A stretch of DNA of 64,000 nt from Dokdonella fugitiva (lineage in GTDB: Bacteria > Pseudomonadota > Gammaproteobacteria > Xanthomonadales > Rhodanobacteraceae): positions 938,525 through 1,002,524 of the forward strand of contig NZ_JACGXL010000001.1 of the NCBI RefSeq assembly GCF_014138265.1, written 5' to 3'. Below are positions 1-64,000 of this stretch, piece after piece. The notes below the pieces were generated by a model. That model ran no database searches. It had not been told where the DNA came from and saw only the letters and a program-made list of their open reading frames with translations. The position numbers and the translations under genes were made by a program. Each line of letters starts with the position of its first letter. Position 1 is the stretch's first letter.

Positions 1-282
1 GCCGAAGGCGGCCCCGACAATGCGCACGGAGGCGCCGACCAGTGGCTGTTCGTCGTCGACGGCGAGGGCCTCGCGATCGTCGAAGGCCGGCGCACGCGCC
101 TGCGGGCGGGCACGCTCGTGCTCATCGAGAAGGGCGAACGGCACGAGATCCGCAACACGGGCATGGCGCACCTGCGCACGCTCGTGTTCTACACGCCGCC
201 CGCGTACCGCACGTCCGATGCGCGCCTGCCTCGCGGCCGGCCGCGAGGAGTCAGGTCGGGCGCACGCGGAAAGCCAGGCTGA
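1..282 (+). CDS. Cupin-domain protein, 5' end outside window
   Basis: The frame is open from the first base to a TGA at 280-282, giving about 93 C-terminal residues. The sequence fits a small cupin barrel: a glycine-rich strand pair (QWLFVVDGEG) is followed by cupin motif 2, seen as GTLVLIEKGERHEIRN. This matches the G-x5-P-x-G-x2-H-x3-N pattern with glutamate in place of proline. Metal-binding histidines of motif 1 would lie mostly upstream of the window. Single-domain cupins of this type usually bind a metal or small ligand, but the substrate cannot be read here. The last 32 bases overlap the 3' end of the convergent alkB-like gene. Confidence 0.7.
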   Translation, partial: AEGGPDNAHGGADQWLFVVDGEGLAIVEGRRTRLRAGTLVLIEKGERHEIRNTGMAHLRTLVFYTPPAYRTSDARLPRGRPRGVRSGARGKPG

Positions 283-883
283 TGCGCGGACCGACCGGCG
301 CCTTCGTCTTCGGGATGCCGTGCAGGTAGTGCAGCTGCGAGGCGTAGTTCATCACGAGCAGGCTGCCCGGCTGCAGCTCGATCTTCTGCGTCGTGCGCGG
401 CAGCGCCTGCGTCGTGATCGTCATGCATCGCGGCGCGCCGAGCGAGAGCAGCGCGATCGGCTGATCCGGCACGAGTTCGGCGAGGCGGTCATGATGCATC
501 GCGACGCTGTCGTCGCCGTCGCGGTAGAGGTTGAGGCCGACGCTCGTGAACGGTGCCGCGACGAACCGCGCGACCACCTCGCGCGCCGCGCGGATCGGCG
601 CGGGCGCGGTGTCGTCCGCGAGCGCGTAGTGCGCGAGCAGGCGCGGCACCGCGACATCGCGTTCGTACATCATGCGCCGGTCGGAACGCCAAGGCACCTG
701 CTGCAGCAACGCGTCGAACCAAGCGTCGGCGGTCGCCGCGTCGCACGCCTGCGGCCAGTATTCGATGCGCGCACTCGGGTGATCGACGAGCGCCGCGCCG
801 GCGTCGAGAAGGGACATCTGTCGCATCGCCTGCAGATGGGGGCGGCGCGCCCGTGCCGCAACGGCCGGAAGGCTGCGATTCAT
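251..883 (-). CDS. alkB: AlkB-like Fe(II)/2-oxoglutarate-dependent dioxygenase
   Basis: A 210-residue protein of the AlkB family, which removes alkyl lesions from nucleic-acid bases by oxidative demethylation in the cytoplasm. Visible family residues are the Fe ligands H130-x-D132 in NLYRDGDDSVAMHHD and H188 in HYLHGIPK, and the 2-oxoglutarate-binding arginine pair R200 and R206 in RISLAFRVR. The length matches the family. No good ribosome binding site precedes the first ATG, and methionines 20 and 23 are alternative starts. The gene converges on the cupin gene with overlapping 3' ends. It lies 47 bp from the divergently transcribed metallothionein gene, so the two may share a control region. 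The family assignment is firm; the exact lesion preference is unknown. Confidence 0.9.
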   Translation of the reverse strand: MNRSLPAVAARARRPHLQAMRQMSLLDAGAALVDHPSARIEYWPQACDAATADAWFDALLQQVPWRSDRRMMYERDVAVPRLLAHYALADDTAPAPIRAAREVVARFVAAPFTSVGLNLYRDGDDSVAMHHDRLAELVPDQPIALLSLGAPRCMTITTQALPRTTQKIELQPGSLLVMNYASQLHYLHGIPKTKAPVGPRISLAFRVRPT

Positions 884-930
884 TCGCGTGATGCTGTAGT
901 CGCCGCTCCGACGACGGCGCGGTCCCGACG

Positions 931-1107
931 ATGAATCCCGACGAGAAATCCTGCGCGAACCCGTGGTGCAGCTGCACCGTGCACGCCCACGACGAGTTCT
1001 GTTCCCCGGCGTGCGCCGAGCAGGCCGCCGCGGGCCTCAAGCCACCGTGCGACTGCGCGCACGAAGCGTGTGCGGGCACCGTGCACGAATCGCTCGAGGA
1101 AGGCTGA
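931..1107 (+). CDS. Small cysteine-rich bacterial metallothionein
   Basis: A 58-residue ORF starting at an ATG. It contains eight cysteines (C8, C13, C15, C24, C28, C40, C42, C47) and H44 in the order expected for SmtA/BmtA-type metallothioneins: a CxC pair, a FCSxxCA segment resembling the zinc-finger-like part, and a terminal CxCxHxxC cluster. Such proteins bind Zn(II) or Cd(II) in the cytoplasm and buffer metal excess. No strong ribosome binding site is seen. The gene is divergent from alkB with a 47-bp gap, so metal or stress regulation of both from one region is possible but not shown. Recognition rests on cysteine spacing and size. Confidence 0.8.
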   Translation: MNPDEKSCANPWCSCTVHAHDEFCSPACAEQAAAGLKPPCDCAHEACAGTVHESLEEG

Positions 1108-1187
1108 GGCCGCGCATTCCGCGCGAACGTGCCCGCACGCCGGGGAACGCGGTAGCCTGACGCTGGTCCACCGGGGAGGATACGGCC

Positions 1188-1547
1188 ATGTCCGAACGCT
1201 TCGTGAAGATCGCGCTCGTCTACCTCGTGCTCGGCGCCAGCCTCGGCATCTACATGGGCATCTCGCAGGATTTCGTGCTCATGCCCGTGCACGCGCACAT
1301 CCTGCTCGCGGGCTGGCTCACGCTCGCAATGGCCGGCGTGCTTTACAGGCTGTATCCCGCGGCCGCCGGCACGCGCCTCGCGCTCGCGCACTTCTGGTTG
1401 CACAACCTCGGCCTGCCGGTGTTCATGGTCGGACTCGGCCTCATGCTGTCCGGCCGCGCGACGATGCCGCCGGTGATCGGCGGCGGCGCGATCGCGCTGC
1501 TCCTCGGCCTCGTCTGCTTCGCGATCAACCTCTGGCGACGGCTATAG
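1188..1547 (+). CDS. Four-helix membrane protein related to heme-copper oxidase subunit I
   Basis: A 119-residue protein with four predicted transmembrane segments (about residues 7-27, 34-53, 65-88 and 92-115). The second begins with VHAHILLAGW, which resembles the histidine-containing helix of cytochrome c oxidase subunit I and NnrS-like proteins. The protein is far too short for an oxidase subunit, so it is a short relative rather than an enzyme. A clear ribosome binding site (GGGGAGGA) lies 6 bp before the ATG. It converges on the amidohydrolase gene. The role is unknown; heme binding through the conserved histidines would be an inference. Confidence 0.75.
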   Translation: MSERFVKIALVYLVLGASLGIYMGISQDFVLMPVHAHILLAGWLTLAMAGVLYRLYPAAAGTRLALAHFWLHNLGLPVFMVGLGLMLSGRATMPPVIGGGAIALLLGLVCFAINLWRRL

Positions 1548-1599
1548 GCGACGACGGGATCGCGTCGTCGCGGTCCGCTCCCGCTACCACCCGGCCGCG

Positions 1600-2442
1600 T
1601 CAGCGGCCGAACAGCTTGCGCGCGTTGTCGACGCGGATCTTCGCCTGCTCCTCGTCGGTGAGGCCGAGCCGGTGCAGCGCGTCGAGCGTCCGGCCGAGCG
1701 TGAGCTGCGGATAGTCCGAGCCGAGCAGCACGTGGTCGATGCCGACGTTGCGCAGGGTCCAGACGAACTCGGCCTCGATCGGCGAATCGGCGGCGAGCAC
1801 GACCGTCGCCGAGATGTCGAAGTAGATGTTGTCGAAGAAGAACTTGTCCGCCGTGCGCGCGAGCGCGAGCATGTTCCAGAAGCGGAAGTTCATGCCGCCG
1901 ATGTGGGCGAAGATGAATTTCGTCTTCGGCGCCTGGATCGCCAGGTTGAACAGGCGCTCGCTGTCGCCGGGCAGGATGTTCGCGTTGTCGAACAGCACGA
2001 CCATGCCGAGTTCGCCCGCCTTGCGCACGAGCGCGAGCACGCGCGGGTCGGCCGCGTCGAACTTCTGCGTGTGCGGATGGAGCTTGAGCACCTTCACGCC
2101 CGCCGCAGCAACGCGCGCGACCTCGTCGAGCGCAGCCTGGCCGTCGTAGGGGTGCACGGTCGCGACCGGCAGCATCTCCGGGTGCTTGCGTGCGAGCGCG
2201 AGGTGCGCGTCGTCGTTCACGCGGATCGCCGCCGGGTCGCCCGCGAGCGCCTGGTTCGGTCCGCCGAACCACATGCCGGCGAACCCGGCGAGCTTGACGT
2301 GTGCGGCCGTGACGTCGGCTTCATACGCGCGCAGCGAGGTCTCGCCTTCGCGCAGGTGCACGTGCGTGTCGAAAACCGTTTCGTCGGCGTGCGCCGTCGC
2401 CGCGGCGAACATGGACAGGCAGACGAGGGCTTGCAGCTTCAT
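1600..2442 (-). CDS. Secreted amidohydrolase (Amidohydro_2/TIM-barrel type)
   Basis: The start at 2442 is preceded by GGAGAG and begins a typical Sec signal peptide (residues 1-18, ending AHA), giving 280 residues. Metal-dependent amidohydrolase features are the N-terminal FDTHVH motif on strand 1, HPH in the middle, FAHIGG, and a late aspartate in LLGSDYPQL. These fit the PF04909-type barrel, which hydrolyses or decarboxylates ring or amide substrates using a bound divalent metal. Periplasmic location follows from the signal peptide. It is divergent from the alpha/beta hydrolase at 2573. Substrate unknown. Confidence 0.85.
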   Translation of the reverse strand: MKLQALVCLSMFAAATAHADETVFDTHVHLREGETSLRAYEADVTAAHVKLAGFAGMWFGGPNQALAGDPAAIRVNDDAHLALARKHPEMLPVATVHPYDGQAALDEVARVAAAGVKVLKLHPHTQKFDAADPRVLALVRKAGELGMVVLFDNANILPGDSERLFNLAIQAPKTKFIFAHIGGMNFRFWNMLALARTADKFFFDNIYFDISATVVLAADSPIEAEFVWTLRNVGIDHVLLGSDYPQLTLGRTLDALHRLGLTDEEQAKIRVDNARKLFGR

Positions 2443-2572
2443 GCGCTTCTCTCCGTCGGGACGCTTCGAGCATAGCGCCTGCGTCGATTCGCGCAGGCCT
2501 GCCTTTCGGCACATTGCGCGGGCTCCGGTGCATCGCCAGTCTATGCACAACATCGACATAGTGGAGCTTTCC

Positions 2573-3910
2573 ATGAACGAACGCATCGCCGCGCGGCTCG
2601 CCGGCGGCCTCCTCGCGCTCGCGTCCGCGATGGTCGCGGGCGCCGCCGAAACGAAGCCCGCGCCCTTGCCTTGCGAAGTCGGTAGCTATGCGATGGCCGA
2701 CGGCAGCTCGCTCGACATCGCGCCCGACGACGACGGCCGCTTGCGCTGGCGTCGCCCGGACGGCACGACCGGCGCGCTGAAGCCGCAGGGTCGCGAGCGC
2801 TGGACGAGCACGTTCGGCTGGACCGACCGCCTGGATGGCCATCACGTTCGATTCAGCGACTGCGGTCGCGCCGGCATGCGCTTCGACGCGACCAAGGGCA
2901 CGCGCATCCCGCTCGTGCAGACGGACACGCGCTTCCAGGGCAGCGGCGTCGAACTCGCGGGTCGACTCACGATGCCGCCCGGCGACGCGCGCGTGCCGCT
3001 GGTCGTGCTCGTGCACGGCGCCGAGCATTCCTCCGCACTGCACGACTACTACCTGCAGCGCGAATTCGCGAGCCACGGCATCGGCGTGTTCGCCTACGAC
3101 AAGCGCGGCACCGGCGCATCGGGCGGCCGCTACACGCAGGACTACCTCACGCTCGCGGTCGACGCGATCCACGCGATGCACGAAGCGCGGCGCCTCGCCG
3201 GCGCGCGCGCGGGCCGCATCGGCTACCAGGGCGGCAGCCAGGGCGGCTGGGTCGTGCCGCTCGCCGCGCGCATCGAGCCGGTCGACTTCGCGATCGTCAG
3301 CTTCGGCCTCGCCGTGTCGCCGCTCGAGGAAGACCGCGAAGCCGTCGCGTTCGACCTGCAGCGCGCGGGCTTCGATGCCGACGCGCAAGCGAAGGCGATG
3401 ACGATTTCCGACGCCGCGATCGCGATCGTCGAGAGCGATTTCACCGAAGGCTACGATCGCCTCGACGCACTGAAGAAGCAGTACGCGAACGAACCGTGGT
3501 TCAAATCCGTACGCGGCAACATCGCCGGCTACCTGCTCGCCGCGACGCCCGAGGTCGCGCGCCGCGACCTGCGCGCGCTCGTCGCCGGCATCCCCGTGCG
3601 CTACGACCCGATGCCCGTGCTGCACAACCTCGACGTGCCGCAACTGTGGGTGCTCGGCGGCCAGGACCGCGACGCACCTCCGTTCGAAACCCGCCGCCGC
3701 CTCGCCGCGCTGCAGGCCGAAGGCCGCCCGATCACCACCGCGCTGTTCCCGAACGCGGACCACGGCATCGTCGAATTCGAGACGAAGCCCGACGGCGAAC
3801 GCGCGTCGACGCGCCGCTCGGCCGGCTATTTCGATCTCATGGTCGATTTCATCAAAGGCAAGGCGCTCGCTGCGACGTACGGCAATTCGCGGGTGGAGGC
3901 TCGCCGATAG
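2573..3910 (+). CDS. Secreted alpha/beta hydrolase (S9-like)
   Basis: The ATG at 2573 follows GTGGAG and opens a signal peptide (about residues 1-24). The mature part has an N-terminal beta domain of about 120 residues and an alpha/beta-hydrolase domain. This shows the oxyanion region LVHGAEHS, YDKRGTGASGG, the nucleophile elbow GGSQGG, the acidic residue in LGGQDRDAP and the histidine in NADHG. Total length is 445 residues. The fold and triad are clear; the substrate (ester or peptide) is not. It is transcribed away from the amidohydrolase, with 130 bp between the start codons. Confidence 0.85.
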   Translation: MNERIAARLAGGLLALASAMVAGAAETKPAPLPCEVGSYAMADGSSLDIAPDDDGRLRWRRPDGTTGALKPQGRERWTSTFGWTDRLDGHHVRFSDCGRAGMRFDATKGTRIPLVQTDTRFQGSGVELAGRLTMPPGDARVPLVVLVHGAEHSSALHDYYLQREFASHGIGVFAYDKRGTGASGGRYTQDYLTLAVDAIHAMHEARRLAGARAGRIGYQGGSQGGWVVPLAARIEPVDFAIVSFGLAVSPLEEDREAVAFDLQRAGFDADAQAKAMTISDAAIAIVESDFTEGYDRLDALKKQYANEPWFKSVRGNIAGYLLAATPEVARRDLRALVAGIPVRYDPMPVLHNLDVPQLWVLGGQDRDAPPFETRRRLAALQAEGRPITTALFPNADHGIVEFETKPDGERASTRRSAGYFDLMVDFIKGKALAATYGNSRVEARR

Positions 3911-3997
3911 CGAAATGACCGCGGCGGTTCACGCGTCGCGAGAACGCCGCCCGCGCGGGGCGAGGTTCTTCCTCCGCCCTGCCCGCGGCATTTCGTT

Positions 3998-4013
3998 CTA
4001 GACTAGTGGACCG
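3998..4013 (+). promoter_or_regulatory. Upstream element shared by two paralogous beta-helix genes
   Basis: The 16-bp string CTAGACTAGTGGACCG lies 18 bp before the GTG start of the beta-helix gene at 4032. A copy differing at two positions lies upstream of its paralogue at 7081. The TAGACT part could be a -10 element. No convincing -35 is seen, so the function is inferred from conservation only. Confidence 0.5.
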
Positions 4014-4031
4014 CTGCTCTCCGGATATCGC

Positions 4032-5321
4032 GTGAAACACCCTTTTTCCGCCCTTGCCGCCTGCGCCACGCTGGTCGCGCCGACCATCGCGCAGGCAAGA
4101 AACCTGGCGGTGCCCGCTGAGTACGCGACGATCCAGCAGGCGATCGATGCATCGAGCAACGGCGACTTCGTGCTCGTGTCGCCGGGAACCTACCATGAGC
4201 GCATCACCATCGACGGACGCGCCATCGCGGTGATCGGTGAAGCGGGCGCCGCGGCGACCACCATCGACGCCGACTACCTGGGTACGGCCGTCACCATCAC
4301 GAATGCGACGCGGGCGACGACCCTGCAGAGCTTCACGATCACGCGTGGACGCGGCGATTACGGCGGGGGCGTCCTCGTGAACGGCGGGTCGGCGTCCATC
4401 ATCGGCAACCGCATCCAGGGCAACCTCGGAGCCAGTTTCGGCAACGGCATCATGCTCTGGGGCGGCAGCGCCTACGTGTTCGGCAACGTCATCGTCGACA
4501 ATGCCAGCGGCAACTTCTCGAGCGGTGGCGGCGGCGGCGGCGGCATCGGCGTCCTCGGCGGGGACGGCGCGGAGATCCGCGGCAACGTGATCAGCCGCAA
4601 CAGCACGGACGCCTATACGTCGGGCGGCGGCATCTACATTGATGGCGGCGGCGCGATGGCCATCGTCGGCAACATCATCACCGACAATACCGCGCCCTCG
4701 GAGGGCGGCGGAATCGCCATGTTCAACGGCACGGACGCTAGGATCGAGAACAACCTCATCACCGGCAACCGCGTGCTGTCGCCCTCGGGCTTCGGCGGCG
4801 GCGTCTATGCCCTCGTATGGCACTCGCGCGGGCCATTCCTGATCGGCAATACCTTCGTCGACAACGAAGCAGGCACCGGCTCGGCCATCTACGTGGATTG
4901 GAATGTCCTGGCCGTGCGCATCGCCAACAACGTCGTCACGAGCACGTCGACCGCAAGCGCGGTCTACTGCGGATCCTTCAACAACGTCCACCCGCCGATC
5001 ATCATGAACAACGACGTATATGCGCCGGCGGGCACCGCGTACGCGGGCCTGTGTGCGGACGTTGAGGGCGCCGATGGCAACTTCTCCGCCGATCCCCTCT
5101 TCGTCGGCGCAACCGACTATCGGTTGCGTGCCAGCTCGCCGGCGATCGACGCAGGACTCGATCCCTTCGTCGCCGAGCCCCTCGATTTCGACGCAAAGAC
5201 ACGCATCACCGACGGCGACGGCGACGGCACGCCGAGAGTCGACCTAGGTGCCTTCGAGCATCCGGGCGACCGGTTGTTCGCCGACGGTTTCGAGCCGACC
5301 TCCGCGAATCCGTCGCACTGA
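4032..5321 (+). CDS. Secreted right-handed beta-helix protein with C-terminal GFE tail
   Basis: A 429-residue protein starting at GTG, with a signal peptide ending at about residue 23 (AQA). After a typical opening (IQQAIDASSNGDFVLVSPG) come many parallel-beta-helix turns of the N-x-I-x-x-N type, and a glycine-only stretch around residues 165-172. The C-terminal part ends in a choice-of-anchor-like VDLGAFE and then LFADGFE. The fold is that of carbohydrate-active or surface beta-helix proteins; no catalytic residues are evident. It is paralogous over its full length to the gene at 7081, which has an identical residue count. The two flank a delta-60-repeat gene that carries the same tail. Likely exported beyond the inner membrane. 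Confidence 0.85.
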   Translation: MKHPFSALAACATLVAPTIAQARNLAVPAEYATIQQAIDASSNGDFVLVSPGTYHERITIDGRAIAVIGEAGAAATTIDADYLGTAVTITNATRATTLQSFTITRGRGDYGGGVLVNGGSASIIGNRIQGNLGASFGNGIMLWGGSAYVFGNVIVDNASGNFSSGGGGGGGIGVLGGDGAEIRGNVISRNSTDAYTSGGGIYIDGGGAMAIVGNIITDNTAPSEGGGIAMFNGTDARIENNLITGNRVLSPSGFGGGVYALVWHSRGPFLIGNTFVDNEAGTGSAIYVDWNVLAVRIANNVVTSTSTASAVYCGSFNNVHPPIIMNNDVYAPAGTAYAGLCADVEGADGNFSADPLFVGATDYRLRASSPAIDAGLDPFVAEPLDFDAKTRITDGDGDGTPRVDLGAFEHPGDRLFADGFEPTSANPSH

Positions 5322-5510
5322 CGGCGAATTCGGGGGCGCGGCCGTCGCGACGCTCGACGATACCCCGCCGCGGCGTCCGCGAACGCCGCGGCTCCACGCT
5401 GGCCGCTCCCGCGATCGAACCCTTAGCCCGATGGCCCCGGGCGCTGCGCATTTGCGTTGACCTCATCAAGCGCCGAATCCGATCGGCGTCGACGAATGCG
5501 TGAGGAAACG

Positions 5511-6965
5511 ATGCGAGCAAACCCGGCGACACCGATGGCAGCCCGCGACTCCTTGGGCGCACGCTGCGCGCTCGCCCTGCTGCTCGCCGCGAGCGGCACT
5601 GCGATCGCCGACGACGGCGATCCGGATCCGACCTTCTCCGGCGACGGCAAGGCGCTGTTCGCGTGGCCGACGACGTATTCCGGCATGGAGGTGCTGCAGG
5701 TGTCGACCGACGGCGTCGCCGTGCTCGGCGACGGCAGCGTGGTCACGGTCGGCGCGTTCGACACGGCATCGGTCGGTGACGACGACTTCGATGCCTGCGG
5801 CGTCGCGAAATTCACGCCGTCCGGGGCACTCGACGCCGCGTTCGGTATCGGCGGCTGGCAGCTCGTCTACCTGGAAGCCGCGCCGTCCAAGGACGATTGC
5901 ATCGCGATCCTGCCCGTCCCCGGCAACGGCATGATCGTCGTCGGCGCGACCGAGAGCATGGCGCGCCCGTACGAGCAGCCGGGCCTGGTCAAGCTGCGTG
6001 CGGACGGTTCGCTCGACACGAGTTTCGGCAACGGCGGCAAGGTGCTGATCACGAGCCAGCCCTTCGGCCCCGGCGCGGGCATGATCTTCACCGGCGCGAC
6101 GCGCGCACCCGACGGCAAGATCCTCGTCTACGGTTACTGCATGGACTGCGGCCACGGCAGCTTCGAGGACTTCATGGTGCTGCGCCTGAACGCGAACGGC
6201 AGCGTCGACACCGGCTTCGGCAACGCGGGCTGGGTCAGCTTCGGCCGTGTCGACGCCGACGATCACTACCTGCCGGAAACCGCGACCACGCTCGCGGTCG
6301 ACACGCACGGCCGCATCGTCATCGGCGGCCACCGCGAGGACTACGACGACCAGGACGACCGCGGCATCCCGATGCTCGTGCGCCTGCAACCGGACGGCGC
6401 GCTCGACACGAGCTTCAACGGCACCGGATACCGCGACGTCGACCTGCTCGGCAGCTACCGCGTGCCCGCTATCGCGATCGATCCGTACAACGACGGCATC
6501 ATCGTCGCCGCGGACGTCAACGCGACCAGCGGCGTGACGCCGGGCACGCTCGTCTTCCGCGTGCGCCGCGACGGCAGCCTCGACACCAATTTCGGCGACA
6601 GCGGCCTCGTCGCGCTGCAGTACGAGGACGGTACGGCCATCACCGCGCTCGCCGTGCGCCAGGACCGCCGCATCGTCGCCGCCGGCTGGATCGATCCGAC
6701 CGGCGCCGACACGCGCAATTTCTTCGCCGCGCGCATGCACTTCACCGGCGCGCTCGACGACACCTTCGACGGCAACGGTGTCAACCGCTACACGTTCAGC
6801 GCGGGCAGTGCCGACGTGCAGGTCGCGACCGCGATGACGCTGTCCGGCGAGCGCCCGGTCGTCGCCGGTCTGCTCACGCCGCCGGGACCGTTTCCCGACG
6901 CATACGCGCTCGGCGTGCTGCGGTTGCAGTCCGATGCGATCTTCGAGGACGGGTTCGATCCGTGA
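5511..6965 (+). CDS. Secreted delta-60-repeat (propeller) protein with C-terminal GFD tail
   Basis: The ATG at 5511 is preceded by GAGGAA and opens a signal peptide (about residues 1-34), giving 484 residues. At least six repeats of the form DGSLDTSFGNGGKV occur (for example LRADGSLDTSFGNGG and VRRDGSLDTNFGDSG), the hallmark of the delta-60 repeat, thought to form a beta-propeller. The protein ends IFEDGFDP, the same tail as its beta-helix neighbours. It lies in the same direction between the two paralogous beta-helix genes, with its own leader of about 190 bp. Such proteins are extracellular with unknown ligands. Confidence 0.85.
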   Translation: MRANPATPMAARDSLGARCALALLLAASGTAIADDGDPDPTFSGDGKALFAWPTTYSGMEVLQVSTDGVAVLGDGSVVTVGAFDTASVGDDDFDACGVAKFTPSGALDAAFGIGGWQLVYLEAAPSKDDCIAILPVPGNGMIVVGATESMARPYEQPGLVKLRADGSLDTSFGNGGKVLITSQPFGPGAGMIFTGATRAPDGKILVYGYCMDCGHGSFEDFMVLRLNANGSVDTGFGNAGWVSFGRVDADDHYLPETATTLAVDTHGRIVIGGHREDYDDQDDRGIPMLVRLQPDGALDTSFNGTGYRDVDLLGSYRVPAIAIDPYNDGIIVAADVNATSGVTPGTLVFRVRRDGSLDTNFGDSGLVALQYEDGTAITALAVRQDRRIVAAGWIDPTGADTRNFFAARMHFTGALDDTFDGNGVNRYTFSAGSADVQVATAMTLSGERPVVAGLLTPPGPFPDAYALGVLRLQSDAIFEDGFDP

Positions 6966-7022
6966 TCGGCCACGCACGGCGACGGCGGCAGCGATCCGCC
7001 TGCGACGGCGCGGAGGTTTCTA

Positions 7023-7038
7023 CTAGACTAGCGGGCCG
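7023..7038 (+). promoter_or_regulatory. Second copy of the shared upstream element
   Basis: CTAGACTAGCGGGCCG lies 42 bp before the GTG at 7081 and differs at two positions from the element at 3998-4013. Conservation may reflect recent gene duplication or a common promoter or operator. Confidence 0.5.
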
Positions 7039-7080
7039 AGACGACGTTCGTCGTCGCACGAACGCTGCCGAGGAACGCCC

Positions 7081-8370
7081 GTGAAGTCGATGTCGTCGCT
7101 GTTGTGCGCCTGCATGCTGGCGTTGCCCGTCGTTGCCGTCGGTGCGACCCGCAAGGTGCCTTCGCAGTACGGGGGCATCCAACAGGCGATCGACGCCGCC
7201 TCGAACGGCGACATCGTGCTGGTCGCGGCCGGCACGTACTACGAACAACTCGTCATCGACGGGCTCGACATCGCACTCGTGAGCGAAGGCGGTCCGTCGG
7301 TCACGACGATCGACGCCACCTACCTTGATGCCGCGGTCACCATCCGCAACGGCACGCGCGCGACGATCGTGCAAGGTTTCAGGTTGACGCGCGGACGAAG
7401 CCAAAGCGGTGGAGGCGGGATCCTGGTGATGGGCGGCTCCGCATCGATCGTCGGCAATCGCATCGAAGGCAATCTCGGCTCGGGTTCCGGCAACGGCGTG
7501 GTGCTGCAGAATTCCGACGCACTCGTCTACGGCAACGTGATCACGGGCAATGCCGGTGACGGCATCGCGAGCGGTGGCGGTGGCGGCGGCGGCATCGGCG
7601 TGCTCGGCGCCCGCCAGGATTGCGGCAATTGCCGCGCCGAGATCCGCGCCAACCTGATTGCCGGCAACAGCGTCGACCGGCTCACCTGGGGCGGAGGCAT
7701 CCTGTTGATGTCGACCGGTCCGATCATCGTGGTCGGCAATCTGATCTCGGGCAATACCGCGCCGACGGCGGGTGCAGGCATCGCGATGATCAACGCCGTC
7801 GACGCCCGGATCGAAGGCAATCTCATCGTCGACAACGAGGTGCTCCAGGCCGACGGCATGGGCGGGGGCATCTACGGAGGCTGGAGCCCATCGATCGTCG
7901 GCAACACGCTCGTCGACAATGTCGCCAATCACGGTTCGAGCATTTACGGCTCCGGATATGTCGCGACCGCGCGCATCGCCAACAACATCGCCGTGAGCGC
8001 CGATCACGCGAGCGCCATCGAGTGCGCCGAGGGCCACCCCTCGCCCGTCATCGCGAACAACGACGTGTATGCGCCCGCCGGTACTGCTTACGCCGGCGTG
8101 TGCACCTCCGTCACCGGAACCGCCGGCAACATCTCGGCCGATCCGAATTTCGCCGGCCCCGGCAATTTCCGCTTGACGTCCGCATCCCCCGCGATCGACG
8201 CCGGGCAGGACGCGCTCGTCGGCGAAGCGTTCGACTTCGACGGCCGGACGCGCATCGTCGACGGCAATGGCGACGCGACGGCGGTGGTCGACATGGGCGC
8301 GTTCGAGTTCACGGGCGATGCGGTATTCGCCGACGGCTTCGATCCGCGAGGCCCCGCTGCGTCCCCCTGA
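7081..8370 (+). CDS. Secreted right-handed beta-helix protein, paralogue of the 4032 gene
   Basis: A 429-residue protein starting at GTG with GAGGAA about 6 bp upstream. The signal peptide is residues 1-21. It matches the 4032 product throughout: IQQAIDAASNGD near the N-terminus, the same glycine-only run before IGVLG, the VYAPAGTAYAG segment and the AVFADGFDP tail. An additional cysteine pair (DCGNC) sits in the middle and is absent from the paralogue. No catalytic residues are recognisable. The pair probably arose by duplication around the delta-60 gene. Extracellular or surface role is inferred. Confidence 0.85.
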   Translation: MKSMSSLLCACMLALPVVAVGATRKVPSQYGGIQQAIDAASNGDIVLVAAGTYYEQLVIDGLDIALVSEGGPSVTTIDATYLDAAVTIRNGTRATIVQGFRLTRGRSQSGGGGILVMGGSASIVGNRIEGNLGSGSGNGVVLQNSDALVYGNVITGNAGDGIASGGGGGGGIGVLGARQDCGNCRAEIRANLIAGNSVDRLTWGGGILLMSTGPIIVVGNLISGNTAPTAGAGIAMINAVDARIEGNLIVDNEVLQADGMGGGIYGGWSPSIVGNTLVDNVANHGSSIYGSGYVATARIANNIAVSADHASAIECAEGHPSPVIANNDVYAPAGTAYAGVCTSVTGTAGNISADPNFAGPGNFRLTSASPAIDAGQDALVGEAFDFDGRTRIVDGNGDATAVVDMGAFEFTGDAVFADGFDPRGPAASP

Positions 8371-8492
8371 AGCGAACGATCGCCGCGGCCCCATGCTTCG
8401 CGCGGCGGGCCTGCTGCCTTGTCACGGACGCGGCGCGAACGGCGTTACAGTGGTAACGCCGGCCGACGGTCCGGACATCCCGGGGAGCGCAC

Positions 8493-10028
8493 ATGAATCG
8501 CCATCGCACGACCATTCTCGTCCTCCTGTGCGCGTACGCCGCAGGCGTGTCGGCGCAGGCGCATGAACATGCGTCGCATCCCGCACCCGAAGTGCTCGGC
8601 TCGGTCACGTTCGCGACAACCTGTGCTGCGAGCGTGCAGCCGCGCTTCGAGCGCGCGCTCGCGCTGCTGCACTCGTTCACCTACACGGAAGCCGAGAAGG
8701 GGTTCCGCGATGTCGTCGCTGCCGATCCGAAGTGCGCGATCGCGCACTGGGGCGTCGCGATGTCGCTCTACCATCAACTCTGGGACGCGCCTGCGCCGGC
8801 GGATCTCGCGAAGGGACTCGCCGAGCTCGACCAGGCGCGTCGCCTCGGTACGGGATCGCCGCGCGAGCGCGCGTTCATCGAGGCGGCGACGGTCTACTAC
8901 ACCGACTACGAGCACGTGGCGCCGGCTACGCGCGCGAAGGCGTACGAACAGGCGATGGGCGACGTCGCCGCGCGCTTCCCCGACGATCCGGAAGCGCAGA
9001 TCTTCCACGCGCTCGCGCTCGTCGCGACCGCACCGCCGACGGATCGCACGCACGCGAACCAGAAGCGCGCGGCCGATATCCTCGAACCGCTTTATCGCCG
9101 CTACCCGCAGCACCCGGGCCTCGCGCACTACCTCATCCATGCCTACGACAGCGCCGAGCTCGCGCCACGTGGCCTCGATGCCGCGCGTGCGTACGCGAAG
9201 ATCGCGCCGTCCGCGCCGCACGCGCTGCACATGCCCTCGCACGTATTCACGCGGCTCGGCGACTGGAACGACTCGGTCGCGTCGAACCTCGCCGCGCGCA
9301 AGGCCGCGCACGCAGCCGGCGACGTCGGCGAGGAGCTGCACGCGATGGACTACCTCACCTACGCCTACCTGCAGCTCGGTCGCGACGCGGACGCGAAGCG
9401 TGTCGTCGACGATCTCGCCGCGATGCACGGCCTCGGCGCCGGGAAATTCAAGATCGGCTACGCCGCGAATGCGATGCCGGTGCGCTACGCAATCGAGCGT
9501 CGCCAGTGGGCCGAGGCCGCAAAGCTCGAACCGTTGCCCGATTCCGAACCGCACGTCGCCGCGATCGTCTACTGGGCACGCGCGGTCGGCGCAGCACGCG
9601 GCAAGCATCCGAAGGACGCCGACGCCGACATCGCGGCGATCGACGCAAGCGTCGCCAAGCTCGACGCGGCCGGCAACGCCTACTGGGCGACGCAGACGCG
9701 CGCGCTCGCCGACTCCGCGCGGGCGTGGCAGCTGTTCGCGAACGGCAAGACCGACGACGCGATCGCGCATCTGCGCAAGGCGGCCGATGCCGAAGACGCC
9801 GCGGAAAAGCTCCCGGTGACACCAGGCCCGATCGTGCCTGCGCGCGAGCAGCTCGGCGACCTCCTGCTCGAAGCAGGCAGGCCGGCGGATGCGCTGCGGG
9901 AGTACAAGACGGCGCTGGAGGGAGCGCCGGGGCGGCGTGGCGCGTTGACCGGCGCCGCGCAGGCGGCGGAGCGCAGCGGCGACGCGGACGCGGCGAAGCG
10001 GTATCGCGAGCCGCCGTCGAGGTCGTGA
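8493..10028 (+). CDS. Secreted TPR-repeat protein
   Basis: A 511-residue protein with a signal peptide (residues 1-22, ending SAQA) followed by a His-rich stretch (HEHASHP). The region from about residue 50 to the end consists of helical tetratricopeptide-like repeats; typical blocks are the ALALLHSFTYTEAEKGF segment and the C-terminal LLEAGRPADALREYKTAL. This family begins with a conserved segment on falling and rising helices (CAIAHWGVAMSLYH) and is found as a single periplasmic protein in many Gram-negative bacteria. It is probably a protein-protein interaction scaffold; partners are not evident. A ribosome binding site (GGGGAG) precedes the ATG. Confidence 0.8.
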   Translation: MNRHRTTILVLLCAYAAGVSAQAHEHASHPAPEVLGSVTFATTCAASVQPRFERALALLHSFTYTEAEKGFRDVVAADPKCAIAHWGVAMSLYHQLWDAPAPADLAKGLAELDQARRLGTGSPRERAFIEAATVYYTDYEHVAPATRAKAYEQAMGDVAARFPDDPEAQIFHALALVATAPPTDRTHANQKRAADILEPLYRRYPQHPGLAHYLIHAYDSAELAPRGLDAARAYAKIAPSAPHALHMPSHVFTRLGDWNDSVASNLAARKAAHAAGDVGEELHAMDYLTYAYLQLGRDADAKRVVDDLAAMHGLGAGKFKIGYAANAMPVRYAIERRQWAEAAKLEPLPDSEPHVAAIVYWARAVGAARGKHPKDADADIAAIDASVAKLDAAGNAYWATQTRALADSARAWQLFANGKTDDAIAHLRKAADAEDAAEKLPVTPGPIVPAREQLGDLLLEAGRPADALREYKTALEGAPGRRGALTGAAQAAERSGDADAAKRYREPPSRS

Positions 10029-10110
10029 CCGTCGAGGTCGTGAGCGCGCGAGCGCGTCGCCGCAGGACGGGGCGACGCCGCGAGAACCCGAACGGATCTG
10101 CACCCCGGGC

Positions 10111-10323
10111 GTCATTCCCGCGAAAGCGGGAATCCATGTTGCGGTTTGCGCGTTGGACGCAGGAAGGCAATGGATTCCCGCTTTCGTGGGAATCAGGGCA
10201 TAGTGTTCTTCTCCTTGAGGTAAAAAGAGCGCAAGGCGTTGCTTCCCCCGCTCTACTGGCGCTGCGCGCTCGCCCTTCGGGGCTACGCCGCTCGCTCGCT
10301 ACGCTCGCCGTCGCGGGAATGAC
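10111..10323. repeat. MITE-like element with 13-bp terminal inverted repeats
   Basis: The 213-bp segment starts with GTCATTCCCGCGA and ends with TCGCGGGAATGAC, a perfect 13-bp inverted repeat. Inside, a second inverted repeat (CGCGAAAGCGGGAATCCA against TGGATTCCCGCTTTCG) forms a long hairpin. The GTCATTCCCGCG sequence resembles widely dispersed short repeats of proteobacteria. There is no transposase and no clear target duplication. It fills the gap between the TPR gene and the VOC gene. Confidence 0.75.
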
Positions 10324-10359
10324 GATGGGCTGAGAAACGCTTCTGCAAAGGAAAAACCC

Positions 10360-10797
10360 ATGACCATCCAACGAATGGACAACATCGGCATCGTCGTCGA
10401 CGACCTCGACGCGACGATCGCCTTCTTCAGCGAACTCGGCCTCGAGCTCGAAGGACGTGCCGACATCGAAGGCGAATGGGCCGGCCGCGTCACCGGGCTC
10501 GGCGACCAGCATGTCGAGATCGCGATGATGCGCACGCCGGACGGCCACAGCCGGCTCGAGCTCTCGCGCTTCCTCCGGCCTGCCGTCGTTGCCGATCACC
10601 GCAACGCGCCGGTGAACGCGCTCGGCTACCTGCGCGTGATGTTCGCCGTCGACGATCTCGACGACACGCTCGCGCGGCTCGCCCGACACGACGCGCAGCT
10701 CGTCGGCGAGGTCGTCCGCTACGAAGACATCTATCGGCTCTGCTACATCCGCGGTCCCGGCGGGTTGCTGATCGGGCTCGCGGAGGAACTCCGCTGA
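10360..10797 (+). CDS. VOC-family (glyoxalase/bleomycin-resistance fold) protein
   Basis: A 145-residue protein with two beta-alpha-beta-beta-beta modules: MDNIGIVVDDLDATIAFFSELGL at the start and the repeated YLRVMFAVDDLDDTLARL in the second half, ending PGGLLIGLAEEL. Likely metal-binding positions are H46 of the first module region (DQHVEIAMM) and the acidic residue near the end. The ATG is preceded by AAAGGAAAA. VOC proteins catalyse isomerisation, ring cleavage or drug binding; no specific reaction can be assigned. Confidence 0.85.
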   Translation: MTIQRMDNIGIVVDDLDATIAFFSELGLELEGRADIEGEWAGRVTGLGDQHVEIAMMRTPDGHSRLELSRFLRPAVVADHRNAPVNALGYLRVMFAVDDLDDTLARLARHDAQLVGEVVRYEDIYRLCYIRGPGGLLIGLAEELR

Positions 10798-10898
10798 GCC
10801 GCTGCGTCGGCGCCGGCCGGTAGTGCGCCGCGGCGCGCGTCGCAGCGTCGCGTTCGAGCCTGCCGTGAACGCACACTTGCTGCGTCCGGATGTTCGAC

Positions 10899-11882
10899 TC
10901 AGTCAGCGAGCCCGGACAACCACTGCACCGAGCGCTCCAACGCGGTCGCGCCCGCGTCGGTGTCGAGGTCGAACTGGTATTCGTGCGCCAATGGCGGCGA
11001 GTAGTCGGCGGGAAAGAACAACGACGTCACCGCTACCCGTTGCGCGGCGAGGGCTCCGGCCAACGCGACCGATTGCGGTCCGAGCGGATCGGCATTGCCC
11101 GCACTGATGAAGGTCGGCGGGAATGTGGGCGTGATGAACGGCGCCAACGCCATCGAGCTCAATGCTCCGGTGCCACGCCACGCGCGATCGCCGCTGTAGG
11201 CCCATCCGGTGGAATGCACGAACCAGCCGAGCACGCCGCCACCTTCGCCCATGTGCGTGACGTCGTAGACGCCGCAATACAACAGCGCGCCGGCGATCTG
11301 CGCCGATCGCACGCCGGGGTGGATGGCCAGCACCTTCGCATAGTCGGGATTTGCGATCAGTGCGGCCGTCTGCGCCGCGATCTGCGCACCCGCGCTGTCG
11401 CCGGCGAGCACCCATCGATCACGACGGAAGCCGAGTCGCTCGCTGTTCGTGTCGAGGTAGCCGAGGAGCGCGTTGGCTTGGCGGATCGGCGTCGGATACG
11501 TCGCCTCCGGCGCGATCGTGTAGTCCACGTTGACGACCGTGAATCCGCGCCCGGCCAACACCTTGAGGTAGTTGGCCACGTCCCCGCGCCGCCCGGACAC
11601 GAAACCGCCGCCGTGGAACCAGATGACGACCGGCGCGTCGGGCGACGTGGTCGCGCCACGATAGACGTCGAAACGCGCATGCCCGTCGTCCGGCGAATAC
11701 GCCACGTCGGCGACGATGCGCACGTCCGCGGGCACCTTCGATGCGAGCGCGGCGGCGGCGCGCGCTGCTCCCCGGTCGAAGATCGAGCGGATGACCCACA
11801 CGCTCGGCCATGGCGTCACGTACACCGCAAGAATCGCGACGACCGCCACGACGACAGCAACGCCCAGCAGGAGCTTCCTCAT
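10899..11882 (-). CDS. HSL-family (HGGG/GDSAG) alpha/beta hydrolase, membrane-anchored
   Basis: A 327-residue protein whose start at 11882 has GAGG upstream and opens with an N-terminal hydrophobic helix (residues 3-25) that is probably an anchor or uncleaved signal. The esterase/lipase domain shows the oxyanion motif FHGGGF, the nucleophile motif GDSAGA, the acid in SAGNADPLGP and the histidine in LAHEYQFD. These place it in the hormone-sensitive-lipase group that hydrolyses short acyl esters. The reading frame stays open upstream into the 21-bp repeat array, but no supported start lies there. The array begins only about 95 bp before the start codon and therefore covers this gene's distal upstream region. 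Confidence 0.88.
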   Translation of the reverse strand: MRKLLLGVAVVVAVVAILAVYVTPWPSVWVIRSIFDRGAARAAAALASKVPADVRIVADVAYSPDDGHARFDVYRGATTSPDAPVVIWFHGGGFVSGRRGDVANYLKVLAGRGFTVVNVDYTIAPEATYPTPIRQANALLGYLDTNSERLGFRRDRWVLAGDSAGAQIAAQTAALIANPDYAKVLAIHPGVRSAQIAGALLYCGVYDVTHMGEGGGVLGWFVHSTGWAYSGDRAWRGTGALSSMALAPFITPTFPPTFISAGNADPLGPQSVALAGALAAQRVAVTSLFFPADYSPPLAHEYQFDLDTDAGATALERSVQWLSGLAD

Positions 11883-11976
11883 GCGCGCCTCACATGCCGG
11901 ATCAATACGGCGGTCCCCCGAGAGGCCCCGTCCAACCGCAAGCATCGGCCCGGAGTATAAGCACCGCGCGTCCGCA

Positions 11977-12645
11977 TCGACGGGCACACGTCCAGGTTGC
12001 ACAGGCGCAGGTCCACGGTGAACGCCCGCCCGCCGCACCTGCAGTCGCGCACGCATCGGCATGAATCCGCGCACGCCTGCCGTCCATGCGTGCACGAAAA
12101 GGATCGACACGCGCACCACGCCCATCGACCCTCGCACGCATGGCGTGGACGCGTGCACGCCTCACCTTGAACGCGTCGACGCCCGGCATCCGCTCGCGCA
12201 CGAAAATCATGGACCGTCGAACGAAAACCTTGGACTGCTGCACCACGGTGGTGCACGCGCGAATGCCGGAGTTGCATGCGTCAACGAAAAAGATGCAGCG
12301 ATGCAGGCCCGGCACTCGACCTTTCCAAGCCCGGAGGTGCAACGGTGCAACTCGGACCTTCATCGTTCCAACCCGACCTTGCTCGCATGCAACTCGATCC
12401 TTGGCGCGTGCATGTTTTTCGTGGACGCATGCATGCCCGGCGCTCGACGGGTCGATACCCGCGGCTTGGCACGCCGACCAAATCCGTGCACGCGTGCAAG
12501 GTTTTCGTGGACGCGTCCATGCCGGGCGGCCGTGGCTGCACCAGCGTGGTGCATCGCTGCAATTCCGACCTCGCGTGTCGATGCGGGCCGTGCGCGATCG
12601 CAACCCGGGCGGTGGCGCATGCAAGTCTGACCTTGGCGCGCCATG
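11977..12645. repeat. Array 1 of degenerate 21-bp palindromic repeats (about 32 units)
   Basis: Units begin at 11977, 11998, 12019, 12040, 12062, 12083, 12104, 12125, 12146, 12168, 12189, 12210 and so on to 12633. Each has a 12-bp imperfect inverted repeat of form T-S-S-A-c-g-c-g-T-S-S-A, followed by a 9-bp spacer that is often A-rich (CGAAAA) or CCGG-containing. Perfect palindromes include TGCACGCGTGCA at 12487 and TGGACGCGTCCA at 12508. Steps are 21 bp except for six of 22 bp. Almost every unit keeps the outer T and A while inner bases vary. No gene is supported in either strand here. Confidence 0.85.
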
Positions 12646-12912
12646 GTGCGACCTGCATGAGTGGGACCAGCGTCGGCGGCCTCTCCGGCATTCGCGTGGA
12701 CCCGTGCCGGCAGCTATACGACGTCCCGGTGACATCCGCATCCGCCAGCCGGGTGGCACGCCCATATCTCGGCCCCCCCCTTGCCGGGCAGCGCCGAAAC
12801 AGCTGCTCAGCGGGGCAAGCGGACTCTCAACGCCCCGCGGGGGATTCAAACGGATAATTCCTCCGTCCCCTTCGTTCACCGTACGCGCGTCGCGGCACGG
12901 TCGACCACACGC

Positions 12913-13059
12913 AGTACGAAACCGTTCAACCTGCCGACCCTGCCAGGCCTCGCCGCGCGCGATGGCGCGCTGCAGACGAACGGATTCCCGCCGATGGGTG
13001 ACCTCACGGCGGCGCTGGATCTGCGGCCGGACGAGATCTTCGGCAACGGCTTCGAATGA
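12913..13059 (+). pseudogene. C-terminal remnant of a GFE-tailed secreted protein
   Basis: After array 1 and a stretch without features (12646-12912, including a run of nine cytosines near 12775), one frame reads about 48 residues ending DLRPDEIFGNGFE and a stop at 13057-13059. The ending matches the tail of the secreted proteins nearby, but no signal peptide, start site or domain precedes it. The simplest reading is the 3' end of a lost gene; a short intact gene is less likely. Confidence 0.5.
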
Positions 13060-13188
13060 CGGATGCGGGCCTGCGCGCGCGGAGGTCGCGCACAGGCCCA
13101 CGGTGCGGCAGCCGCTTCGTCGACGTCGACACCCGGATCGCCGCGGATCCGGCGTATTGGCGGGTACGACCCACGAAGCGAGCCCGCC

Positions 13189-14265
13189 ATGCCCACCGCC
13201 ACTGCCGCACCACCGCGCCTGCCGCGTCGCATCGCCCTGTCGACGCTCGCGCTCCTGGCCGCCGGAACCGCCCATGCGCACGTGTTCTGCGCGACGAGCG
13301 CCGCGCAACTGCAGCAGGCCTTGACCGCGGCCTCCGACGGCGGCCCGTACAACGGCGAGGACAACGAGGTCGACCTCGCGCCCGGCACCTACACGACCGG
13401 CGCCGCGACGTCGAACGGCGCGTTCCACTACAGGTCCACGGCCGTCACCGGCCTGATCTCGATACATGGCGGCTTCGACGCGAACTGCCAGAACCCGCGC
13501 TCTAATCCCGCGCGCGCGAAGCTCGACGGCAACGGCCAGACGCCCGTGCTCGCGATCGTCAACGCGCACGCACCGATCGAGGTGCTCGAACTCACCGTGC
13601 AGAACGGCGAGTCGATCGGCAACGGCGCCGGCCTCTCGCTCAGTGGCGGCGCCGGCATCGCGGTGCTGTTCACCGTGATCAAGAACAACCACACGACCGG
13701 CCTCGGCGGCGGCTTCTCGATCCACGCCGACGGCCTCGCCACCAGCGACTACGTGTTCCTCGAAACCAACCTCGTCACCGGCAACAGCGCCGACCAGGAC
13801 TTCGGCGCGGGCTCGATTACCACCGACGCCGCCGTCGTCGCGGTCACCCACGACACCGTCTACGGCAACACGACGCTCGGCATGGGCGACTCGACCGGCA
13901 CGGGCGGCCTGTTCCTCAGCGCCGAATCCGGCTATCTCAGCAACAACATCTTCCGCGCCAACACGCTCTACGGCTTCTACCTCGACAGCGTCGACATCTT
14001 CGTCAACGCGAACTGGAACGCGTACGGCAGCAGCGGTGGCCGCCCGCCGGCGTCGGCCACCGACAATACGAACGCCCCACCGAACTTCGTCGATCCCGCG
14101 GGCGGCGACTTCCACCTGTCGGGCACCTCGCCGTTGCTCGCGTATTCGCGCTCGATCGTCGGCCGCTACCTCGACCTCGAGGGGCACAGCCTGCCCTCGG
14201 GCGGGCGGCGCGATATCGGCGTCTATGCGGACACGGTGTTCGCGGATGCGTTCGATGATGGCTGA
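13189..14265 (+). CDS. Secreted beta-helix protein with degenerate GFE-type tail
   Basis: A 358-residue protein; the start at 13189 opens a signal peptide (about residues 1-30, ending AHAH). A segment like that of polymorphic outer-membrane and choice-of-anchor proteins follows (FCATSAAQLQQALTAAS). After it come parallel beta-helix turns (NNHTTGLGGGF, TNLVTGNSA, SNNIFRANT), a C-terminal RRDIGVYAD and the ending TVFADAFDDG. The tail is like that of other secreted proteins here but has A for the conserved G. Only a weak ribosome binding site is present. It sits between a tagged-gene remnant and array 2, which begins 40 bp after its stop. Related in layout to the gene at 34756. Confidence 0.8.
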   Translation: MPTATAAPPRLPRRIALSTLALLAAGTAHAHVFCATSAAQLQQALTAASDGGPYNGEDNEVDLAPGTYTTGAATSNGAFHYRSTAVTGLISIHGGFDANCQNPRSNPARAKLDGNGQTPVLAIVNAHAPIEVLELTVQNGESIGNGAGLSLSGGAGIAVLFTVIKNNHTTGLGGGFSIHADGLATSDYVFLETNLVTGNSADQDFGAGSITTDAAVVAVTHDTVYGNTTLGMGDSTGTGGLFLSAESGYLSNNIFRANTLYGFYLDSVDIFVNANWNAYGSSGGRPPASATDNTNAPPNFVDPAGGDFHLSGTSPLLAYSRSIVGRYLDLEGHSLPSGGRRDIGVYADTVFADAFDDG

Positions 14266-14305
14266 GTGGCGGCAGGGCCGGCGGGCCACGGGTGTACCTC
14301 GACCG

Positions 14306-14889
14306 TCGATTCGCGCGCACGGGCGATCGGCGCGCCGACACCGCGGATGGGTGCTCGATTGAAGACCATCGACGCGTCCATGATTTCTCTCCGCGTGCGC
14401 ACGCAAGACCTGGGGCGCCTGCACGCCTCCGCTTGAGTACATCACCGCCGGACCTCGGCTCGCGAGCAAAAACTTGGGCTCGCGAAGCAACTACTTGGAC
14501 CCGCGAACGGAATACTTGGGCCACTGCACCGCATTCGTGCGCGCGCGAACGCCGGACGTGCGTGCGCGAAGGTCGCACCCTTCGCTGCCCGGCGAAAAGA
14601 TGCAGCGTCGCAAGGTTTGGGTTCGGCGTTTTCGAGGTTGGACTTGCATCGACGCACGTCCGAGCTTCGTCGGCCCAACACGGACCTGCTCGCACGCAAC
14701 CCGGAGCTTGGCGCGTCCACGTTTTAGCTCGGCGCGTGCAAGTTCGGGGTTCGGCAAGTCGAAGCCTGGAGTTCGGCGAGCCAAGGAAAAATGTGGACGC
14801 GTGCAAGTATTCGGTTGGCGCGTCCAAGTTTGGCGGTCACGGCTGCACTGTCGTTGTGCATCGGTCCTTGCCCGTCATTCGTGCGTCGA
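14306..14889. repeat. Array 2 of degenerate 21-bp palindromic repeats (about 28 units)
   Basis: Units begin near 14306, 14327, 14348, 14369, 14390, 14411, 14455, 14475, 14496, 14517, 14538, 14559 and continue to 14878. The core is the same as in array 1: TCGGCGCGCCGA at 14327, TCGACGCGTCCA at 14369, TTGGCGCGTCCA at 14708 and 14815, TGGACGCGTGCA at 14794. A few steps are 20 or 22 bp. The array fills the gap between the convergent genes ending at 14265 and 14955. No coding gene is supported within it. Confidence 0.85.
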
Positions 14890-14954
14890 TGCGAACTGTT
14901 GTCCAACAAGGCTAGGCCATCGGCAGGCATGTTCGCGCCATCGTCGCTCGACGA

Positions 14955-15422
14955 TCAAGCGGCACATTTGGCGTACGCGTCCGCGGCCACGTCCCAGCGC
15001 CCTGCATCGCTGCTTTCGTGAAATCTGTCGTCCAGTACGGTAAATGGATTCCACTCTGCTCGGTTGCGATCTTCCTGCGCCGACAAACGCTCGAGCCTGA
15101 TCGAGCGTTCTCGAGGGTACGGTGCACCGAAATAAGTCATCGCTTCGGAAAGCAAAGTCGACCACTCGAGCAAGCCGATGGCACGGAAACCCTCGGCGGC
15201 CTCGGGAGCCAGCAAACCCGTCGTGTTGTGGAAGAACTGGTGAAAGCCTCCATTGTCCACCTCCGACCGACACCAATGGGCGGCGTACACAAGAAGCACT
15301 TTCGGGGCGACCGCCTGCGAAGCCCGCAGGAAATCGTCGAGGTTATCCCAGCTTTGGTTCAGCGCCGTCCACGACGGTTCGATCAGCGACCAATAGACAT
15401 CGCCCGGCTCGACGTGCAGCAT
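14955..15422 (-). CDS. DMP19/DUF4375-domain protein
   Basis: A 155-residue cytoplasmic protein. The central part (residues about 45-100) matches the DUF4375 (DMP19-like) pattern: a CRSEVDNGGFHQFFHNTTG segment followed by an alpha-helical region with APEAAEGFRAIG. Family members are small helical proteins, often single genes next to immunity or toxin loci, with no established enzymatic role; DMP19 of Neisseria is a DNA mimic. No ribosome binding site is strong. The gene is divergent from the amidohydrolase at 15521 and converges on array 2. Confidence 0.75.
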   Translation of the reverse strand: MLHVEPGDVYWSLIEPSWTALNQSWDNLDDFLRASQAVAPKVLLVYAAHWCRSEVDNGGFHQFFHNTTGLLAPEAAEGFRAIGLLEWSTLLSEAMTYFGAPYPRERSIRLERLSAQEDRNRAEWNPFTVLDDRFHESSDAGRWDVAADAYAKCAA

Positions 15423-15520
15423 CGATGCATTCCATCATCGCGATGACGGCAACGTAGCACGCCGTCGCGACCCACGGCATTCGGCTTTAGACTGGAACCT
15501 GTTCTCCTGGGGGAAGCTTC

Positions 15521-16822
15521 ATGCAGCGACTTATCGCGTTGTTTGCGGGTCTTGCAGTGACGACGGCCGTGCAGGCCACCAACGATCGCACTGCCCCGCC
15601 GGTCACGACGGCCCTCAAAGCCGCCCATCTGTTCGACGGCCGCACCGGCACCCTCGCCTCCCCCGGCCTCGTCGTCGTCAAGGGCGACCACATCGTCGCG
15701 GTCGGCAAGGATGCGGCGATTCCGGCGGATGCGAAGGTCGTCGATCTCGGCGACGCGACGCTCGTGCCCGGGTTCATCGATGCGCATACGCACCTGACGA
15801 TGGATCACGACGACAACTGGGAGAAGGCGTTCTACGAGAACACCTTGCGCTCGTCGGTGGAGCAGTCGTACCACGCGGAAGCGAATGCGCGCGCGACCTT
15901 GCGCGCGGGGGTGACGACGGTGCGCGATGTCGGCGGCGGCGACTTTATCGACGTCGCGCTGCGCAACGCGATCCGCGACGGGCTCGCGGAGGGGCCGACG
16001 ATCGTCGCGGCGGGGCATGCGATCGGGTCGACCGGCGGGCATTGCGACAGCTCGCCGGCGCCGCCGGACCGGCTGCGCCCGTCGGGCACGATGGAGGGCG
16101 TGTGCAATGGGCCGGAGTCGTGCCGGCTCGCCGTGCGCGAGCAGATGAAGTACGGCGCGGACGTGATCAAGATCTGCGCGTCGGGCGGCGTGCTGTCGGA
16201 GTCCGATCCGGTCGACGTGCCGCAGCTCACGCCGGACGAGTTGCGCGCAATCATGAGCGAGGCACATGCGTGGCGGCGCAAGGTCGCGGCGCATTCGCAC
16301 GGCGACCTCGCCGCGAAGCAGGCGATCGAGGCCGGCATCGATTCGATCGAGCACGGCAGCTTCCTCACGCCGCCGACCTTGCAGCTCATGAAGCAGAAAG
16401 GCGTGTACCTCGTGCCGACGCGCATGACGCAGATCTGGGTGAACAAGAAGGCCGATACGTATCCGCCGAAGATCGCGGGCAAGGCGCGCGCGGCGTACGC
16501 GGCGCACGGCGAGATGATGAAGAACGCGCTGAAGATCGGCGTGCCGATCGCGTTCGGCACGGATGCGGCGGTGTATCCGCATGGGATGAACGCGGAGGAG
16601 TTCGGCGATTACGTCGACCTCGGCATGTCGCCGGCGGCGGCGTTGATGACGAGCAGCCAGGGGGCGGCGAAGCTGCTTGGGGTCGATGGCGACAGCGGAA
16701 CGCTCGAAGCGGGCAAGTTCGCCGACATCGTCGCGGTGCCGGGCGACGTGCTCGCGAACATCCGTGCGACCGAGCATCCGCTGATGGTGATGAAGCACGG
16801 GAAGACGGTGCGGATGGATTGA
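15521..16822 (+). CDS. Secreted metal-dependent amidohydrolase (Xaa-Pro/imidazolonepropionase-like)
   Basis: A 433-residue protein with a signal peptide (residues 1-19, AVQA). The TIM-barrel amidohydrolase core shows H89-T-H91 in GFIDAHTH, the candidate carbamylated lysine in ADVIKICASGG, later histidines in AHSHGDLA and IEHGSF, and the catalytic aspartate in FGTDAAVYPHG. This is the PF01979 group with a binuclear metal site; several relatives hydrolyse dipeptides with C-terminal proline or basic residues. GGGGGA precedes the ATG by 7 bp. Periplasmic action is inferred from the signal. The downstream 535 bp holds only repeats. Confidence 0.88.
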   Translation: MQRLIALFAGLAVTTAVQATNDRTAPPVTTALKAAHLFDGRTGTLASPGLVVVKGDHIVAVGKDAAIPADAKVVDLGDATLVPGFIDAHTHLTMDHDDNWEKAFYENTLRSSVEQSYHAEANARATLRAGVTTVRDVGGGDFIDVALRNAIRDGLAEGPTIVAAGHAIGSTGGHCDSSPAPPDRLRPSGTMEGVCNGPESCRLAVREQMKYGADVIKICASGGVLSESDPVDVPQLTPDELRAIMSEAHAWRRKVAAHSHGDLAAKQAIEAGIDSIEHGSFLTPPTLQLMKQKGVYLVPTRMTQIWVNKKADTYPPKIAGKARAAYAAHGEMMKNALKIGVPIAFGTDAAVYPHGMNAEEFGDYVDLGMSPAAALMTSSQGAAKLLGVDGDSGTLEAGKFADIVAVPGDVLANIRATEHPLMVMKHGKTVRMD

Positions 16823-16833
16823 GCCGGCTTTCG

Positions 16834-17346
16834 CCTCTCCCGCTCGCGGGAGAGGCCGACGCGCGCGGCGCGGCGGGTGAGGGAAAGGCGGAGCGCACGG
16901 TTGCCGGCGCAAGGCTTCGCTCCGAGTGCCCTCACCCTGCCCTCTCCCGCAAGCGGGAGAGGGGAACAGCGACACCGCGTAGGGTGGGACGAAGCGCGCG
17001 AGGCGTTGCGGGTTTGCCGAGCGTTCGGGCGCGAGTCCCATCGGTTGCGTGCAGGGCGAGGCATCGACGCAGGAGCATCGCGGCTTCCGCCGCTCCCACA
17101 ACAGAGCGTAGGGTGGGACGCAGCGCGCGATACGGCGCGAGTTTTGCGGAATGTTCAATCGCGAGTCCCACCGTGGTGGTCGCGCGAAAATGATGGCGGT
17201 GGGACTCGCCGCTTTGCGGCTGCGTCCCACCCTACGAGTCGCCTGTTGCCGGCTCGGCGCAGGAGCATCGCGGCTTCGCCGCTCCCACAACAGCTTCGAT
17301 CGCCTTGCCCCGACCCTCTCCCGCACGCGGGAGAGGGTCGGGGAGG
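16834..17346. repeat. Cluster of CTCTCCCGC hairpins and GTAGGGTGGGAC repeats
   Basis: This gap without genes is built of two repeat families. A long CTCTCCCGC/GCGGGAGAG unit spans 16834-16963 and a short one 17323-17338. GTAGGGTGGGACG units with GCGAGTCCCA partners lie at about 16979-17043, 17107-17171 and (reverse) 17198-17237. The remaining bases show a partial third element (GCAGGAGCATCGCGGC, twice). All can form hairpins and could end transcription of the flanking convergent genes. Confidence 0.8.
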
Positions 17347-17356
17347 CAATCGCAGA

Positions 17357-17827
17357 TCAGTGCGCCGCCGCCTTGGTGGGCGCCCGGTAGTTCCCGCCGA
17401 TCGTGCGCGCAGCGACGTTGATGCGGTTCCAGCTGTTGATCGTCACGGTGAGCAGGGTGAGGTCGACGATCTCGGCTTCGCTGAACACCTTCGTCGCCTT
17501 GTCGTACAGCGCGTCGGAAACGGGCTCGGCGCCGGCGAGTTCGGTGAGTTCCTCGGCCCACTGCAGCGCGACCTGCTCGCGTTCGCTGTAGAGCTTGGTC
17601 TCGCGCCACGCGGGCAGCAGGTACAGGCGCTGTTCGGTCTCGCCGGCGGCGCGCGCGTCCTTGCTGTGCATGTCGAGGCAGAACGCGCAGCCGTTGATCT
17701 GCGACACGCGCATGAGGACCAGCAGGATCAGCGGCTGTTCGAGGCGACCGGCATCGTGGATGCTCTTGCCGAGATCGATCAGCGGCTGCATCGACGGGTA
17801 ATGACGCTGGAGGGAAAAGCGGGTCAT
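17357..17827 (-). CDS. Carboxymuconolactone decarboxylase/AhpD-like protein (ECF41 partner)
   Basis: A 156-residue protein with the alkylhydroperoxidase active-site motif: CAFCLDMHSKDAR, a CxxC followed by histidine. The surrounding helices (VLMRVSQINGCAFCLDMH, LTVTINSWNRIN) are typical of the CMD/AhpD family, which form small helical oligomers with redox-active cysteines. AAGGAG lies upstream of the start. It begins 41 bp after the stop of the sigma-factor gene on the same strand, so they form an operon. In the ECF41 group, a carboxymuconolactone decarboxylase, oxidoreductase or epimerase next to the sigma gene is the standard arrangement and its regulatory target. The physiological substrate is unknown. 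Confidence 0.9.
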   Translation of the reverse strand: MTRFSLQRHYPSMQPLIDLGKSIHDAGRLEQPLILLVLMRVSQINGCAFCLDMHSKDARAAGETEQRLYLLPAWRETKLYSEREQVALQWAEELTELAGAEPVSDALYDKATKVFSEAEIVDLTLLTVTINSWNRINVAARTIGGNYRAPTKAAAH

Positions 17828-17868
17828 GGAAGGCTCCTTGGCACTGCGTGCGGCCGGGATCGGCCGCT

Positions 17869-18762
17869 TCAATGCAAGGACGTGGACGCGGCCGGTTTCG
17901 TGACCGCGTGGATGCGCGCGAGTTTTTCCGGATGGCGCAATGCGTGGATCGCGGTGATGCGATCCCCTTCGCACTCGATCCACATCGCGGTCGCGAGCGT
18001 GTCGCCGTCGTACATGAACAGCGCGGGCGCGCCGTTGAGTTCGGCGAACGCGTAGCGTGCGCCGGCGACGTTGCGCGCGATCTGCAGGTACAGGCGCGCG
18101 AGCCGATCGGCGCCGTGCAGCGGATGCAGGGTCGCGCTGGCGAGGCCGCCGCCGTCGCTGACGTGCACTGCGTCTTCGGCGAACAAGGCGCGCAAGGTGT
18201 CGATGCGCGGCTCGGCCATCGCCGCGACGAAGCGTTCGAGCAGGCGTTGCTGCGCCGCGCCGTCGACATGGAAGCGCGGCCGCCCTTCGCGCAGGCGCGC
18301 CTTCGCGCGGTGCACGCGCTGGCGGCACGCGTCTTCGGCGATCCCGAGGATCGCCGCGGCCTCGGCGTGGCTGTAGTCGAACACGTCGTGCAGCAGGAAC
18401 GCCGCGCGCTCCTCCGGGCTCAGGCGTTCGAGCAGGAGCAGGAACGACAAAGTCAGCGACTCGCCGCGTTCGAGCGTCGCATCGGGCGATTCCGCCTCGT
18501 CCGACAGCGGCTCGGGCAACCACGGCCCGACGTACTGCTCGCGCTCGGCCTTCGCGCGGCGCAGGCGATCGAGCGCGAGGCGCGTCGTCACGGTGACGAG
18601 CCAGGCCTCGGGATCATCGAGCGTCGCGAGATCCTGCGCGTGCAGGCGCAGCCAGGCTTCGTGCACGACGTCCTCGGCATCCGCGGGCGTGCCGAGCATG
18701 CGGTAGGCGAGCCCGAACAGGCGCGAACGGTGGGTTTCGAACAGGGTGGTTGCGGCATCCAC
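17869..18762 (-). CDS. sigJ: ECF41-group RNA polymerase sigma factor (SigJ type) with SnoaL-like C-terminal domain
   Basis: A 297-residue protein starting at GTG with CGGAG upstream. Sigma region 2 is at about residues 11-75, region 4 at 105-160, and a SnoaL/NTF2-like extension at about 168-290. Diagnostic ECF41 motifs are present: WLPEP (81-85) in the linker and DGGG (203-206) in the C-terminal domain, followed near the end by a RHPEKL segment like the conserved NPDKL. In this group there is no anti-sigma factor; the C-terminal extension controls activity. The gene precedes the CMD-family partner, and an ECF41-type promoter lies just upstream at 18791-18817, suggesting autoregulation. Confidence 0.93.
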   Translation of the reverse strand: MDAATTLFETHRSRLFGLAYRMLGTPADAEDVVHEAWLRLHAQDLATLDDPEAWLVTVTTRLALDRLRRAKAEREQYVGPWLPEPLSDEAESPDATLERGESLTLSFLLLLERLSPEERAAFLLHDVFDYSHAEAAAILGIAEDACRQRVHRAKARLREGRPRFHVDGAAQQRLLERFVAAMAEPRIDTLRALFAEDAVHVSDGGGLASATLHPLHGADRLARLYLQIARNVAGARYAFAELNGAPALFMYDGDTLATAMWIECEGDRITAIHALRHPEKLARIHAVTKPAASTSLH

Positions 18763-18790
18763 GGGCGTATTCTCCGTCAGTCGATGCCAG

Positions 18791-18817
18791 GACGCACGGG
18801 CGTGCGCAAACGTGACA
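18791..18817 (-). promoter_or_regulatory. ECF41-type promoter of the sigJ operon
   Basis: On the minus strand, TGTCACG (-35) is followed after 16 bp by CGTC (-10), ending 29 bp before the GTG start. This is the arrangement known for ECF41 target promoters (TGTCACA, 16-bp spacer, CGTC). Confidence 0.75.
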
Positions 18818-18849
18818 GCCCCGGCCGCGCGCGAACCGACGCGATGTCG

Positions 18850-19148
18850 CCTCTCCCGCTTGCGGGAGAGGCCGACGCGCGCAGCGCGGCGGGTGAGGGA
18901 ATGCGGAGCGGATCGGGACAGGAGCGCGAAACGCGGCAAGTACTTGGACGGACGCCGCGCTTCGATCGCCCTCACCCTGCCCTCTCCCACACGTGGGAGA
19001 GGGGAACAACGGGGCGCGCTGCTGCGCGCCCCCGTTACGGGTCTATGCGGAGCGGAGCGGGTGAGCAGCGCGAAACGCGGCAAGTACTTGTACGGACGCC
19101 GCGCTCCGATGGCCCTCACCCTGCCCTCTCCCGCAAGCGGGAGAGGGA
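18850..19148. repeat. CTCTCCCGC-family repeat, full copy plus partial tandem copy
   Basis: A full copy runs from the CTCTCCCGC/GCGGGAGAG hairpin at 18850 to the partner hairpin ending at 19004. The second half is repeated at about 19041-19148 (sharing CGAAACGCGGCAAGTACTTG and the CCCTCACCCTGCCCTCTCCC end). No gene lies in 18818-19252. Confidence 0.8.
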
Positions 19149-19252
19149 AAAAGCGTGACGATCGCGACTCGATCCGCAGGCAGGCCAGCGCGAACCGCCC
19201 CAGCCGGGGCCGGGACGGTCCGCATCCATCGCGCGGGATCACCCGCGCCGGG

Positions 19253-21301
19253 TCATTGCAACCCGTTCTTGACGGCGGTCGCGAGCGTGCCTTGCGCGTC
19301 GTCGCCGCTGAACTCCCAGAAGAATGCGCCGCCGAGGCCTTGCGTCTTCACGTAGTTCATCTTGGTCTGGATCATCGCGGGCGTGTCGTAGCTCCAGAAC
19401 GTCGTGCCGTTGTACGCCCATGTCGCCATCGCGGCGTTGTCGGTGTAGATCGGGTAGTTGAGGTTCTTCAGCACGTGGTAGTCCTCGTTGCCCGCTTCGT
19501 ACGTGCCGGGCGCGGCGCTGCCGGACTGGTACAGGCCGTGGTTGCTGCCGGCCGGCACGTTGGTCCAGCCGCGGCCGTAGAAGCCGATGCCGAGCGAGAG
19601 CTTGGTCGCCGGCACGCCGCGCGACAGGAACGCCTCGATCGCGTCGTTGGTGTTGTAGAACTTCTGGTCGCCGGTCGACGGATCCTGCGGCGAGGCGAAC
19701 AGCGCGGAGTGATGGTTGGTCTGCGCGTCCCACGAGCCGTGGAAGTCGTAGGTCATCACGTTGATGAAGTCGAGCGACTGCGAGTACGTCGCCGGATCCG
19801 TCACGCGGATCTTGTCGATGCCCGCACCGGCCGCGATCGACAGCAGCAGGCCCGGGCGCACCGCGTCGAGCTGGCGGCGGAACTCGGCGAGCAGCGCGGT
19901 GAAGTTCGCGTTGTCCTCGGCGCTGCCGCAGCTGAGGCCGCACGCGACCGGGTATTCCCAGTCGAGGTCGATGCCGTCGAACACACCCGCGGCCACGCCT
20001 GCGCCACCGGCGCCGTCGCTCGCGGGGAGGTTGCCGCGGATGTAGGCGTCGATGCACGAGGCGACGAAGGCCTGGCGGTTCTCCGGGCGCGCCGCGCTCG
20101 AGAAGCCGCGCGACCAGGTCCAGCCGCCGAGCGAGATGAGCACCTTGAGGCCCGGGTACTTCGCCTTGAGCTGCTTGAGCTGGTTCCAGTTGCCGCGCAG
20201 CGGCTGGTCCCAGGTGTCGGCCGTGCCGCTCACGCTCTCGCCCGCACCGAATGCCTTGGTGTAGTCGGCGAACGCGTCGCCGCCGGCGCCGGTATTCGGG
20301 TCGGACGGGATGTTCACGCCGACTTCGCAACGGTTGTTGCGCACGTTGCCGAACGCGTAGTTGATGTGCGTGAGCTTGGCCGCGGTGCCGCTCGTGTCGA
20401 TGTTCTTCACGCGGTAGTTGCGCGCGTAGATGCCCCACTGCGCGAAATAGCCGAGCACGCGCTTGCCGCCCGGCGGCGGGTTCGCCTTCGTGCTCACACT
20501 GATCGACGAGCTCAACGCGGAGGTGTTGCCGGCGCCGTCGCGCGCGCGCACCTGGAACGAGTACGCGGTCGACGGCGACAGTCCGCCCGCGGTGTAGCTC
20601 GTACCGGCGACGGTCGCGATCGAACTGCCGCCGCGGTAGACGTCGTAGCCGGTCACGCCGACGTTGTCGGTCGACGCGTTCCACGTAAGGCTGATCGTCG
20701 TGTTCGTCTGCGACGGCGAGGCGAGGCCGGTCGGCACGCTCGGCGGGGTCGTGTCGTTCTGCGCGGCCTGCACGGTGACCGATACCGCGCCCGACGTCGT
20801 CGTCGCGCCCTGGTTGTCGGTCGCGACCGCGGTGAGGCTGTAGCTGCCGGCGGCGGCGTTGCTCCACGTGACGGAGTATGGCGAGCTCGTGTCGACGCCG
20901 AGCGAGGTCGCGCCGCGGAAGAACTCGACCTTGGTGACGCTGCCGTCGCTATCGGACGCGGTCGCGTTCACCGTGATGGTCGCGCCCGCGGCAAACGTGC
21001 TGCCGTTCGCCGGCGCGGTGATCGATACGCTCGGCGGCTGGTTGGTGCCGCCCGTGCCGCAGGCGCCGAGGTCCTGGTACCAGCCGCACGACGGGCAATA
21101 GTTCGGTGCGGCGTTCCAGATCGGCACGAGGGCCTGGTACAAGCGCCCCTGGTAGGTCATGCGGTCGCCAGGGTTGTACACCGTGCTCGCGTTCCACGCG
21201 GCAACGCCGTTGCAGTTGACGGTCTGCGCGAATGCACACGCGCTGCACGCGAGGGCGAACAGCAGGGGCAGGAATCGAAGTCTGCGGATCAAGTCGGGCA
21301 T
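19253..21301 (-). CDS. Secreted modular chitinase, glycoside hydrolase family 18
   Basis: A 682-residue exported enzyme. The modules are a signal peptide (1-25), an N-terminal carbohydrate-binding module of CBM5/12 type (about 33-80: AAWNASTVYNPGDRMTYQG, CGWYQDLG), a PKD/Ig-like domain (88-178), a fibronectin type III domain (185-272) and a GH18 catalytic barrel (279-682). The signature FDGIDLDWE at 441-449 gives the catalytic glutamate E449, and SLGGWTWS (390-397) is the second conserved strand. It hydrolyses beta-1,4-linked N-acetylglucosamine with substrate-assisted chemistry. The gene has a very long upstream gap containing two palindromic operator-like boxes, consistent with control by a LacI-type regulator. 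Confidence 0.95.
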   Translation of the reverse strand: MPDLIRRLRFLPLLFALACSACAFAQTVNCNGVAAWNASTVYNPGDRMTYQGRLYQALVPIWNAAPNYCPSCGWYQDLGACGTGGTNQPPSVSITAPANGSTFAAGATITVNATASDSDGSVTKVEFFRGATSLGVDTSSPYSVTWSNAAAGSYSLTAVATDNQGATTTSGAVSVTVQAAQNDTTPPSVPTGLASPSQTNTTISLTWNASTDNVGVTGYDVYRGGSSIATVAGTSYTAGGLSPSTAYSFQVRARDGAGNTSALSSSISVSTKANPPPGGKRVLGYFAQWGIYARNYRVKNIDTSGTAAKLTHINYAFGNVRNNRCEVGVNIPSDPNTGAGGDAFADYTKAFGAGESVSGTADTWDQPLRGNWNQLKQLKAKYPGLKVLISLGGWTWSRGFSSAARPENRQAFVASCIDAYIRGNLPASDGAGGAGVAAGVFDGIDLDWEYPVACGLSCGSAEDNANFTALLAEFRRQLDAVRPGLLLSIAAGAGIDKIRVTDPATYSQSLDFINVMTYDFHGSWDAQTNHHSALFASPQDPSTGDQKFYNTNDAIEAFLSRGVPATKLSLGIGFYGRGWTNVPAGSNHGLYQSGSAAPGTYEAGNEDYHVLKNLNYPIYTDNAAMATWAYNGTTFWSYDTPAMIQTKMNYVKTQGLGGAFFWEFSGDDAQGTLATAVKNGLQ

Positions 21302-21724
21302 GGTCGTGCTCCGGTTGTCGTCGGTTGAACAATGGCCGGGACGAACCCGGCCGCTCTCTCCTCCCGACGATCGCTCTCTCCCGATCGCGGGCAATGCGAA
21401 ACCGCGGCAGGTGCCTGGCGCACCTGCGGTGAAGGCATCACGGAAAGGCCGCGCGCGCGGGAAGCGGCGCGACTCGGGTCAGGCGACGGTTGCGGTGTGG
21501 CTCATGTCGATCACCCCATGCCGTTGTCGGTCGGACGTGTCACGAGCAATGCGGACCCGCCGCCGCAGGCGCGACGGCGGTACCGCAAGCGGCGGGACGG
21601 TGCGTGCGATGTCGCTGCACCGTCGGGCCGCGTGGATCGATCGCGGCAGCCCTCGGCATCGATGTGCCGCAGCCGCCGTGGACGCAGGTCGCCTGCGTCA
21701 CCCCGCGTGAAGCCTGCTCGCGCA

Positions 21725-21738
21725 TGACAACGTTGTCA
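21725..21738. promoter_or_regulatory. Perfect LacI-type palindromic box upstream of the chitinase gene
   Basis: TGACAACGTTGTCA is a perfect 14-bp palindrome with a central CG, the form typical of LacI-family operators. It lies 424 bp upstream of the chitinase start. NagR/NagQ-type regulators of chitin and N-acetylglucosamine use are LacI or GntR proteins and would be the natural candidates; this link is inference. The surrounding gap 21302-22090 has no gene. Confidence 0.65.
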
Positions 21739-21926
21739 AACACTTTTCTCCAAATTGTCGACGGGCGCACATTTCGCGTGGACACACGGTCGTGTGATGC
21801 AGCGCCGCACGGTTCACGGCTGAAAATGAGCCGGATTCGTGCATCAGGCAAAATGCGCGGGCGATGATGTACATACGTCGACCCGCGGTGTCGTTCGCGT
21901 CGCGGATGCGCGCGATCACGACCAAC

Positions 21927-21940
21927 TGACAACCTTGTCA
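21927..21940. promoter_or_regulatory. Second LacI-type box (one mismatch)
   Basis: TGACAACCTTGTCA differs by one central base from the box at 21725 and lies 202 bp away from it. It is 151 bp before the TPR gene at 22091. Paired boxes at this distance would suit DNA looping by a tetrameric regulator. Confidence 0.6.
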
Positions 21941-22090
21941 TCCGTGTCCGCCCGCCCTGGATCCGATGCAGCTCCTATGTTCGCGCAAGTCGCGCGCGCT
22001 TCACCGCGCGGCGGTTTGCCGGCGGAGTGCGTCAGCCGGCCACACCGATTTGCGTAGAGTCCAGCAGGCTCCTTCGATGAGGTCCTCACG

Positions 22091-22993
22091 ATGAATGGCT
22101 TGCTGCTGCTCGCGGGCGGCGCGGCGCTCGCGCTCACGTTCGCCACCGTGCGCGCGGCCGCGCCCGCGGCGGACAAGGCGGTGTTCGAGGCACGCTTCAC
22201 ACCGCTGCGCGCGACCGTGCTCGACCCGGGCGGATCGTTCCGCGTCTCGGAGATCTATCCGAAGCTCGAGGCGGTCGAGCAGGTCGCGCGGCGCATCGGT
22301 GCCGATTCGCCCGAACGCGCGCGCGTGCTGGATCTCATGTCGCTCGTGCGCTTCAAGCAGGAGGACTTCGAGGGCACGGTGCGCCTCGGCGACGCCTGCC
22401 TCGCGCTCGATTCGGTCGATGCGATCCCGCCTGCCGAACGGATCCTGCTCATCCACCGCGTCGCGACCTCGGCGGAGCACTTGCATCGCCACGCGATCGC
22501 CGAGGCGCGCTATCGCGCCGTGCTCGCACTCGACGCCGACGCGCACGGCCGCCTGCTCGACGACGCGCAGCGCCTCGGCGTGCAGGAGCGCATCGGCTAC
22601 GTGCTGCACGAGGCCGGCCGCCCGGCCGACGCGCTCGCGGCGAACCGCGCGATGCTCGCGCAGGCCGAGCGCCTGTTCGGCGCCGACGACGATCGGCTGA
22701 CCACGGTGCTCGTCAACATCGCGCAGAACAGCTACCTGCTCGGCCGCCTCGACGAATCGGAGGCGGCGTTGCGCCGCGCACTGGCGATCGCGCGCAAGGC
22801 CGGCGACGACGACGTCGCCGACGACGCGCTGTTCCAGCTCGGCGTGCTCGCGTTCGAGCGCGGCGACATCGACGATGCGCGGCGCCGGATGCGGGAGCGC
22901 ACGCAGGCGGCGGCGAATGCACAGGATGACGAACGCCTTGCGCGCGCGAAGGCCGATGCGGCGGAGCTCGAGCGGCGGATTGCGAAGCGATGA
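22091..22993 (+). CDS. Periplasmic TPR-repeat protein
   Basis: A 300-residue protein with an N-terminal signal (residues 1-22) and helical repeats from about residue 40 to the end. The clearest TPR units are RIGYVLHEAGRPADALAANR, NSYLLGRLDESEAALRRALAI and the following FQLGVLAFERGDIDDARRRM. A weak ribosome binding site (GAGGTCC) precedes the ATG. Likely a scaffold; partners are not indicated by the neighbours. Upstream is the operator-containing gap shared with the chitinase gene. Downstream is a repeat with a trxC fragment. Confidence 0.78.
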   Translation: MNGLLLLAGGAALALTFATVRAAAPAADKAVFEARFTPLRATVLDPGGSFRVSEIYPKLEAVEQVARRIGADSPERARVLDLMSLVRFKQEDFEGTVRLGDACLALDSVDAIPPAERILLIHRVATSAEHLHRHAIAEARYRAVLALDADAHGRLLDDAQRLGVQERIGYVLHEAGRPADALAANRAMLAQAERLFGADDDRLTTVLVNIAQNSYLLGRLDESEAALRRALAIARKAGDDDVADDALFQLGVLAFERGDIDDARRRMRERTQAAANAQDDERLARAKADAAELERRIAKR

Positions 22994-23004
22994 TGGGCGT
23001 TGCG

Positions 23005-23139
23005 CGTAGGGTGGGACGCAGCCGCGCCAGCGGCGAGTCCCACCGCCCAAGATGCGCACGGAGGTGCCGCGGTGGGACTCGCGGAGGTTGCGCGTCGCTC
23101 CGAATGTTCGTTCCGCGCCGCTGCGTCCCACCCTACGGG
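23005..23139. repeat. GTAGGGTGGGAC-family repeat, copy upstream of the trxC fragment
   Basis: Begins GTAGGGTGGGACGCAGC and ends GCTGCGTCCCACCCTAC, with internal GCGAGTCCCACC and GGTGGGACTCGC. The whole 135-bp unit is a large imperfect palindrome. It is nearly identical to the copy at 23268-23400. Confidence 0.8.
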
Positions 23140-23267
23140 TTAGGTGCCGGACTGGCGAGCGACTTCGCGGCCGCCGGCGAACAGGATCAAGGTCGGGATG
23201 CTGCGGATGTCGAAGCGGGCGGCGAGCGCGGGTTCGGCCTCGGTATCGACCTTGGCGAGGCGCAGCA
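23140..23267 (-). pseudogene. Duplicated 3' fragment of trxC
   Basis: The segment reads [30 protein letters not shown] and then stops shortly after RQSG. It matches residues from about 92 to 132 of the intact trxC downstream with only a few changes. It lacks a start and the active-site half, and is flanked on both sides by copies of the GTAGGGTGGGAC repeat. It is a partial duplication that probably arose together with the repeat. Confidence 0.85.
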
Positions 23268-23400
23268 GGTAGGGTGGGACGCAGCCGCGCCAGCGGCGAG
23301 TCCCACCGCGCATGATATGCACGGAGGTGTCGCGGTGGGACTCGCGGAGGTTGCGCATCGCTCCGAATGTTCGTTCCGCGCCGCTGCGTCCCACCCCACG
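23268..23400. repeat. GTAGGGTGGGAC-family repeat, copy between trxC fragment and trxC
   Basis: A near-identical copy of 23005-23139, in the same orientation, ending CCCACCCCACG just before the trxC stop. It joins the duplicated trxC fragment to the intact gene. Confidence 0.8.
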
Positions 23401-23409
23401 TGGGTGAGA

Positions 23410-23856
23410 TCAGGTGTGGAGGTTGGCGCGCGTCCACTGCACGATCTGCTGCGTGCCGGCGGCACCGGACTGGCGCGCGAGTTCGCGGCCGCCGGCGAAC
23501 AGGATCAGGGTCGGGATGCTGCGGATGTCGAAGCGGCCGGCGAGCGCGGGCTCGGCTTCGGTATCGACCTTGGCGAGGCGCAGCTGCGGTTCGAGCGCTT
23601 TGGCCGCCGCCGCGAACGCAGGCGCCATGCTCACGCACGGACCGCACCACGGCGCCCAGAAGTCGACCAGCAGCGGCAGCTCGCTGCGCGACGCGTGCAC
23701 GTCGAACGTCGCCGTGGTCAGCGCGAACGGCGCTCCCGTGAACAACGCCTCGTGGCAGCGGCCGCAGCGCGGCGCCTGCGCGAGGCGATCGCGCGGCACG
23801 CGGTTCATCGACGCGCAATGGGGACAGGACAGCAGCAGCGATGGCACGGCATTCAT
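23410..23856 (-). CDS. trxC: Thioredoxin 2 with N-terminal zinc finger
   Basis: A 148-residue thioredoxin with the TrxC layout. An N-terminal zinc-binding region has CPHC (11-14) and CGRC (31-34), followed by the thioredoxin fold with active site WCGPC at 70-74 and the cis-proline segment SIPTLILF. It reduces protein disulfides in the cytoplasm and takes part in oxidative-stress defence. GAGGTG lies upstream of the start. A repeat unit starts only about 10 bp after the stop and a fragment of this gene lies beyond it. Assignment is firm. Confidence 0.95.
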   Translation of the reverse strand: MNAVPSLLLSCPHCASMNRVPRDRLAQAPRCGRCHEALFTGAPFALTTATFDVHASRSELPLLVDFWAPWCGPCVSMAPAFAAAAKALEPQLRLAKVDTEAEPALAGRFDIRSIPTLILFAGGRELARQSGAAGTQQIVQWTRANLHT

Positions 23857-23918
23857 GATTCACCTCGGCATGCCGCCGAAGGTGTGGTCGCCGCCGCACA
23901 ACGCAAGCGTGCCATGCC

Positions 23919-25040
23919 TCAGATCCACGCCTTCGCGCGCTCGCGGATGCGGGGTATCAGGCGGAGTGCGCCGTCCTGCGACCGCGTGCGCTCGCGCGGA
24001 GCGACCGCACCGATCGCCTGCCCGATCTCGTCGAGCAGCGCGCCCAGCCGGGGATGACGCGTCATTTCACAGGCGAGCAGCGCGGCGTACGGATCGCGCA
24101 CGTCGTGGATCGGGGAGCTGCCGAACGGCTTCCTGCCGTATTCGAGCGCGAGCGCTTCGAGACCGTCGAGGCCACGCAGCAGCGGCAACGCGAAGCTGCG
24201 CAGGCGATCGGCCAGCCATCGTGCGAGCGGCTCGATCTCCTCGACCCGGAAGATCCAGAAACCCGGGCTGTTTCCGTAGTCCTCGAGCGGGCCGTCCCAG
24301 CCTTCGGCGAAGCGCGCGAACGGGATCCATGCCGAGTTCTGCAGCGCCGACACGTTGCCGATGTCCGCGTCCTTCTCGGCGTAGATCCGCTGGAACAGCC
24401 CGGGGATGTGCACCGTGAGCTCGACGCGCGCGCCGTAGAACCACTGCGCGTGATCGACCGCGGCGAATTCGAGGCGCTGCACGTAGCCGTCGCTGCGCCG
24501 CTCGTGGGTGATGCGCCGGTCGACCGAGCCCCAGGTCGTGTCGGGGACGCGCGGAAAGCCGGCCGCTTCCGCCGCGGGGCCGACGATCGCCGCGAGGCGT
24601 TCGATCAGCGCCTCCTTGTCCGGCAAGCCGAACGCGCGGCGCCAGTCCGAATAGCGGCGGTCGAGCTGCCAGAGCACGCGGCGATGGCGCTGCGGCGTGA
24701 GGTCGGCACCGAAGATCGCGTCGAGACCCGCATCGGGCCTGAGGTTCATCGCCTCGATGAAATCGGCGAGATGATGCTGCTCGTAGACGGCGGCCGCGAA
24801 TGCATTGCCCTCTTCGCCAAGGTCCTGGGCCATGAGCTTGCCGTCGCAGCGATCGAACAACAGGTCGAGACCGGTGGTCGCGCCGCTGCGCAGCGCGTCC
24901 GCAGCCTGCATGTGTTCCGCCGAGGCGAGCCCGCGCCGGATCGCCCATTCGAGGAACAGGCCCATGTGCCTGCCGCCGTTCTCGTTCGGCAAGTCGGTTT
25001 CGAAGTTGAGGAAATAGATCTCGGCGTCGTCGTACTTCAT
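23919..25040 (-). CDS. Conserved protein of unknown function, DUF7832-like N-terminus
   Basis: A 373-residue cytoplasmic protein starting at 25040 with GGGGGTG upstream. Residues 1-40 (KYDDAEIYFLNFETDLPNE, HMGLFLEWAI) resemble the start of the DUF7832 family, small proteins often found beside immunity or defence-associated genes. The next 70 residues are helical (DAIFGADLTPQRHRR); the large C-terminal part (about 140-373) is unrecognised, with FWIFRVEEIEPLARWLADRL as a helical block. No catalytic motif is evident. It could be a fusion of that N-terminal module with another domain. The upstream neighbour is trxC with a 62-bp gap. Confidence 0.65.
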   Translation of the reverse strand: MKYDDAEIYFLNFETDLPNENGGRHMGLFLEWAIRRGLASAEHMQAADALRSGATTGLDLLFDRCDGKLMAQDLGEEGNAFAAAVYEQHHLADFIEAMNLRPDAGLDAIFGADLTPQRHRRVLWQLDRRYSDWRRAFGLPDKEALIERLAAIVGPAAEAAGFPRVPDTTWGSVDRRITHERRSDGYVQRLEFAAVDHAQWFYGARVELTVHIPGLFQRIYAEKDADIGNVSALQNSAWIPFARFAEGWDGPLEDYGNSPGFWIFRVEEIEPLARWLADRLRSFALPLLRGLDGLEALALEYGRKPFGSSPIHDVRDPYAALLACEMTRHPRLGALLDEIGQAIGAVAPRERTRSQDGALRLIPRIRERAKAWI

Positions 25041-25165
25041 CGCACCCCCACGAAGAGGTGGCGAGTCTAGCCTTTCCCCCGCAGCGTCGACGGGCGACCA
25101 ACACCGTTCCGCGACGGACGGCGTGGCGGCGCCGATGCGCGCCACCGCGCTCGCAACTTGGCGCC

Positions 25166-26083
25166 TTACTCCATGCCGGCCGCGGCCGCTTCGAGCGTCG
25201 CGACGTCGAGCTTGCCCATCTTCAGGAACGCCTGCGTGATGCGGTCGATCTTCGCCTGGTCACCCGACGTCATCGCCTCTTCGATCGCGATCGCCGAGAT
25301 CTGCCAGGAAACGCCGAAGCGGTCGTTGCACCAGCCGCAGACTTCCGATTCCGGCACGCTCGACAGGCGGGCCCAGTGGTGGTCGATCTCGGCCTGGTCG
25401 CGGCATGGCACGAGGAACGAGATCGCTTCGTTGAAGGCGAAGCCGTGCTCGTACGCACTGTCCATCGCGGCGAACCAGGTTTCGCCGAGGCGGAAGTCCG
25501 AATACATCGTCGTGCCTTCGCGATCAGGCGAACTGCCGGCGGGATACGGCACGAACAGGCCTTCACGCGAGCCGTCGAACACCGAGCGGTAGAACGCGCC
25601 GGCTTCCTTCGCCTTGCCGCACACGTCGCCGGTGAACAACAGCGACGGCACGATCATCGGTCGCGGCTCGCCGTCGGGCTTGGTCAGGATCAGCTGCCAC
25701 GACAGGCCGTAGCGGTCCTGCACCCAGCCGTAGCGCTGGCTGAAGGGATATTCCTGCAACGGCATGAGCGCCTGGCCACCGTCCATGAGCGCGTCCCACA
25801 GCGCATCGAGGTGATCGCGCGCTTGGTGGTCGCGCGACGGATCGAAGTTCACGAAGAACGACACCGACGGATTGAATTTGAAGTGCGGGCCGGCACTGAT
25901 CGCCATGAACGGCTGGCCGCACAGGTGGAAGTGCAGGATGTCGCAATCGCCGGACGGCGTGTCGCGGAGAGTGATCGTCGCGTCGACGCGTGAATCCGGA
26001 AACAGCGCGCAGTAGAACGCGGCGGCTTCCCTGGCCTGCGTGTCGAACCAGAGGTGCGGCGTGATCGGCTTGGCGAGGGGCAT
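25166..26083 (-). CDS. Tandem PhnB/3-demethylubiquinone-methyltransferase-like VOC protein
   Basis: A 305-residue protein with two copies of the PF06983-type VOC domain: residues 5-130 (TPHLWFDTQAREAAAFY, ending YGWVQDRYGLSWQLI) and 140-270 (PSLLFTGDVCGKAKEAGAFY, ending CNDRFGVSWQIS). Each ends with the conserved D-R-[YF]-G-[LV]-S-W-Q. The C-terminal tail is a short helix. Despite the methyltransferase name given to the family, enzymatic activity is unproven. GGAGA lies upstream of the start at 26083. The gene stands alone, divergent from the phage-type small proteins at 26230. Confidence 0.9.
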   Translation of the reverse strand: MPLAKPITPHLWFDTQAREAAAFYCALFPDSRVDATITLRDTPSGDCDILHFHLCGQPFMAISAGPHFKFNPSVSFFVNFDPSRDHQARDHLDALWDALMDGGQALMPLQEYPFSQRYGWVQDRYGLSWQLILTKPDGEPRPMIVPSLLFTGDVCGKAKEAGAFYRSVFDGSREGLFVPYPAGSSPDREGTTMYSDFRLGETWFAAMDSAYEHGFAFNEAISFLVPCRDQAEIDHHWARLSSVPESEVCGWCNDRFGVSWQISAIAIEEAMTSGDQAKIDRITQAFLKMGKLDVATLEAAAAGME

Positions 26084-26229
26084 GCACTATCTCCTTCTCG
26101 GGTGGGCGATGGTATCGACGAACGCGGGCACCCGCGATCGACATGGCTTCGCATGCCCAACCGCTCCTGAATGCGGGCGAAGCGCGCGTTCATCGGGCGC
26201 TCGGGCCTGCGGTAACCTTCCCGGCGATC

Positions 26230-26586
26230 ATGCACGCTCGCATCCGCTACGACAGCCTCGACCTGACGCCGCCGAAGGGCGTGGCCGCGTGCGCCGAACG
26301 CGGGCTCCTGTTGCGGCGCCTGCATCATCGCGGCGGCACCGCCGTCGGCGTCGCGCGCGCACGCGACCTCGCCTCGCGCCGCCAGGTATCGCCTGCCACC
26401 GTTCGACGCATGGTGTCGTTCTTCACTCGCCACGCGGTGGACGCGCAGGCCCCCGGCTGGGCCGATCGCGACGAGCCTTCGACCGGCTACATCGCCTGGC
26501 TGCTCTGGGGCGGCGATCCGGGCCGGCGCTGGGCGGAGAAGCTCGTGCAACGCATGCAGCGCATCGACGGCGGAGCAGGCGGATGA
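26230..26586 (+). CDS. Conserved 118-aa protein of phage or plasmid type
   Basis: The conserved part starts at the ATG at 26230 (MHARIRYDSLDLTPPKGV). Typical features are AERGLLLRRLHHRGGTAVGVARARDL and VSPATVRRMVSFFTRH in pieces, and PSTGYIAWLLWGGDPGRRW. Relatives are known from prophages and Xanthomonadaceae genomes, where they sit beside capsid or regulatory genes; no activity is established. No strong ribosome binding site precedes it. The stop overlaps the next start as ATGA, so the two genes are translationally coupled. An earlier start at 26143 is possible but less supported. Confidence 0.65.
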   Translation: MHARIRYDSLDLTPPKGVAACAERGLLLRRLHHRGGTAVGVARARDLASRRQVSPATVRRMVSFFTRHAVDAQAPGWADRDEPSTGYIAWLLWGGDPGRRWAEKLVQRMQRIDGGAGG

Positions 26587-26771
26587 CACCGGGCGCAAAA
26601 CCCCCATGGAAGAAGTCCAACCCGGTCCGCCCATCGGTGCGAATGCGCTTGACGCCGGAACAAGTCGAAGAAGCCAAGGCACGCGCGGCTGCGGCCGGGC
26701 GCCGCTATCCGAACCTCGTCGACAACATGGCCATCGCGAAGAAGGCGCGGCGCGCGAAGCAGGAACGATGA
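26583..26771 (+). CDS. Small basic protein coupled to the 26230 gene
   Basis: A 62-residue basic protein (WKKSNPVRPSVRMRLT, then TPEQVEEAKARAAAAGRRYP, then NLVDNM and a lysine-arginine tail). The pattern of a WKK-containing head followed by AKARAxxAGRxYPNLVDNM is characteristic of small conserved proteins of unknown function in proteobacteria. It starts within the stop of the previous gene (ATGA), so it is expressed with it. Likely cytoplasmic; DNA or RNA binding is possible from charge only. Confidence 0.7.
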   Translation: MTPGAKPPWKKSNPVRPSVRMRLTPEQVEEAKARAAAAGRRYPNLVDNMAIAKKARRAKQER

Positions 26772-26787
26772 GTGCGATGCGTGTCGT

Positions 26788-27210
26788 TCAGTCGTCCGGC
26801 AACAGCTGCGGGTTCCAGGCGACTTCCCACAGGTGGTGGTCGGGATCCTCGAAATAGCCCGCGTAGCCGCCCCAGAATGTGTCGTGGGCAGGCTTCACGA
26901 TCGTCGAGCCCGCGGCCTTCGCCTCCGCCATCACGGCGTCGACTTCGTCCTTCGACCGCACGTTGTGCGCGAGGCTGACGTCGGTCCGGCTCGGCCTGCC
27001 CACCGCGATGCCGGCATCGTGGGCGAGGCTCGCGCGCGGCCACAGCGCGAGGCGCAAGCCCGCCTGCAGGTCGAAGAAGGCGACCGCGCCGTGCTCGAAT
27101 TCCGCGCCGACGATGCCCGGCGTCTGGAGGCCGAGGCCGTCGCGGTAGAAACGCACGGCGCGCTGGAGGTCGTCGACCGCGAGCGTGATGAGCGTGATGC
27201 GCGGTTTCAT
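26788..27210 (-). CDS. VOC-family protein
   Basis: A 140-residue protein with the VOC fold: RITLITLAVDDLQRAVRFY at the start, FEHGAVAFFDL in the first module, and a C-terminal YAGYFEDPDHHLWEVAWNP that carries the usual D-P-D-x-H-x-W-E ending with a probable metal glutamate. GGAGGAGAA precedes the start. It follows an SRPBCC gene by 75 bp on the same strand, and the two probably form one unit. Function is not determinable from sequence. Confidence 0.88.
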   Translation of the reverse strand: MKPRITLITLAVDDLQRAVRFYRDGLGLQTPGIVGAEFEHGAVAFFDLQAGLRLALWPRASLAHDAGIAVGRPSRTDVSLAHNVRSKDEVDAVMAEAKAAGSTIVKPAHDTFWGGYAGYFEDPDHHLWEVAWNPQLLPDD

Positions 27211-27284
27211 GGTGTTCTCCTCCGGGCTTCGCCCGAGCCGCATGCCGCGGCGGAGCGGCGCGATCGCCGCTCCGCGATGCAGGC

Positions 27285-27692
27285 TCAGCGTCGCGCTTCG
27301 ACGTAGCGCGCGAAATTGTCGAGGATCGCCTGCCAGCCCTGGCGCTGCATCTCGACCGGGTTCTCGGTTTCCGCGTCGAACGTGACGCGCACGTCGACGC
27401 CACCCTGGGCAGGGACGAACTCGACCGCGGCGGCGCGGTCGCCGAACGAGAATTCGAGCCGCTCGTTCGGCACGACCTTCGTGTACGTGCCCGCGAAGTC
27501 GAAACCGAAGCTGCCGTCCTTCGCTTCCATGCGCGACGAGAAATCGCCCCCTTCGCGCAGGTCGACCGTCGCCGCGGTCGTGTGCCAGTCGTCGCTCGCG
27601 GCGTTCCAGCGCAGGATGTCTTCGGGGGTGGTGTAGGCGTGCCACGCGGCGGCGACCGGGGCTTTGACGTGGCTTTCGACGCTGATCTTCAT
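27285..27692 (-). CDS. SRPBCC (AHSA1/START-like) protein
   Basis: A 135-residue protein of the Bet v 1/START fold: VESHVKAPVAAAWHAYTTPE at the N-terminus, WNAASDDWHT, then a strand region and the C-terminal helix GWQAILDNFARYVE. These proteins bind hydrophobic ligands or modify chaperone activity and are often encoded with VOC proteins and ArsR-type regulators; the VOC gene follows here. GAGGAA lies upstream of the start. No regulator is adjacent. The 260 bp upstream hold no recognised gene. Confidence 0.85.
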   Translation of the reverse strand: MKISVESHVKAPVAAAWHAYTTPEDILRWNAASDDWHTTAATVDLREGGDFSSRMEAKDGSFGFDFAGTYTKVVPNERLEFSFGDRAAAVEFVPAQGGVDVRVTFDAETENPVEMQRQGWQAILDNFARYVEARR

Positions 27693-27952
27693 GACGGGAT
27701 TCCTCGATAGGGTGGTGGTTGCCAAGATTGCCGGACGTTCGGCCGAGCCGGGCCACGAGGGCGAAGGCACGACGTCTTTCCGGTCTTGTCATGCATGGCG
27801 ACGAACGAGCACGGCACGGATCGACATCATTGGCTCGATGATCGACGCGGGTTCGCGAATCCGGGCCGAAGCCGGCCGCGCCGCGGCCCGGGCGGCAGGC
27901 CGAGGCGACCGCGCGACCTTGCAGCGTGTACGTCGCCTGCGCGATCACCGCC

Positions 27953-28432
27953 TCACGGCATGCGTGAAAAATAATTCGTGCGCATGATCGGCTTGCCGTC
28001 GCTGCCGAAGTAGGCCGCGGTTTCGATCATCGTGCGCCCGTCCGCGGCGACCGCGTAGACGCGCGTGTTCGCCGGCAGGCCGCCCTTCGCGAGCGACATG
28101 ACGAGCACGCCGGGTTGCGGCATCGTCATCGCGGCGACGTCGGCTTCGGCGCTGCCGGCGACCGCGGACGGCGTGCCGTCGAGCATGGTCATGCCGGTGG
28201 CGTGGCTCGCGTTGCCACCTGCATCGACGATGTCGACCGTCGTCGCCCACTTCCCATCCGCCTCGGCGAACGCGATCGTGACGCTCCGCGGCCGCGCCTC
28301 CGGCGGCATCGGCAGGCGCGAGACGTCGACGGACCAGTGGCCGACGAGCGGCGAGCGATGCGCCGAATCCGAGGCGAACGCCGCTCCGGCGATCGATCCG
28401 ACGGCGAGCAGCAGTGCAAGGGTCGTCCTCAT
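27953..28432 (-). CDS. Secreted small protein of unknown function
   Basis: A 159-residue protein with a clear signal peptide (residues 1-20, AFA). The mature part is mostly beta (LVGHWSVDVSRLPMPPEAR, VTIAFAEADGKWATTV, TMPQPGVLVMSLAKGG), like small periplasmic proteins with a lipocalin-like or META-type sheet, but no named domain is recognised. The gene follows the DUF72 gene by about 50 bp on the same strand. Confidence that it is a real exported protein is good; function unknown. Confidence 0.75.
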   Translation of the reverse strand: MRTTLALLLAVGSIAGAAFASDSAHRSPLVGHWSVDVSRLPMPPEARPRSVTIAFAEADGKWATTVDIVDAGGNASHATGMTMLDGTPSAVAGSAEADVAAMTMPQPGVLVMSLAKGGLPANTRVYAVAADGRTMIETAAYFGSDGKPIMRTNYFSRMP

Positions 28433-28482
28433 GACGTGATTACCGGATATGCCTGACGGCTGCGAGCATAGTCGATCCGGGT

Positions 28483-29259
28483 TCACGCTCGAACTACACC
28501 GCTCTTCGCCGGCGCTCGCCCGCGAGCGGGCGTGCCAATCCTTGCTCCGACCGCCAAGGCGTCGGTCAGCGCATGCCCGAGCGCCGTGTTGTCGAAGATG
28601 CACCAGCGCTCGCGCGTGCGAAGCGACGGTCGCATCAAGCGCGCCGCGATGCGTTCGAGGGTCGCTCGAGGATAGGCGTCGTAGTACACGCGCGGCGAGC
28701 CGTGCAAACGCGCATATTCGATGCGGCGGTCCCCGCCCGGCACTGCCGCGCGCGGCGGGCGCGCAGGATCGGCGGCGACCCGCGCGATGCCGCGTGAACG
28801 CAGGGCCGACTCGACGTCGATCGTGAACCACGACGCATGACGGGGTTCGCAAGCCACCGCGCCCCGATAGGACGCCTGCATGCGGTCGAAGAACGCGAGC
28901 GCCACGCGCGCATCGAACGCGAGGGTCGGCGGCAGCTGCAGCAAGAGTACCCCGAGTTTCTCGCGAAGCTGCAGCACCGCGTCGAGGAAGGACCGCAGGT
29001 CGCCTTCGCAATCGCGCAAGCGCTTCTCGTGACTCAACACCCTGGGCATCTTCACGGCGAAACGGAACTCGTCCGGCACCGCGTCGGCCCATTTCGCGTA
29101 GGTTCGCGGGCGATGCGGCTTGTAGAACGACGAATTGATCTCGACGGCATCGAAGACGCGCGCATAACGCTCCAGATGCGAGCCATCGCCCGGGAACGCG
29201 CCGGCGTGGATCGCGGCGATCGACCATCCGGCGCAGCCTATGCGGATCCTCGTGTGCAT
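28483..29259 (-). CDS. DUF72-family protein
   Basis: A 258-residue protein; the start at 29259 gives MHTRIRIGCAGWSI, the typical opening of DUF72 (YecE) proteins. Further conserved pieces are YARVFDAVEINSSFY, FRFAVKMPR, LLLQLPPTLAFD, VACEPRHASWF and YARLHGSPRVYYDAYP. The family forms a TIM barrel of unknown activity in the cytoplasm. C-terminal cysteine W-C-I-F-D-N-T is normal for it. It is divergent from the RMD1 gene at 29437. Confidence 0.92.
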   Translation of the reverse strand: MHTRIRIGCAGWSIAAIHAGAFPGDGSHLERYARVFDAVEINSSFYKPHRPRTYAKWADAVPDEFRFAVKMPRVLSHEKRLRDCEGDLRSFLDAVLQLREKLGVLLLQLPPTLAFDARVALAFFDRMQASYRGAVACEPRHASWFTIDVESALRSRGIARVAADPARPPRAAVPGGDRRIEYARLHGSPRVYYDAYPRATLERIAARLMRPSLRTRERWCIFDNTALGHALTDALAVGARIGTPARGRAPAKSGVVRA

Positions 29260-29436
29260 GGTGCCATCGTGCCGGGCGGTCCATGAATGATCGGCATCGC
29301 CGTGTGCCTGCAGCGTCGCGCCGCCGATGCGCACTCGGATCTGTGCAGCGCGAGCGCCGCGGGCGAGCGAGGTGGCAGGAACGACCGCCAGGGCCTATCT
29401 TTGTGCGTACGTCGAATACCTGAAAACGGAGTTTCC

Positions 29437-30552
29437 GTGACCGATGTGGTCGTTCGCCGAGGCGAGATTCTCGCGCTGCGCCTGTTCGACGTGGCGTATT
29501 CGATCGACCTCGCGTCCGCGGAAGCGCTCTGCGTCACGCACGCGAAGGCGCGCAGCGATCGCAGCCGCCTCAGCCAGGCCTCGGAAAAGGCGATCGCGTT
29601 CGGCGATCCACCCGTGCTGCTCCGCCTCGGCACGATCGAGCTGGCGATCGGCGGCGCGCTGGCGATCGCGCATGCGTCCGTGCGCCTGTACGACTTCGGC
29701 GCCGTCGCGCTCACCCTTCGCATTCCCGTCGCCGACGAGGCGTGGCTCGCATTCGAGCGTCGCGTCGAAGCCGTGCAGGAAGCGATCGGTCCGGCGGCAT
29801 CGGCGACGGTCTGGCGCGACGTGCTCGAGCGCACGCTCGCGATCGTCGCAGCGGCGCTCGAACGCCCGTCGCCGGCGACGCTGCAGGAAGACTACCTGAT
29901 CGCGGTCGTGCACGAGCTCGCCGAACCGCTCTCCGCCGCGGCGCTGCAGCAGCAGGTCGACCTCGCGGTGCTGCTCTCCGGCGAGCGGCGGCGGCTCGCC
30001 GCGGGCGAGAAGCGCGAACTGCTCAAGCAGAGCTACTCCTACTTCGACGACGACCTCGTCGTGCTCACCTGGGATCGCGCCTTCATCTACGATCCCGAGG
30101 GCCATCCCGACGTCGCCGACGTCATCGAAGTCGCGAACGCGCAGCTGCTCGAGTTCCGCTACTACGACGAACTGCTCGATGCGGAGCTGCCGCGCATGTA
30201 CGACCAGGTCGAGGCGGCGCGACGCGGACGTCCATCGTTCGCCGCGCCGCGTTTCGCGCGCCTCGCGCGCAGCCTCTACACGCTCGTCGCGGAAGTCACC
30301 GAACTCACCGAGAAGGTGGACAACGCGCTGCAGGTGACGGAAGACGTCTACCTCGCGCGCATCTATTCGTCCGCGCTCGACCTGTTCCGCGTGCCCAAGC
30401 TCGTCGCGGCGGTCGACCGCAAGCTCGCCATCGTGCGCGACACCTACACCGCGCTGTATGAAGAAGCCAGCAGCAGTCGCGCCGAACTGCTCGAGCTCGC
30501 GATCGTCGTGCTCATCGTGATCGAGATCATCCTCGGCATCGCGCGCCTGTGA
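29437..30552 (+). CDS. RMD1/YagE (DUF155) family protein with C-terminal membrane anchor
   Basis: A 371-residue protein starting at GTG with CGGAG upstream. The DUF155 signature is seen as DLVVLTWDRAFIYDP and IEVANAQLLEFRYYDELLD, followed by helical segments (YTLVAEVTELTEKVDNALQV, DVYLARIYSSALDLF) and one C-terminal transmembrane helix (about 351-371, LELAIVVLIVIEIIL). In eukaryotes the family is mitochondrial and needed for mitochondrial translation; the bacterial role is undefined. A membrane-tethered cytoplasmic domain is expected. It is a single gene between divergent DUF72 and convergent DUF1801 genes. Confidence 0.9.
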   Translation: MTDVVVRRGEILALRLFDVAYSIDLASAEALCVTHAKARSDRSRLSQASEKAIAFGDPPVLLRLGTIELAIGGALAIAHASVRLYDFGAVALTLRIPVADEAWLAFERRVEAVQEAIGPAASATVWRDVLERTLAIVAAALERPSPATLQEDYLIAVVHELAEPLSAAALQQQVDLAVLLSGERRRLAAGEKRELLKQSYSYFDDDLVVLTWDRAFIYDPEGHPDVADVIEVANAQLLEFRYYDELLDAELPRMYDQVEAARRGRPSFAAPRFARLARSLYTLVAEVTELTEKVDNALQVTEDVYLARIYSSALDLFRVPKLVAAVDRKLAIVRDTYTALYEEASSSRAELLELAIVVLIVIEIILGIARL

Positions 30553-30584
30553 CCGACGCGGCGCGTGGCGCCCGCAACCACGGC

Positions 30585-31046
30585 TCATCGCGGGCGACCG
30601 CCCTCCTCGATGCGCCGCCGCAGGTCGGCATGCGCGGCGCGCACGAGCGCATCCAGCGCCGCGTCGTCGATCGCCTGCCCCGGCCGCAGCCTGGCGTGCC
30701 GCATCGCCTTGCCCGTCCCCTGCAAGAGCCCCTCGGGATCGGCGAGCGCGGCGCCGTGGAAGAAGCCGACGTTGACGTGCGCGCTGAACGTCGCGACGTA
30801 GGCGAACGCCGCGTCGCCTACGCACGCGGTCGGCTGGCCGTCGTGCATGAGCTCGCGCACGTCGTCGGCGCAGGCGCGCATGCGTTCGAACCAGGTCCTC
30901 GCGATGGATCGCAGGTCGGCGGGTTCCGCGCTCAGCCATGCGTCGACCTCCGGATCGCGCTTCACCGCGCCGGAAAGACGGAACCGTTCTTCGCGACCGG
31001 TCAGGCCGCGGATATCCAATGGAATGCGACGAAGCCGTCCACGCAT
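30585..31046 (-). CDS. DUF1801-domain protein
   Basis: A protein of about 153 residues. The domain starts near AVKRDPEVDAWLSAE; conserved parts are RELMHDGQPTACVGDAAFAY and HVNVGFFHGAALADP, then GTGKAMRHARLRPG. This fits the YdhG/DUF1801 fold, small cytoplasmic proteins of unknown function. The start is uncertain: a GTG just before KRDPEVDAW would also do. It converges on the RMD1 gene, 32 bp away. Confidence 0.8.
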   Translation of the reverse strand: MRGRLRRIPLDIRGLTGREERFRLSGAVKRDPEVDAWLSAEPADLRSIARTWFERMRACADDVRELMHDGQPTACVGDAAFAYVATFSAHVNVGFFHGAALADPEGLLQGTGKAMRHARLRPGQAIDDAALDALVRAAHADLRRRIEEGGRPR

Positions 31047-31235
31047 GTCTTCACCTGCAAAGGTCGTCCCACGGGAGCGTCGCGCCAATCTGTTCCGCCG
31101 ACCAGTGCCGCGTGATCCGGATGGTCGACGCGGCACCCGAGACATGCCACCCACGCATGTCGTCCACCGGATGCATCGCGTCGTGATGGGCCGACGGCCT
31201 TTCGGCTTGCCGACGCCCGGCTTCCACGGGATGCA

Positions 31236-31292
31236 TCAGGGTTTGATCGGCGCACCGCACTTGGAGCAGAACTGCGGAACGGAAAACGGGTT
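31236..31292 (-). other. In-frame continuation after the TAG of the next gene: second half of a zinc ribbon
   Basis: Directly after the TAG at 31293-31295 the same frame continues for 18 sense codons (NPFSVPQFCSKCGAPIKP) to a TGA at 31236-31238. The added CSKC pairs with CDGC just before the TAG to make a complete CxxCG-x15-CxxCG zinc ribbon. Either a recent nonsense mutation or readthrough is implied. Confidence 0.7.
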
Positions 31293-31595
31293 CTAGCTGT
31301 GCAACGTGCGACCGCATCCGTCGCAGAAGCGTACCGCGCGCAGGTTGAGAACGGTGATGAGCGCGAGCATCGGCACGGCCACGAGGAGGAATTCGCCCGG
31401 CGCCCCCGTGAGCAGCATGAAAGCGAGGAGCGTGACGTTCGAAAACAGGAGAATCGGCAGGAACAGCCGGCGCTTCAAGGCCGCGTCACGATTGAAGGCG
31501 AAGAAGGCGAGCCCGCCGAGGGACATCGCACACCATGTCGCGACGAACCAGGGATAGTAGATGGCCTTCGTGGGATCGATGAAATCCGCGTGCAT
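31293..31595 (-). CDS. Small membrane protein with split zinc ribbon
   Basis: A 100-residue protein with GGAGAGG before its start at 31595. Three hydrophobic segments (about 14-34, 42-62 and 66-86) are followed by RFCDGCGRTLHS, where a CxxCG knuckle ends at a TAG stop. The same frame beyond that stop encodes a second CxxCG knuckle, so the annotated protein is probably a shortened form of a membrane protein with a C-terminal zinc ribbon. Similar zinc ribbons serve as small structural domains. Function unknown. An assembly error at one base would also explain the stop. Confidence 0.65.
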   Translation of the reverse strand: MHADFIDPTKAIYYPWFVATWCAMSLGGLAFFAFNRDAALKRRLFLPILLFSNVTLLAFMLLTGAPGEFLLVAVPMLALITVLNLRAVRFCDGCGRTLHS

Positions 31596-31635
31596 GTCCT
31601 CTCCTGACTCTAGCCGTGAAGGCGCGGTCGCTCCA

Positions 31636-32115
31636 TCAACCCGGGCATTTGAGATTCAAGGCCTGGATCGTCGCATCGACATCGGCGGCGAGATTCTCGA
31701 CGAGCATGATGTGCTGCTCGTCGTTGTCCGGCACGCGATCGCTGACCTGTGCGGAGTAGTACCGCATCGACAGCATGATCGTGCGGCGTTCCTCGCGGTT
31801 CACCCACATGTAAAGCTGCTGATGCACGTTCGCGAGCTGCTGCTCGTGCATGGCGCTGAAACGTTGCCAGTCGGGGCCGCTCCATTCGCAGCGCGTCCAG
31901 GCGCTGCCGAAATGGCTGCGATAGAAGTCGAGTGCGGGCGTAGCGGGGTACGCGACCTTCAGCACGAACTGCGTCTGGAATCCACCCGCCGCAATGGCGA
32001 GCGGGAATCGCTCGACGGACACGGCACCGGGCGGCAGCGGGATGGCCGTCGGCTCGCGAGCGCATCCGTGGAGCAACAGCGCCACGACGATCGCGGCACA
32101 CGACCCTCGAAACAT
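31636..32115 (-). CDS. Putative lipoprotein
   Basis: A 159-residue protein with a lipoprotein signal (residues 1-17) ending in the lipobox LLHGC with cysteine 18. The mature protein has a hydrophobic strand region (FQTQFVLKVAYPATPALDFY) and a helical central part (RFSAMHEQQLANVHQQLYMW), suggesting a small periplasmic or outer-membrane lipoprotein. No named domain is recognised. The next gene on the same strand (ABM domain) begins nearby. Confidence 0.75.
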   Translation of the reverse strand: MFRGSCAAIVVALLLHGCAREPTAIPLPPGAVSVERFPLAIAAGGFQTQFVLKVAYPATPALDFYRSHFGSAWTRCEWSGPDWQRFSAMHEQQLANVHQQLYMWVNREERRTIMLSMRYYSAQVSDRVPDNDEQHIMLVENLAADVDATIQALNLKCPG

Positions 32116-32130
32116 CGCACGGCTCGGCCG

Positions 32131-32460
32131 TCATTCACCGGTATCCTCCTTGGCATACCCGCGTCGTTCGCCCAACCCGTAGCCGCCCACGACTCTTGTC
32201 TCGCGCTGGCGGCCGAACGAGGCGATGAGCGGCATTGCCGCAGTGATCGACGCCTTGACCGCGGGCCGCTGCAGCGCGGCCTTGTGGGCGGCTTCGTCTT
32301 GCCAGACCTCGGTGATCCATATGGTATCCGCGTCCGCCGGGCCTTCGGCGACGACGTAGCTGCGGCAGCCGGGCATGCCATCGACATCGGCGAGCAGGAG
32401 CGAGACGAGCGCCTCGCGCCGTCCGGGTTGCGCCTTGAAGCGCGTGACGAGTCCGCACAT
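32131..32460 (-). CDS. Antibiotic-biosynthesis-monooxygenase (ABM) domain protein
   Basis: A 109-residue protein of the ABM ferredoxin-like fold: GLVTRFKAQPGRREALVSLL, then MPGCRSYVVAEGP and IWITEVWQDEAAHKAALQRP. Members act as cofactor-free monooxygenases or quinol oxidases or are small stress proteins such as YgiN. The start at 32460 has AAGGGA upstream. A second ABM gene is at 56988. Specific activity is unknown. Confidence 0.88.
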   Translation of the reverse strand: MCGLVTRFKAQPGRREALVSLLLADVDGMPGCRSYVVAEGPADADTIWITEVWQDEAAHKAALQRPAVKASITAAMPLIASFGRQRETRVVGGYGLGERRGYAKEDTGE

Positions 32461-32689
32461 GGCCGTCCCTTGGGCTGCAGCGAAGGTCGGTAGCAGGAAG
32501 TGTGCGGCGCGATGCCGATCGGGCGAGCCGCGGACGAATTCACGCAGGCATCGAGGGAGGTTTCGCGCGGATGAATGCAAAGCAGCTACTCCCCGTTTCA
32601 CTATCTTAAAGCACGGGGGGATTGCTGCAAGCCCCCGCCTCGGGCGTCCAATCGCCGGCCTCGACGAGTCCACCGAGCCCGGAGGCAGC

Positions 32690-34192
<1,503 letters not shown>

Positions 34193-34279
34193 TCGCCACC
34201 TGCTCGAAGAGGCATGCATCCACAGTCATGCCGACCGGCGACGGGTCGCCTCGCCGCCCGGTCGGCACATTGCTCCCGA

Positions 34280-34657
34280 TCAGGGGCCGTTGCGAATCGC
34301 GCTGAGCACGCGCTCCGGTGGAAGGATCGCCGCGGCGCGCTCCATCGGCAGCTTCCGCTGCGTGATGTCGTACCAGACCTCGTCTTCATCGCATTCGATC
34401 CCCAAGTGCAAGAGATCGAGGATGCCGACGAACTCGAAATGGACCATGCCCCCGTGGTCATTCCTGTAGCGGTGCTCGGCGCGCTTGCCGCGCTGCTTCG
34501 CCATCGTCAGCGCCTTGCGCGCCGTCTCCGCGCGGAGAACGACGATGCGTTCCTCGCACATTCGCATTACGCCGGGCTTGCCGTCGTCGACGATCCTGAA
34601 CTGGAAGAGCAGCTTGGCGGAGAATCGGACCGTCTTCGCGGATGAGGTCTTCGGCAT
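34280..34657 (-). CDS. DUF4288-domain protein
   Basis: A 125-residue protein. The start at 34657 (MPKTSSAKTVRFSAKLLFQF) has GGAG upstream. DUF4288 features follow: CEERIVVLRAETARKALTMA, RGKRAEHRY, VHFEFVGILDLLHLGIECDE, DEVWYDI and LPMERAAAILP. The family is cytoplasmic, of unknown function. An upstream ATG at 34705 is possible but without a ribosome binding site. It is a single gene between the monooxygenase and the beta-helix gene. Confidence 0.85.
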   Translation of the reverse strand: MPKTSSAKTVRFSAKLLFQFRIVDDGKPGVMRMCEERIVVLRAETARKALTMAKQRGKRAEHRYRNDHGGMVHFEFVGILDLLHLGIECDEDEVWYDITQRKLPMERAAAILPPERVLSAIRNGP

Positions 34658-34755
34658 GCGTGGCTCCGGTATCACGAAAAAGCCAGAGTAGACCTTTTCG
34701 AGCATCGCACGCCGACCGGAAACCCGCAGGCGCCACTGACGCGTGACTCCGTGCG

Positions 34756-35811
34756 TCAATCGAAACCATCGTCGAACAGGCGGTCGAGTTCGTACGCGCC
34801 GATGTCCACGCGCTGCGCGGCGACGCGCGGTCGGCCGAGCAGGTCCTCGGCGCCGATGCCGGCCGTCGGGTCGTTCTCGCCCTGGTTGGTCAACGGCGAT
34901 CCGGCCGAGAGCGGCAGGTCGACGCACAACGCGCCGCAATCGCCGAACTCGGGATCGATCGACAGCTCGCCGGTTTCGTTCTGCGGCGGCAGCGAGGTGT
35001 GCGAACCGATGTCGTTGTCGAGCAGCGCGTGGCGATCGCCGTTCAGCATGTACAGGTCGAAGGCGACGTTGTCGTTGTCCCAGATGATGTTGTTGGCGAA
35101 TTCGGCGTGCGACGCCGCAGTGACCGGGTTCGAGTAGACCGCCGCGCCGCCCTGCCCGCCGAGCCGCACGTTGTGCGCAATCGTGTTGTTGACGACGTGC
35201 GCCTCGCCGGTGAGGTTGATCGACAGCGCCGCCATGCCCGGCGCTTCGTTGCCGTTGAAGAGGCTGTTGCGCAGGGTGAACGTGCCCCAGCCGTTGACCG
35301 CGAGCGCGCCGGCGCTGATTTCCGAATGGCCGAGCAGGAAGCGCACTGCTTCGATACGGACGTCGGCGCCGCCGCCCTGGTCGTACAGGTAGACCGCCAT
35401 GTTGCCGCCGGCGCTGACGAACTCGCCGCCGAAGCCGCGCATCACGGTGAGGTGCTGGATCACCGCGAAGTCAGCACCGCCGAACTCGAACAGGAACGGC
35501 CGTAGCGCGCCGTCGCCGTCGATGAAGGTCTCGCCCGTGCGCGCCGAGCAGTCGCTGTTGTAGCCGCCGTCGACGATCAGCGGGAGCTGGTCGGCGCCGG
35601 CGACGTTGCTCCGGTAGGCAAGCGTCGTCGCGGGGGTGATGACGCCGGAGCGCAGCTTGACGAAATCGGCCTCGCCGTTCGTCGCCGCGGCGGTGAAGGC
35701 GCCTTGCAGCTGCGAGGCATTGCCCACGCAATGGGAGACGGTCGCCATCGCGGCGGGAGACGCGATGAGAACCGCAGCACCGAATACGGCAGGTTGAAAG
35801 CAGCGCAGCAT
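34756..35811 (-). CDS. Secreted beta-helix protein with C-terminal GFD tail
   Basis: A 351-residue protein; the start at 35811 has GGAG upstream and opens a signal peptide (about 1-23, AMA). A segment on the first 60 residues (CVGNASQLQGAFTAAATNGE) resembles the 13189 product. Beta-helix repeats of N-x-I/L type follow (NSLFNGNEAPG, VNNTIAHN, ANNIIWDND), then VDIGAYE and the end LDRLFDDGFD. Cysteines DCGALCVD near the end could be structural. It is likely an extracellular or surface protein with the shared tail. It is divergent from the lipocalin at 35985. Confidence 0.82.
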   Translation of the reverse strand: MLRCFQPAVFGAAVLIASPAAMATVSHCVGNASQLQGAFTAAATNGEADFVKLRSGVITPATTLAYRSNVAGADQLPLIVDGGYNSDCSARTGETFIDGDGALRPFLFEFGGADFAVIQHLTVMRGFGGEFVSAGGNMAVYLYDQGGGADVRIEAVRFLLGHSEISAGALAVNGWGTFTLRNSLFNGNEAPGMAALSINLTGEAHVVNNTIAHNVRLGGQGGAAVYSNPVTAASHAEFANNIIWDNDNVAFDLYMLNGDRHALLDNDIGSHTSLPPQNETGELSIDPEFGDCGALCVDLPLSAGSPLTNQGENDPTAGIGAEDLLGRPRVAAQRVDIGAYELDRLFDDGFD

Positions 35812-35984
35812 GGTGGGCTCCACTCGGCGGAAGGCTCGCGGGAAGGAACACGCACCGGAGGCGACAACGAACATCCGGCGGCCTACTGGACGCTGAATGT
35901 CGGCCGCGTCGAACCGTGCGGGGTTTCCGCAGGTTCACGCCGACGACGCTAGAACGAGAACTCTCATTGCAGAGGAGGCTTTCG

Positions 35985-36488
35985 ATGAATACCCACGACG
36001 AACCGCGCACCGTTCCTTCGCTCGAACTGCATCGCTACCTCGGCACCTGGTACGAGATAGCGCGTTTGCCCGAACGCCACGAGGGCACCGACTTCACCGA
36101 CATCACGGCGACCTACACGCTCAACGACGACGGCACCGTGCGCGTCGACAACCGCGCCCTCAACGGCGAGGGCGAACCCGAGCAGGCGGTCGGCGAAGCG
36201 ACGATCGTCGAGGGGAGCGGCAACGCGAAGCTCGAAGTCAGCTTCATGCCCGATGGCCTCAAGTGGATCCCGTTCACGAAGGGCGACTACTGGGTGCTGC
36301 GCGTCGACGACGCCTATCGCACCGCACTCGTCGGCTCGCCGAACCGCAAGTACCTCTGGCTGCTCGCACGCACGCCGATGATCGATGCGGCCACGCGCCG
36401 CTCGTTCCTCGACACGGCAGTGCAGGAAGGCTACGACCTCGGCGATCTCATCGAGACGTCGCATCGCTCGGCCGTCGCCCACGCCTGA
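35985..36488 (+). CDS. blc: Lipocalin family protein (Blc type)
   Basis: A 167-residue lipocalin starting at an ATG with AGAGGAGG upstream. Conserved lipocalin motifs are GTWYEIARLPERHE (motif 1), TYTLNDDGTVRVDNRALN, the KYLWLLARTP strand and the C-terminal helix. Bacterial Blc normally has a lipoprotein signal. Here the N-terminus (MNTHDEPRTVPSLELHRYLG) has none, so this copy would be cytoplasmic, or the start has been lost. Role: binding of lipophilic ligands. It precedes the Na+/H+ antiporter on the same strand with a 146-bp gap. Confidence 0.85.
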   Translation: MNTHDEPRTVPSLELHRYLGTWYEIARLPERHEGTDFTDITATYTLNDDGTVRVDNRALNGEGEPEQAVGEATIVEGSGNAKLEVSFMPDGLKWIPFTKGDYWVLRVDDAYRTALVGSPNRKYLWLLARTPMIDAATRRSFLDTAVQEGYDLGDLIETSHRSAVAHA

Positions 36489-36634
36489 GCCTGATTGAGG
36501 GCATGCCCGCGGGCCGTCGCCACGGATGCGTGGCGCGGCCGCGGGCGGACCGTCGAAGCCGACCGCAGCGCCATCTCGACGCGGCAACCCCATTTCGGCC
36601 ACAGTTCGCCGATCGCCGCCGGGGGTCCGCCGCA

Positions 36635-38218
36635 ATGGATTTCGTCCACCTGTTCCAGCTGACCATCGCGATGGTGTTCGCGATGGTCGTGTTGCACTAC
36701 CTGGCGCACCGCGCCGGCCTGCCACCGCCGGTCGCCCTGATCGTCGGCGGCGCTTCGCTCGCGTTCGTGCCGGGCCTGCCGACGTTCCCGATCAACCCCG
36801 AACTCGTGCTCGTGCTGTTCCTGCCGCCGCTGCTCATGGACAGCGCGTGGGTGATCGCGCTCGGCCAGCTCAAGCGCCACACGATCGGCATCGCCGCGCT
36901 GGCGATCGGCGCGGTGCTGTTCACGACCCTCGTCGTCGCGGTCGTCGCGCACCTGCTGCTGCCCTCGCTGCCTTGGGCTGCGTGCGCCGCGCTCGGCGCG
37001 ATCGTCGCGCCACCGGATGCGGTGTCCGTGCGCGTCGTGCTCGAACGCGTGAAGCTGCCGCGGCGGCTGAAGATCCTGCTCGAAGGCGAAAGCCTGCTCA
37101 ACGACGCGACCGGCCTCGTGCTGTTCCGCTTCGCGATCGCGGCCGGGCTCACCGGCAGCTTCAGCGCGACTGCCGCGGCCGGCCAGTTCGTGCTGCTCGC
37201 GGTCGGCGGCGCGGCGATCGGCACGGTGATCGGCTTCGCGTGGGTCAAGCTCGCGCGCCGCCTCGACGACGAGTACCTGCTCATCGCCGCGACCTCGCTG
37301 CTGTCGTGGATCGCCTACCTGCTCGCCGAACGGGTCCACGTGTCCGGCGTCATCGCGACGGTCACCACCGGGCTCATCGTCAGCTGGCACGCGCACACGG
37401 TCATCTCGGCGTCCGCGCGCATGCGCGGCTCCTCGTTCTGGGACGTCACGATCTTCCTGATCGAAGCCGGCGTCTTCATGCTCATCGGCCTGTCGCTGCG
37501 CGGCGTGCTCGAGCGCGCCGGCGGCTTCGGTTCGATCGTCGCGACGATGGGGATGCCGAGTCTCGCGATCCTCGCCGCGATCACGCTCGCGCGGTTCGCC
37601 TGGATGTTCGCCTCCGACGGCGTGATCGCCGCGTGTGCACGCCCCGGCCTCACCCACCACACGCCGATCGGGGCGCGCGCGGCCACCGTGCTCGGCTGGG
37701 CCGGCGTGCGCGGCGTGGTGACGCTCGCGCTCGCGCTGAGCGTGCCCGACGCCTTCCCCGGTCGCGACTTCATCCTCGTCGCCGCGTTCGTCGTGATCCT
37801 CGGCACCGTGCTCGTGCAGGCGACCACGCTCGGACGCGTGATCGCGTGGGCGAAGCTCGTCGAGGCACCGGCCGACAAGGCGCCGCTCACGATGAACCAG
37901 GCCGAAGCCGCGATGGCGCAGCTGCAGTTCGCGACGATCGAGCGCCACGCCTACGACGGCGACGGCCAGCTGATCCATCCGCGCCTGCTCGAACGCTACC
38001 AGCGCAAGGCCACGATCAGCGTGGACTACGCCGCGCGCCCCGACCACTACTCGCCGATGCTGCACGCGCATTTCGACCTCGTGCTCGCCGCGGTCGCGAC
38101 CGGTCGCGACGAACTCATCCGCCTGCACCGCGCCGGCGAGATCGACGACGACACCTTGCACGAACTCGAACGCGACCTCGATCTCGAGGAACTGAGCGCG
38201 CTCTCCGCGAAGTCGTGA
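36635..38218 (+). CDS. Na+/H+ antiporter of the CPA1 family
   Basis: A 527-residue inner-membrane protein with about twelve transmembrane helices in the first 400 residues. Typical CPA1 motifs are PELVLVLFLPPLLMDSAW, the GAIVAPPDAVSVRVVL region, LLEGESLLNDATGLV with the functional N-D pair, and GWAGVRGVVTLALALSVP. A hydrophilic C-terminal domain of about 120 residues follows. The protein exchanges Na+ for H+ and supports pH and salt homeostasis. The ribosome binding site is weak. Single gene. Confidence 0.93.
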   Translation: MDFVHLFQLTIAMVFAMVVLHYLAHRAGLPPPVALIVGGASLAFVPGLPTFPINPELVLVLFLPPLLMDSAWVIALGQLKRHTIGIAALAIGAVLFTTLVVAVVAHLLLPSLPWAACAALGAIVAPPDAVSVRVVLERVKLPRRLKILLEGESLLNDATGLVLFRFAIAAGLTGSFSATAAAGQFVLLAVGGAAIGTVIGFAWVKLARRLDDEYLLIAATSLLSWIAYLLAERVHVSGVIATVTTGLIVSWHAHTVISASARMRGSSFWDVTIFLIEAGVFMLIGLSLRGVLERAGGFGSIVATMGMPSLAILAAITLARFAWMFASDGVIAACARPGLTHHTPIGARAATVLGWAGVRGVVTLALALSVPDAFPGRDFILVAAFVVILGTVLVQATTLGRVIAWAKLVEAPADKAPLTMNQAEAAMAQLQFATIERHAYDGDGQLIHPRLLERYQRKATISVDYAARPDHYSPMLHAHFDLVLAAVATGRDELIRLHRAGEIDDDTLHELERDLDLEELSALSAKS

Positions 38219-38298
38219 CCGGCGAAGGCACCCCGGCCGCGCTTCGCCGGCCGTTCGCCTGAGCGCAGGTGGACACGAAGGAATGCTAAGGACGGGAA

Positions 38299-38502
38299 AA
38301 GCTTGAAACACGGAGCACACGGAGCACACGGAGAAAGCAGAGCGAGAAAACGAGCTTTCCTGTTTGGAGTTTCCCTCCGTACGCGCACGCCTCGAATGCC
38401 CAGAGGTGCTTTGCGTGGAAGGCCCTTCTCGTCCCGCAGGAAGGGCTCTCAACTGAAGCACTTCTTGCCTTGCTTCCTCCGTGTGCTCCGTGTTTCAAGC
38501 TT
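38299..38502. repeat. MITE-like element with 26-bp terminal inverted repeats
   Basis: The 204-bp segment starts AAGCTTGAAACACGGAGCAC and ends with its exact reverse complement over 26 bp (38299-38324 and 38477-38502). The ACACGGAG motif is repeated inside the left arm. No transposase is present. It is short, lower in GC at its ends, and lies between the antiporter and the DUF2975 operon. Confidence 0.75.
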
Positions 38503-38664
38503 TGAAGCCCTTGCATAGCGCCGGAGTCGAACGGGCGTCGCACCACGGCGCCGCGGATCCTGCCCGTCCGCGGCGGGCTTCGACGACGACCGGCACGCTT
38601 GCTGCGCGCGACCCAATCCGAGTGCCCTCATCCCGCCCCCTTGGGGTGCCTTCCGGCCTATTCT

Positions 38665-38700
38665 TATCGTTAAACGATACGGTTATTATCGTTCTACGAT
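38665..38700. promoter_or_regulatory. Two TATCGT palindromes upstream of the DUF2975 operon
   Basis: TATCGTTAAACGATA (38665-38679) is an odd-length palindrome; TATCGTTCTACGAT (38687-38700) is a second copy 22 bp further on. They sit just before the ATG at 38724 and are AT-rich in an otherwise GC-rich sequence. They are the natural binding sites for the Cro-like repressor encoded in the same operon. Confidence 0.65.
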
Positions 38701-38723
38701 GAATCTGCCGTGGAGTCGTCCCC

Positions 38724-39233
38724 ATGACCCGCTCGTCCATCCGCGCCCTCGCGTTCGCCCGCCCGGTCATCCAGGGCCTGACCGTCCTCAACCTCGTCTA
38801 CGCCTTGGGCCTCGCCGCGCTGTTCGTCTTCAGCTTCTTCATCGAGGGCTGGCCGACGCGGCCGCTCGGTGATTTCGCGTCGACGCATCCCCAGCTCGGC
38901 AACGGCCTGCGCGCGATCGTCGTCATCGGTTTCGTCGCCGCGCTGATCGTGCACACGATCCTGCGACGGCTGCTCGCGATGGTCGACACCGTGCGCGACG
39001 GCGACCCGTTCATCCTCGAGAACGCCGAGCGGCTCACCGCGATCGCCTGGAGCGTGCTCGCGCTCGAAGTACTGCGCCTCGGCGTCATGACGATCGGCTC
39101 GATCGTGTGGGAGCCGGGACGACTCGGCGAATTCTCGTTCACGCCGTGGCTCGCGGTGCTGCTCCTGTTCGTGCTCTCCGGCGTGTTCACGCACGGCGCG
39201 CGCCTGCGCGCCGACCTCGAAGGGACGGTGTGA
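38724..39233 (+). CDS. DUF2975-domain membrane protein
   Basis: A 169-residue protein with four predicted transmembrane helices (about 14-37, 65-85, 108-128 and 135-155). The pattern (RAIVVIGFVAALIVHTILRR, GDPFILENAERLTAIAW) is that of DUF2975, integral membrane proteins nearly always encoded next to a small Cro-like regulator. Here the regulator follows 1 bp after the stop. GTGGAG upstream is a modest ribosome binding site. The two TATCGT palindromes just upstream suggest autoregulation by that regulator. Role not established. Confidence 0.88.
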   Translation: MTRSSIRALAFARPVIQGLTVLNLVYALGLAALFVFSFFIEGWPTRPLGDFASTHPQLGNGLRAIVVIGFVAALIVHTILRRLLAMVDTVRDGDPFILENAERLTAIAWSVLALEVLRLGVMTIGSIVWEPGRLGEFSFTPWLAVLLLFVLSGVFTHGARLRADLEGTV

Positions 39234-39234
39234 G

Positions 39235-39456
39235 ATGGCGATCGTCGTCCGCCTCGACGAACTGCTGCACGCGCGCCGCATTACGCTGACCGAACTCGCC
39301 GCGCGCGTCGACATCACCCTCGCGAACCTGTCGATCCTCAAGACCGGCAAGGCGAAAGCGATCCGCTTCTCGACGCTCGAAGCGATCTGCACCGCGCTCG
39401 AATGCCAGCCCGGCGACCTGCTCGCCCGCGATCCCACCCTGCCTGCCGAGGAATGA
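39235..39456 (+). CDS. Cro/CI-family HTH regulator (YozG-like)
   Basis: A 73-residue protein that is essentially one helix-turn-helix domain (IVVRLDELLHARRITLTELA, ITLANLSILKTGKAKAIRF, STLEAICTALECQPGDLL). YozG-like regulators accompany DUF2975 membrane proteins in many bacteria. The start lies one base after the preceding stop, so the two are translationally coupled. It probably represses its own operon at the 38665-38700 palindromes. Confidence 0.9.
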   Translation: MAIVVRLDELLHARRITLTELAARVDITLANLSILKTGKAKAIRFSTLEAICTALECQPGDLLARDPTLPAEE

Positions 39457-39460
39457 TCCG

Positions 39461-39931
39461 ATGTCCACGCACGCGCTCATCCGCTTCTTCTCGCCCGATC
39501 CGCGCCACGACGGCGTCCGCCCCGTGCAGCTCTGGGGACTGCGCCTGTTCTACCTGCTCATGCTCGTGTTCGTCACGCCGACCGCGTGGCAGGCGCTGCT
39601 CACCCACGCGGGCGCGTGGGATCCGCTGCGCGCGGTGACGATCGCGGTGTGGGCGACTTATCCCGCGCTCGCATTCTTCGGGCTGTTCCGCCCGCTGCGC
39701 TGGCTGCCGCTCATGTTCTTCACGATCGGCTACAAGGCGGTCTGGCTTGCGTTCATCGCCTGGCCGCTGTGGCAGGCAGGCACGTTGTGGGACACGCCGA
39801 CCGGCGAGGTTGCCGCGTCGTTCCTCGCGGTGCCGGCGCTCGCGGCGGTGGTGCCGTGGGGATATGCGTGGCGCACCTACTTCGGGTGGTCGCGCGGGTC
39901 GGCGGGTGCAGGCGTCGTTGCGGCGCCATGA
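39461..39931 (+). CDS. Four-helix membrane protein of the DUF2975 operon
   Basis: A 156-residue protein with about four transmembrane helices (25-45, 62-82, 87-105 and 115-140). It starts 5 bp after the HTH gene, with GAGGAA overlapping the previous stop, so it belongs to the same operon. No named domain; the first 20 residues are cytoplasmic with RFFSPDPRHDG. Role unknown; probably works with the DUF2975 protein in the membrane. Confidence 0.75.
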   Translation: MSTHALIRFFSPDPRHDGVRPVQLWGLRLFYLLMLVFVTPTAWQALLTHAGAWDPLRAVTIAVWATYPALAFFGLFRPLRWLPLMFFTIGYKAVWLAFIAWPLWQAGTLWDTPTGEVAASFLAVPALAAVVPWGYAWRTYFGWSRGSAGAGVVAAP

Positions 39932-39961
39932 TCCGGGGCGCCTGCGCATCGGCGTCGAATC

Positions 39962-40714
39962 TCAGGCCAGCTTGCCCACGCCGCGCGCGATCGTGAGTGC
40001 CACGGCTGCGACCGCGACAACGACGCTGGCGAGCCAAGGGATGTTTCGTCGCACGACATCCGAAGCGACCGGTTCGCGCGCGATCGCACGGATCGCGAAC
40101 AGGTAGCCGAGCGGCGCGACGCCGAAACTCAGGAACGCGTCGAAGGCCGATGCCGCAGCGCCCCCGTGCCAGAGTCCAGCGAGAAGCACGGCGACGATGC
40201 ACGTGGACGCCCACGGAATGAGCAGGCGCGTGGGGCGCCCCGATGCGATCGGCCGACCGAGCACCGCCGCGACGCGGATCGTCGCCACGTAGCCGATCGC
40301 GCCGACGGTGATCGCGATCGCGTGCCACGGGGGCGGCCAACCGAGGTCGCGCGCGAGGTAACCCCAGTCGTCGCTGCCGTCGACGCCTTCGCTGACGAGC
40401 TGCGCGAACACCCAGAGCATCCCCTGCACGCCGAATGCGTAGGCGAACAGGCTCGCGATCGACGGCCGCGGCCGCCGTCGCCACAGTGCGACGAGGCACG
40501 ATGCCGCGACGACGAATGCGCCGACCGGTCCACCGCCGTCGGCGAGCGAGCCGCCGCCGTCGCAACGGAACACGAGGAAGGTGATGAGCGTGATCGTGCC
40601 GCCGTCGAGCCTGCAGCCGAGGCCATGCCCGAGCGCTTCGTGCGCGAGCGATGCCGCGATCGCGACCGCGGCGCCGACGGCGACGAGGGTCGGGACATCG
40701 TCGTCGATGCGCAT
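39962..40714 (-). CDS. Polytopic membrane protein with HEALGH motif
   Basis: A 250-residue protein with about seven transmembrane helices. Near the N-terminus the first helix carries HEALGHGLG, which reads as an HExxH zinc-binding motif in a membrane helix, as in M50-type intramembrane metalloproteases. A second conserved metal ligand (for example D or N-x-x-P-x-x-x-L-D-G) is not evident, so proteolytic activity is uncertain. The gene is followed on the same strand by the 40732 lipoprotein gene upstream of it (18 bp), so both are cotranscribed. Confidence 0.7.
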   Translation of the reverse strand: MRIDDDVPTLVAVGAAVAIAASLAHEALGHGLGCRLDGGTITLITFLVFRCDGGGSLADGGGPVGAFVVAASCLVALWRRRPRPSIASLFAYAFGVQGMLWVFAQLVSEGVDGSDDWGYLARDLGWPPPWHAIAITVGAIGYVATIRVAAVLGRPIASGRPTRLLIPWASTCIVAVLLAGLWHGGAAASAFDAFLSFGVAPLGYLFAIRAIAREPVASDVVRRNIPWLASVVVAVAAVALTIARGVGKLA

Positions 40715-40731
40715 GTGCACGCTCCGCCCGG

Positions 40732-41337
40732 CTACTTCGCCGCGGCTTTCGGCAGTGCCGCGAGGAACTGCGCGTCGCCGAACAGCTTGGCCATGCCGTC
40801 CTGCAGCGCCTTCTCGAGCGCGATGCGCGCGTTGTTGCCGGTCGCGAGCTGGGTCATCGGCTCGATGCCCTGCGTGACGATCTGCCGGTCGTAGAGCACC
40901 TCGCCGTCCTTCGACTTCACCCTGACCGACAGGTTGAAGTCGGCGACCGCGTCGCCGGCGAAGAAGCCCATCTTGTGGTCGTTGTAGAAGCGCGTGAGGT
41001 CGCCGGACACCTGCACGAGCGCGGACGTCGAGGACAACGTGAAACCACGATGCGCGAGTTCGGTCTCGATCGCCTTGCGCACCGTGACGGCGACGTCTTC
41101 GTTGGCGAGGATCGGCGCCATCTCCATGCCGTAGCCGTTCTTCTTCGAACTGACGCGGCTGCGGTCCGGGCGGTCGTCGATCACGTCGACCGAAACGGTG
41201 ACGTCGCTCGCGCCCGGCACGGCCGACGGCGCGGCCTGCGGCGTGTATCCGATGTCGATCCGCTCGGTGGTGAGCGCGCAACCGGACACGAACGCGACGA
41301 CGGCGAGCGCCGCGGCGCGCATGAGACGAAGCAGCAT
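40732..41337 (-). CDS. YajG-family lipoprotein
   Basis: A 201-residue protein starting at 41337 with GGAGGG upstream and a lipoprotein signal ending in VSGC (residue about 20). The mature part (VTVSVDVIDDRPDRSRVSSK, ILANEDVAVTVRKAIETEL, RFYNDHKMGFFAGDAVADF, QIVTQGIEPM) matches the YajG lipoprotein family, outer-membrane-anchored periplasmic proteins of unknown function. It begins an operon with the HEALGH membrane protein downstream. Confidence 0.85.
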   Translation of the reverse strand: MLLRLMRAAALAVVAFVSGCALTTERIDIGYTPQAAPSAVPGASDVTVSVDVIDDRPDRSRVSSKKNGYGMEMAPILANEDVAVTVRKAIETELAHRGFTLSSTSALVQVSGDLTRFYNDHKMGFFAGDAVADFNLSVRVKSKDGEVLYDRQIVTQGIEPMTQLATGNNARIALEKALQDGMAKLFGDAQFLAALPKAAAK

Positions 41338-41419
41338 GATGTTCCCTCCGGTTCGACGCGACGTACCGCTGGCCATCCGACGTCGTGCACGCCACCTTGC
41401 CTTGCCGCCACGGCGACGG

Positions 41420-42067
41420 TCAACCCGGGACGACGCCCGCATATACCGCGATCAAGCCGATCGTGTCGATCGTGCCGTGCGCGATCACGAGCGGCCACAG
41501 CACGCGCAGTCGCACGTAGGCGAGACCGAACGCGAGACCGACGAGGCCGGTGACGAGCATCCCGGTCGCTCCCTGGTACGCGTGCAGCAGTCCGAATGGA
41601 ATCGCCTGGACCACCGCCGCGACGACGCCGGCAACGGTGCCGCCGCCAAACAGTGCGCGCACCCGGCCGAGCAGGAACCCGCGGAACAGCAGCTCTTCAC
41701 CAAATGCCGCCGTGGTCCATGCGAGTGCGAGGAAGCCGAGCAACTTCGGCACGTCACCGACGATCGTCTGGATCGGGCCGAACCGCGTCGGCGGCCAGCC
41801 GAACCCGAGCGTGCCGATCACGAATCCGGTTCCGGCAGCGGCATAAGCGAAGACCGCGCATCCGACGGCGAGCAGCACGATCCGCAGCGGGCGCATGCGC
41901 GTGAATCCGAGCGCGGACCACGACTCGCCGTCACGATGCAGGCACGCGAACACCGCGACGCAGCTCAGCGCTATCGCGACCGGGACGCCCATCGTGAACC
42001 CTGCGGCGGCCAAGCCGAACGTGACCACGAGGAATACGCAAAGCACGACCAGGATCTGGCGCAGCAT
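41420..42067 (-). CDS. CPBP-family intramembrane metalloprotease
   Basis: A 215-residue membrane protein of the CAAX-protease/bacteriocin-processing (CPBP, Abi) family. Motif 1 is FGEELLFRGFLLGRV (catalytic EE and R), motif 2 is GLLHAYQGATG (histidine), and a further conserved His-containing stretch is IAHGTIDTIG at the end. It has about seven helices. Such proteins cleave membrane proteins or confer immunity to bacteriocins. The ATG at 42067 has GAAGG upstream; a GTG 15 bp further upstream is an alternative start. Single gene, same strand as the preceding lipoprotein gene. Confidence 0.88.
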   Translation of the reverse strand: MLRQILVVLCVFLVVTFGLAAAGFTMGVPVAIALSCVAVFACLHRDGESWSALGFTRMRPLRIVLLAVGCAVFAYAAAGTGFVIGTLGFGWPPTRFGPIQTIVGDVPKLLGFLALAWTTAAFGEELLFRGFLLGRVRALFGGGTVAGVVAAVVQAIPFGLLHAYQGATGMLVTGLVGLAFGLAYVRLRVLWPLVIAHGTIDTIGLIAVYAGVVPG

Positions 42068-42184
42068 CTCGACCTTCGGCACACGGGTTCGGCCAAGCTT
42101 GCCTCGCCGACGCGCCGATCGCCAGCGGCGCGCCGCAGCCTGCGATGATCCGCAACCGCAATACTGCGACGGCGCTCCGGCGCT

Positions 42185-43075
42185 TCAACGTTTCGACGCG
42201 AACTCCGCCAGCTCGACCAGCGTCGCGCGCTGCTCGTCGCTCGGTTCCTGCCCCTGCCCCGGTATGTACGAGACCTCGAGCATGCGCGCGTCGCCCGCGA
42301 CGATCACCTGCGCACGCGGGTTGCCTTCGAAGCAGTGGTGCATGACGCCGGCCGTCCTGCCGAGCTTCGGCAACGGGTCGATCGTGCAGCCGCCGCTGCG
42401 CATCATGCCTTGGGCGGCCTCGCGACTGCGGCCGCCCTTGGTGATCGCGACGGTGATCACGCGGCCGTCCGCGGACATCACGCAGTTGTTCTTGTCGGGC
42501 ACGATCGCCGAGACGCTGCCGGAAGACAGCAGCTTCTTCACGAGCGCATCGTCGAGGTAGGGACAGTCCGTTTCCTTCGCGAGCGCCTTCGCGTTCGTCG
42601 CGACGCCGAGCACGCCGGCGATGAGGTTCGCGGCGAAGTCGCGTTGCGCGGGCGTGATCGCGGCCGCGAGGTTGAGGTAACCCGAAACGCCCACGCTGCC
42701 GCGGTGGCCGTAGAAGAACATCGATTTCGGATCGACATCGCCCGCGTCGTTCCTGGTCTGGTAGGCGAAGCCTTCGTCGCCGAGCGCGGGCACCGGCACG
42801 ACCACGCTGTTGCCGGCGATCGCCTCGCGCATCTCGACCGCCGCCTTCTGCGCGAGCGGGGCCGACTCGCTCACCATGTGGCTGAAGCCGAAGTTGACGC
42901 TCGTGTTCGCGGCCATGAAGCTGCATTCGCCCGGCCCACCCGACATCACGCGCCACGGGCCGCCGCCGAAGCCCTTGTCGACCATCGATGTTTCGATCGA
43001 CGGGCATTTCTGCGCCGCGACCGCCGCACCGCTCGCTGCCAGCAGCAGCACTCCGACCACCCAAACATGCCTCAT
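42185..43075 (-). CDS. Secreted protein of unknown function
   Basis: A 296-residue exported protein with GGGGGAG upstream and a signal peptide of residues 1-21 (AVAA). The mature part shows a loosely two-fold pattern: an N-terminal half (MRHVW..SIETSMVDKGF, MAANTSVNFGFSHMV) and a C-terminal half with cysteine-containing CVMSADGRVITVAITK and CTIDPLPKLGR. Six cysteines are spread along the chain and may form disulfides. No family is recognised. It is divergent from the BNR propeller gene at 43426. Confidence 0.7.
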   Translation of the reverse strand: MRHVWVVGVLLLAASGAAVAAQKCPSIETSMVDKGFGGGPWRVMSGGPGECSFMAANTSVNFGFSHMVSESAPLAQKAAVEMREAIAGNSVVVPVPALGDEGFAYQTRNDAGDVDPKSMFFYGHRGSVGVSGYLNLAAAITPAQRDFAANLIAGVLGVATNAKALAKETDCPYLDDALVKKLLSSGSVSAIVPDKNNCVMSADGRVITVAITKGGRSREAAQGMMRSGGCTIDPLPKLGRTAGVMHHCFEGNPRAQVIVAGDARMLEVSYIPGQGQEPSDEQRATLVELAEFASKR

Positions 43076-43331
43076 GGTGTCTCCCCCGTCCGTTGCCAGG
43101 CGCGACCATCGTACGCCGGTCGCACGGAACAACGGGCCGGCGCCGCGCGAAGGGCCACGGAGACGTCGGGGCTGAGGTGGGCGTCCGTGCCGCGTTTCGG
43201 ACGTCCACGAAATGTCCACCCAGACCCCGGCTTCGCGGTTCGTGCGGACGAGGACCGTGAAAGGCCACTCCGCCCCGGTTTCATTCCTTGCGGGCACGCG
43301 TGTACAAAATTGCACTCTGGGCGATTCGGGC

Positions 43332-43383
43332 TTGCCAGGCCCGAAGGGTCGGCCTATATACGTAATCGTTCGTACGTCGAACG
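43332..43383 (+). promoter_or_regulatory. Sigma-70-type promoter with palindromic operator for the BNR gene
   Basis: TTGCCA (43332-43337) and TATATA (43355-43360) are separated by 17 bp, a near-ideal promoter. Immediately downstream CGTTCG-N5-CGAACG (43367-43383) forms a perfect inverted repeat over the expected start site, a natural repressor site. The ATG is at 43426. The rest of the gap (43076-43331) shows nothing else. Confidence 0.7.
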
Positions 43384-43425
43384 ACGTTTCTCGAATCGGG
43401 AACGGGCCACCAACGGAGTGCCATC

Positions 43426-45654
43426 ATGAAGAGGCGTCGCAGAGCTGCCCTGCTGGTTCCGCTCGTCCTGGTGTCGGGTGCGATGCACACCCTGTGCGCG
43501 CGGACGGCGCACGACATGAACCTCGACGGCCTGCTCGATGCACATGGCCGATCGACGCGCGACCTGCGCGCGCACGTGCCGGCCGCGCCGCGTCCCGCGG
43601 CATCCGCGACGACGGATGCGCCTGTGTGGTCCGGCTTCGGACCCGACGGCGGCGACGTGACCGACGTCGGCGTCTCGCCCATCGACGCGAACGTCGCGCT
43701 CGCCAGCGTGTCGCCGAGTGCGAACGGCGGCATCAGCGGCTATGACCCGCACTCGGGCGTCTACCGCTCGACCGATGGCGGCGCTCACTGGAGTCCGCTA
43801 CCCGCATTCGAGAGTGTCTGGGTGGACGGCCTCGCCTTCAGCGGCGACGGCGCCGCCTACGCCGCGACCGTCAACTTCGGCCTTTGGAAGAGCACCGACG
43901 CGGGCGAGCATTGGACGACCCTCGACCTCGGCATCGGCCCGTACGTGCGCATGCGCTCCATCACGGTCGACCCGAACGACGGTGCGACGTTGTGGGCCTG
44001 TCTCGTCGCCAACGGCCCCGGCACGACCAGCCTCATGGTGTCGACCGACAACGGCGCGACCTGGACCGACCGCACGCCCGCCGACGGCGGCGAGCAGCGC
44101 GATTGCGACGGCGTCGCGGTCGAGACGGGCGGCACGCATCGCGTGAGCGTGATCGTCAACGACTGGAACTTCATCGGCCACGTCTGGCGCAGCGACGACG
44201 GCGGCGCGCATTGGTCCGAAGTCACCGACGGCCTGCCGCCGTACCGCTTCCACGCGGTCGCGTTCGCCGGCACGCGCCTCCTCGTCGGCGGCGGCGACGG
44301 CTTCGGCGACGATGACGTCGGCCTGTACGCCTCGGACGATTCCGGCAAGCACTGGCATAGCCTTTCCGATGCGAGCTGGCCGCAGCTCGCCGTGACCGCA
44401 CTGGCGATCGCGCCGGGCGATCCGCAGACGATCGTCGCGGCGACCATCGGTCGCGGCATCAACCGCAGCAGCGACGGCGGCGCCACTTGGCAGATCGAAG
44501 TCGGCGGCACCGCGAACGTGGCGACCAACGCCGTGCGCTTCGTGCCGGGCAGCGGCAGCCGCGTGCGGGTCGGCGCGATGTCGTTCGGCGTGCTCGATTC
44601 CACCGACGGCGGCGCGAGCTTCTCGCCCGCGAACGCGGGCCTGCACGAACTCACCGTGCGCTCGATCGCGCCCAACCCGCTCGATCCCGAGGAGATCGCG
44701 TTCTCGTTCGAGTCGATCAACAGCGGCGGCGTGTATGCCTCCGTCGACCACGGCGCGCACTGGGTGCTGCAGGACCTGCCGTCCGCACGCTACTCGCGCG
44801 TCGCGTTCTCGCCGACCGGCGTGCTGCACGCGATCTTCGCCGGGCCGACCAGCACGACGCAGCAGGAAGGCCTCTATCGCCGCAACGGCGACGGCAGCTG
44901 GAGCAACCTCGGTCCGAGCGGGGGACCGTACTTCGAATCGAGACTTTTCGCAGTCCTGTTCAGTGCGACCGATCCGGACCTGATCCTGCTCGGCGGTCGC
45001 GACAACGGCGTCGCCGGCGCCGCCGGCTCGATCTGGCGTTCGACCGACGCCGGCGCCACGTGGGCGAAAGTGCATGCCGGTATCGACTTCGACACCGTCA
45101 GCGATTTCGAGCGCGTCGCCGGCGGCGACGGCAAGACGCTCGTCGCGAGCCACGACGGACAGACCCCGCCGCAGGTCGGCGGCGTGCTGCGTTCGACCGA
45201 CGGTGGCACGACATGGAGCGATGCCAACGACGGCCTGACCGAAATGGCCGCGCTGCCGCATCTGTGCCAGACGCCGGCCCCGTCACCTGCGATTTACCTG
45301 TCGGCGATGACGTCGAACTTCGACAGTGGCATCTTCCGCAGCGACGACGGCGGCGCGAGCTGGACGCAGACCGCGGGCATCCTCGGCGTGCTGCTCGACG
45401 TCGCCTGCGACCCGTTCGACCCGACGGTGATCTACGCCGCGATCAACAGCACCGAGCAACCCGTACTGCGCTCGACCGACGCCGGCGCCAACTTCGACGT
45501 CTGGGGCGACGGCACGGCGACGTACGCTGCCGCGAACGAACTCGTCGCGAGCGTCTACCACGGCGGCACGCAGCTGTTGCTCGGTACGTCGTCCGACGCA
45601 TTCGTCCTGCAAGGCAGCGATGTCGTGTTCGCCAACGGATTCGAAGGACCGTAG
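43426..45654 (+). CDS. Secreted BNR/Asp-box propeller protein with C-terminal GFE tail
   Basis: A 742-residue protein, starting ATG with GGAG upstream. The N-terminus is a signal (RRRRAALLVPLVLVSGAMHT, about residues 1-25). From about residue 60 it has a dozen Asp-box motifs of the S-x-D-x-G-x-x-W type (STDGGAHW, STDAGEHW, STDNGATW, SDDGGAHW, SDDSGKHW, SSDGGATW, STDAGATW, STDGGTTW, SDDGGASW and others), the mark of sialidase/VPS10-like beta-propellers; a catalytic sialidase site is not evident. It ends VVFANGFEGP. A promoter with an operator-like palindrome lies upstream. Confidence 0.9.
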   Translation: MKRRRRAALLVPLVLVSGAMHTLCARTAHDMNLDGLLDAHGRSTRDLRAHVPAAPRPAASATTDAPVWSGFGPDGGDVTDVGVSPIDANVALASVSPSANGGISGYDPHSGVYRSTDGGAHWSPLPAFESVWVDGLAFSGDGAAYAATVNFGLWKSTDAGEHWTTLDLGIGPYVRMRSITVDPNDGATLWACLVANGPGTTSLMVSTDNGATWTDRTPADGGEQRDCDGVAVETGGTHRVSVIVNDWNFIGHVWRSDDGGAHWSEVTDGLPPYRFHAVAFAGTRLLVGGGDGFGDDDVGLYASDDSGKHWHSLSDASWPQLAVTALAIAPGDPQTIVAATIGRGINRSSDGGATWQIEVGGTANVATNAVRFVPGSGSRVRVGAMSFGVLDSTDGGASFSPANAGLHELTVRSIAPNPLDPEEIAFSFESINSGGVYASVDHGAHWVLQDLPSARYSRVAFSPTGVLHAIFAGPTSTTQQEGLYRRNGDGSWSNLGPSGGPYFESRLFAVLFSATDPDLILLGGRDNGVAGAAGSIWRSTDAGATWAKVHAGIDFDTVSDFERVAGGDGKTLVASHDGQTPPQVGGVLRSTDGGTTWSDANDGLTEMAALPHLCQTPAPSPAIYLSAMTSNFDSGIFRSDDGGASWTQTAGILGVLLDVACDPFDPTVIYAAINSTEQPVLRSTDAGANFDVWGDGTATYAAANELVASVYHGGTQLLLGTSSDAFVLQGSDVVFANGFEGP

Positions 45655-45703
45655 GCGCTCCGCGCACGTGTCGTAGTGCCGCGGCTGGCGCGAACCATGG
45701 GCT

Positions 45704-45838
45704 CCCTCTCCCGCTTGCGGGAGAGGGTTGGGGTGAGGGCGATCGGAGCGTCGCCCTCCACTCGCGAAAATCCCACGTCGCGCTCCGCGCTCCCTCACCC
45801 GCGCCTGCGGCGCGACCTCTCCCGCGAGCGGGAGAGGT
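45704..45838. repeat. CTCTCCCGC-family repeat
   Basis: A full copy running from CTCTCCCGCTTGCGGGAGAG through CCCTCACCCGCGCC to CTCTCCCGCGAGCGGGAGAG. It lies between the BNR gene and the next convergent gene and may end transcription. Confidence 0.8.
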
Positions 45839-45867
45839 GAAACACGACGCCAGTGCCGCGGCTCGCT

Positions 45868-46614
45868 CTACGCATCGACGTCGATCGGCGCACCCAATCG
45901 TCCCGCCATCACGATCGCGCAGAAGAACGTCTTGAACTGCTCGACCTGGTCGGACGGAGGATGGCGCTCGCGCAGGATCGTCTCGAGGCCGAGCATGCGC
46001 GTGTAGAGCTGCGCCTGCTCGGGCCCGAGCATGCCGCCGAACGCGAGCATGTGCAGGATCTGGCTGGACGTGATCTTGCGCCGGTCGAAGATCTCGCCCC
46101 AAGTGCGGAACGCAGGGGTCTTCGCCTCGAACATGTTCTCGCGCGCGCGCAGGGCATCGACCGGTGCACCGTCGATCTTCAGGTCCGCGAGGAACTTGAG
46201 CAGCAGCGCGAGGTTCGGATGCTTCTCGTCGTCCGGCAGGCGCGCGAGCAGCCACGATTCGGTTTCGCGCAGGATCGGATAGTTGATCTTCGCGATGCAG
46301 CCGAAATGCCGGTCGGACACGTTCGCGCGACACGGCCCGCAATGCTGGCGGACCGCGCCGAGCGGCGACACCATCTGCATGATCTGGGCGACGGTCACCG
46401 GCATCTGCCGCGCGGTGCCGTCCGGGCCGTTCACGGCGATCTCGATCGTGTACTGCTCGGCGAGCGTCTTGATGTCCTGGTCGGGGTACGCCTGCCGCAG
46501 CTTGCCGATCGCGAAATCCGCGATCCCCCACTGCCGCACCATCGCGACCAGCTTGGCTTCCGGAAACTGCTTGCGGACTTCGCACGGCATGCGAAGCACG
46601 TAGTCGATGGCCAT
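45868..46614 (-). CDS. Conserved 248-aa protein of unknown function
   Basis: A 248-residue cytoplasmic protein starting at 46614. The first part (DYVLRMPCEVRKQF, AMVRQWGIADFAIGKL, IEIAVNGPDGTARQMPVT) is mixed alpha/beta. The centre has a cysteine cluster HCGPC...SDRHFGC (about 92-106) that could bind a metal, followed by YPILRETESWLLARLP and a mostly helical C-terminus (ITSSQILHMLAFGGMLGPEQ). No family is recognised. The gene ends 30 bp after a CTCTCCCGC repeat and is divergent from the hydrolase at 46863. Confidence 0.7.
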   Translation of the reverse strand: MAIDYVLRMPCEVRKQFPEAKLVAMVRQWGIADFAIGKLRQAYPDQDIKTLAEQYTIEIAVNGPDGTARQMPVTVAQIMQMVSPLGAVRQHCGPCRANVSDRHFGCIAKINYPILRETESWLLARLPDDEKHPNLALLLKFLADLKIDGAPVDALRARENMFEAKTPAFRTWGEIFDRRKITSSQILHMLAFGGMLGPEQAQLYTRMLGLETILRERHPPSDQVEQFKTFFCAIVMAGRLGAPIDVDA

Positions 46615-46862
46615 CCCTGTCCCCTGTCCGATGAATGATGCGAACCGCGCGATGCTCGCAAAAAAACGGGCGGGGAAACAGGGGCTCGATCGTGACGACC
46701 CGCCGGAGTAACGCCGGTCGGGTCGCCCATCCATGGGCCCGGCGCGCACGCCGGCGCGGCCGAGGATAGGCGGTTGGCCACGGCACATGCTTCGCCGCTC
46801 GGCAAAACGTCGGCTGGCACCGCCACCTAGCATGCGTCCCCTTCCCGCCCCGGAGAACGACC

Positions 46863-47900
46863 ATGCTGGCACCCCTGCTTCTCGGCCTCGCTTCGACCGC
46901 CGCCGCGAACGCGGCCGACCGCGTGGAAACCGTGCAGCTGCCGATCGCGCAGAGGCCCGGGCAGCACGTCGCGCTGCATTGCGTCGCGCCGCGGCGACCG
47001 AGCGGCAAGAGCGTCCTGTTCGTGCACGGCGCGAGCTTCCCGACGATGCTCGCGGCCGGGTTCGCGTTCGCGCCCGGCGATTCCTGGCTTGCCTACGCAG
47101 CGGAGCGCGGCTACCTCGCGTGCGGACTCGACTTCCTCGGCTTCGGCGCCTCGAGCCGGCCCGCCGCGATGCTCGCACGGCCGGCGGATGCGCCGCCGAT
47201 CTCCGCGGCGCGCGATGCGGTGACGCAGATCGGCATCGCCGTCGCCTACCTGCGCTCGCAGCGGCACGTCACGACCGTGCACCTCGTCGCCCATTCGTGG
47301 GGGACGATCCCGGCCACCGCGTTCGCCGCGCGGGATGCGGGTCGCCTCGCATCGCTGACGCTGTTCGGGCCGATCGCGCACGAACACGCGAAGGACGACG
47401 ACACGCCGGCGTTCGGCGCGTGGTGGAGCATCACGGCTCGCGAGCGCTACGAACAGTTGCGCTTCCTACAGGTGTTGCCGGCGACCACGGTCCTGCTCGA
47501 GCACGCGGTCGACGAACGCTGGGCGAACGCGTTCGAGGCGTCCGCACCGCACGTCCCCGGCGATCGCGCCGGCGAGCTGCGCATCCCCGCCGGCCCGCTC
47601 GCGGATATCGCCGCACCCGCGGCCGGCCTCGCGCCGTATGCGGCCGGCACGGTCGAAACGCCGGTCTTCATCGTCTACGGCAATTACGACACCGAAGTCG
47701 ACGACGCGGGTGCCGCGGCCCTGCTTGCACGCTTCTCGCGAAGCCCGCTCAAGTGGCGCTTGCGCATCGACGACGGCACCCACGTCATGCACCTGGAAAC
47801 GCATCGACGCTCGCTGTATGCCGGCGTCGATGCGTTCGTTCGCGCGGTGGAAGCAACGCGCGTCGCCGACGCGACGCACTGGGGCAGCAGCGCTCGGTAG
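46863..47900 (+). CDS. Secreted alpha/beta hydrolase
   Basis: A 345-residue protein with GGAGAA upstream and a signal peptide (residues 1-16, ANA). The alpha/beta-hydrolase core shows FVHGASFPTM, YLACGLDFLGFGASSRP, the nucleophile elbow AHSWGT, the acidic residue in YGNYDTEVD and the histidine in DGTHVMHLE. Residues 160-240 form a cap. Extracytoplasmic esterase or lipase-like activity is likely, substrate unknown. A 76-bp GTAG palindrome follows the stop. Confidence 0.86.
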   Translation: MLAPLLLGLASTAAANAADRVETVQLPIAQRPGQHVALHCVAPRRPSGKSVLFVHGASFPTMLAAGFAFAPGDSWLAYAAERGYLACGLDFLGFGASSRPAAMLARPADAPPISAARDAVTQIGIAVAYLRSQRHVTTVHLVAHSWGTIPATAFAARDAGRLASLTLFGPIAHEHAKDDDTPAFGAWWSITARERYEQLRFLQVLPATTVLLEHAVDERWANAFEASAPHVPGDRAGELRIPAGPLADIAAPAAGLAPYAAGTVETPVFIVYGNYDTEVDDAGAAALLARFSRSPLKWRLRIDDGTHVMHLETHRRSLYAGVDAFVRAVEATRVADATHWGSSAR

Positions 47901-47972
47901 GAGCGCACCCTGTGCGCGACCGCGGCATCGAAACATGCCGCTACACCGGTCGCGCACAGGGTGGGCTCCTAC
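47897..47972. repeat. GTAG-type 76-bp palindromic repeat (copy 1 of 7)
   Basis: GTAGGAGCGCACCCTGTGCG at the left pairs with CGCACAGGGTGGGCTCCTAC at the right. The middle reads CCGCGGCATCGAA and CCGCTACACCGGTC. It overlaps the hydrolase stop by four bases and may act as a terminator. Confidence 0.85.
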
Positions 47973-47989
47973 TGGATGCGTGACGCCGA

Positions 47990-49999
47990 TCAGCCCTTGT
48001 CGCCGGCCGCCTTCGCTTCCTCGAACACGTATTCATGCTGGCCGTCGCGCGCGATCAGGCGGCGCTTGCCGTCGGCGTCCGCGCGCACGAGCAGGAAGCC
48101 GGTCGCCATCGGGTCGATCATCACGTAGGCGAGGCTGCCGTCGGTCTGTGGCGACGTCGCGATCTCGGACTTGAACGCGCCGACGTCGAACCAGGCCTTG
48201 CCGCCTTCCTTCGTGACGATGATGTCGCCGAGCGCGTCGCTGTGGTAACGCGGCGCGAGCGTGGCGAACGCGGCCGCGTCGCCCGGGTACTGGATCAGCT
48301 TGCGCTGCGCATCCCACGAGGCGCGATTCGCCTTCGCGTTCGCGTCGGCGGTCGCGAGCGCCTGCGGCTCGCCGTCGAACATGAGTTCGTTGAGGCGCCG
48401 CTTGAACGGACCGCGCAGCATCACGCCCTCGTCGGAGTTGGTGAGGATCACCGCGCCGACCTTCTGTTCCGGCCACCACATCATGTTGGAGTGGAAACCG
48501 TCCATGTCGCCGCCGTGGTCGACCACGGTGACGCCGTCGCTCTTGTCGACCATCAGCGCCATCGCGTAGTCGCGATCCACGCCGAGCGCGATCTGCGGCT
48601 GGCGCCGCTGCAGCAGCGCGGCCTCGCCGATGTAGCGCTTGCCGTCCGGCAGCACGCCCTTGCGGATTTCCATCTGCACGTACTTGAGCAGGTCGTCGAC
48701 CGTGCTCCACGCGGCGCCGGCGGGGCGCGACGCGCGGATCGTGTCGTTGAGGCCCATGCCCATCACGCGCACGACGTGGTCGATGTCGTAGCCGTGCGGC
48801 GAGGCGTAGTCGCCGGTCTGCGCGACCGCGTAGTCGAACGTGGTGGCCTTCATGCCGAGCGGGTCGAACACGAGCGACTGCATCGCCTTGTCGTAGCCGG
48901 CGCCGAGCTCGCTGCCCGGGTTCGCGATCTGCCCGCCGATGAAGCCGGCGGCCGCGGCCAGCGGATTGGAATACTGGAACAGCTCGCCGAAACCGCTGGT
49001 CGGCTGCATCGTCGCGAGCGTCGACATCACCGATTCGGGCGTCTGCTTCTCGCCCTCGAGCAGCCACTCGTAGTCCTGCCGCGGCAGGCCGGTGCAGGCG
49101 CAGATGAGGTGCTTCACGAGCACCTGCCTGGTCGTGTCGGCGCTGCCGAGCTTGAACGCGGGATACACGTCGGTCACGTGCGCGTTCCAGTCGAGCTTGC
49201 CGGCGTCGACGAGCTTGGCGAGCATGAGCGTAGTCAGGGCCTTGGTGTTCGAGGCGATCATGAAGCGCGTGTCGGCATCCACCTTCTCCGGCTTGCCGAG
49301 CGCGCGCACGCCGAAGCCCCGGGCCATGACGACCTTGCCGTCCTGCACGATGCCGATCGCGACGCCGGGCACGTCGAACTCGCTGCGCATGTGCTCGACG
49401 AAATCGGCGACCTGCTTCAGGCGCGCTTCGTCGAACGCGTGCGCGGCGCGACCCTTGAACGACTCGCGCTGGTAGTCGGCCGGCTGCAGGCGCTGGTTGA
49501 TCTTGCCGAGCTGGGAGGCACGCTTCTCGGCGAGCGCCTGGTCGACGTCGCCGACGAGCACGGTGAACTTCGTGCCGCGCCGGAACACGCCGGCGAACAC
49601 CGCGCGCTTCGCGTTCGCAGGCACGTCGTAGTCGTAGAAGCGGCGCTGCTCCCAGCCGTCCTTCGGCGCGGCGTCGTTGGCGACGAGGAATTTCGGCGCG
49701 AGCTTGAGCAGTTTCCAGCCCTCCGCCACCGCCTCGTCGGCGGTCTTCGCCGAGGAATCCATGATGGCGATGCGCGAACCGTCGGCTTCCGGCGGCGTGA
49801 GGATCATCGCCGCGCCTTCGGCCTTCTGCGACCAGCCCGCGGGGAGGACGAAGGTCGCGTTGTGCGGGGTCTTCGACGGGGTGTCGGCGGCGGGTGCAGG
49901 CGATGCGGCCGGTGCGTCAGGCGAGGCGTAGGCATGCGGTGCCGCGAGGGCAAGCGTGAGGCCGAGGGCGAGGCTACGAACGGCGAGCAGGCGATCCAT
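47990..49999 (-). CDS. Secreted serine hydrolase of the class C beta-lactamase/penicillin-binding fold
   Basis: A 669-residue exported protein with CGGAG upstream and a signal peptide (residues 1-25, AYA). Residues about 45-170 form an N-terminal domain of unknown type. The beta-lactamase-like domain (about 190-560) has the nucleophile motif S250-N-T-K253, the YSN triad at 343-345 and HGG near 458. A C-terminal domain of about 110 residues follows. The family contains esterases, D-aminopeptidases and DD-peptidases; AmpC-like resistance function is not indicated. GTAG repeats flank the gene on both sides. Confidence 0.9.
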   Translation of the reverse strand: MDRLLAVRSLALGLTLALAAPHAYASPDAPAASPAPAADTPSKTPHNATFVLPAGWSQKAEGAAMILTPPEADGSRIAIMDSSAKTADEAVAEGWKLLKLAPKFLVANDAAPKDGWEQRRFYDYDVPANAKRAVFAGVFRRGTKFTVLVGDVDQALAEKRASQLGKINQRLQPADYQRESFKGRAAHAFDEARLKQVADFVEHMRSEFDVPGVAIGIVQDGKVVMARGFGVRALGKPEKVDADTRFMIASNTKALTTLMLAKLVDAGKLDWNAHVTDVYPAFKLGSADTTRQVLVKHLICACTGLPRQDYEWLLEGEKQTPESVMSTLATMQPTSGFGELFQYSNPLAAAAGFIGGQIANPGSELGAGYDKAMQSLVFDPLGMKATTFDYAVAQTGDYASPHGYDIDHVVRVMGMGLNDTIRASRPAGAAWSTVDDLLKYVQMEIRKGVLPDGKRYIGEAALLQRRQPQIALGVDRDYAMALMVDKSDGVTVVDHGGDMDGFHSNMMWWPEQKVGAVILTNSDEGVMLRGPFKRRLNELMFDGEPQALATADANAKANRASWDAQRKLIQYPGDAAAFATLAPRYHSDALGDIIVTKEGGKAWFDVGAFKSEIATSPQTDGSLAYVMIDPMATGFLLVRADADGKRRLIARDGQHEYVFEEAKAAGDKG

Positions 50000-50091
50000 G
50001 TGCGAAGCTCCGACGGAAGGTCCGCGGAGTCTGTTGACTCGCCCTGCGACGCGCAAGTGAAGATCGTCGTGCCCACCACCGAATGCTCCAT

Positions 50092-50164
50092 GGGAGCGCA
50101 CCGTGTGCGCGACCGCGACACCGAACGTTGCCGCTATACCGGTCACCCACAGGGTGGGCTCCTG
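50092..50164. repeat. GTAG-type palindromic repeat (copy 2 of 7)
   Basis: A variant of the 76-bp unit with CACCGTGTGCG for CACCCTGTGCG and GGGAGCGCA at its left end. Near the hydrolase start codon. Confidence 0.75.
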
Positions 50165-50217
50165 CAAGAGGGCGTGCGTCGCGCCGTTCGATGACCGCCC
50201 ACCGCCGCGCCATCGTC

Positions 50218-50293
50218 GTAGGAGCGCATCCTGTGCGCGACGTCGACACCGAACGTTGCCGCTACACCGGTCGCCCACAGGGTGGGCTCCTAC
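50218..50293. repeat. GTAG-type palindromic repeat (copy 3 of 7)
   Basis: GTAGGAGCGCATCCTGTGCG through CCCACAGGGTGGGCTCCTAC. It lies about 75 bp before the SPFH gene and may insulate it from the divergent hydrolase gene. Confidence 0.8.
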
Positions 50294-50369
50294 AACGGCG
50301 CCGCAGGGAAGGTATAGTTGAGCGCGCAAGACGGGCGCGGTGCCCGGCCACGAATCGCAGGGAGATGTC

Positions 50370-51521
50370 ATGGGTCTTGTGCAGGCAGCAGTAGGTGCAA
50401 TCGGTGGCGCGCTCGCCGACCAGTGGAAGGACTTCTACACGGTGCCGGACGGCTTGCCGTCGACCGCGGCGCTGTTCGCGGCGGTGCCGCGCGGCACCAA
50501 TGCCGGGCGCGGTTCGAACACGAAGGGCTCGTCGAACATCATCACCAACGGGTCGAAGATCGTCGTGCCCGAAGGCTACGGCCTGCTGCTGTTCCAGGAC
50601 GGCAAGATCACCGGCTTCGCATCGGAAGCGGGCGGTTACGAATGGCGCTCGGACGACATCAACTCGAAATCGATCTTCACCGGCGGCGGCCTGGTCGAAT
50701 CGCTGGTCAAGCAGAGCTGGGAGCGCTTCAAGTTCGGCGGCCAGCCGGGTTCGCAGCAGGCGGCGTTCTTCGTCTCGTTGAAGGAACTGCCGGACAACCG
50801 CTTCGGCACGCAGTCGGAGATCTACTGGGACGACGGTTTCCTCAACACGCAGGTCGGCGCGATCACGCGCGGTTCGTACACGCTGAAGATCGTCGACCCG
50901 ATCCTGTTCGCGAAGAACTTCGTGCCGGCGTCGTACCTGCAGTCCGGCCAGGTGTTCGATTTCACCGACCTCGACAACGCCGCCGCGGCGCAGCTCTTCA
51001 ACGAAGTGGTCGGTTCGCTCGCGCCCGCGTTCAGCGCGTACACGAACGATCCGTCGAAGGGCAACCGCATCACGAAGATCCAGCAGGATTCGATCGGCTT
51101 CGCCAGGAGCCTGTCCGACGCGGTCGAAGCGGCCTACCAGTGGAAGTCCGATCGCGGCCTCGCGATCGTCAAGACCGCGATCGTCTCGATCGAATACGAC
51201 GCCAACACGCGCGAACTGCTCAAGAACGTCCAGCGCGCCGACGCGCTGTCCGGTGCGCGCGGCAATTCCAACCTGCAGGCGAGCGTCGCCGCGGGCATGC
51301 AGGCGGCCGGCGAGAACGGCGGCGCGGCGGGCATGATGGGCATCGGCATGGCCTCCGGCATGATGGGTGGCCTCGGCGGCCTGCAGCAGCCGGTCGCACC
51401 CGCGGCGCCGGCGGCGGACGACCCGGTCGCGAAGCTCAAGAAGGCGAAGGAGATGCTCGACCTCGGCCTCATCACGCAGGCCGACTACGACGCGCTCAAG
51501 GCCAAGGCCCTCGGCATCTAA
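50370..51521 (+). CDS. SPFH-domain protein (YdjI-like)
   Basis: A 383-residue cytoplasmic protein with GGGAGA upstream of the ATG at 50370. The SPFH domain spans about 35-230 (SKIVVPEGYGLLLFQDGKI, GGYEWRSDDINSKSIF, TRGSYTLKIVDPILFAKNFV). A long glycine-methionine-rich stretch (about 300-335) and a C-terminal short helical domain (KLKKAKEMLDLGLITQADYD), typical of SHOCT-like tails, follow. It is the first gene of an operon with a zinc-ribbon protein and a small membrane protein; the same trio is known from Actinobacteria and other bacteria but its role is not established. Membrane-associated oligomer expected. Confidence 0.88.
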   Translation: MGLVQAAVGAIGGALADQWKDFYTVPDGLPSTAALFAAVPRGTNAGRGSNTKGSSNIITNGSKIVVPEGYGLLLFQDGKITGFASEAGGYEWRSDDINSKSIFTGGGLVESLVKQSWERFKFGGQPGSQQAAFFVSLKELPDNRFGTQSEIYWDDGFLNTQVGAITRGSYTLKIVDPILFAKNFVPASYLQSGQVFDFTDLDNAAAAQLFNEVVGSLAPAFSAYTNDPSKGNRITKIQQDSIGFARSLSDAVEAAYQWKSDRGLAIVKTAIVSIEYDANTRELLKNVQRADALSGARGNSNLQASVAAGMQAAGENGGAAGMMGIGMASGMMGGLGGLQQPVAPAAPAADDPVAKLKKAKEMLDLGLITQADYDALKAKALGI

Positions 51522-51541
51522 GCGACGGATCGCACGCCACC

Positions 51542-52885
51542 ATGTCCAACGCCACTACGCCCCCGGGGCCGCCGCACGGCGGCCCCGGTTCGCCACAGGA
51601 CGGACCGCGCTTCCGCGGTCCCGGATCGCCGCAGGACGTGCCACCGATGCCCGGCCAGACGGGCATCGATCCGGCCACGATGCCCGATCCGATCCGCAAG
51701 GAACTCGAGGCGCCCGACCCCGTCGCGATCGACACGTCGTCGAAGGAGCTCGAAGACGGCGTCAACCGCTGCCCCAAATGCGGCTCGACCGACGTCCGGC
51801 AGAAGCCCGGCAGCGACATGCTCATCTGCCTGTACTGCCGCAACCAGTGGCAGAGCGCGCGCGTCGAGGAACAGTTCGGGCTCGGCGACGGCATCGACAC
51901 ACTCGAAGGCACGGTCATCGCATCGGGCGCGCGCGACATCGCCGCCGATGCGAAGGACCTCATGACCTTCAAGTGCAGCGGCTGCGGCGCCGAAGTGACG
52001 GTCAACACCGGCAACGCGATGACCGCGCGTTGCCACTGGTGCCGCCACATGCTCGGCGTGAACGAGCAGATCGCCAACGGCGCGGTGCCGGACGCGGTGT
52101 TGCCGTTCCACATCAAGAAGGACGACGCGGTCGCGCGCATCCGCCAGTTCGTCGACAAGCGACGCCTGTTCGCGTTGAAGGAATTCAAGGAACAGTTCAC
52201 GCCGGAGAACGTCTCGGGCGTCTACCTCCCGTACATGATCGTCGACGGCAACGCGAGCGCCGACGTCGGCGGCCAGGGCGAGATCGAGACGCGCCGCTAC
52301 ACGAAGGGCAGCGGCGACGACAAGAAGACCTACTACGACGCCGACGTCTACCGCGTCGAGCGCCACGTCGACTTCACCGTCGACGACCTGCCGCTCGAAT
52401 CGTCCAGCGAACGCGGCAACCTCGACACGCGCACCAACACCAACAACATCATCAACACGATCCTGCCGTTCGACACGAAGAACGCGGTGAAGTGGAACGC
52501 GTCCTACCTCGCGGGTTTCACCTCGGAGAAGCGCGATCGCGACGTAGAAAGCCTGCGCCCGCGCCTCGAGGACCAGCTGCTGTCGATCGCGCGCGCGGAA
52601 GTCGAAGCCTCGGTCGCCCGCTACGGCCGCGGCGTGCGCTGGGAGCAGGAACGCCTCGAGGTGCACGGCACGCGCTGGGTGTCGATGTACCTGCCGGTAT
52701 GGCTGTATTCGTACCACCAGCCCGGCAGCAACGGCGGCATGCTGCACTACATCGCGGTGAACGGCCGCACCGGCGAGACGATGGGCAGCGTGCCCGTGCA
52801 GCAGTGGAAGCTGCTCGCCACCGCGCTCACCGTCGGCACCTTCCTCGAAGGCATCGCGCTGTGGATCCTGGCGCATTCGTCATGA
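51542..52885 (+). CDS. TFIIB-type zinc-ribbon protein with C-terminal membrane helix
   Basis: A 447-residue protein following the SPFH gene by 20 bp. A proline/glycine-rich N-terminus (residues 1-50) precedes a TFIIB-like zinc ribbon CPKCGSTD...CLYC (about 76-98) and a second ribbon CSGCGAEV...CHWC (about 142-165). A large mixed domain (170-400, with LPFHIKKDDAVARIRQF, VYLPYMIVDGNASAD, WVSMYLPVWLYSY) and a C-terminal transmembrane helix (about 427-446) follow. It is a conserved partner of SPFH proteins in several phyla; DNA or nucleotide binding via the ribbons is speculative. Confidence 0.85.
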   Translation: MSNATTPPGPPHGGPGSPQDGPRFRGPGSPQDVPPMPGQTGIDPATMPDPIRKELEAPDPVAIDTSSKELEDGVNRCPKCGSTDVRQKPGSDMLICLYCRNQWQSARVEEQFGLGDGIDTLEGTVIASGARDIAADAKDLMTFKCSGCGAEVTVNTGNAMTARCHWCRHMLGVNEQIANGAVPDAVLPFHIKKDDAVARIRQFVDKRRLFALKEFKEQFTPENVSGVYLPYMIVDGNASADVGGQGEIETRRYTKGSGDDKKTYYDADVYRVERHVDFTVDDLPLESSSERGNLDTRTNTNNIINTILPFDTKNAVKWNASYLAGFTSEKRDRDVESLRPRLEDQLLSIARAEVEASVARYGRGVRWEQERLEVHGTRWVSMYLPVWLYSYHQPGSNGGMLHYIAVNGRTGETMGSVPVQQWKLLATALTVGTFLEGIALWILAHSS

Positions 52886-52907
52886 ACGACATCAGGGAGC
52901 TCACGGC

Positions 52908-53168
52908 ATGAGCGACGACGGCGGACTCTGGTTGCTCGCGCTCGGCCCGGCCGGCGCCACCGGCCTGTACTGGGCGCTGTACCGCTACTACCGCAACACC
53001 GACAAATCGCACGCGTTCGAGCGCGAGACCAAGGTCGACGCGAAACCCGTGACGGGCTCGGACGCCAAGGTCGACGAAGTCATCGGCACGCGCGAGACGC
53101 GCATCCGCGGCGACAACGTGAAGTCGTATCGCGCACGCGTGCAGCGCATCCGCGGCAACACGTCGTAG
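52908..53168 (+). CDS. Small membrane protein of the SPFH operon
   Basis: An 86-residue protein with AGGGAG upstream. One transmembrane helix near the N-terminus (about 6-25, WLLALGPAGATGLYWALYRY) is followed by a charged cytoplasmic tail (KVDEVIGTRETRIRGD, KSYRARVQRIRG). It starts 22 bp after the zinc-ribbon gene on the same strand and belongs to that operon. Presumably a membrane partner of the SPFH and zinc-ribbon proteins. Confidence 0.8.
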   Translation: MSDDGGLWLLALGPAGATGLYWALYRYYRNTDKSHAFERETKVDAKPVTGSDAKVDEVIGTRETRIRGDNVKSYRARVQRIRGNTS

Positions 53169-53205
53169 GGTGGTTCGAGTCCGCCTTGGTCGCGGCCATG
53201 ACGTT

Positions 53206-53281
53206 GTAGGAGCGCACCCTGTGCGCGACCGCGGCATCGAACGTTCCCGCGACGCCGGTCGCGCACAGGGTGCGCTCCTAC
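53206..53281. repeat. GTAG-type palindromic repeat (copy 4 of 7)
   Basis: GTAGGAGCGCACCCTGTGCG to CGCACAGGGTGCGCTCCTAC, with ACGTTCCCGCGACGCC in the centre. It is 37 bp past the small membrane protein gene; likely terminator. Confidence 0.85.
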
Positions 53282-53366
53282 AAGACCGTCGTCGCGTATC
53301 GCCTTGTCCTGGCCGTCCTTCGCGTCGCGGCCTTCGCGCCTGCAGAACCAGCCCCGACGCGATGTC

Positions 53367-53442
53367 GTAGGAGCGCACCCTGCGCGCGACCGCGGCATCC
53401 AACGTTGCCGCTACACCGGTCGCGCACAGGGTGCGCTCCTAC
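53367..53442. repeat. GTAG-type palindromic repeat (copy 5 of 7)
   Basis: GTAGGAGCGCACCCTGCGCG to CGCACAGGGTGCGCTCCTAC. The short hairpin GGTGGGCTCGCGCCCACC follows at about 53450, before the stop of the CSLREA gene. No gene lies in 53169-53476. Confidence 0.85.
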
Positions 53443-53476
53443 AAAATATGGGTGGGCTCGCGCCCACCCGCTACGA

Positions 53477-55726
53477 CTACGGCGCTTCGAATCCGCTCTT
53501 GAAGATGCGGTCGCTGCCGGTGACGACCACCGCGTTGGAATACTCGGATGTGTCGTTCGCGGTGCAGGCCGCGAGGATGATGCCGTTGTTGCCGGCGAAG
53601 CATTTCAGCAGCGCCTGCCAGCCGCTGCCGCCCGCGGGCGTGTCGGTCAGCGGCGTGATGTCGGTCGCGGTCATCACGATGCGGCGGCCGGACGCAATGC
53701 TGCCGAACGTCGTGGTGCAGCGTCCGCCGATGCAGCTGCCGGCGTTCGCCGGCACGCCGGCCGCGCTCGTCGTCACCAGCTGCTCGCCGAGGAACGACAT
53801 CGTCGTCGCGGCCGTCGTCGTCGCCGCGTCGATCACGTAGAACTCCATGCGGAAGTTCGCCACGCCGTGCGTGCTGATCGTCCACTGGAACGTCGTGCTG
53901 CCGTCGCTCATCGGCGCGACCGAGCCGGCGCAGACGCCGGATACTTCGTTGCCGGCGCAGATCTGCGCGGGCGCCTGGTCGCGGTTGGCGTAGTTCGCCG
54001 GGATTTCCGAATGCGGGCCGTCGGCCCCGTTCTCCGGATGCTCCAGGTCGATGTCGACGCCGAGCAGCGTCTTCGCATTGCCGAACACGCGGTTGCGCTG
54101 GAACAGGTTGCTCCAGCCGTTCTGGTCGCCGCCGCCGTTGCGCAGCTTGATGCCGTTGCGCTTGTTGGCGACGATGATGTTCGAATCGGACGCGGCCGGG
54201 CCACCGATCGTGGTCGCGCTCGCCGCATTGATGTGGATGCCGTCGACGCCGTTGCCGAGGGTCGTGTTGCCGGCGAACGCCGGGCTGACGCCGATCGAGT
54301 TGCCGGCGATGCGCGTGCTCGCGGTGCCGCTGCCCTTCACGACGATGCCGTGGCGCGCGTTCGCGGCGATGACGTTGCTGGTGATCTCGTTGCCCGTCGT
54401 CGTCACGATCACGCCGTCGCCGGCATTGCCGTAGGCGGTCGACGCGAGCGGCGTGCCGGACGGGAACTCGGCCAGGCCGATCGTATTGTGCAGCACCTTG
54501 ATACCGTTGCTCGAGCCGGTGATCACGATGCCGGCGCTGTCGTCTCCGAGCGTGTCCGGGAAGCCGTTGTTGTTCGCGCCGTTGTTGTCGGCGATCACGT
54601 TGGCCGGACCGATCACGAGGCCGATCATGCTCGGGTTGAAGCTCGTCGGGTCGGTGTCGGGCTTGGTGTCGGCGACGATGCCGCTCAACGCATTGCCGAC
54701 GTGCACGCCCTGCAGCGCGGCGCTGAGGCCGATGCGGTTGCCCATGATGAAGTTCGGCAGGAACACCGCGCCGGCGTCGACCCGCACGCCGCTCGCGCCG
54801 TTGCCGCTGATGACGTTGCCCGGGCCGATCAGGTTGCCGAAGGTCGAACCGACCAGGTGCACGCCGTTGGCGCCGTTGGCGATCGCGACGTTGCCGCTCA
54901 CGTCGGTGCCGATCATGTTGCCGCTGACCGTCACCGCGGCGAGGTTCTCGCTGAAGATCTCGATGCCGTTCTGCGCGTTGCCGGAGATCACGTTGTTGCT
55001 GATGACCACCGGATGCAGCGACGCCAGCGCGGTCGCGAGGTTGCTCGAGAACGCCTGGATGCCCGACGCGTCGACCGGCTGCACCGGGAAGTTCTGGTAC
55101 AGGTTGAGCAGGAAGTTCGAGCTCGTGTCCGGGTACACGTGCGAGGCGGACACCGAGATGCCGTCGCCGGTGTTCGGCATCGCCAGCAGGCCGGTCGTGT
55201 TCACGCCGATGTAGTTGCCGCTGAAGACGTAGTCGTGGCCGTTCGCGCTGATGCCCGCGCCGCCGCAGTTGCCGATCACGAGGTTGAGCAACTGCGAACC
55301 GGTCGCGCCGTCGGCGTGGCCGATGGCCGCCGTGCCCGAATCGGTGAGGTCGAAGCAGCCGTGGCCGTTGCCGTTGATCGTCGCGTGGTTGCCGTTGACG
55401 GTGAACGGCGCGCGCAACTGCGTCAGGCTGCCGTTGACGATGTTGATCGTCGGCACGCCGATGTTGATCGTGTGGCTGCCCGAGCGCGTGTTGCCGATCG
55501 CGATCGCCGCGCGCAGCGTGCAGTGCGACGTGTCGCCGAGCGCCGCGCAGTGGTTGGTGATCGCCGGATCCTGCCCGGCATCGGTGCCGACGTTGACGGT
55601 GTAGACGTCCGCCGAGGCGGGCATCGCCACCGCGCAGAGCAGCGTCGCCGCCAACCCGCGCACCCGGCGCGACAGGCCCGTCGAGGTGGTGTCGGTGCGC
55701 TCGCGCGCGCGTCGTATCGATTTCAT
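53477..55726 (-). CDS. Large secreted beta-helix protein (CSLREA type) with C-terminal GFE tail
   Basis: A 749-residue exported protein; the start at 55726 has AAAGGA upstream and the signal peptide covers about residues 1-39 (MPASA). Near the N-terminus VYTVNVGTDAG and HCALGD-like HCTLRAAIAIGN form the CSLREA-type entry motif. From about residue 70 to 600 there are many beta-helix turns (NVISGNAQNGIEIFS, GNMIGTDVSGNVAIANGANG, NLIGPGNVISGNGASGV). The C-terminal 130 residues form a separate domain with TTFQWTISTHGVANFRMEFY and CIGGRCTTTFGS. It ends DRIFKSGFEAP. Extracellular; possibly an adhesin or polysaccharide-active protein. Confidence 0.88.
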   Translation of the reverse strand: MKSIRRARERTDTTSTGLSRRVRGLAATLLCAVAMPASADVYTVNVGTDAGQDPAITNHCAALGDTSHCTLRAAIAIGNTRSGSHTINIGVPTINIVNGSLTQLRAPFTVNGNHATINGNGHGCFDLTDSGTAAIGHADGATGSQLLNLVIGNCGGAGISANGHDYVFSGNYIGVNTTGLLAMPNTGDGISVSASHVYPDTSSNFLLNLYQNFPVQPVDASGIQAFSSNLATALASLHPVVISNNVISGNAQNGIEIFSENLAAVTVSGNMIGTDVSGNVAIANGANGVHLVGSTFGNLIGPGNVISGNGASGVRVDAGAVFLPNFIMGNRIGLSAALQGVHVGNALSGIVADTKPDTDPTSFNPSMIGLVIGPANVIADNNGANNNGFPDTLGDDSAGIVITGSSNGIKVLHNTIGLAEFPSGTPLASTAYGNAGDGVIVTTTGNEITSNVIAANARHGIVVKGSGTASTRIAGNSIGVSPAFAGNTTLGNGVDGIHINAASATTIGGPAASDSNIIVANKRNGIKLRNGGGDQNGWSNLFQRNRVFGNAKTLLGVDIDLEHPENGADGPHSEIPANYANRDQAPAQICAGNEVSGVCAGSVAPMSDGSTTFQWTISTHGVANFRMEFYVIDAATTTAATTMSFLGEQLVTTSAAGVPANAGSCIGGRCTTTFGSIASGRRIVMTATDITPLTDTPAGGSGWQALLKCFAGNNGIILAACTANDTSEYSNAVVVTGSDRIFKSGFEAP

Positions 55727-55932
55727 GGTGCGTCCTTTCCTTCCAGGTAGTGAGCGTTCGCGGGCGTTTCGCCCGCGTCCCCCACCGAGCGCCCTTGCCG
55801 TGGGGCCGCCCATGAGGAGGGTTCTGTACGCTGGTACGAAAAAGGACCCGGGTTACAGACAGACGGGGATCGGCGCGGGTTTGCAGGGGGTCGGGGGCAG
55901 CCAGCTGGCGCCTTGGATCGAAGCCCTGCGTC

Positions 55933-56003
55933 GCAGGAGCGCACCCTGTGCGCGACCAGCCGCTCCACGCTCCGCACAGGTCGCCCACAGGGTGGGCTCC
56001 TAC
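55933..56003. repeat. GTAG-type palindromic repeat (copy 6 of 7), divergent
   Basis: GCAGGAGCGCACCCTGTGCG to CCCACAGGGTGGGCTCCTAC. Its centre differs from other copies. GGTGGGCTCGAGCCCACC-like hairpins follow at 56011-56077. Confidence 0.7.
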
Positions 56004-56121
56004 ACGAGGAACGTGGGTGCGCTCGAGCCCACCTTCGATACGATGGCGGACGACAGCGGTGGGCCAGAGCCCACCCTACAGGCTCCTTGTAGAAGCGCAT
56101 CGCAGGCGTAGCAGCGCCCTC

Positions 56122-56260
56122 GCCTCTCCCGCTCGCGGGAGAGGCCGCCGCGCGCAGCGCGGCGGGTGAGGGAAAACGGAGCGCCGCACCGCGCGTGAAA
56201 CAACGCCTGCGTTCGCTCCGATCGCCCTCACCCCAACCCTCTCCCGCAGGCGGGAGAGGG
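56122..56260. repeat. CTCTCCCGC-family repeat
   Basis: A full copy between CTCTCCCGCTCGCGGGAGAG and CTCTCCCGCAGGCGGGAGAG. With the GTAG and GTGGGCTC repeats before it, it fills the 694-bp gap between the CSLREA gene and the DUF1801 gene; nothing else is seen there. Confidence 0.8.
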
Positions 56261-56420
56261 AGCACCGCACTGCGCGTCGAAGGAACGACGCGCCCACCGC
56301 ATCGCAACACCCAGTCGATTTTCGCCCTTCCCGTTCGTCGTAACCCATGAAGACCCGATCAACGCGCACGAATGCCGCAGCCGCGCGACGTGCTGCGCCC
56401 ACCTCGCACGGAGTGACGAC

Positions 56421-56927
56421 GTGATCCGCAAAGCCGACAAACCCGCCACGCCCGCTCGGAAGCCTGCCACCCAGGCGGCGACGAAACCCGTCGCCGCGGC
56501 TACGCCGCTGCCGGAAACCCTCAACGGCAAAGCCAGCCCCGCCAAGGCCGCCGTCGGCGACAAGCCGGTGTTCGCCTACATCGCGAGCCTGCCGCAACCG
56601 CAGCGCGGCATCGCCGAACGCGTCGACGCGCTCGCGGCCAAGACGCTGCCCGGCCTGGAGCGCAGCGTGAAGTGGGGCATGGCGTACTACGGTGTCGGCG
56701 ACGGCTGGTGCTTCTGCTGCGGCGCCTTCGCGAGCCACGTGAAACTCATGTTCGTCAACGGCGTGACGCTCGACCCGGTACCGCCCGTGACGCCGGTGGC
56801 GATGGGCAAGGCGACGCGCGGCGTCGAACTCGCCTCCGTCGACGCCATCGACGAACGGCAGATCGCGGCGTGGATGAAGCAGATCACGGCGATGCCCGGC
56901 GTCGGCAAGCGTCCGCAAAAGCCATGA
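56421..56927 (+). CDS. DUF1801-domain protein with basic N-terminal extension
   Basis: A 168-residue protein starting GTG with CGGAG upstream. Residues 1-45 are an alanine/lysine/proline-rich extension (RKADKPATPARKPATQAATK), similar to histone-like tails. The DUF1801 domain follows (VFAYIASLPQPQRGIAERVD, LERSVKWGMAYYG, VKLMFVNGVTLDPVPP, WMKQITAMPG). Cytoplasmic, function unknown; a basic tail suggests nucleic-acid association but this is speculative. It converges on the ABM gene. Confidence 0.82.
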   Translation: MIRKADKPATPARKPATQAATKPVAAATPLPETLNGKASPAKAAVGDKPVFAYIASLPQPQRGIAERVDALAAKTLPGLERSVKWGMAYYGVGDGWCFCCGAFASHVKLMFVNGVTLDPVPPVTPVAMGKATRGVELASVDAIDERQIAAWMKQITAMPGVGKRPQKP

Positions 56928-56987
56928 CGCGCGCTCGGCGACGATCGCTGCCGTGCCCTGCCCGAGGGTCGGTGCCGCCGCGCACGA

Positions 56988-57308
56988 TCACGGCGCGGCG
57001 AAGGTCTCGCGCCAGAACGTGAAATCGGCGGCGCCGTCGAGGAATTCCTGCGCCTGGGCGAAGAACGCCTGCTGATGCGGCGTCTGCATGTGCGGCCCGG
57101 TGAACGCTTCGACGCTGTCCCACTGCTCGATGATCAGCAGGCGGCAGGGATCGTCGGCAGAGGCGTGCACGCGGATGCCGTGGCATGCCGGTTCCTTCGC
57201 GATCACGACAGGGATGACGGCCTCGAGCGCAGCGCGCGCGCGGTCGAGCTTGTCGGGCTTGATCCGGCCGGTGATGACGACGGTGACGGCGTCGGCGTGT
57301 CCGTTCAT
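56988..57308 (-). CDS. ABM-domain protein
   Basis: A 106-residue protein of the antibiotic-biosynthesis-monooxygenase fold: VTVVITGRIKPDKLDRARAA, IRVHASADDPCRLLIIEQWD and HQQAFFAQAQEFL. It starts with MNGHADAV at 57308. No good ribosome binding site. Function as for the copy at 32131 is unknown; the two differ in sequence. It ends 61 bp before the DUF1801 gene's stop in convergent orientation. The next gene upstream is an esterase. Confidence 0.85.
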   Translation of the reverse strand: MNGHADAVTVVITGRIKPDKLDRARAALEAVIPVVIAKEPACHGIRVHASADDPCRLLIIEQWDSVEAFTGPHMQTPHQQAFFAQAQEFLDGAADFTFWRETFAAP

Positions 57309-57381
57309 GCAGTGGCCTCGCCATGGGCAACGTGCGGGGATCGCACGATGCCATCGCATGCGCGGTCGCGCGAGTGCGCGA

Positions 57382-58512
57382 TCATGTCGCCGGCTTCGCC
57401 GACGCCAGTGTCGCGTCGAACAGGTCGATCGCCTCGCGGATCGCCGCGTCGTGGGTCGCGCGTCGCGCCACGGTCGAACGGCACAGCTCGATGCGCGCCT
57501 CGCCCGCGGGCGTGCACTCGGCGAGGAAGTCGTAGTGCGCGACGCCGGGCAGCATCGTGAGCCGCGCGTGCGGCACCGTCTCTGCGGCGACGCGCGCATT
57601 CGTCGCGGGCGGCGCGACGACGTCGGCATCGCCCACGATGATGCGCACGGGCACGCCGATCGCGCGCAGGCTGTCCGGCGTGAAACCCTGCACGATCGCC
57701 GGCGCCATCGCGAACACGGCTTTCACGCCCGGGATGGCGAGATCCCTCGTCGACGCGGCCACCGCGCGCTGCGTCGGCTCCTGCGCACGGAAGGCCGCGA
57801 TCGCGGCAGGGTCGGTGGCGAATTCCTTCTGCGGCCTGCACACGCCATCGTCCGGATGCGCGGCGCAGAACGCATCGAGGTGCGGCACCGACACACGGCC
57901 GCCGGCGGTCGCGAGCGCGGTGAAGCCGCCCGCGGAGAAACCCGCCGCGCCGATGCGCGACGCATCCAGATGCGGTCCGATCGCAGGGTCCTGACGCACG
58001 CGCGCGAGCGCGACCGCGAGATCGCCGGGGCGCTGCCAGAAGTAGTTCGCCCCGGCCATCGTGATCGGGTCGATCGCGTTGTTGCCGGGATGGTCGGGCG
58101 CGACGACGACGTAGCCGGCGCGCGCGAGCGCCGTGCCGAACCACGCCATCACGCGCGCCGATCCGCCGAAGCCGTGCGAGAGCAGGACGACGGCACGGCG
58201 CGTGCCGTCCGCGAACGGCGCATCCTGCGCGGACGAGCCCGCGACGAACAGCGGCTGGCCCGGCGGGCCGATCGTCAGCGGCGTTTCCTTGTTTCCATCC
58301 GCGGCGGGATACCAGACCGTGACGCGCAGGTCGGCCCTGTGCTCGGCATCGCGTTCCCGCGCGGTCGGTTGCTCGGCGACGAGGTGGCGTTCGCCGGCGA
58401 TGAACGCGAACGCCGTGGGCGATGCGACGGTGATCGACAGCATTGCGATCGACGCCGACAGCGCGAGCACGCGACGACGCCAGCATGACAACGACGGGAC
58501 TCGCTTCGACAC
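57382..58512 (-). CDS. Secreted alpha/beta hydrolase (PAF-acetylhydrolase/dienelactone-hydrolase-like)
   Basis: A 376-residue protein starting at GTG with AGAGG upstream and an N-terminal signal (about 1-32, ending AFA). The sequence TVWYPAADGNKETPL is typical of the predicted dienelactone hydrolase/PAF-AH group. The nucleophile is in GFSAGGF, the HGFGGS turn gives the oxyanion, IVGDADVVAPP the acid and GVAHYDFLAE the histidine. Extracytoplasmic esterase. It follows the AraC-type regulator on the same strand (14 bp), so it may be controlled by it. Confidence 0.86.
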   Translation of the reverse strand: MSKRVPSLSCWRRRVLALSASIAMLSITVASPTAFAFIAGERHLVAEQPTARERDAEHRADLRVTVWYPAADGNKETPLTIGPPGQPLFVAGSSAQDAPFADGTRRAVVLLSHGFGGSARVMAWFGTALARAGYVVVAPDHPGNNAIDPITMAGANYFWQRPGDLAVALARVRQDPAIGPHLDASRIGAAGFSAGGFTALATAGGRVSVPHLDAFCAAHPDDGVCRPQKEFATDPAAIAAFRAQEPTQRAVAASTRDLAIPGVKAVFAMAPAIVQGFTPDSLRAIGVPVRIIVGDADVVAPPATNARVAAETVPHARLTMLPGVAHYDFLAECTPAGEARIELCRSTVARRATHDAAIREAIDLFDATLASAKPAT

Positions 58513-58526
58513 GGACACCCTCTTCG

Positions 58527-59390
58527 CTACGCCGATACCGGCACGTGATAGTCGACGACGCTGCCGCGCTCGCCCGGGCGGAAGCGCGCGTCGTAGTACT
58601 CGAAATCCGGCGCCTCGATCGCTTCGAGACCCGACGCCGGCAACCGCTCCGCCCACACCGCCTCGTTCGCCGCGAGGATCTGCGGATGCACGGGGCCGGC
58701 GTCGAGCGTCATGCGGAACACGACGTAGGTGTTCGCCGCGATGCGCAACGAGCGGAGATCGGCGACCGCGTCGAGGCCGTCCACCGGCGGCATGCCGGCC
58801 ATGTATTCGAACGCACCGTTCGCCGGATCCGGATCGAAGATGACGCCGTAGGCGCCGCGCGGACGACCGAACGCGGCCGTCCGTTCGGCGAACCGCTCCC
58901 ACAAGCCGGGGATCGCGAGCTGCGTGTCGTCCTCGAAGCGGTGCTGCAGGCCGAACAGCGTGAACGCATCGCGCTCCACGAGCCCGGGCAGGCGTTCGAC
59001 GTTCACCGCGACCGGCGCGCGGCGCGCGCGAACCGGCGCGGGCATCGTCGTGCCGTAAGCGAACTTCATGCGACCCGGCGTCGTGCCGAACAGACGCTGG
59101 AACGCGCGGATGAACGCCTCCTGCGACTCGAAGCCGCTGTCGAACGCGAGGTCCGTCAAGCCGATCGACGGATCGTCGGCCAGCCGGCGCGCGGCGCGCA
59201 CGAGGCGCAGGTTGCGCACGTGCGCCATCACGCTGCGACCGGTGCGCGCGGTGAACAGGCGCGAGAAGTAGAAACTCGACAAGCCCGCGTGCGCCGCGAT
59301 GCGGTCGAGCGTCAGCGCATCATCGAGATGCGCCTCGATCCACGCCAGCGTGGTCGCGATATCCGGGGCGGTGGTGGATCGGCTCGGCAT
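58527..59390 (-). CDS. AraC-family regulator with C-terminal GyrI-like domain
   Basis: A 287-residue regulator. The N-terminal AraC HTH pair covers about residues 12-110 (IEAHLDDALTLDRIAAHAGL, SSFYFSRLFTARTG and DLAFDSGFESQEAFIRAF). The C-terminal part (about 125-285) is a GyrI-like/effector-binding domain (VAVNVERLPGLVERDAFTLF, YGVIFDPDPANGAFEYMAG, FEYYDARF). This order is that of Rob/SoxS-like drug- or stress-responsive regulators. The start at 59390 is the first ATG without a good ribosome binding site. The esterase downstream is a likely target, and autoregulation is possible. Confidence 0.9.
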   Translation of the reverse strand: MPSRSTTAPDIATTLAWIEAHLDDALTLDRIAAHAGLSSFYFSRLFTARTGRSVMAHVRNLRLVRAARRLADDPSIGLTDLAFDSGFESQEAFIRAFQRLFGTTPGRMKFAYGTTMPAPVRARRAPVAVNVERLPGLVERDAFTLFGLQHRFEDDTQLAIPGLWERFAERTAAFGRPRGAYGVIFDPDPANGAFEYMAGMPPVDGLDAVADLRSLRIAANTYVVFRMTLDAGPVHPQILAANEAVWAERLPASGLEAIEAPDFEYYDARFRPGERGSVVDYHVPVSA

Positions 59391-59484
59391 CGCAGGAGTG
59401 TTCCACGTCCGACGCAACCTGTCCTGACCGATCTTGCCCTCGGGGAGTGGGCGCGGCGGCGTTCAAGCGCCACGGCGTCCAGCG

Positions 59485-59509
59485 CGTAGGGTGGGCTCAA
59501 GCCCACCTC
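59485..59509. repeat. GTAGGGTGGGCTC hairpin repeat
   Basis: GTAGGGTGGGCTCAAGCCCACC forms a short stable hairpin, the same family as the sequences near 53450 and 56011-56077. It lies at the 3' end of the degenerate remnant described next. Confidence 0.65.
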
Positions 59510-59515
59510 CGGTGC

Positions 59516-59650
59516 CTGGCGGATCCCGTAGTACTCGCCATGGGCCCGCACACGGCCTTTGCTCTGCTGTACATGGATGCGCACGTCGTCGCCGCACCGT
59601 ATCCGAGGTCCGGCTTGCGCCGAAATCCCCACGGCCAACCGGGTACCGAT
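59516..59650 (-). pseudogene. Degraded relative of the 62070 gene
   Basis: On the minus strand one frame reads DDVRIHVQQSKGRVRAHGEY, matching the C-terminal part of the 62070 product (RDVGVRIHLQQSKG). Upstream of it the match continues only in other frames, and no start or complete frame exists. The fragment is thus a frame-broken remnant. Confidence is limited by its shortness. Confidence 0.45.
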
Positions 59651-59739
59651 GGCTTCCGTTCCTGACACCGCTGTCGGCGCATACTGCGATGGCCGAAGCA
59701 ACCACCCCGGTTGCGCGATGGACACGAGAGGAGCCGCAC

Positions 59740-59856
59740 ATGAGCAAGGGCATGAACCAGAAGAAGCAGGAAAAGAAGAAGCCGGCCAAGACGATGAAGG
59801 AAAAGAAGGCCGAGAAGAAGGAAAAGAAGACGACCAAGGGCTTCGCACCCGCCTGA
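59740..59856 (+). CDS. Small lysine-rich protein
   Basis: A 38-residue ORF with a strong ribosome binding site (GAGAGGAG) 6 bp before the ATG. Nearly half the residues are lysine (MNQKKQEKKKPAKTMKEKKA, then EKKEKKTTKGF). Short proteins of this composition are conserved in related bacteria and may bind nucleic acids or act as small cytoplasmic peptides. The strong ribosome binding site supports that it is a real gene. It is followed directly by CTCTCCCGC repeats. Function unknown. Confidence 0.72.
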   Translation: MSKGMNQKKQEKKKPAKTMKEKKAEKKEKKTTKGFAPA

Positions 59857-59877
59857 CGGCGCCGGCCCCCGCCATCG

Positions 59878-60119
59878 CCTCTCCCGCTCGCGGGAGAGGC
59901 CGACGCGCGCAGCGCGGCGGTTGAGGGAAAATCGGAGCGCGGCATTGCTCGCGAACGACGCCAGCGCCTCGCTCCGAACCCCTCACCCCAACCCTCTCCC
60001 GCAAGCGGGAGAGGGGGCACTACCAGCGGCGTCGAACGATTTCGCCTCTCCCGCGAACGACGCCAGCACCTCGCTCCGAACCCCCTCACCCCAGCCCTCT
60101 ACCGCAAGCGGGAGAGGGG
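59878..60119. repeat. CTCTCCCGC-family repeats, one full and one rearranged copy
   Basis: A full copy (59878-60017) is followed by a shortened one (60041-60119), both ending in GCAAGCGGGAGAGGG. They fill the gap between the lysine-rich protein and the membrane protein gene ending at 60121. Confidence 0.8.
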
Positions 60120-60120
60120 C

Positions 60121-60825
60121 TTAACGAGCCTGCTCGCCGTCCTTGAGCTTCATCGCGTTGCCGAGCACGGCTTCGAACGTCTGCACCCGCAGGCGCAAAG
60201 CGGATGCGATCACGCCGATGCCCCACAGCACGCACAGGAACAAGCCCACGATCACCAGCCAGAGCGGCGTCGCTTGCACGTCGTTCCAGTTGCGCAAGGC
60301 GATGAAGGCAGCGATCGCCGCCGGCAGGATGCCGAGCTTGTCCGCGCCACCGCCCAGGAAGCCGAGCTTCGCCTGCAGCGTCGCCTGCATGTACTGCGCG
60401 AAGCGCAGGTGATCGGCGATGGCGGCCTGCGGGTACGTCGCCAGCCAGCGCGAGAGCTCCGCCATCACGGCACGATCATGATCCATCTGTTCGATCGCGG
60501 ATGACCTGAAATGGCGGAACGCCAGCAGCATGATCCGCAGCGATCGCAGGAACGGGAGTGCCAACGCGCAACCCATGGCGATGACCCCGCCACGCGCCAT
60601 TGCGGCCATCCAAGGCTGCGGTGCCCATATCAGCACGAACAGGGACGGCAGCACGGCGACCACCGCCGCACCCGCACCCATCGCATACAGGAACGTGACC
60701 CAGCCCGGCGTCTCGAACGCCAATAGCGGCCCTTCCGGCATCGCCTTGATGCGCGCCTCGATCGCCGCGAAGCTGAGCGGCGGTGCCGGCCGCCCTTCCA
60801 TGGTGGGAATATCCGTTGATTGCAT
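60121..60825 (-). CDS. Four-helix membrane protein of unknown function
   Basis: A 234-residue protein with about four transmembrane helices (about 43-66, 76-95, 155-172 and 185-207). The central cytoplasmic part (MDHDRAVMAELSRWLATYP, ADHLRFAQYMQATLQ) is helical. No family is recognised. Starts at 60825; the ATG at 60801 is an alternative. It begins just after a GTAG palindrome (60886-60959). Confidence 0.7.
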   Translation of the reverse strand: MQSTDIPTMEGRPAPPLSFAAIEARIKAMPEGPLLAFETPGWVTFLYAMGAGAAVVAVLPSLFVLIWAPQPWMAAMARGGVIAMGCALALPFLRSLRIMLLAFRHFRSSAIEQMDHDRAVMAELSRWLATYPQAAIADHLRFAQYMQATLQAKLGFLGGGADKLGILPAAIAAFIALRNWNDVQATPLWLVIVGLFLCVLWGIGVIASALRLRVQTFEAVLGNAMKLKDGEQAR

Positions 60826-60885
60826 AATGGACAAGGATAAATCGGAACGCCGCCGCCCGCGATCCCGAGGCGCGGCACGGTTTTC

Positions 60886-60959
60886 GTAGGAGCGCACCCT
60901 GTGCGCGACCGCGCCATCGAACCTTGTCGCTACACCGGTCGCCCACAGGGTGGGCTACA
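60886..60959. repeat. GTAG-type palindromic repeat (copy 7 of 7)
   Basis: GTAGGAGCGCACCCTGTGCG to CCCACAGGGTGGGCTAC, slightly shortened on the right. It lies between the divergent membrane-protein gene and the gene at 61093. Confidence 0.8.
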
Positions 60960-61092
60960 ACAATCGCGCTCCGTCGCGCAGCGTCTCAGCCTGTGCGACC
61001 CGCATCGGTTCTCATACCCCTCGTGCCGCGAGGCACGGCCCGACCGCCATAGGGGCGCCGGGCGAAGTCCACTCCACGAGGAGAAGTCCTGT

Positions 61093-61560
61093 ATGACGCA
61101 AGCCACTGTTTCGCTGTCCTTCACCGATGCCCAGCTCACCGCGATCGATGCGGCCCTGTCCGAGCTGGAGACCCAATTCGCCGGGCTCATCGGCCTCACC
61201 AACGACGAGCGCCGCGCGCTCATGAAGATGGGCAGCAAGTCCGAGACGTTCTGCCGGCAGACGATGTCCCTGCTCGCGCAAAACCCGCAGCTCGTGCCCG
61301 CCAGCGTGCCGCTGGCCACATCCCAGCAGTTGCTGGGTGCGATGGACCAGCTGCGCCCGCGCATGCAGCGGCTGCAGCGGCTCGGCGAACGCGTCGTCGA
61401 CACGGACATGGCCGCGGGTGCGGTCGTCATGCGCACCGCGCTGCAGGGCTATGCGCTCCTCAAGGTGTCCGGCAAGAACCAGGGCCTGGAAGGCCTGCGC
61501 GAAACCGTCGGCGAGCGCTTCGCGCGCAAGCCGCGCGTGACGGAGGCGAAGGCGGCCTGA
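61093..61560 (+). CDS. Conserved helical protein of unknown function
   Basis: A 155-residue helical protein with GAGGAGAA upstream of the ATG. Conserved pieces are FAGLIGLTNDERRALMKMGS, KSETFCRQTMSLLAQNPQLV and a C-terminal helical region. Similar proteins occur widely in bacteria as single genes with no assigned function. A rho-independent terminator follows its stop, and array 3 begins about 165 bp after it. Confidence 0.8.
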   Translation: MTQATVSLSFTDAQLTAIDAALSELETQFAGLIGLTNDERRALMKMGSKSETFCRQTMSLLAQNPQLVPASVPLATSQQLLGAMDQLRPRMQRLQRLGERVVDTDMAAGAVVMRTALQGYALLKVSGKNQGLEGLRETVGERFARKPRVTEAKAA

Positions 61561-61595
61561 CCACCCCGCCCTTCCCTTCCTGATGGGAGCAACGA

Positions 61596-61617
61596 AGCCG
61601 CAGCGATGCGGCTTTTT
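61596..61617 (+). terminator. Rho-independent terminator
   Basis: The stem AGCCGCA/TGCGGCT with a four-base loop is followed by a run of six thymines. It lies 36 bp after the stop of the 61093 gene and would separate it from array 3. Confidence 0.9.
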
Positions 61618-61724
61618 TGTTGCCTGTCGAACGCGGCCCGCCGATCGTTCGCCTTCGATGCAGCCCGCCTGCACGCGCGAGCCGCGACGGCCACCGCGCC
61701 CACCCCGCCCTTCGTCCCGAGCGC

Positions 61725-62050
61725 TCGCGCGCTGACCCCTTACACCGCGAGCGCCACGCTCCGCGCTCGGACCGCCAGGTGTTCTGCTCCGAACGTCGAG
61801 CGCATGGCTCGACGCGCCGAGCGTTCCGCTCGATGCGCCAGCCGTTGCACTCGACGATCCGAGCGATGCGCTCGATCGTCGAAGCGATGTTCTCGGCCAG
61901 CCGAGCGTGGCGCTCGAAGGATCGAGCGCCACGCGTGATATTCCAGGTTCCGCGCTCGACCCATCGAGCGATTTTCCTGAAGCACCGAGCGCTGCGCCTG
62001 ACACCCGAAGATCGGATCTCGACCTTCCGAGTTCTTCGCGAGCTCGCTCG
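61725..62050. repeat. Array 3 of 21-bp palindromic repeats (about 15-16 units, no slips)
   Basis: Units begin at 61725, 61746, 61767, 61788, 61809, 61830, 61851, 61872, 61893, 61914, 61935, 61956, 61977, 61998 and 62019, always exactly 21 bp apart. Cores include TCGACGCGCCGA, TCGATGCGCCAG, TCGACGATCCGA, TCGAAGGATCGA and TCGACCTTCCGA. The 9-bp spacers are themselves palindromic here (GCGTTCCGC, GCGATGCGC, GCGCCACGC), so each period also contains GAGCG-N3-CGCTC. All six frames stay open, but no start or ribosome binding site supports a gene. Confidence 0.85.
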
Positions 62051-62069
62051 GCGTCGCCGCGCCGGACCC

Positions 62070-62504
62070 TCAGCGTACCGGGTAATACCCGCCGTACGGC
62101 CCGTACCCCGGTCCCTTGCTTTGCTGAAGATGGATGCGCACGCCGACATCGCGCCCGCCATCCGTCTGCCCGCTGATATCGAAATCCGCCGCCTCGAACG
62201 TCGTCGTGCCGTAGCCGCTCGAATAGCCGATGCCGGCCGTGACACTGCCATGCACCTCCGGCCCGCGCTTGCGCTCGCTGGCCGCGCTGTCCTGCGCATC
62301 GACGACTGCGTTGTCCGACGTCTCTTCCGGCGATGTCGCCGTCACGGGCTGCGCGGGCATCTCCAACTGCAACGGTGCGGCGGCCTCCCTGCCCTGGATG
62401 GAATCCTGCGCCGGTGTCGCTGATTGCGCGCAAGCGAAGCTCGCGCTCAGGCATAGCACGGTTGAAGAGAGGGCCCAGCGGCCCGGAACAGCGGGGAGGT
62501 TCAC
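62070..62504 (-). CDS. Secreted small protein with conserved C-terminus
   Basis: A 144-residue exported protein starting at GTG (62504) with AGGAG upstream; the signal peptide is about residues 1-25. The conserved C-terminal half (PEVHGSVTAGIGYSSGYGTT, FEAADFDISGQTDGG, RDVGVRIHLQQSKGPG) looks like a short transmembrane beta-hairpin or outer-membrane segment. A degraded relative lies at 59516. The stop is 20 bp from array 3. Function unknown. Confidence 0.75.
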   Translation of the reverse strand: MNLPAVPGRWALSSTVLCLSASFACAQSATPAQDSIQGREAAAPLQLEMPAQPVTATSPEETSDNAVVDAQDSAASERKRGPEVHGSVTAGIGYSSGYGTTTFEAADFDISGQTDGGRDVGVRIHLQQSKGPGYGPYGGYYPVR

Positions 62505-62658
62505 GATCGACTCCTGCGTCGGCAGCAGTCCGGCGGCACGCGCCGGATTGCCGCTATTGGACGCATGCGACGGTGCACAGTTCAAGGAGAAACCGTGGAT
62601 TTACAACCCGCGCGACGGCTGCGGTTCAGATGGCACCACCAAAGCAAATCGCTGCGCA

Positions 62659-63084
62659 CTAACCCAGCAACGCCGAGAGACGTTTCGTTAGCCTGGCTAC
62701 TGAAGCCTCGCGCATCGTGTCGCATTCCCAAATCACGAACACCCGAAAACCAAGCGCACGCAGCTGGCGTATTACACGATGATCACGCTTCACGTTCGCA
62801 TCGAACTTGGCTTCCCAAAACGAGCGATTCGTCTTCGGCGTCGTGGTTCTGTTGCACCCGACATGGCGGTGCCAGAAACAACCATGCACAAAGACCGCGA
62901 ACCGCCGGCGACGATTGGCCAGGTCCGGAGATCCCGGCAGATCGGTATTGTCGAGAGAATAGCGAAGCCCCAAAGAGGAGACCAATCGCCGCACTACGCG
63001 CTCGGGCGCTGTGTCCGTACGTCTCACACGCGCCATATGACTCGATCGATCCGCTGTCGTGAACAAGCGACGGCGACCGATCAT
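62659..63084 (-). CDS. vsr: Very short patch repair endonuclease Vsr
   Basis: A 141-residue protein with the Vsr pattern: SSHMARVRRTDTAPERVVRR, LPGSPDL with the catalytic aspartate D54, FVHGCFWHRH with the conserved histidine cluster, and CNRTTTPKTNRSFWEAKF. It nicks DNA at T:G mismatches in the context of Dcm-methylated cytosines. The methyltransferase gene upstream ends 53 bp before it on the same strand. AAGG precedes the start at 63084. Assignment firm. Confidence 0.95.
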   Translation of the reverse strand: MIGRRRLFTTADRSSHMARVRRTDTAPERVVRRLVSSLGLRYSLDNTDLPGSPDLANRRRRFAVFVHGCFWHRHVGCNRTTTPKTNRSFWEAKFDANVKRDHRVIRQLRALGFRVFVIWECDTMREASVARLTKRLSALLG

Positions 63085-63137
63085 CTGTCCGCCCTTGAAC
63101 GCTTGTTCGACCATAGCCGCCCGGTGCATTCGACTTG

Positions 63138-64000
63138 CTACAGAGCGGATATCGATTCGAGGTGCTTTTCCACAGCTTTGATGAAACCCGGTGGAAAGTT
63201 CAACTTCGCGACACGCGTACGACTCAAAAAACCGCTGGTTGCCTTCGGCGACAACAGCGTCGTCTTGTACGAAAGAAATTCGTCGAGACGGCGCGAGGCC
63301 TTCCGTAGGGGCCATTCCGACGCCGCCACCGTGAGGCGGCCGTCACCCACGTTCCAAGCGGCGCTGGGCCAATAGCGATGACCTCGCATCGGAGCCACGT
63401 CGAAGTCGAGAAGCTTGCCCGGTTTGCGCATGCGTCGACCGATCCACGCCGCCGCAGGCACGCTCACTGCGTTGCCGACGAGTTTCCAGCGGGAACCCTT
63501 CTTCGCAACGGATTCGGCCGCCTTGGTCCAGCCCGCAGGAAACCCCTGGAAGCGCTCGCCATCGCGAATATCGGGGGTAACGAGTCGGCCGTCGGGCAGC
63601 CAGATCGCCGGCGGCGACGGAATGCCGATGGTCGAACCGCCCTTCAGCGTGGGGATCGCATCGACGGCCCAACCGAGGCCGCGCAGTCCTTCGGTCCAAT
63701 AAAAGCCGCAAGCCACAGGATGACCATTGAGCACGGGTTCTGGCGGAGCACCTGCGTCGTCCGCGAAGAGAATATGACGCGGATCGCCCTCCAGGCTCGC
63801 CAACAAGTAGACACGCCGGCGTCTTTGCGGCAAACCGAACGCACGCGAATCGACGACGCGATACGCCCACTTGTAGCCCAGCTCTTCGAGACGCTCTGTG
63901 ATGACGTTCATCGCTTCGCCGCGCCCGAGCTGAAGCATGAAGGGTACATTTTCGAGGAGCACCCACGGCGTCCGATTCGCCTCGATCAGGCGGAACACTT
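63138..64000 (-). CDS. dcm: DNA cytosine-5 methyltransferase (Dcm type), 5' end outside window
   Basis: The open frame runs off the right edge; 287 C-terminal codons are present. Motifs of C5 methyltransferases are seen: motif IV VLLENVP near the window edge, motif VIII LPQRRRRVYLLAS, motif IX and X regions with FQGFPAGWTK and WKLVGNAVSVPAAAWIG. The upstream PCQ motif with the catalytic cysteine would lie beyond the edge. With Vsr next, this is a Dcm-Vsr pair acting in a defined sequence context. The C-terminal extension beyond motif X (about 100 residues) is longer than usual. Confidence 0.9.
   Translation of the reverse strand, partial: VFRLIEANRTPWVLLENVPFMLQLGRGEAMNVITERLEELGYKWAYRVVDSRAFGLPQRRRRVYLLASLEGDPRHILFADDAGAPPEPVLNGHPVACGFYWTEGLRGLGWAVDAIPTLKGGSTIGIPSPPAIWLPDGRLVTPDIRDGERFQGFPAGWTKAAESVAKKGSRWKLVGNAVSVPAAAWIGRRMRKPGKLLDFDVAPMRGHRYWPSAAWNVGDGRLTVAASEWPLRKASRRLDEFLSYKTTLLSPKATSGFLSRTRVAKLNFPPGFIKAVEKHLESISAL

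What the first reader, a model, noticed from the sequence alone, without database searches (positions are those of the whole stretch)
11977..62050. A family of 21-bp (two helical turns) degenerate palindromic repeat arrays in three places
Three intergenic arrays share one unit design: a 12-bp imperfect inverted repeat with framework T..A....T..A, followed by a 9-bp spacer. The step is exactly two helical turns. Arrays 1 and 2 prefer TGGACGCGTCCA or TGCACGCGTGCA; array 3 prefers TCGA-N4-TCGA, but all fit one template. Bases inside the framework vary strongly while outer T and A persist. This suggests a platform for many copies of a dimeric DNA-binding protein on one face of the helix, or a structured RNA. 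I know of no named family of this form.
Basis: partly seen in the sequence, partly recalled or inferred. Interest (0 to 1): 0.86.

Follow-up and report, generated by a model that had tools for sequence, protein, structure and literature searches.

The report
Protein gene paired with palindrome array
Strings of short mirror-symmetric DNA repeats, set about two turns of the double helix apart, sit beside copies of one uncharacterised small protein gene in many bacteria, which points to a two-part chromosomal system (protein plus DNA platform) whose function is still unproven.

Summary
In detail: three intergenic arrays with a 21-bp step (about 11977-12640, 14290-14905, 61741-62055), far above shuffled controls. 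"One template" is only partly right: sequences fall into classes; step and dyad symmetry are shared. At least eight more arrays lie elsewhere in this genome (genus Dokdonella, inferred).

Array 3 lies just downstream of a 155-aa gene ("X", 61093-61560) whose family has no significant match in Pfam, NCBIfam or PDB sequences. Of 80 named beta-/gammaproteobacterial X loci, 51 carry an array within 700 bp of X, against 0 of 76 and 2 of 73 control stretches. X was found in 13 of 13 array-bearing genomes tested and 0 of 5 array-negative ones. Palindromes differ from locus to locus (62 of 68 arrays significantly palindromic); palindrome class and array side follow the X tree. Units show no clear compensatory pairing; GU/AC mismatches show no significant strand preference; 29 of 56 downstream arrays lie behind a terminator-like hairpin.

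Best reading: an undescribed chromosomal cassette in which dimers, most likely of X, line up on a DNA platform every two helical turns. Binding is inferred, not shown. RNA and pure repeat-dynamics readings remain possible.

The parts
11977..12640 (.). Array 1: about 32 units, class TGCA/TGGA; not next to an X gene (orphan array)
   Evidence: HMM and Viterbi; no X match nearby in the genome search
14290..14905 (.). Array 2: about 29 units, diverged copy of array 1 in unit order; orphan array
61741..62055 (.). Array 3: about 15 units, class CCGAGC-N5-GCTCGA, every step 21 bp
   Evidence: matches models R2 and R3 by construction
61093..61560 (+). Gene X: 155-aa helical protein of an unnamed family, upstream neighbour of array 3 (stop codon included)
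61595..61618 (+). Intrinsic-terminator-like hairpin with T run between X and array 3
   Evidence: read; such hairpins in 29 of 56 downstream arrays, 1 of 56 when shuffled

Best explanation
The arrays belong to a chromosomal two-part cassette: a gene for a small helical protein (X) and, beside it, an array of imperfect palindromes set 21 bp apart (median 12 full-length units counted per array, among arrays with at least 6). Shown: the physical and phyletic linkage, dyad symmetry, the fixed step, palindromes that differ between loci and follow the X tree, and further arrays elsewhere in the same genome, some of the same class. Inferred: the array works as double-stranded DNA; dimers (most likely of X, perhaps of a partner) bind one unit each on the same face of the helix and co-operate along the array; different X lineages have drifted to different palindromes; orphan arrays of a class are served in trans. 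The likeliest purpose is local chromosome organisation (a compact or bridging nucleoprotein patch, centromere- or BIME-like) rather than control of the X promoter, because X-adjacent arrays are mostly downstream of X and often behind a terminator. Every step from 'the array is bound as DNA' onwards is unproven.
For: Array within 700 bp of X in 51 of 80 named loci against 0 of 76 and 2 of 73 control stretches; signal confined to about 600 bp either side of X; without assuming the period, best lag 21, 42 or 63 in 81 of 113 X loci against 14 of 216 control windows. X in 13 of 13 array-bearing and 0 of 5 R3-negative genomes. 62 of 68 X-adjacent arrays palindromic at p<=0.05. Motif class follows the X tree (18 changes against 36.3 shuffled, 0 of 200 as low) and the 12 tree rows with upstream arrays form one clade, 98/95. 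Linker differs more than half-sites in 8 of 8 related array pairs; profile near-symmetric. No clear compensation; GU 448 against AC 379, sign test p 0.15. Terminator-like hairpin in 29 of 56. Confident helical model with a 52-residue helix and basic tail.
Against: No binding data. X has no recognised DNA-binding domain or fold match. Motifs drift faster than X: at 60-70% X identity only 24% of pairs share a motif. Class 1 and 2 orphan arrays, including arrays 1 and 2 of this window, match no X-adjacent array in this genome (similarity 0.15-0.46). 29 of 80 X loci miss the detector threshold and 20 of 113 show no period. A small excess of paired positions (class 3 z +2.6; 781 units z 1.9). The right half-site, read in the direction of the neighbouring gene, is the more degenerate in 6 of 10 oriented groups and equal in 4, so the units are not fully symmetric. 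Gene orientation around 35 arrays (9 convergent, 20 co-directional, 6 divergent by a home-made gene finder) is close to chance.
Confidence: 0.5

Rival explanations
1. Structured RNA: the array is transcribed into a chain of short hairpins or one long hairpin, and X is its RNA-binding partner.
For: Five arrays fold more stably than dinucleotide shuffles (z -3.1, -4.7, -2.1, -3.6, -5.1). Palindrome sequence changes between loci while symmetry stays. Slight excess of paired positions.
Against: Half-sites do not clearly compensate within units. No significant GU over AC preference on the X strand. A terminator-like hairpin precedes 29 of 56 downstream arrays. No Rfam match. Any palindromic array folds well.
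Confidence: 0.2
2. Repeat dynamics without a binding function: slippage and quasi-palindrome correction create and keep such arrays, and X loci are merely prone places, or X takes part in the process.
For: Gaps of exactly one unit between related arrays, 42- and 63-bp higher periods, sequence drift from locus to locus.
Against: Linker positions change about twice as fast as half-sites (137 of 477 against 131 of 952 inner half-site positions). The 21-bp step is kept over beta- and gammaproteobacteria. CCGAGC palindromes recur in separate X clades. Linkage to one gene family.
Confidence: 0.17
3. REP/RAYT-like system: X mobilises the palindromes as a transposition factor and the orphan arrays are its spread copies.
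For: Same logic of gene plus cognate palindromes that evolve together; paralogous arrays with shared flanks in one genome; X presence tracks arrays.
Against: X shows no transposase match in Pfam, PADLOC or PHROGs. No X on 72,556 plasmid or 50,697 phage records. Array side is inherited with X.
Confidence: 0.08
4. Coding DNA: a seven-residue (21-bp) peptide repeat.
For: 62 of 68 X-adjacent arrays have at least one open frame of six.
Against: 20- and 22-bp steps; open frame differs among orthologues L207, L212 and L215; palindromy; terminator-like hairpins in front. Open frames are expected at 68% G+C.
Confidence: 0.03

Closest known systems
REP/BIME palindromes with RAYT genes (PMC2817692, abstract read)
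   Same: A gene and cognate intergenic palindromes that evolve together, presence of gene and repeats correlated, regularly spaced arrays.
   Different: RAYT is a tyrosine transposase flanked by two REPs, REPs usually exceed 100 copies per genome (abstract); X has no transposase match and its palindromes form tandem arrays with one fixed 21-bp step on one side of the gene.
KfrA and its repetitive operator on plasmid RA3 (PMC7783346, abstract and passages read)
   Same: Helical protein with an array of short repeats beside its own gene; number of repeats matters.
   Different: Five 9-bp repeats overlapping the kfrA promoter, plasmid-borne; here a median of 12 units of 21-bp palindromes, mostly downstream of X, chromosomal.
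F plasmid sopB/sopC and other partition centromeres (recalled)
   Same: Binding-protein gene followed by a tandem array whose step is near a whole number of helical turns.
   Different: Needs a partner NTPase and lies on low-copy replicons; none is evident beside X and X is absent from the plasmid collection.
Iterons of plasmid origins (recalled)
   Same: Repeats of about two helical turns beside a gene for their binding protein.
   Different: Direct repeats at origins; here dyad-symmetric units at several chromosomal places per genome.
TAACTGA direct repeats (PMC4679880, abstract read)
   Same: Intergenic tandem repeats with patchy distribution over distant bacteria.
   Different: One seven-base sequence, in that genome mostly just before start codons; the abstract reports no linked gene family.

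Membership tests
REP/RAYT | Cognate gene is a REP-associated tyrosine transposase | tested here: not met
   Six X members against Pfam up to E 1: no transposase family listed, best E 0.025 to an unrelated family
REP/RAYT | Gene flanked by two inverted REPs | tested here: not met
   Of 80 named loci 50 have an array on one side only and one on both at the threshold used
CRISPR array | Longer repeats separated by unique spacers, with cas genes | tested here: not met
   Step is 21 bp with degenerate units; cas genes were not searched for
Structured RNA family | Match to a described family | tested here: not met
   No match at gathering scores in the window
Structured RNA family | Compensatory base changes in the stems | tested here: not met
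   499 of 500 shuffles pair at least as well (segments chosen by score); class 1 z -1.9, class 2 z -1.7, class 3 z +2.6; 781 units z 1.9
Partition centromere (sopC/parC type) | Array adjoins the gene of its binding protein | tested here: inconclusive
   Array adjoins X but binding by X is not shown
Partition centromere (sopC/parC type) | Partner NTPase gene in the operon | not tested
   Neighbours of 36 arrays were only looked over by eye, partly cut sequences
KfrA | N-terminal helix-turn-helix plus long coiled coil | tested here: inconclusive

The most novel reading that the evidence does not exclude
A previously unrecognised, chromosomally inherited protein-DNA system of beta- and gammaproteobacteria: each X paralogue builds a regular patch or filament on its own array of two-turn-spaced palindromes, the specificity of each pair drifting apart so that several orthogonal pairs coexist in one cell (eight X copies in this genome) and mark or tether separate chromosomal places.
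Probability: 0.35. Interest if true: 0.93.

Novelty: categorically new. Interest (0 to 1): 0.86.

Why it matters
If X binds its array, this gives a natural set of protein and site-array pairs with two-turn geometry, perhaps mutually orthogonal, and a new kind of chromosome-organising element found beside X in Lysobacter, Rhodanobacter, Dokdonella, Pseudoxanthomonas, Zoogloea, Aquabacterium, Ralstonia and others. Even if X does not bind it, a protein family whose gene keeps a palindromic, fixed-step array beside it over such distances while the sequence drifts is unexplained and directly testable. It also gives a first lead on a protein family that the libraries searched here leave unnamed.

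Tried and rejected

Limits. Detector thresholds were set after the first arrays had been seen. The 113 X loci hold some genomes twice (named record and G handle, e.g. L258/L369, L281/L377, L318/L376, L322/L374). The five array-negative genomes were chosen by me and are negative only for model R3. The eight array pairs share sequences. Only the best 80 of 139 related loci were kept. Three of five AlphaFold models score 85-89 and two 66-71. Unit counts leave out arrays with fewer than 6 full units.

Full report
What was checked. The three arrays are real. Lag-21 autocorrelation stands out at each, and a 21-state circular HMM explains them far better than shuffles (243, 177, 149 nats against 36-49). 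Step lengths by Viterbi are 21 in 24 of 31, 19 of 28 and 14 of 14 steps; the rest are 20 or 22. The literal framework T..A....T..A is a property of array 1 more than of arrays 2 and 3 (14, 3 and 2 hits). Arrays 1 and 2 are diverged copies of each other; a third array at C5:28.7k (L008) probably belongs with them (weak BLAST, E 0.02; alignment with shared GCACC-N4-GGTGC landmarks).

More arrays. BLAST and alignment-built models found ten arrays in the own genome, window included: C1:611.7k, 950.5k, 953.0k, 1000.3k, C2:545k, C3:453k, C5:28.7k, C5:304.6k, C7:94.6k, C8:300.9k; one more strong and two weaker ones lie beside other X copies. Three sequence classes were seen: TGCA/TGGA (arrays 1, 2, L008), TGCG-CGCA (L011, L056) and CCGAGC-N5-GCTCG(A/G) (array 3, L074, L120-L122), all with a 21-bp step. 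A model of the last class (R3) matches 18 of 233 genomes of the family, 4 of 26 genera, and 21 of 398 of the order, 13 of 98 genera in three families (the ten new loci fetched all pass the detector). In the class search 2 of 369 genomes match, both of the order. The best-conserved form is a 17-bp palindrome CCGAGC-N5-GCTCGG plus a 4-bp linker, its core often A5 or T5.

Constraint. In eight comparisons of related class-3 arrays (not independent), linker positions differ in 137 of 477, inner half-site positions in 131 of 952, core positions in 98 of 598; linker exceeds half-site in 8 of 8. The profile is near-symmetric about the dyad (positions 2/16 0.11/0.09, 3/15 0.14/0.13, 4/14 0.22/0.20, 6/12 0.28/0.25, 1/17 0.23/0.26, but 5/13 0.07/0.14). 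Several gaps are exactly one unit. The half-sites do not clearly compensate each other: 499 of 500 shuffles pair at least as well (segments chosen by score); with units taken without score selection 808 against 792 expected, z 1.6, class 1 z -1.9, class 2 z -1.7, class 3 z +2.6 (1,258 against 1,221); over 781 units of X-adjacent arrays 3,916 against 3,863, z 1.9. GU against AC mismatches on the X strand are 448 and 379 (p 0.15). One asymmetry remains: the right half-site, in the direction of the neighbouring gene, is the more degenerate in 6 of 10 oriented groups and equal in 4. On the whole this is what nearly independent half-sites of a dimer on double-stranded DNA would give, and less what a hairpin under selection would give; the generic folding stability of the arrays as RNA (z -2.1 to -5.1) is noted against it.

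The linked gene. Array 3 follows a 155-aa gene, and homologues adjoin arrays in three genera. A search with that family (A10) in genome contigs kept 80 named loci of 139 relatives. With fixed thresholds 51 of 80 have an array within 700 bp of X, 40 downstream and 12 upstream (one has both); stretches further off gave 0 of 76 and 2 of 73. Without assuming the period, the best lag near X in 113 loci was 21 (29), 42 (33), 63 (19), 43 (7), others (5), none (20); in 216 control windows 14 gave 21, 42 or 63. Over the named loci the signal is confined to about 600 bp on either side of X. X was found in 13 of 13 array-bearing genomes searched (1-8 matches each, some of them fragments) and in 0 of 5 genomes negative for R3. 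In the own genome all 8 X matches are about full length; 5 of 8 have an array within 200 bp by a looser threshold, one at 1.65 kb, two none.

Palindromes locus by locus. 62 of 68 X-adjacent arrays are more palindromic than column permutations of themselves at p<=0.05, 56 at p<=0.01; the consensus differs between most loci. Motif similarity follows X identity (Spearman 0.29; 500 permutations gave at most 0.155), yet at 60-70% X identity only 24% of pairs share a motif. On an X tree of 67 rows the eight larger motif classes need 18 changes against 36.3 shuffled (0 of 200 as low); the CCGAGC class needs at least three changes by well-supported branches; the 12 rows with upstream arrays form one clade (98/95), the other rows have it downstream. 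A distant branch of X in Rhodanobacter also carries arrays. A terminator-like hairpin lies between stop codon and array in 29 of 56 downstream cases, 1 of 56 when shuffled. Median gap 86.5 bp downstream (n 56), 122.5 bp upstream (n 14). Class-3 orphan arrays of the own genome resemble the array beside X at array 3 (similarity 0.74-0.79); class 1 and 2 orphans, arrays 1 and 2 among them, resemble none of the eight X-adjacent stretches (at most 0.46).

Interpretation. The linkage between X and array is the firm result. That the array acts as DNA is favoured by the comparative data. That X is the binder is the simplest reading of shared inheritance but is not shown; the faster drift of motif than of X, and the orphan classes without a matching X array, are real difficulties. 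Chromosome organisation is proposed because X-adjacent arrays are mostly downstream of X and often behind a terminator; gene orientation around 35 arrays (9 convergent, 20 co-directional, 6 divergent) is close to chance and gives no support either way.

Organism. Contig C11 of G001 has the length of the Dokdonella fugitiva A3 record NZ_SLWQ01000011.1 (112,376), and its X (L369) sits at zero branch length beside that of the record (L258), so G001 is taken to be that species and the window's genus Dokdonella. Both are inference.

Novelty. Eight full-text searches of open-access papers found nothing on these arrays or on X. The nearest kinds are REP/RAYT, KfrA operator arrays and plasmid centromeres. 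REP/RAYT fails two tests; the others cannot be decided without binding data. 'Categorically new' therefore rests on the pairing of an unnamed family with fixed-step, locus-specific palindromic arrays, and would fall if a held-back description exists.

Noticed in passing
window 12930-14265: Between arrays 1 and 2 lie a gene (13191-14265 region, secreted beta-helix-like by eye, C-terminus VFADAFDDG) and a short remnant ending IFGNGFE; the gene before array L056 ends IFANGFD and the one before L233 ends IFDDGFDGN, so arrays recur next to genes with this kind of C-terminus.
   Followed up: partly
window 12842-12869 and L056 about 1955-1983: The same 25-30 bp motif (GATTCAAACGGAtAATTCCTCCGTCCC) follows array 1 and array L056; it resembles a mobile-element end (recalled, not tested).
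   Followed up: no
window 12231-12260 and 12541-12566; L008 about 1465-1485 and 1760-1780: Arrays 1 and L008 each hold two longer palindromes of the form GCACC-N4-GGTGC about 300 bp apart, as if landmarks inside the array.
   Followed up: partly
   Followed up: partly
G000:C1:225977, G009, G206, G175, G159, G244: The palindrome CCGAGCTACGTGCTCGG occurs once in each of six genomes, outside the arrays; probably inside a conserved gene, not checked.
   Followed up: no
L396 (G852), L391 and L233 (G050): Some arrays are nearly perfect with 42/43- or 63-bp higher periods (alternating unit types), suggesting recent expansion in multiples of the unit.
   Followed up: partly
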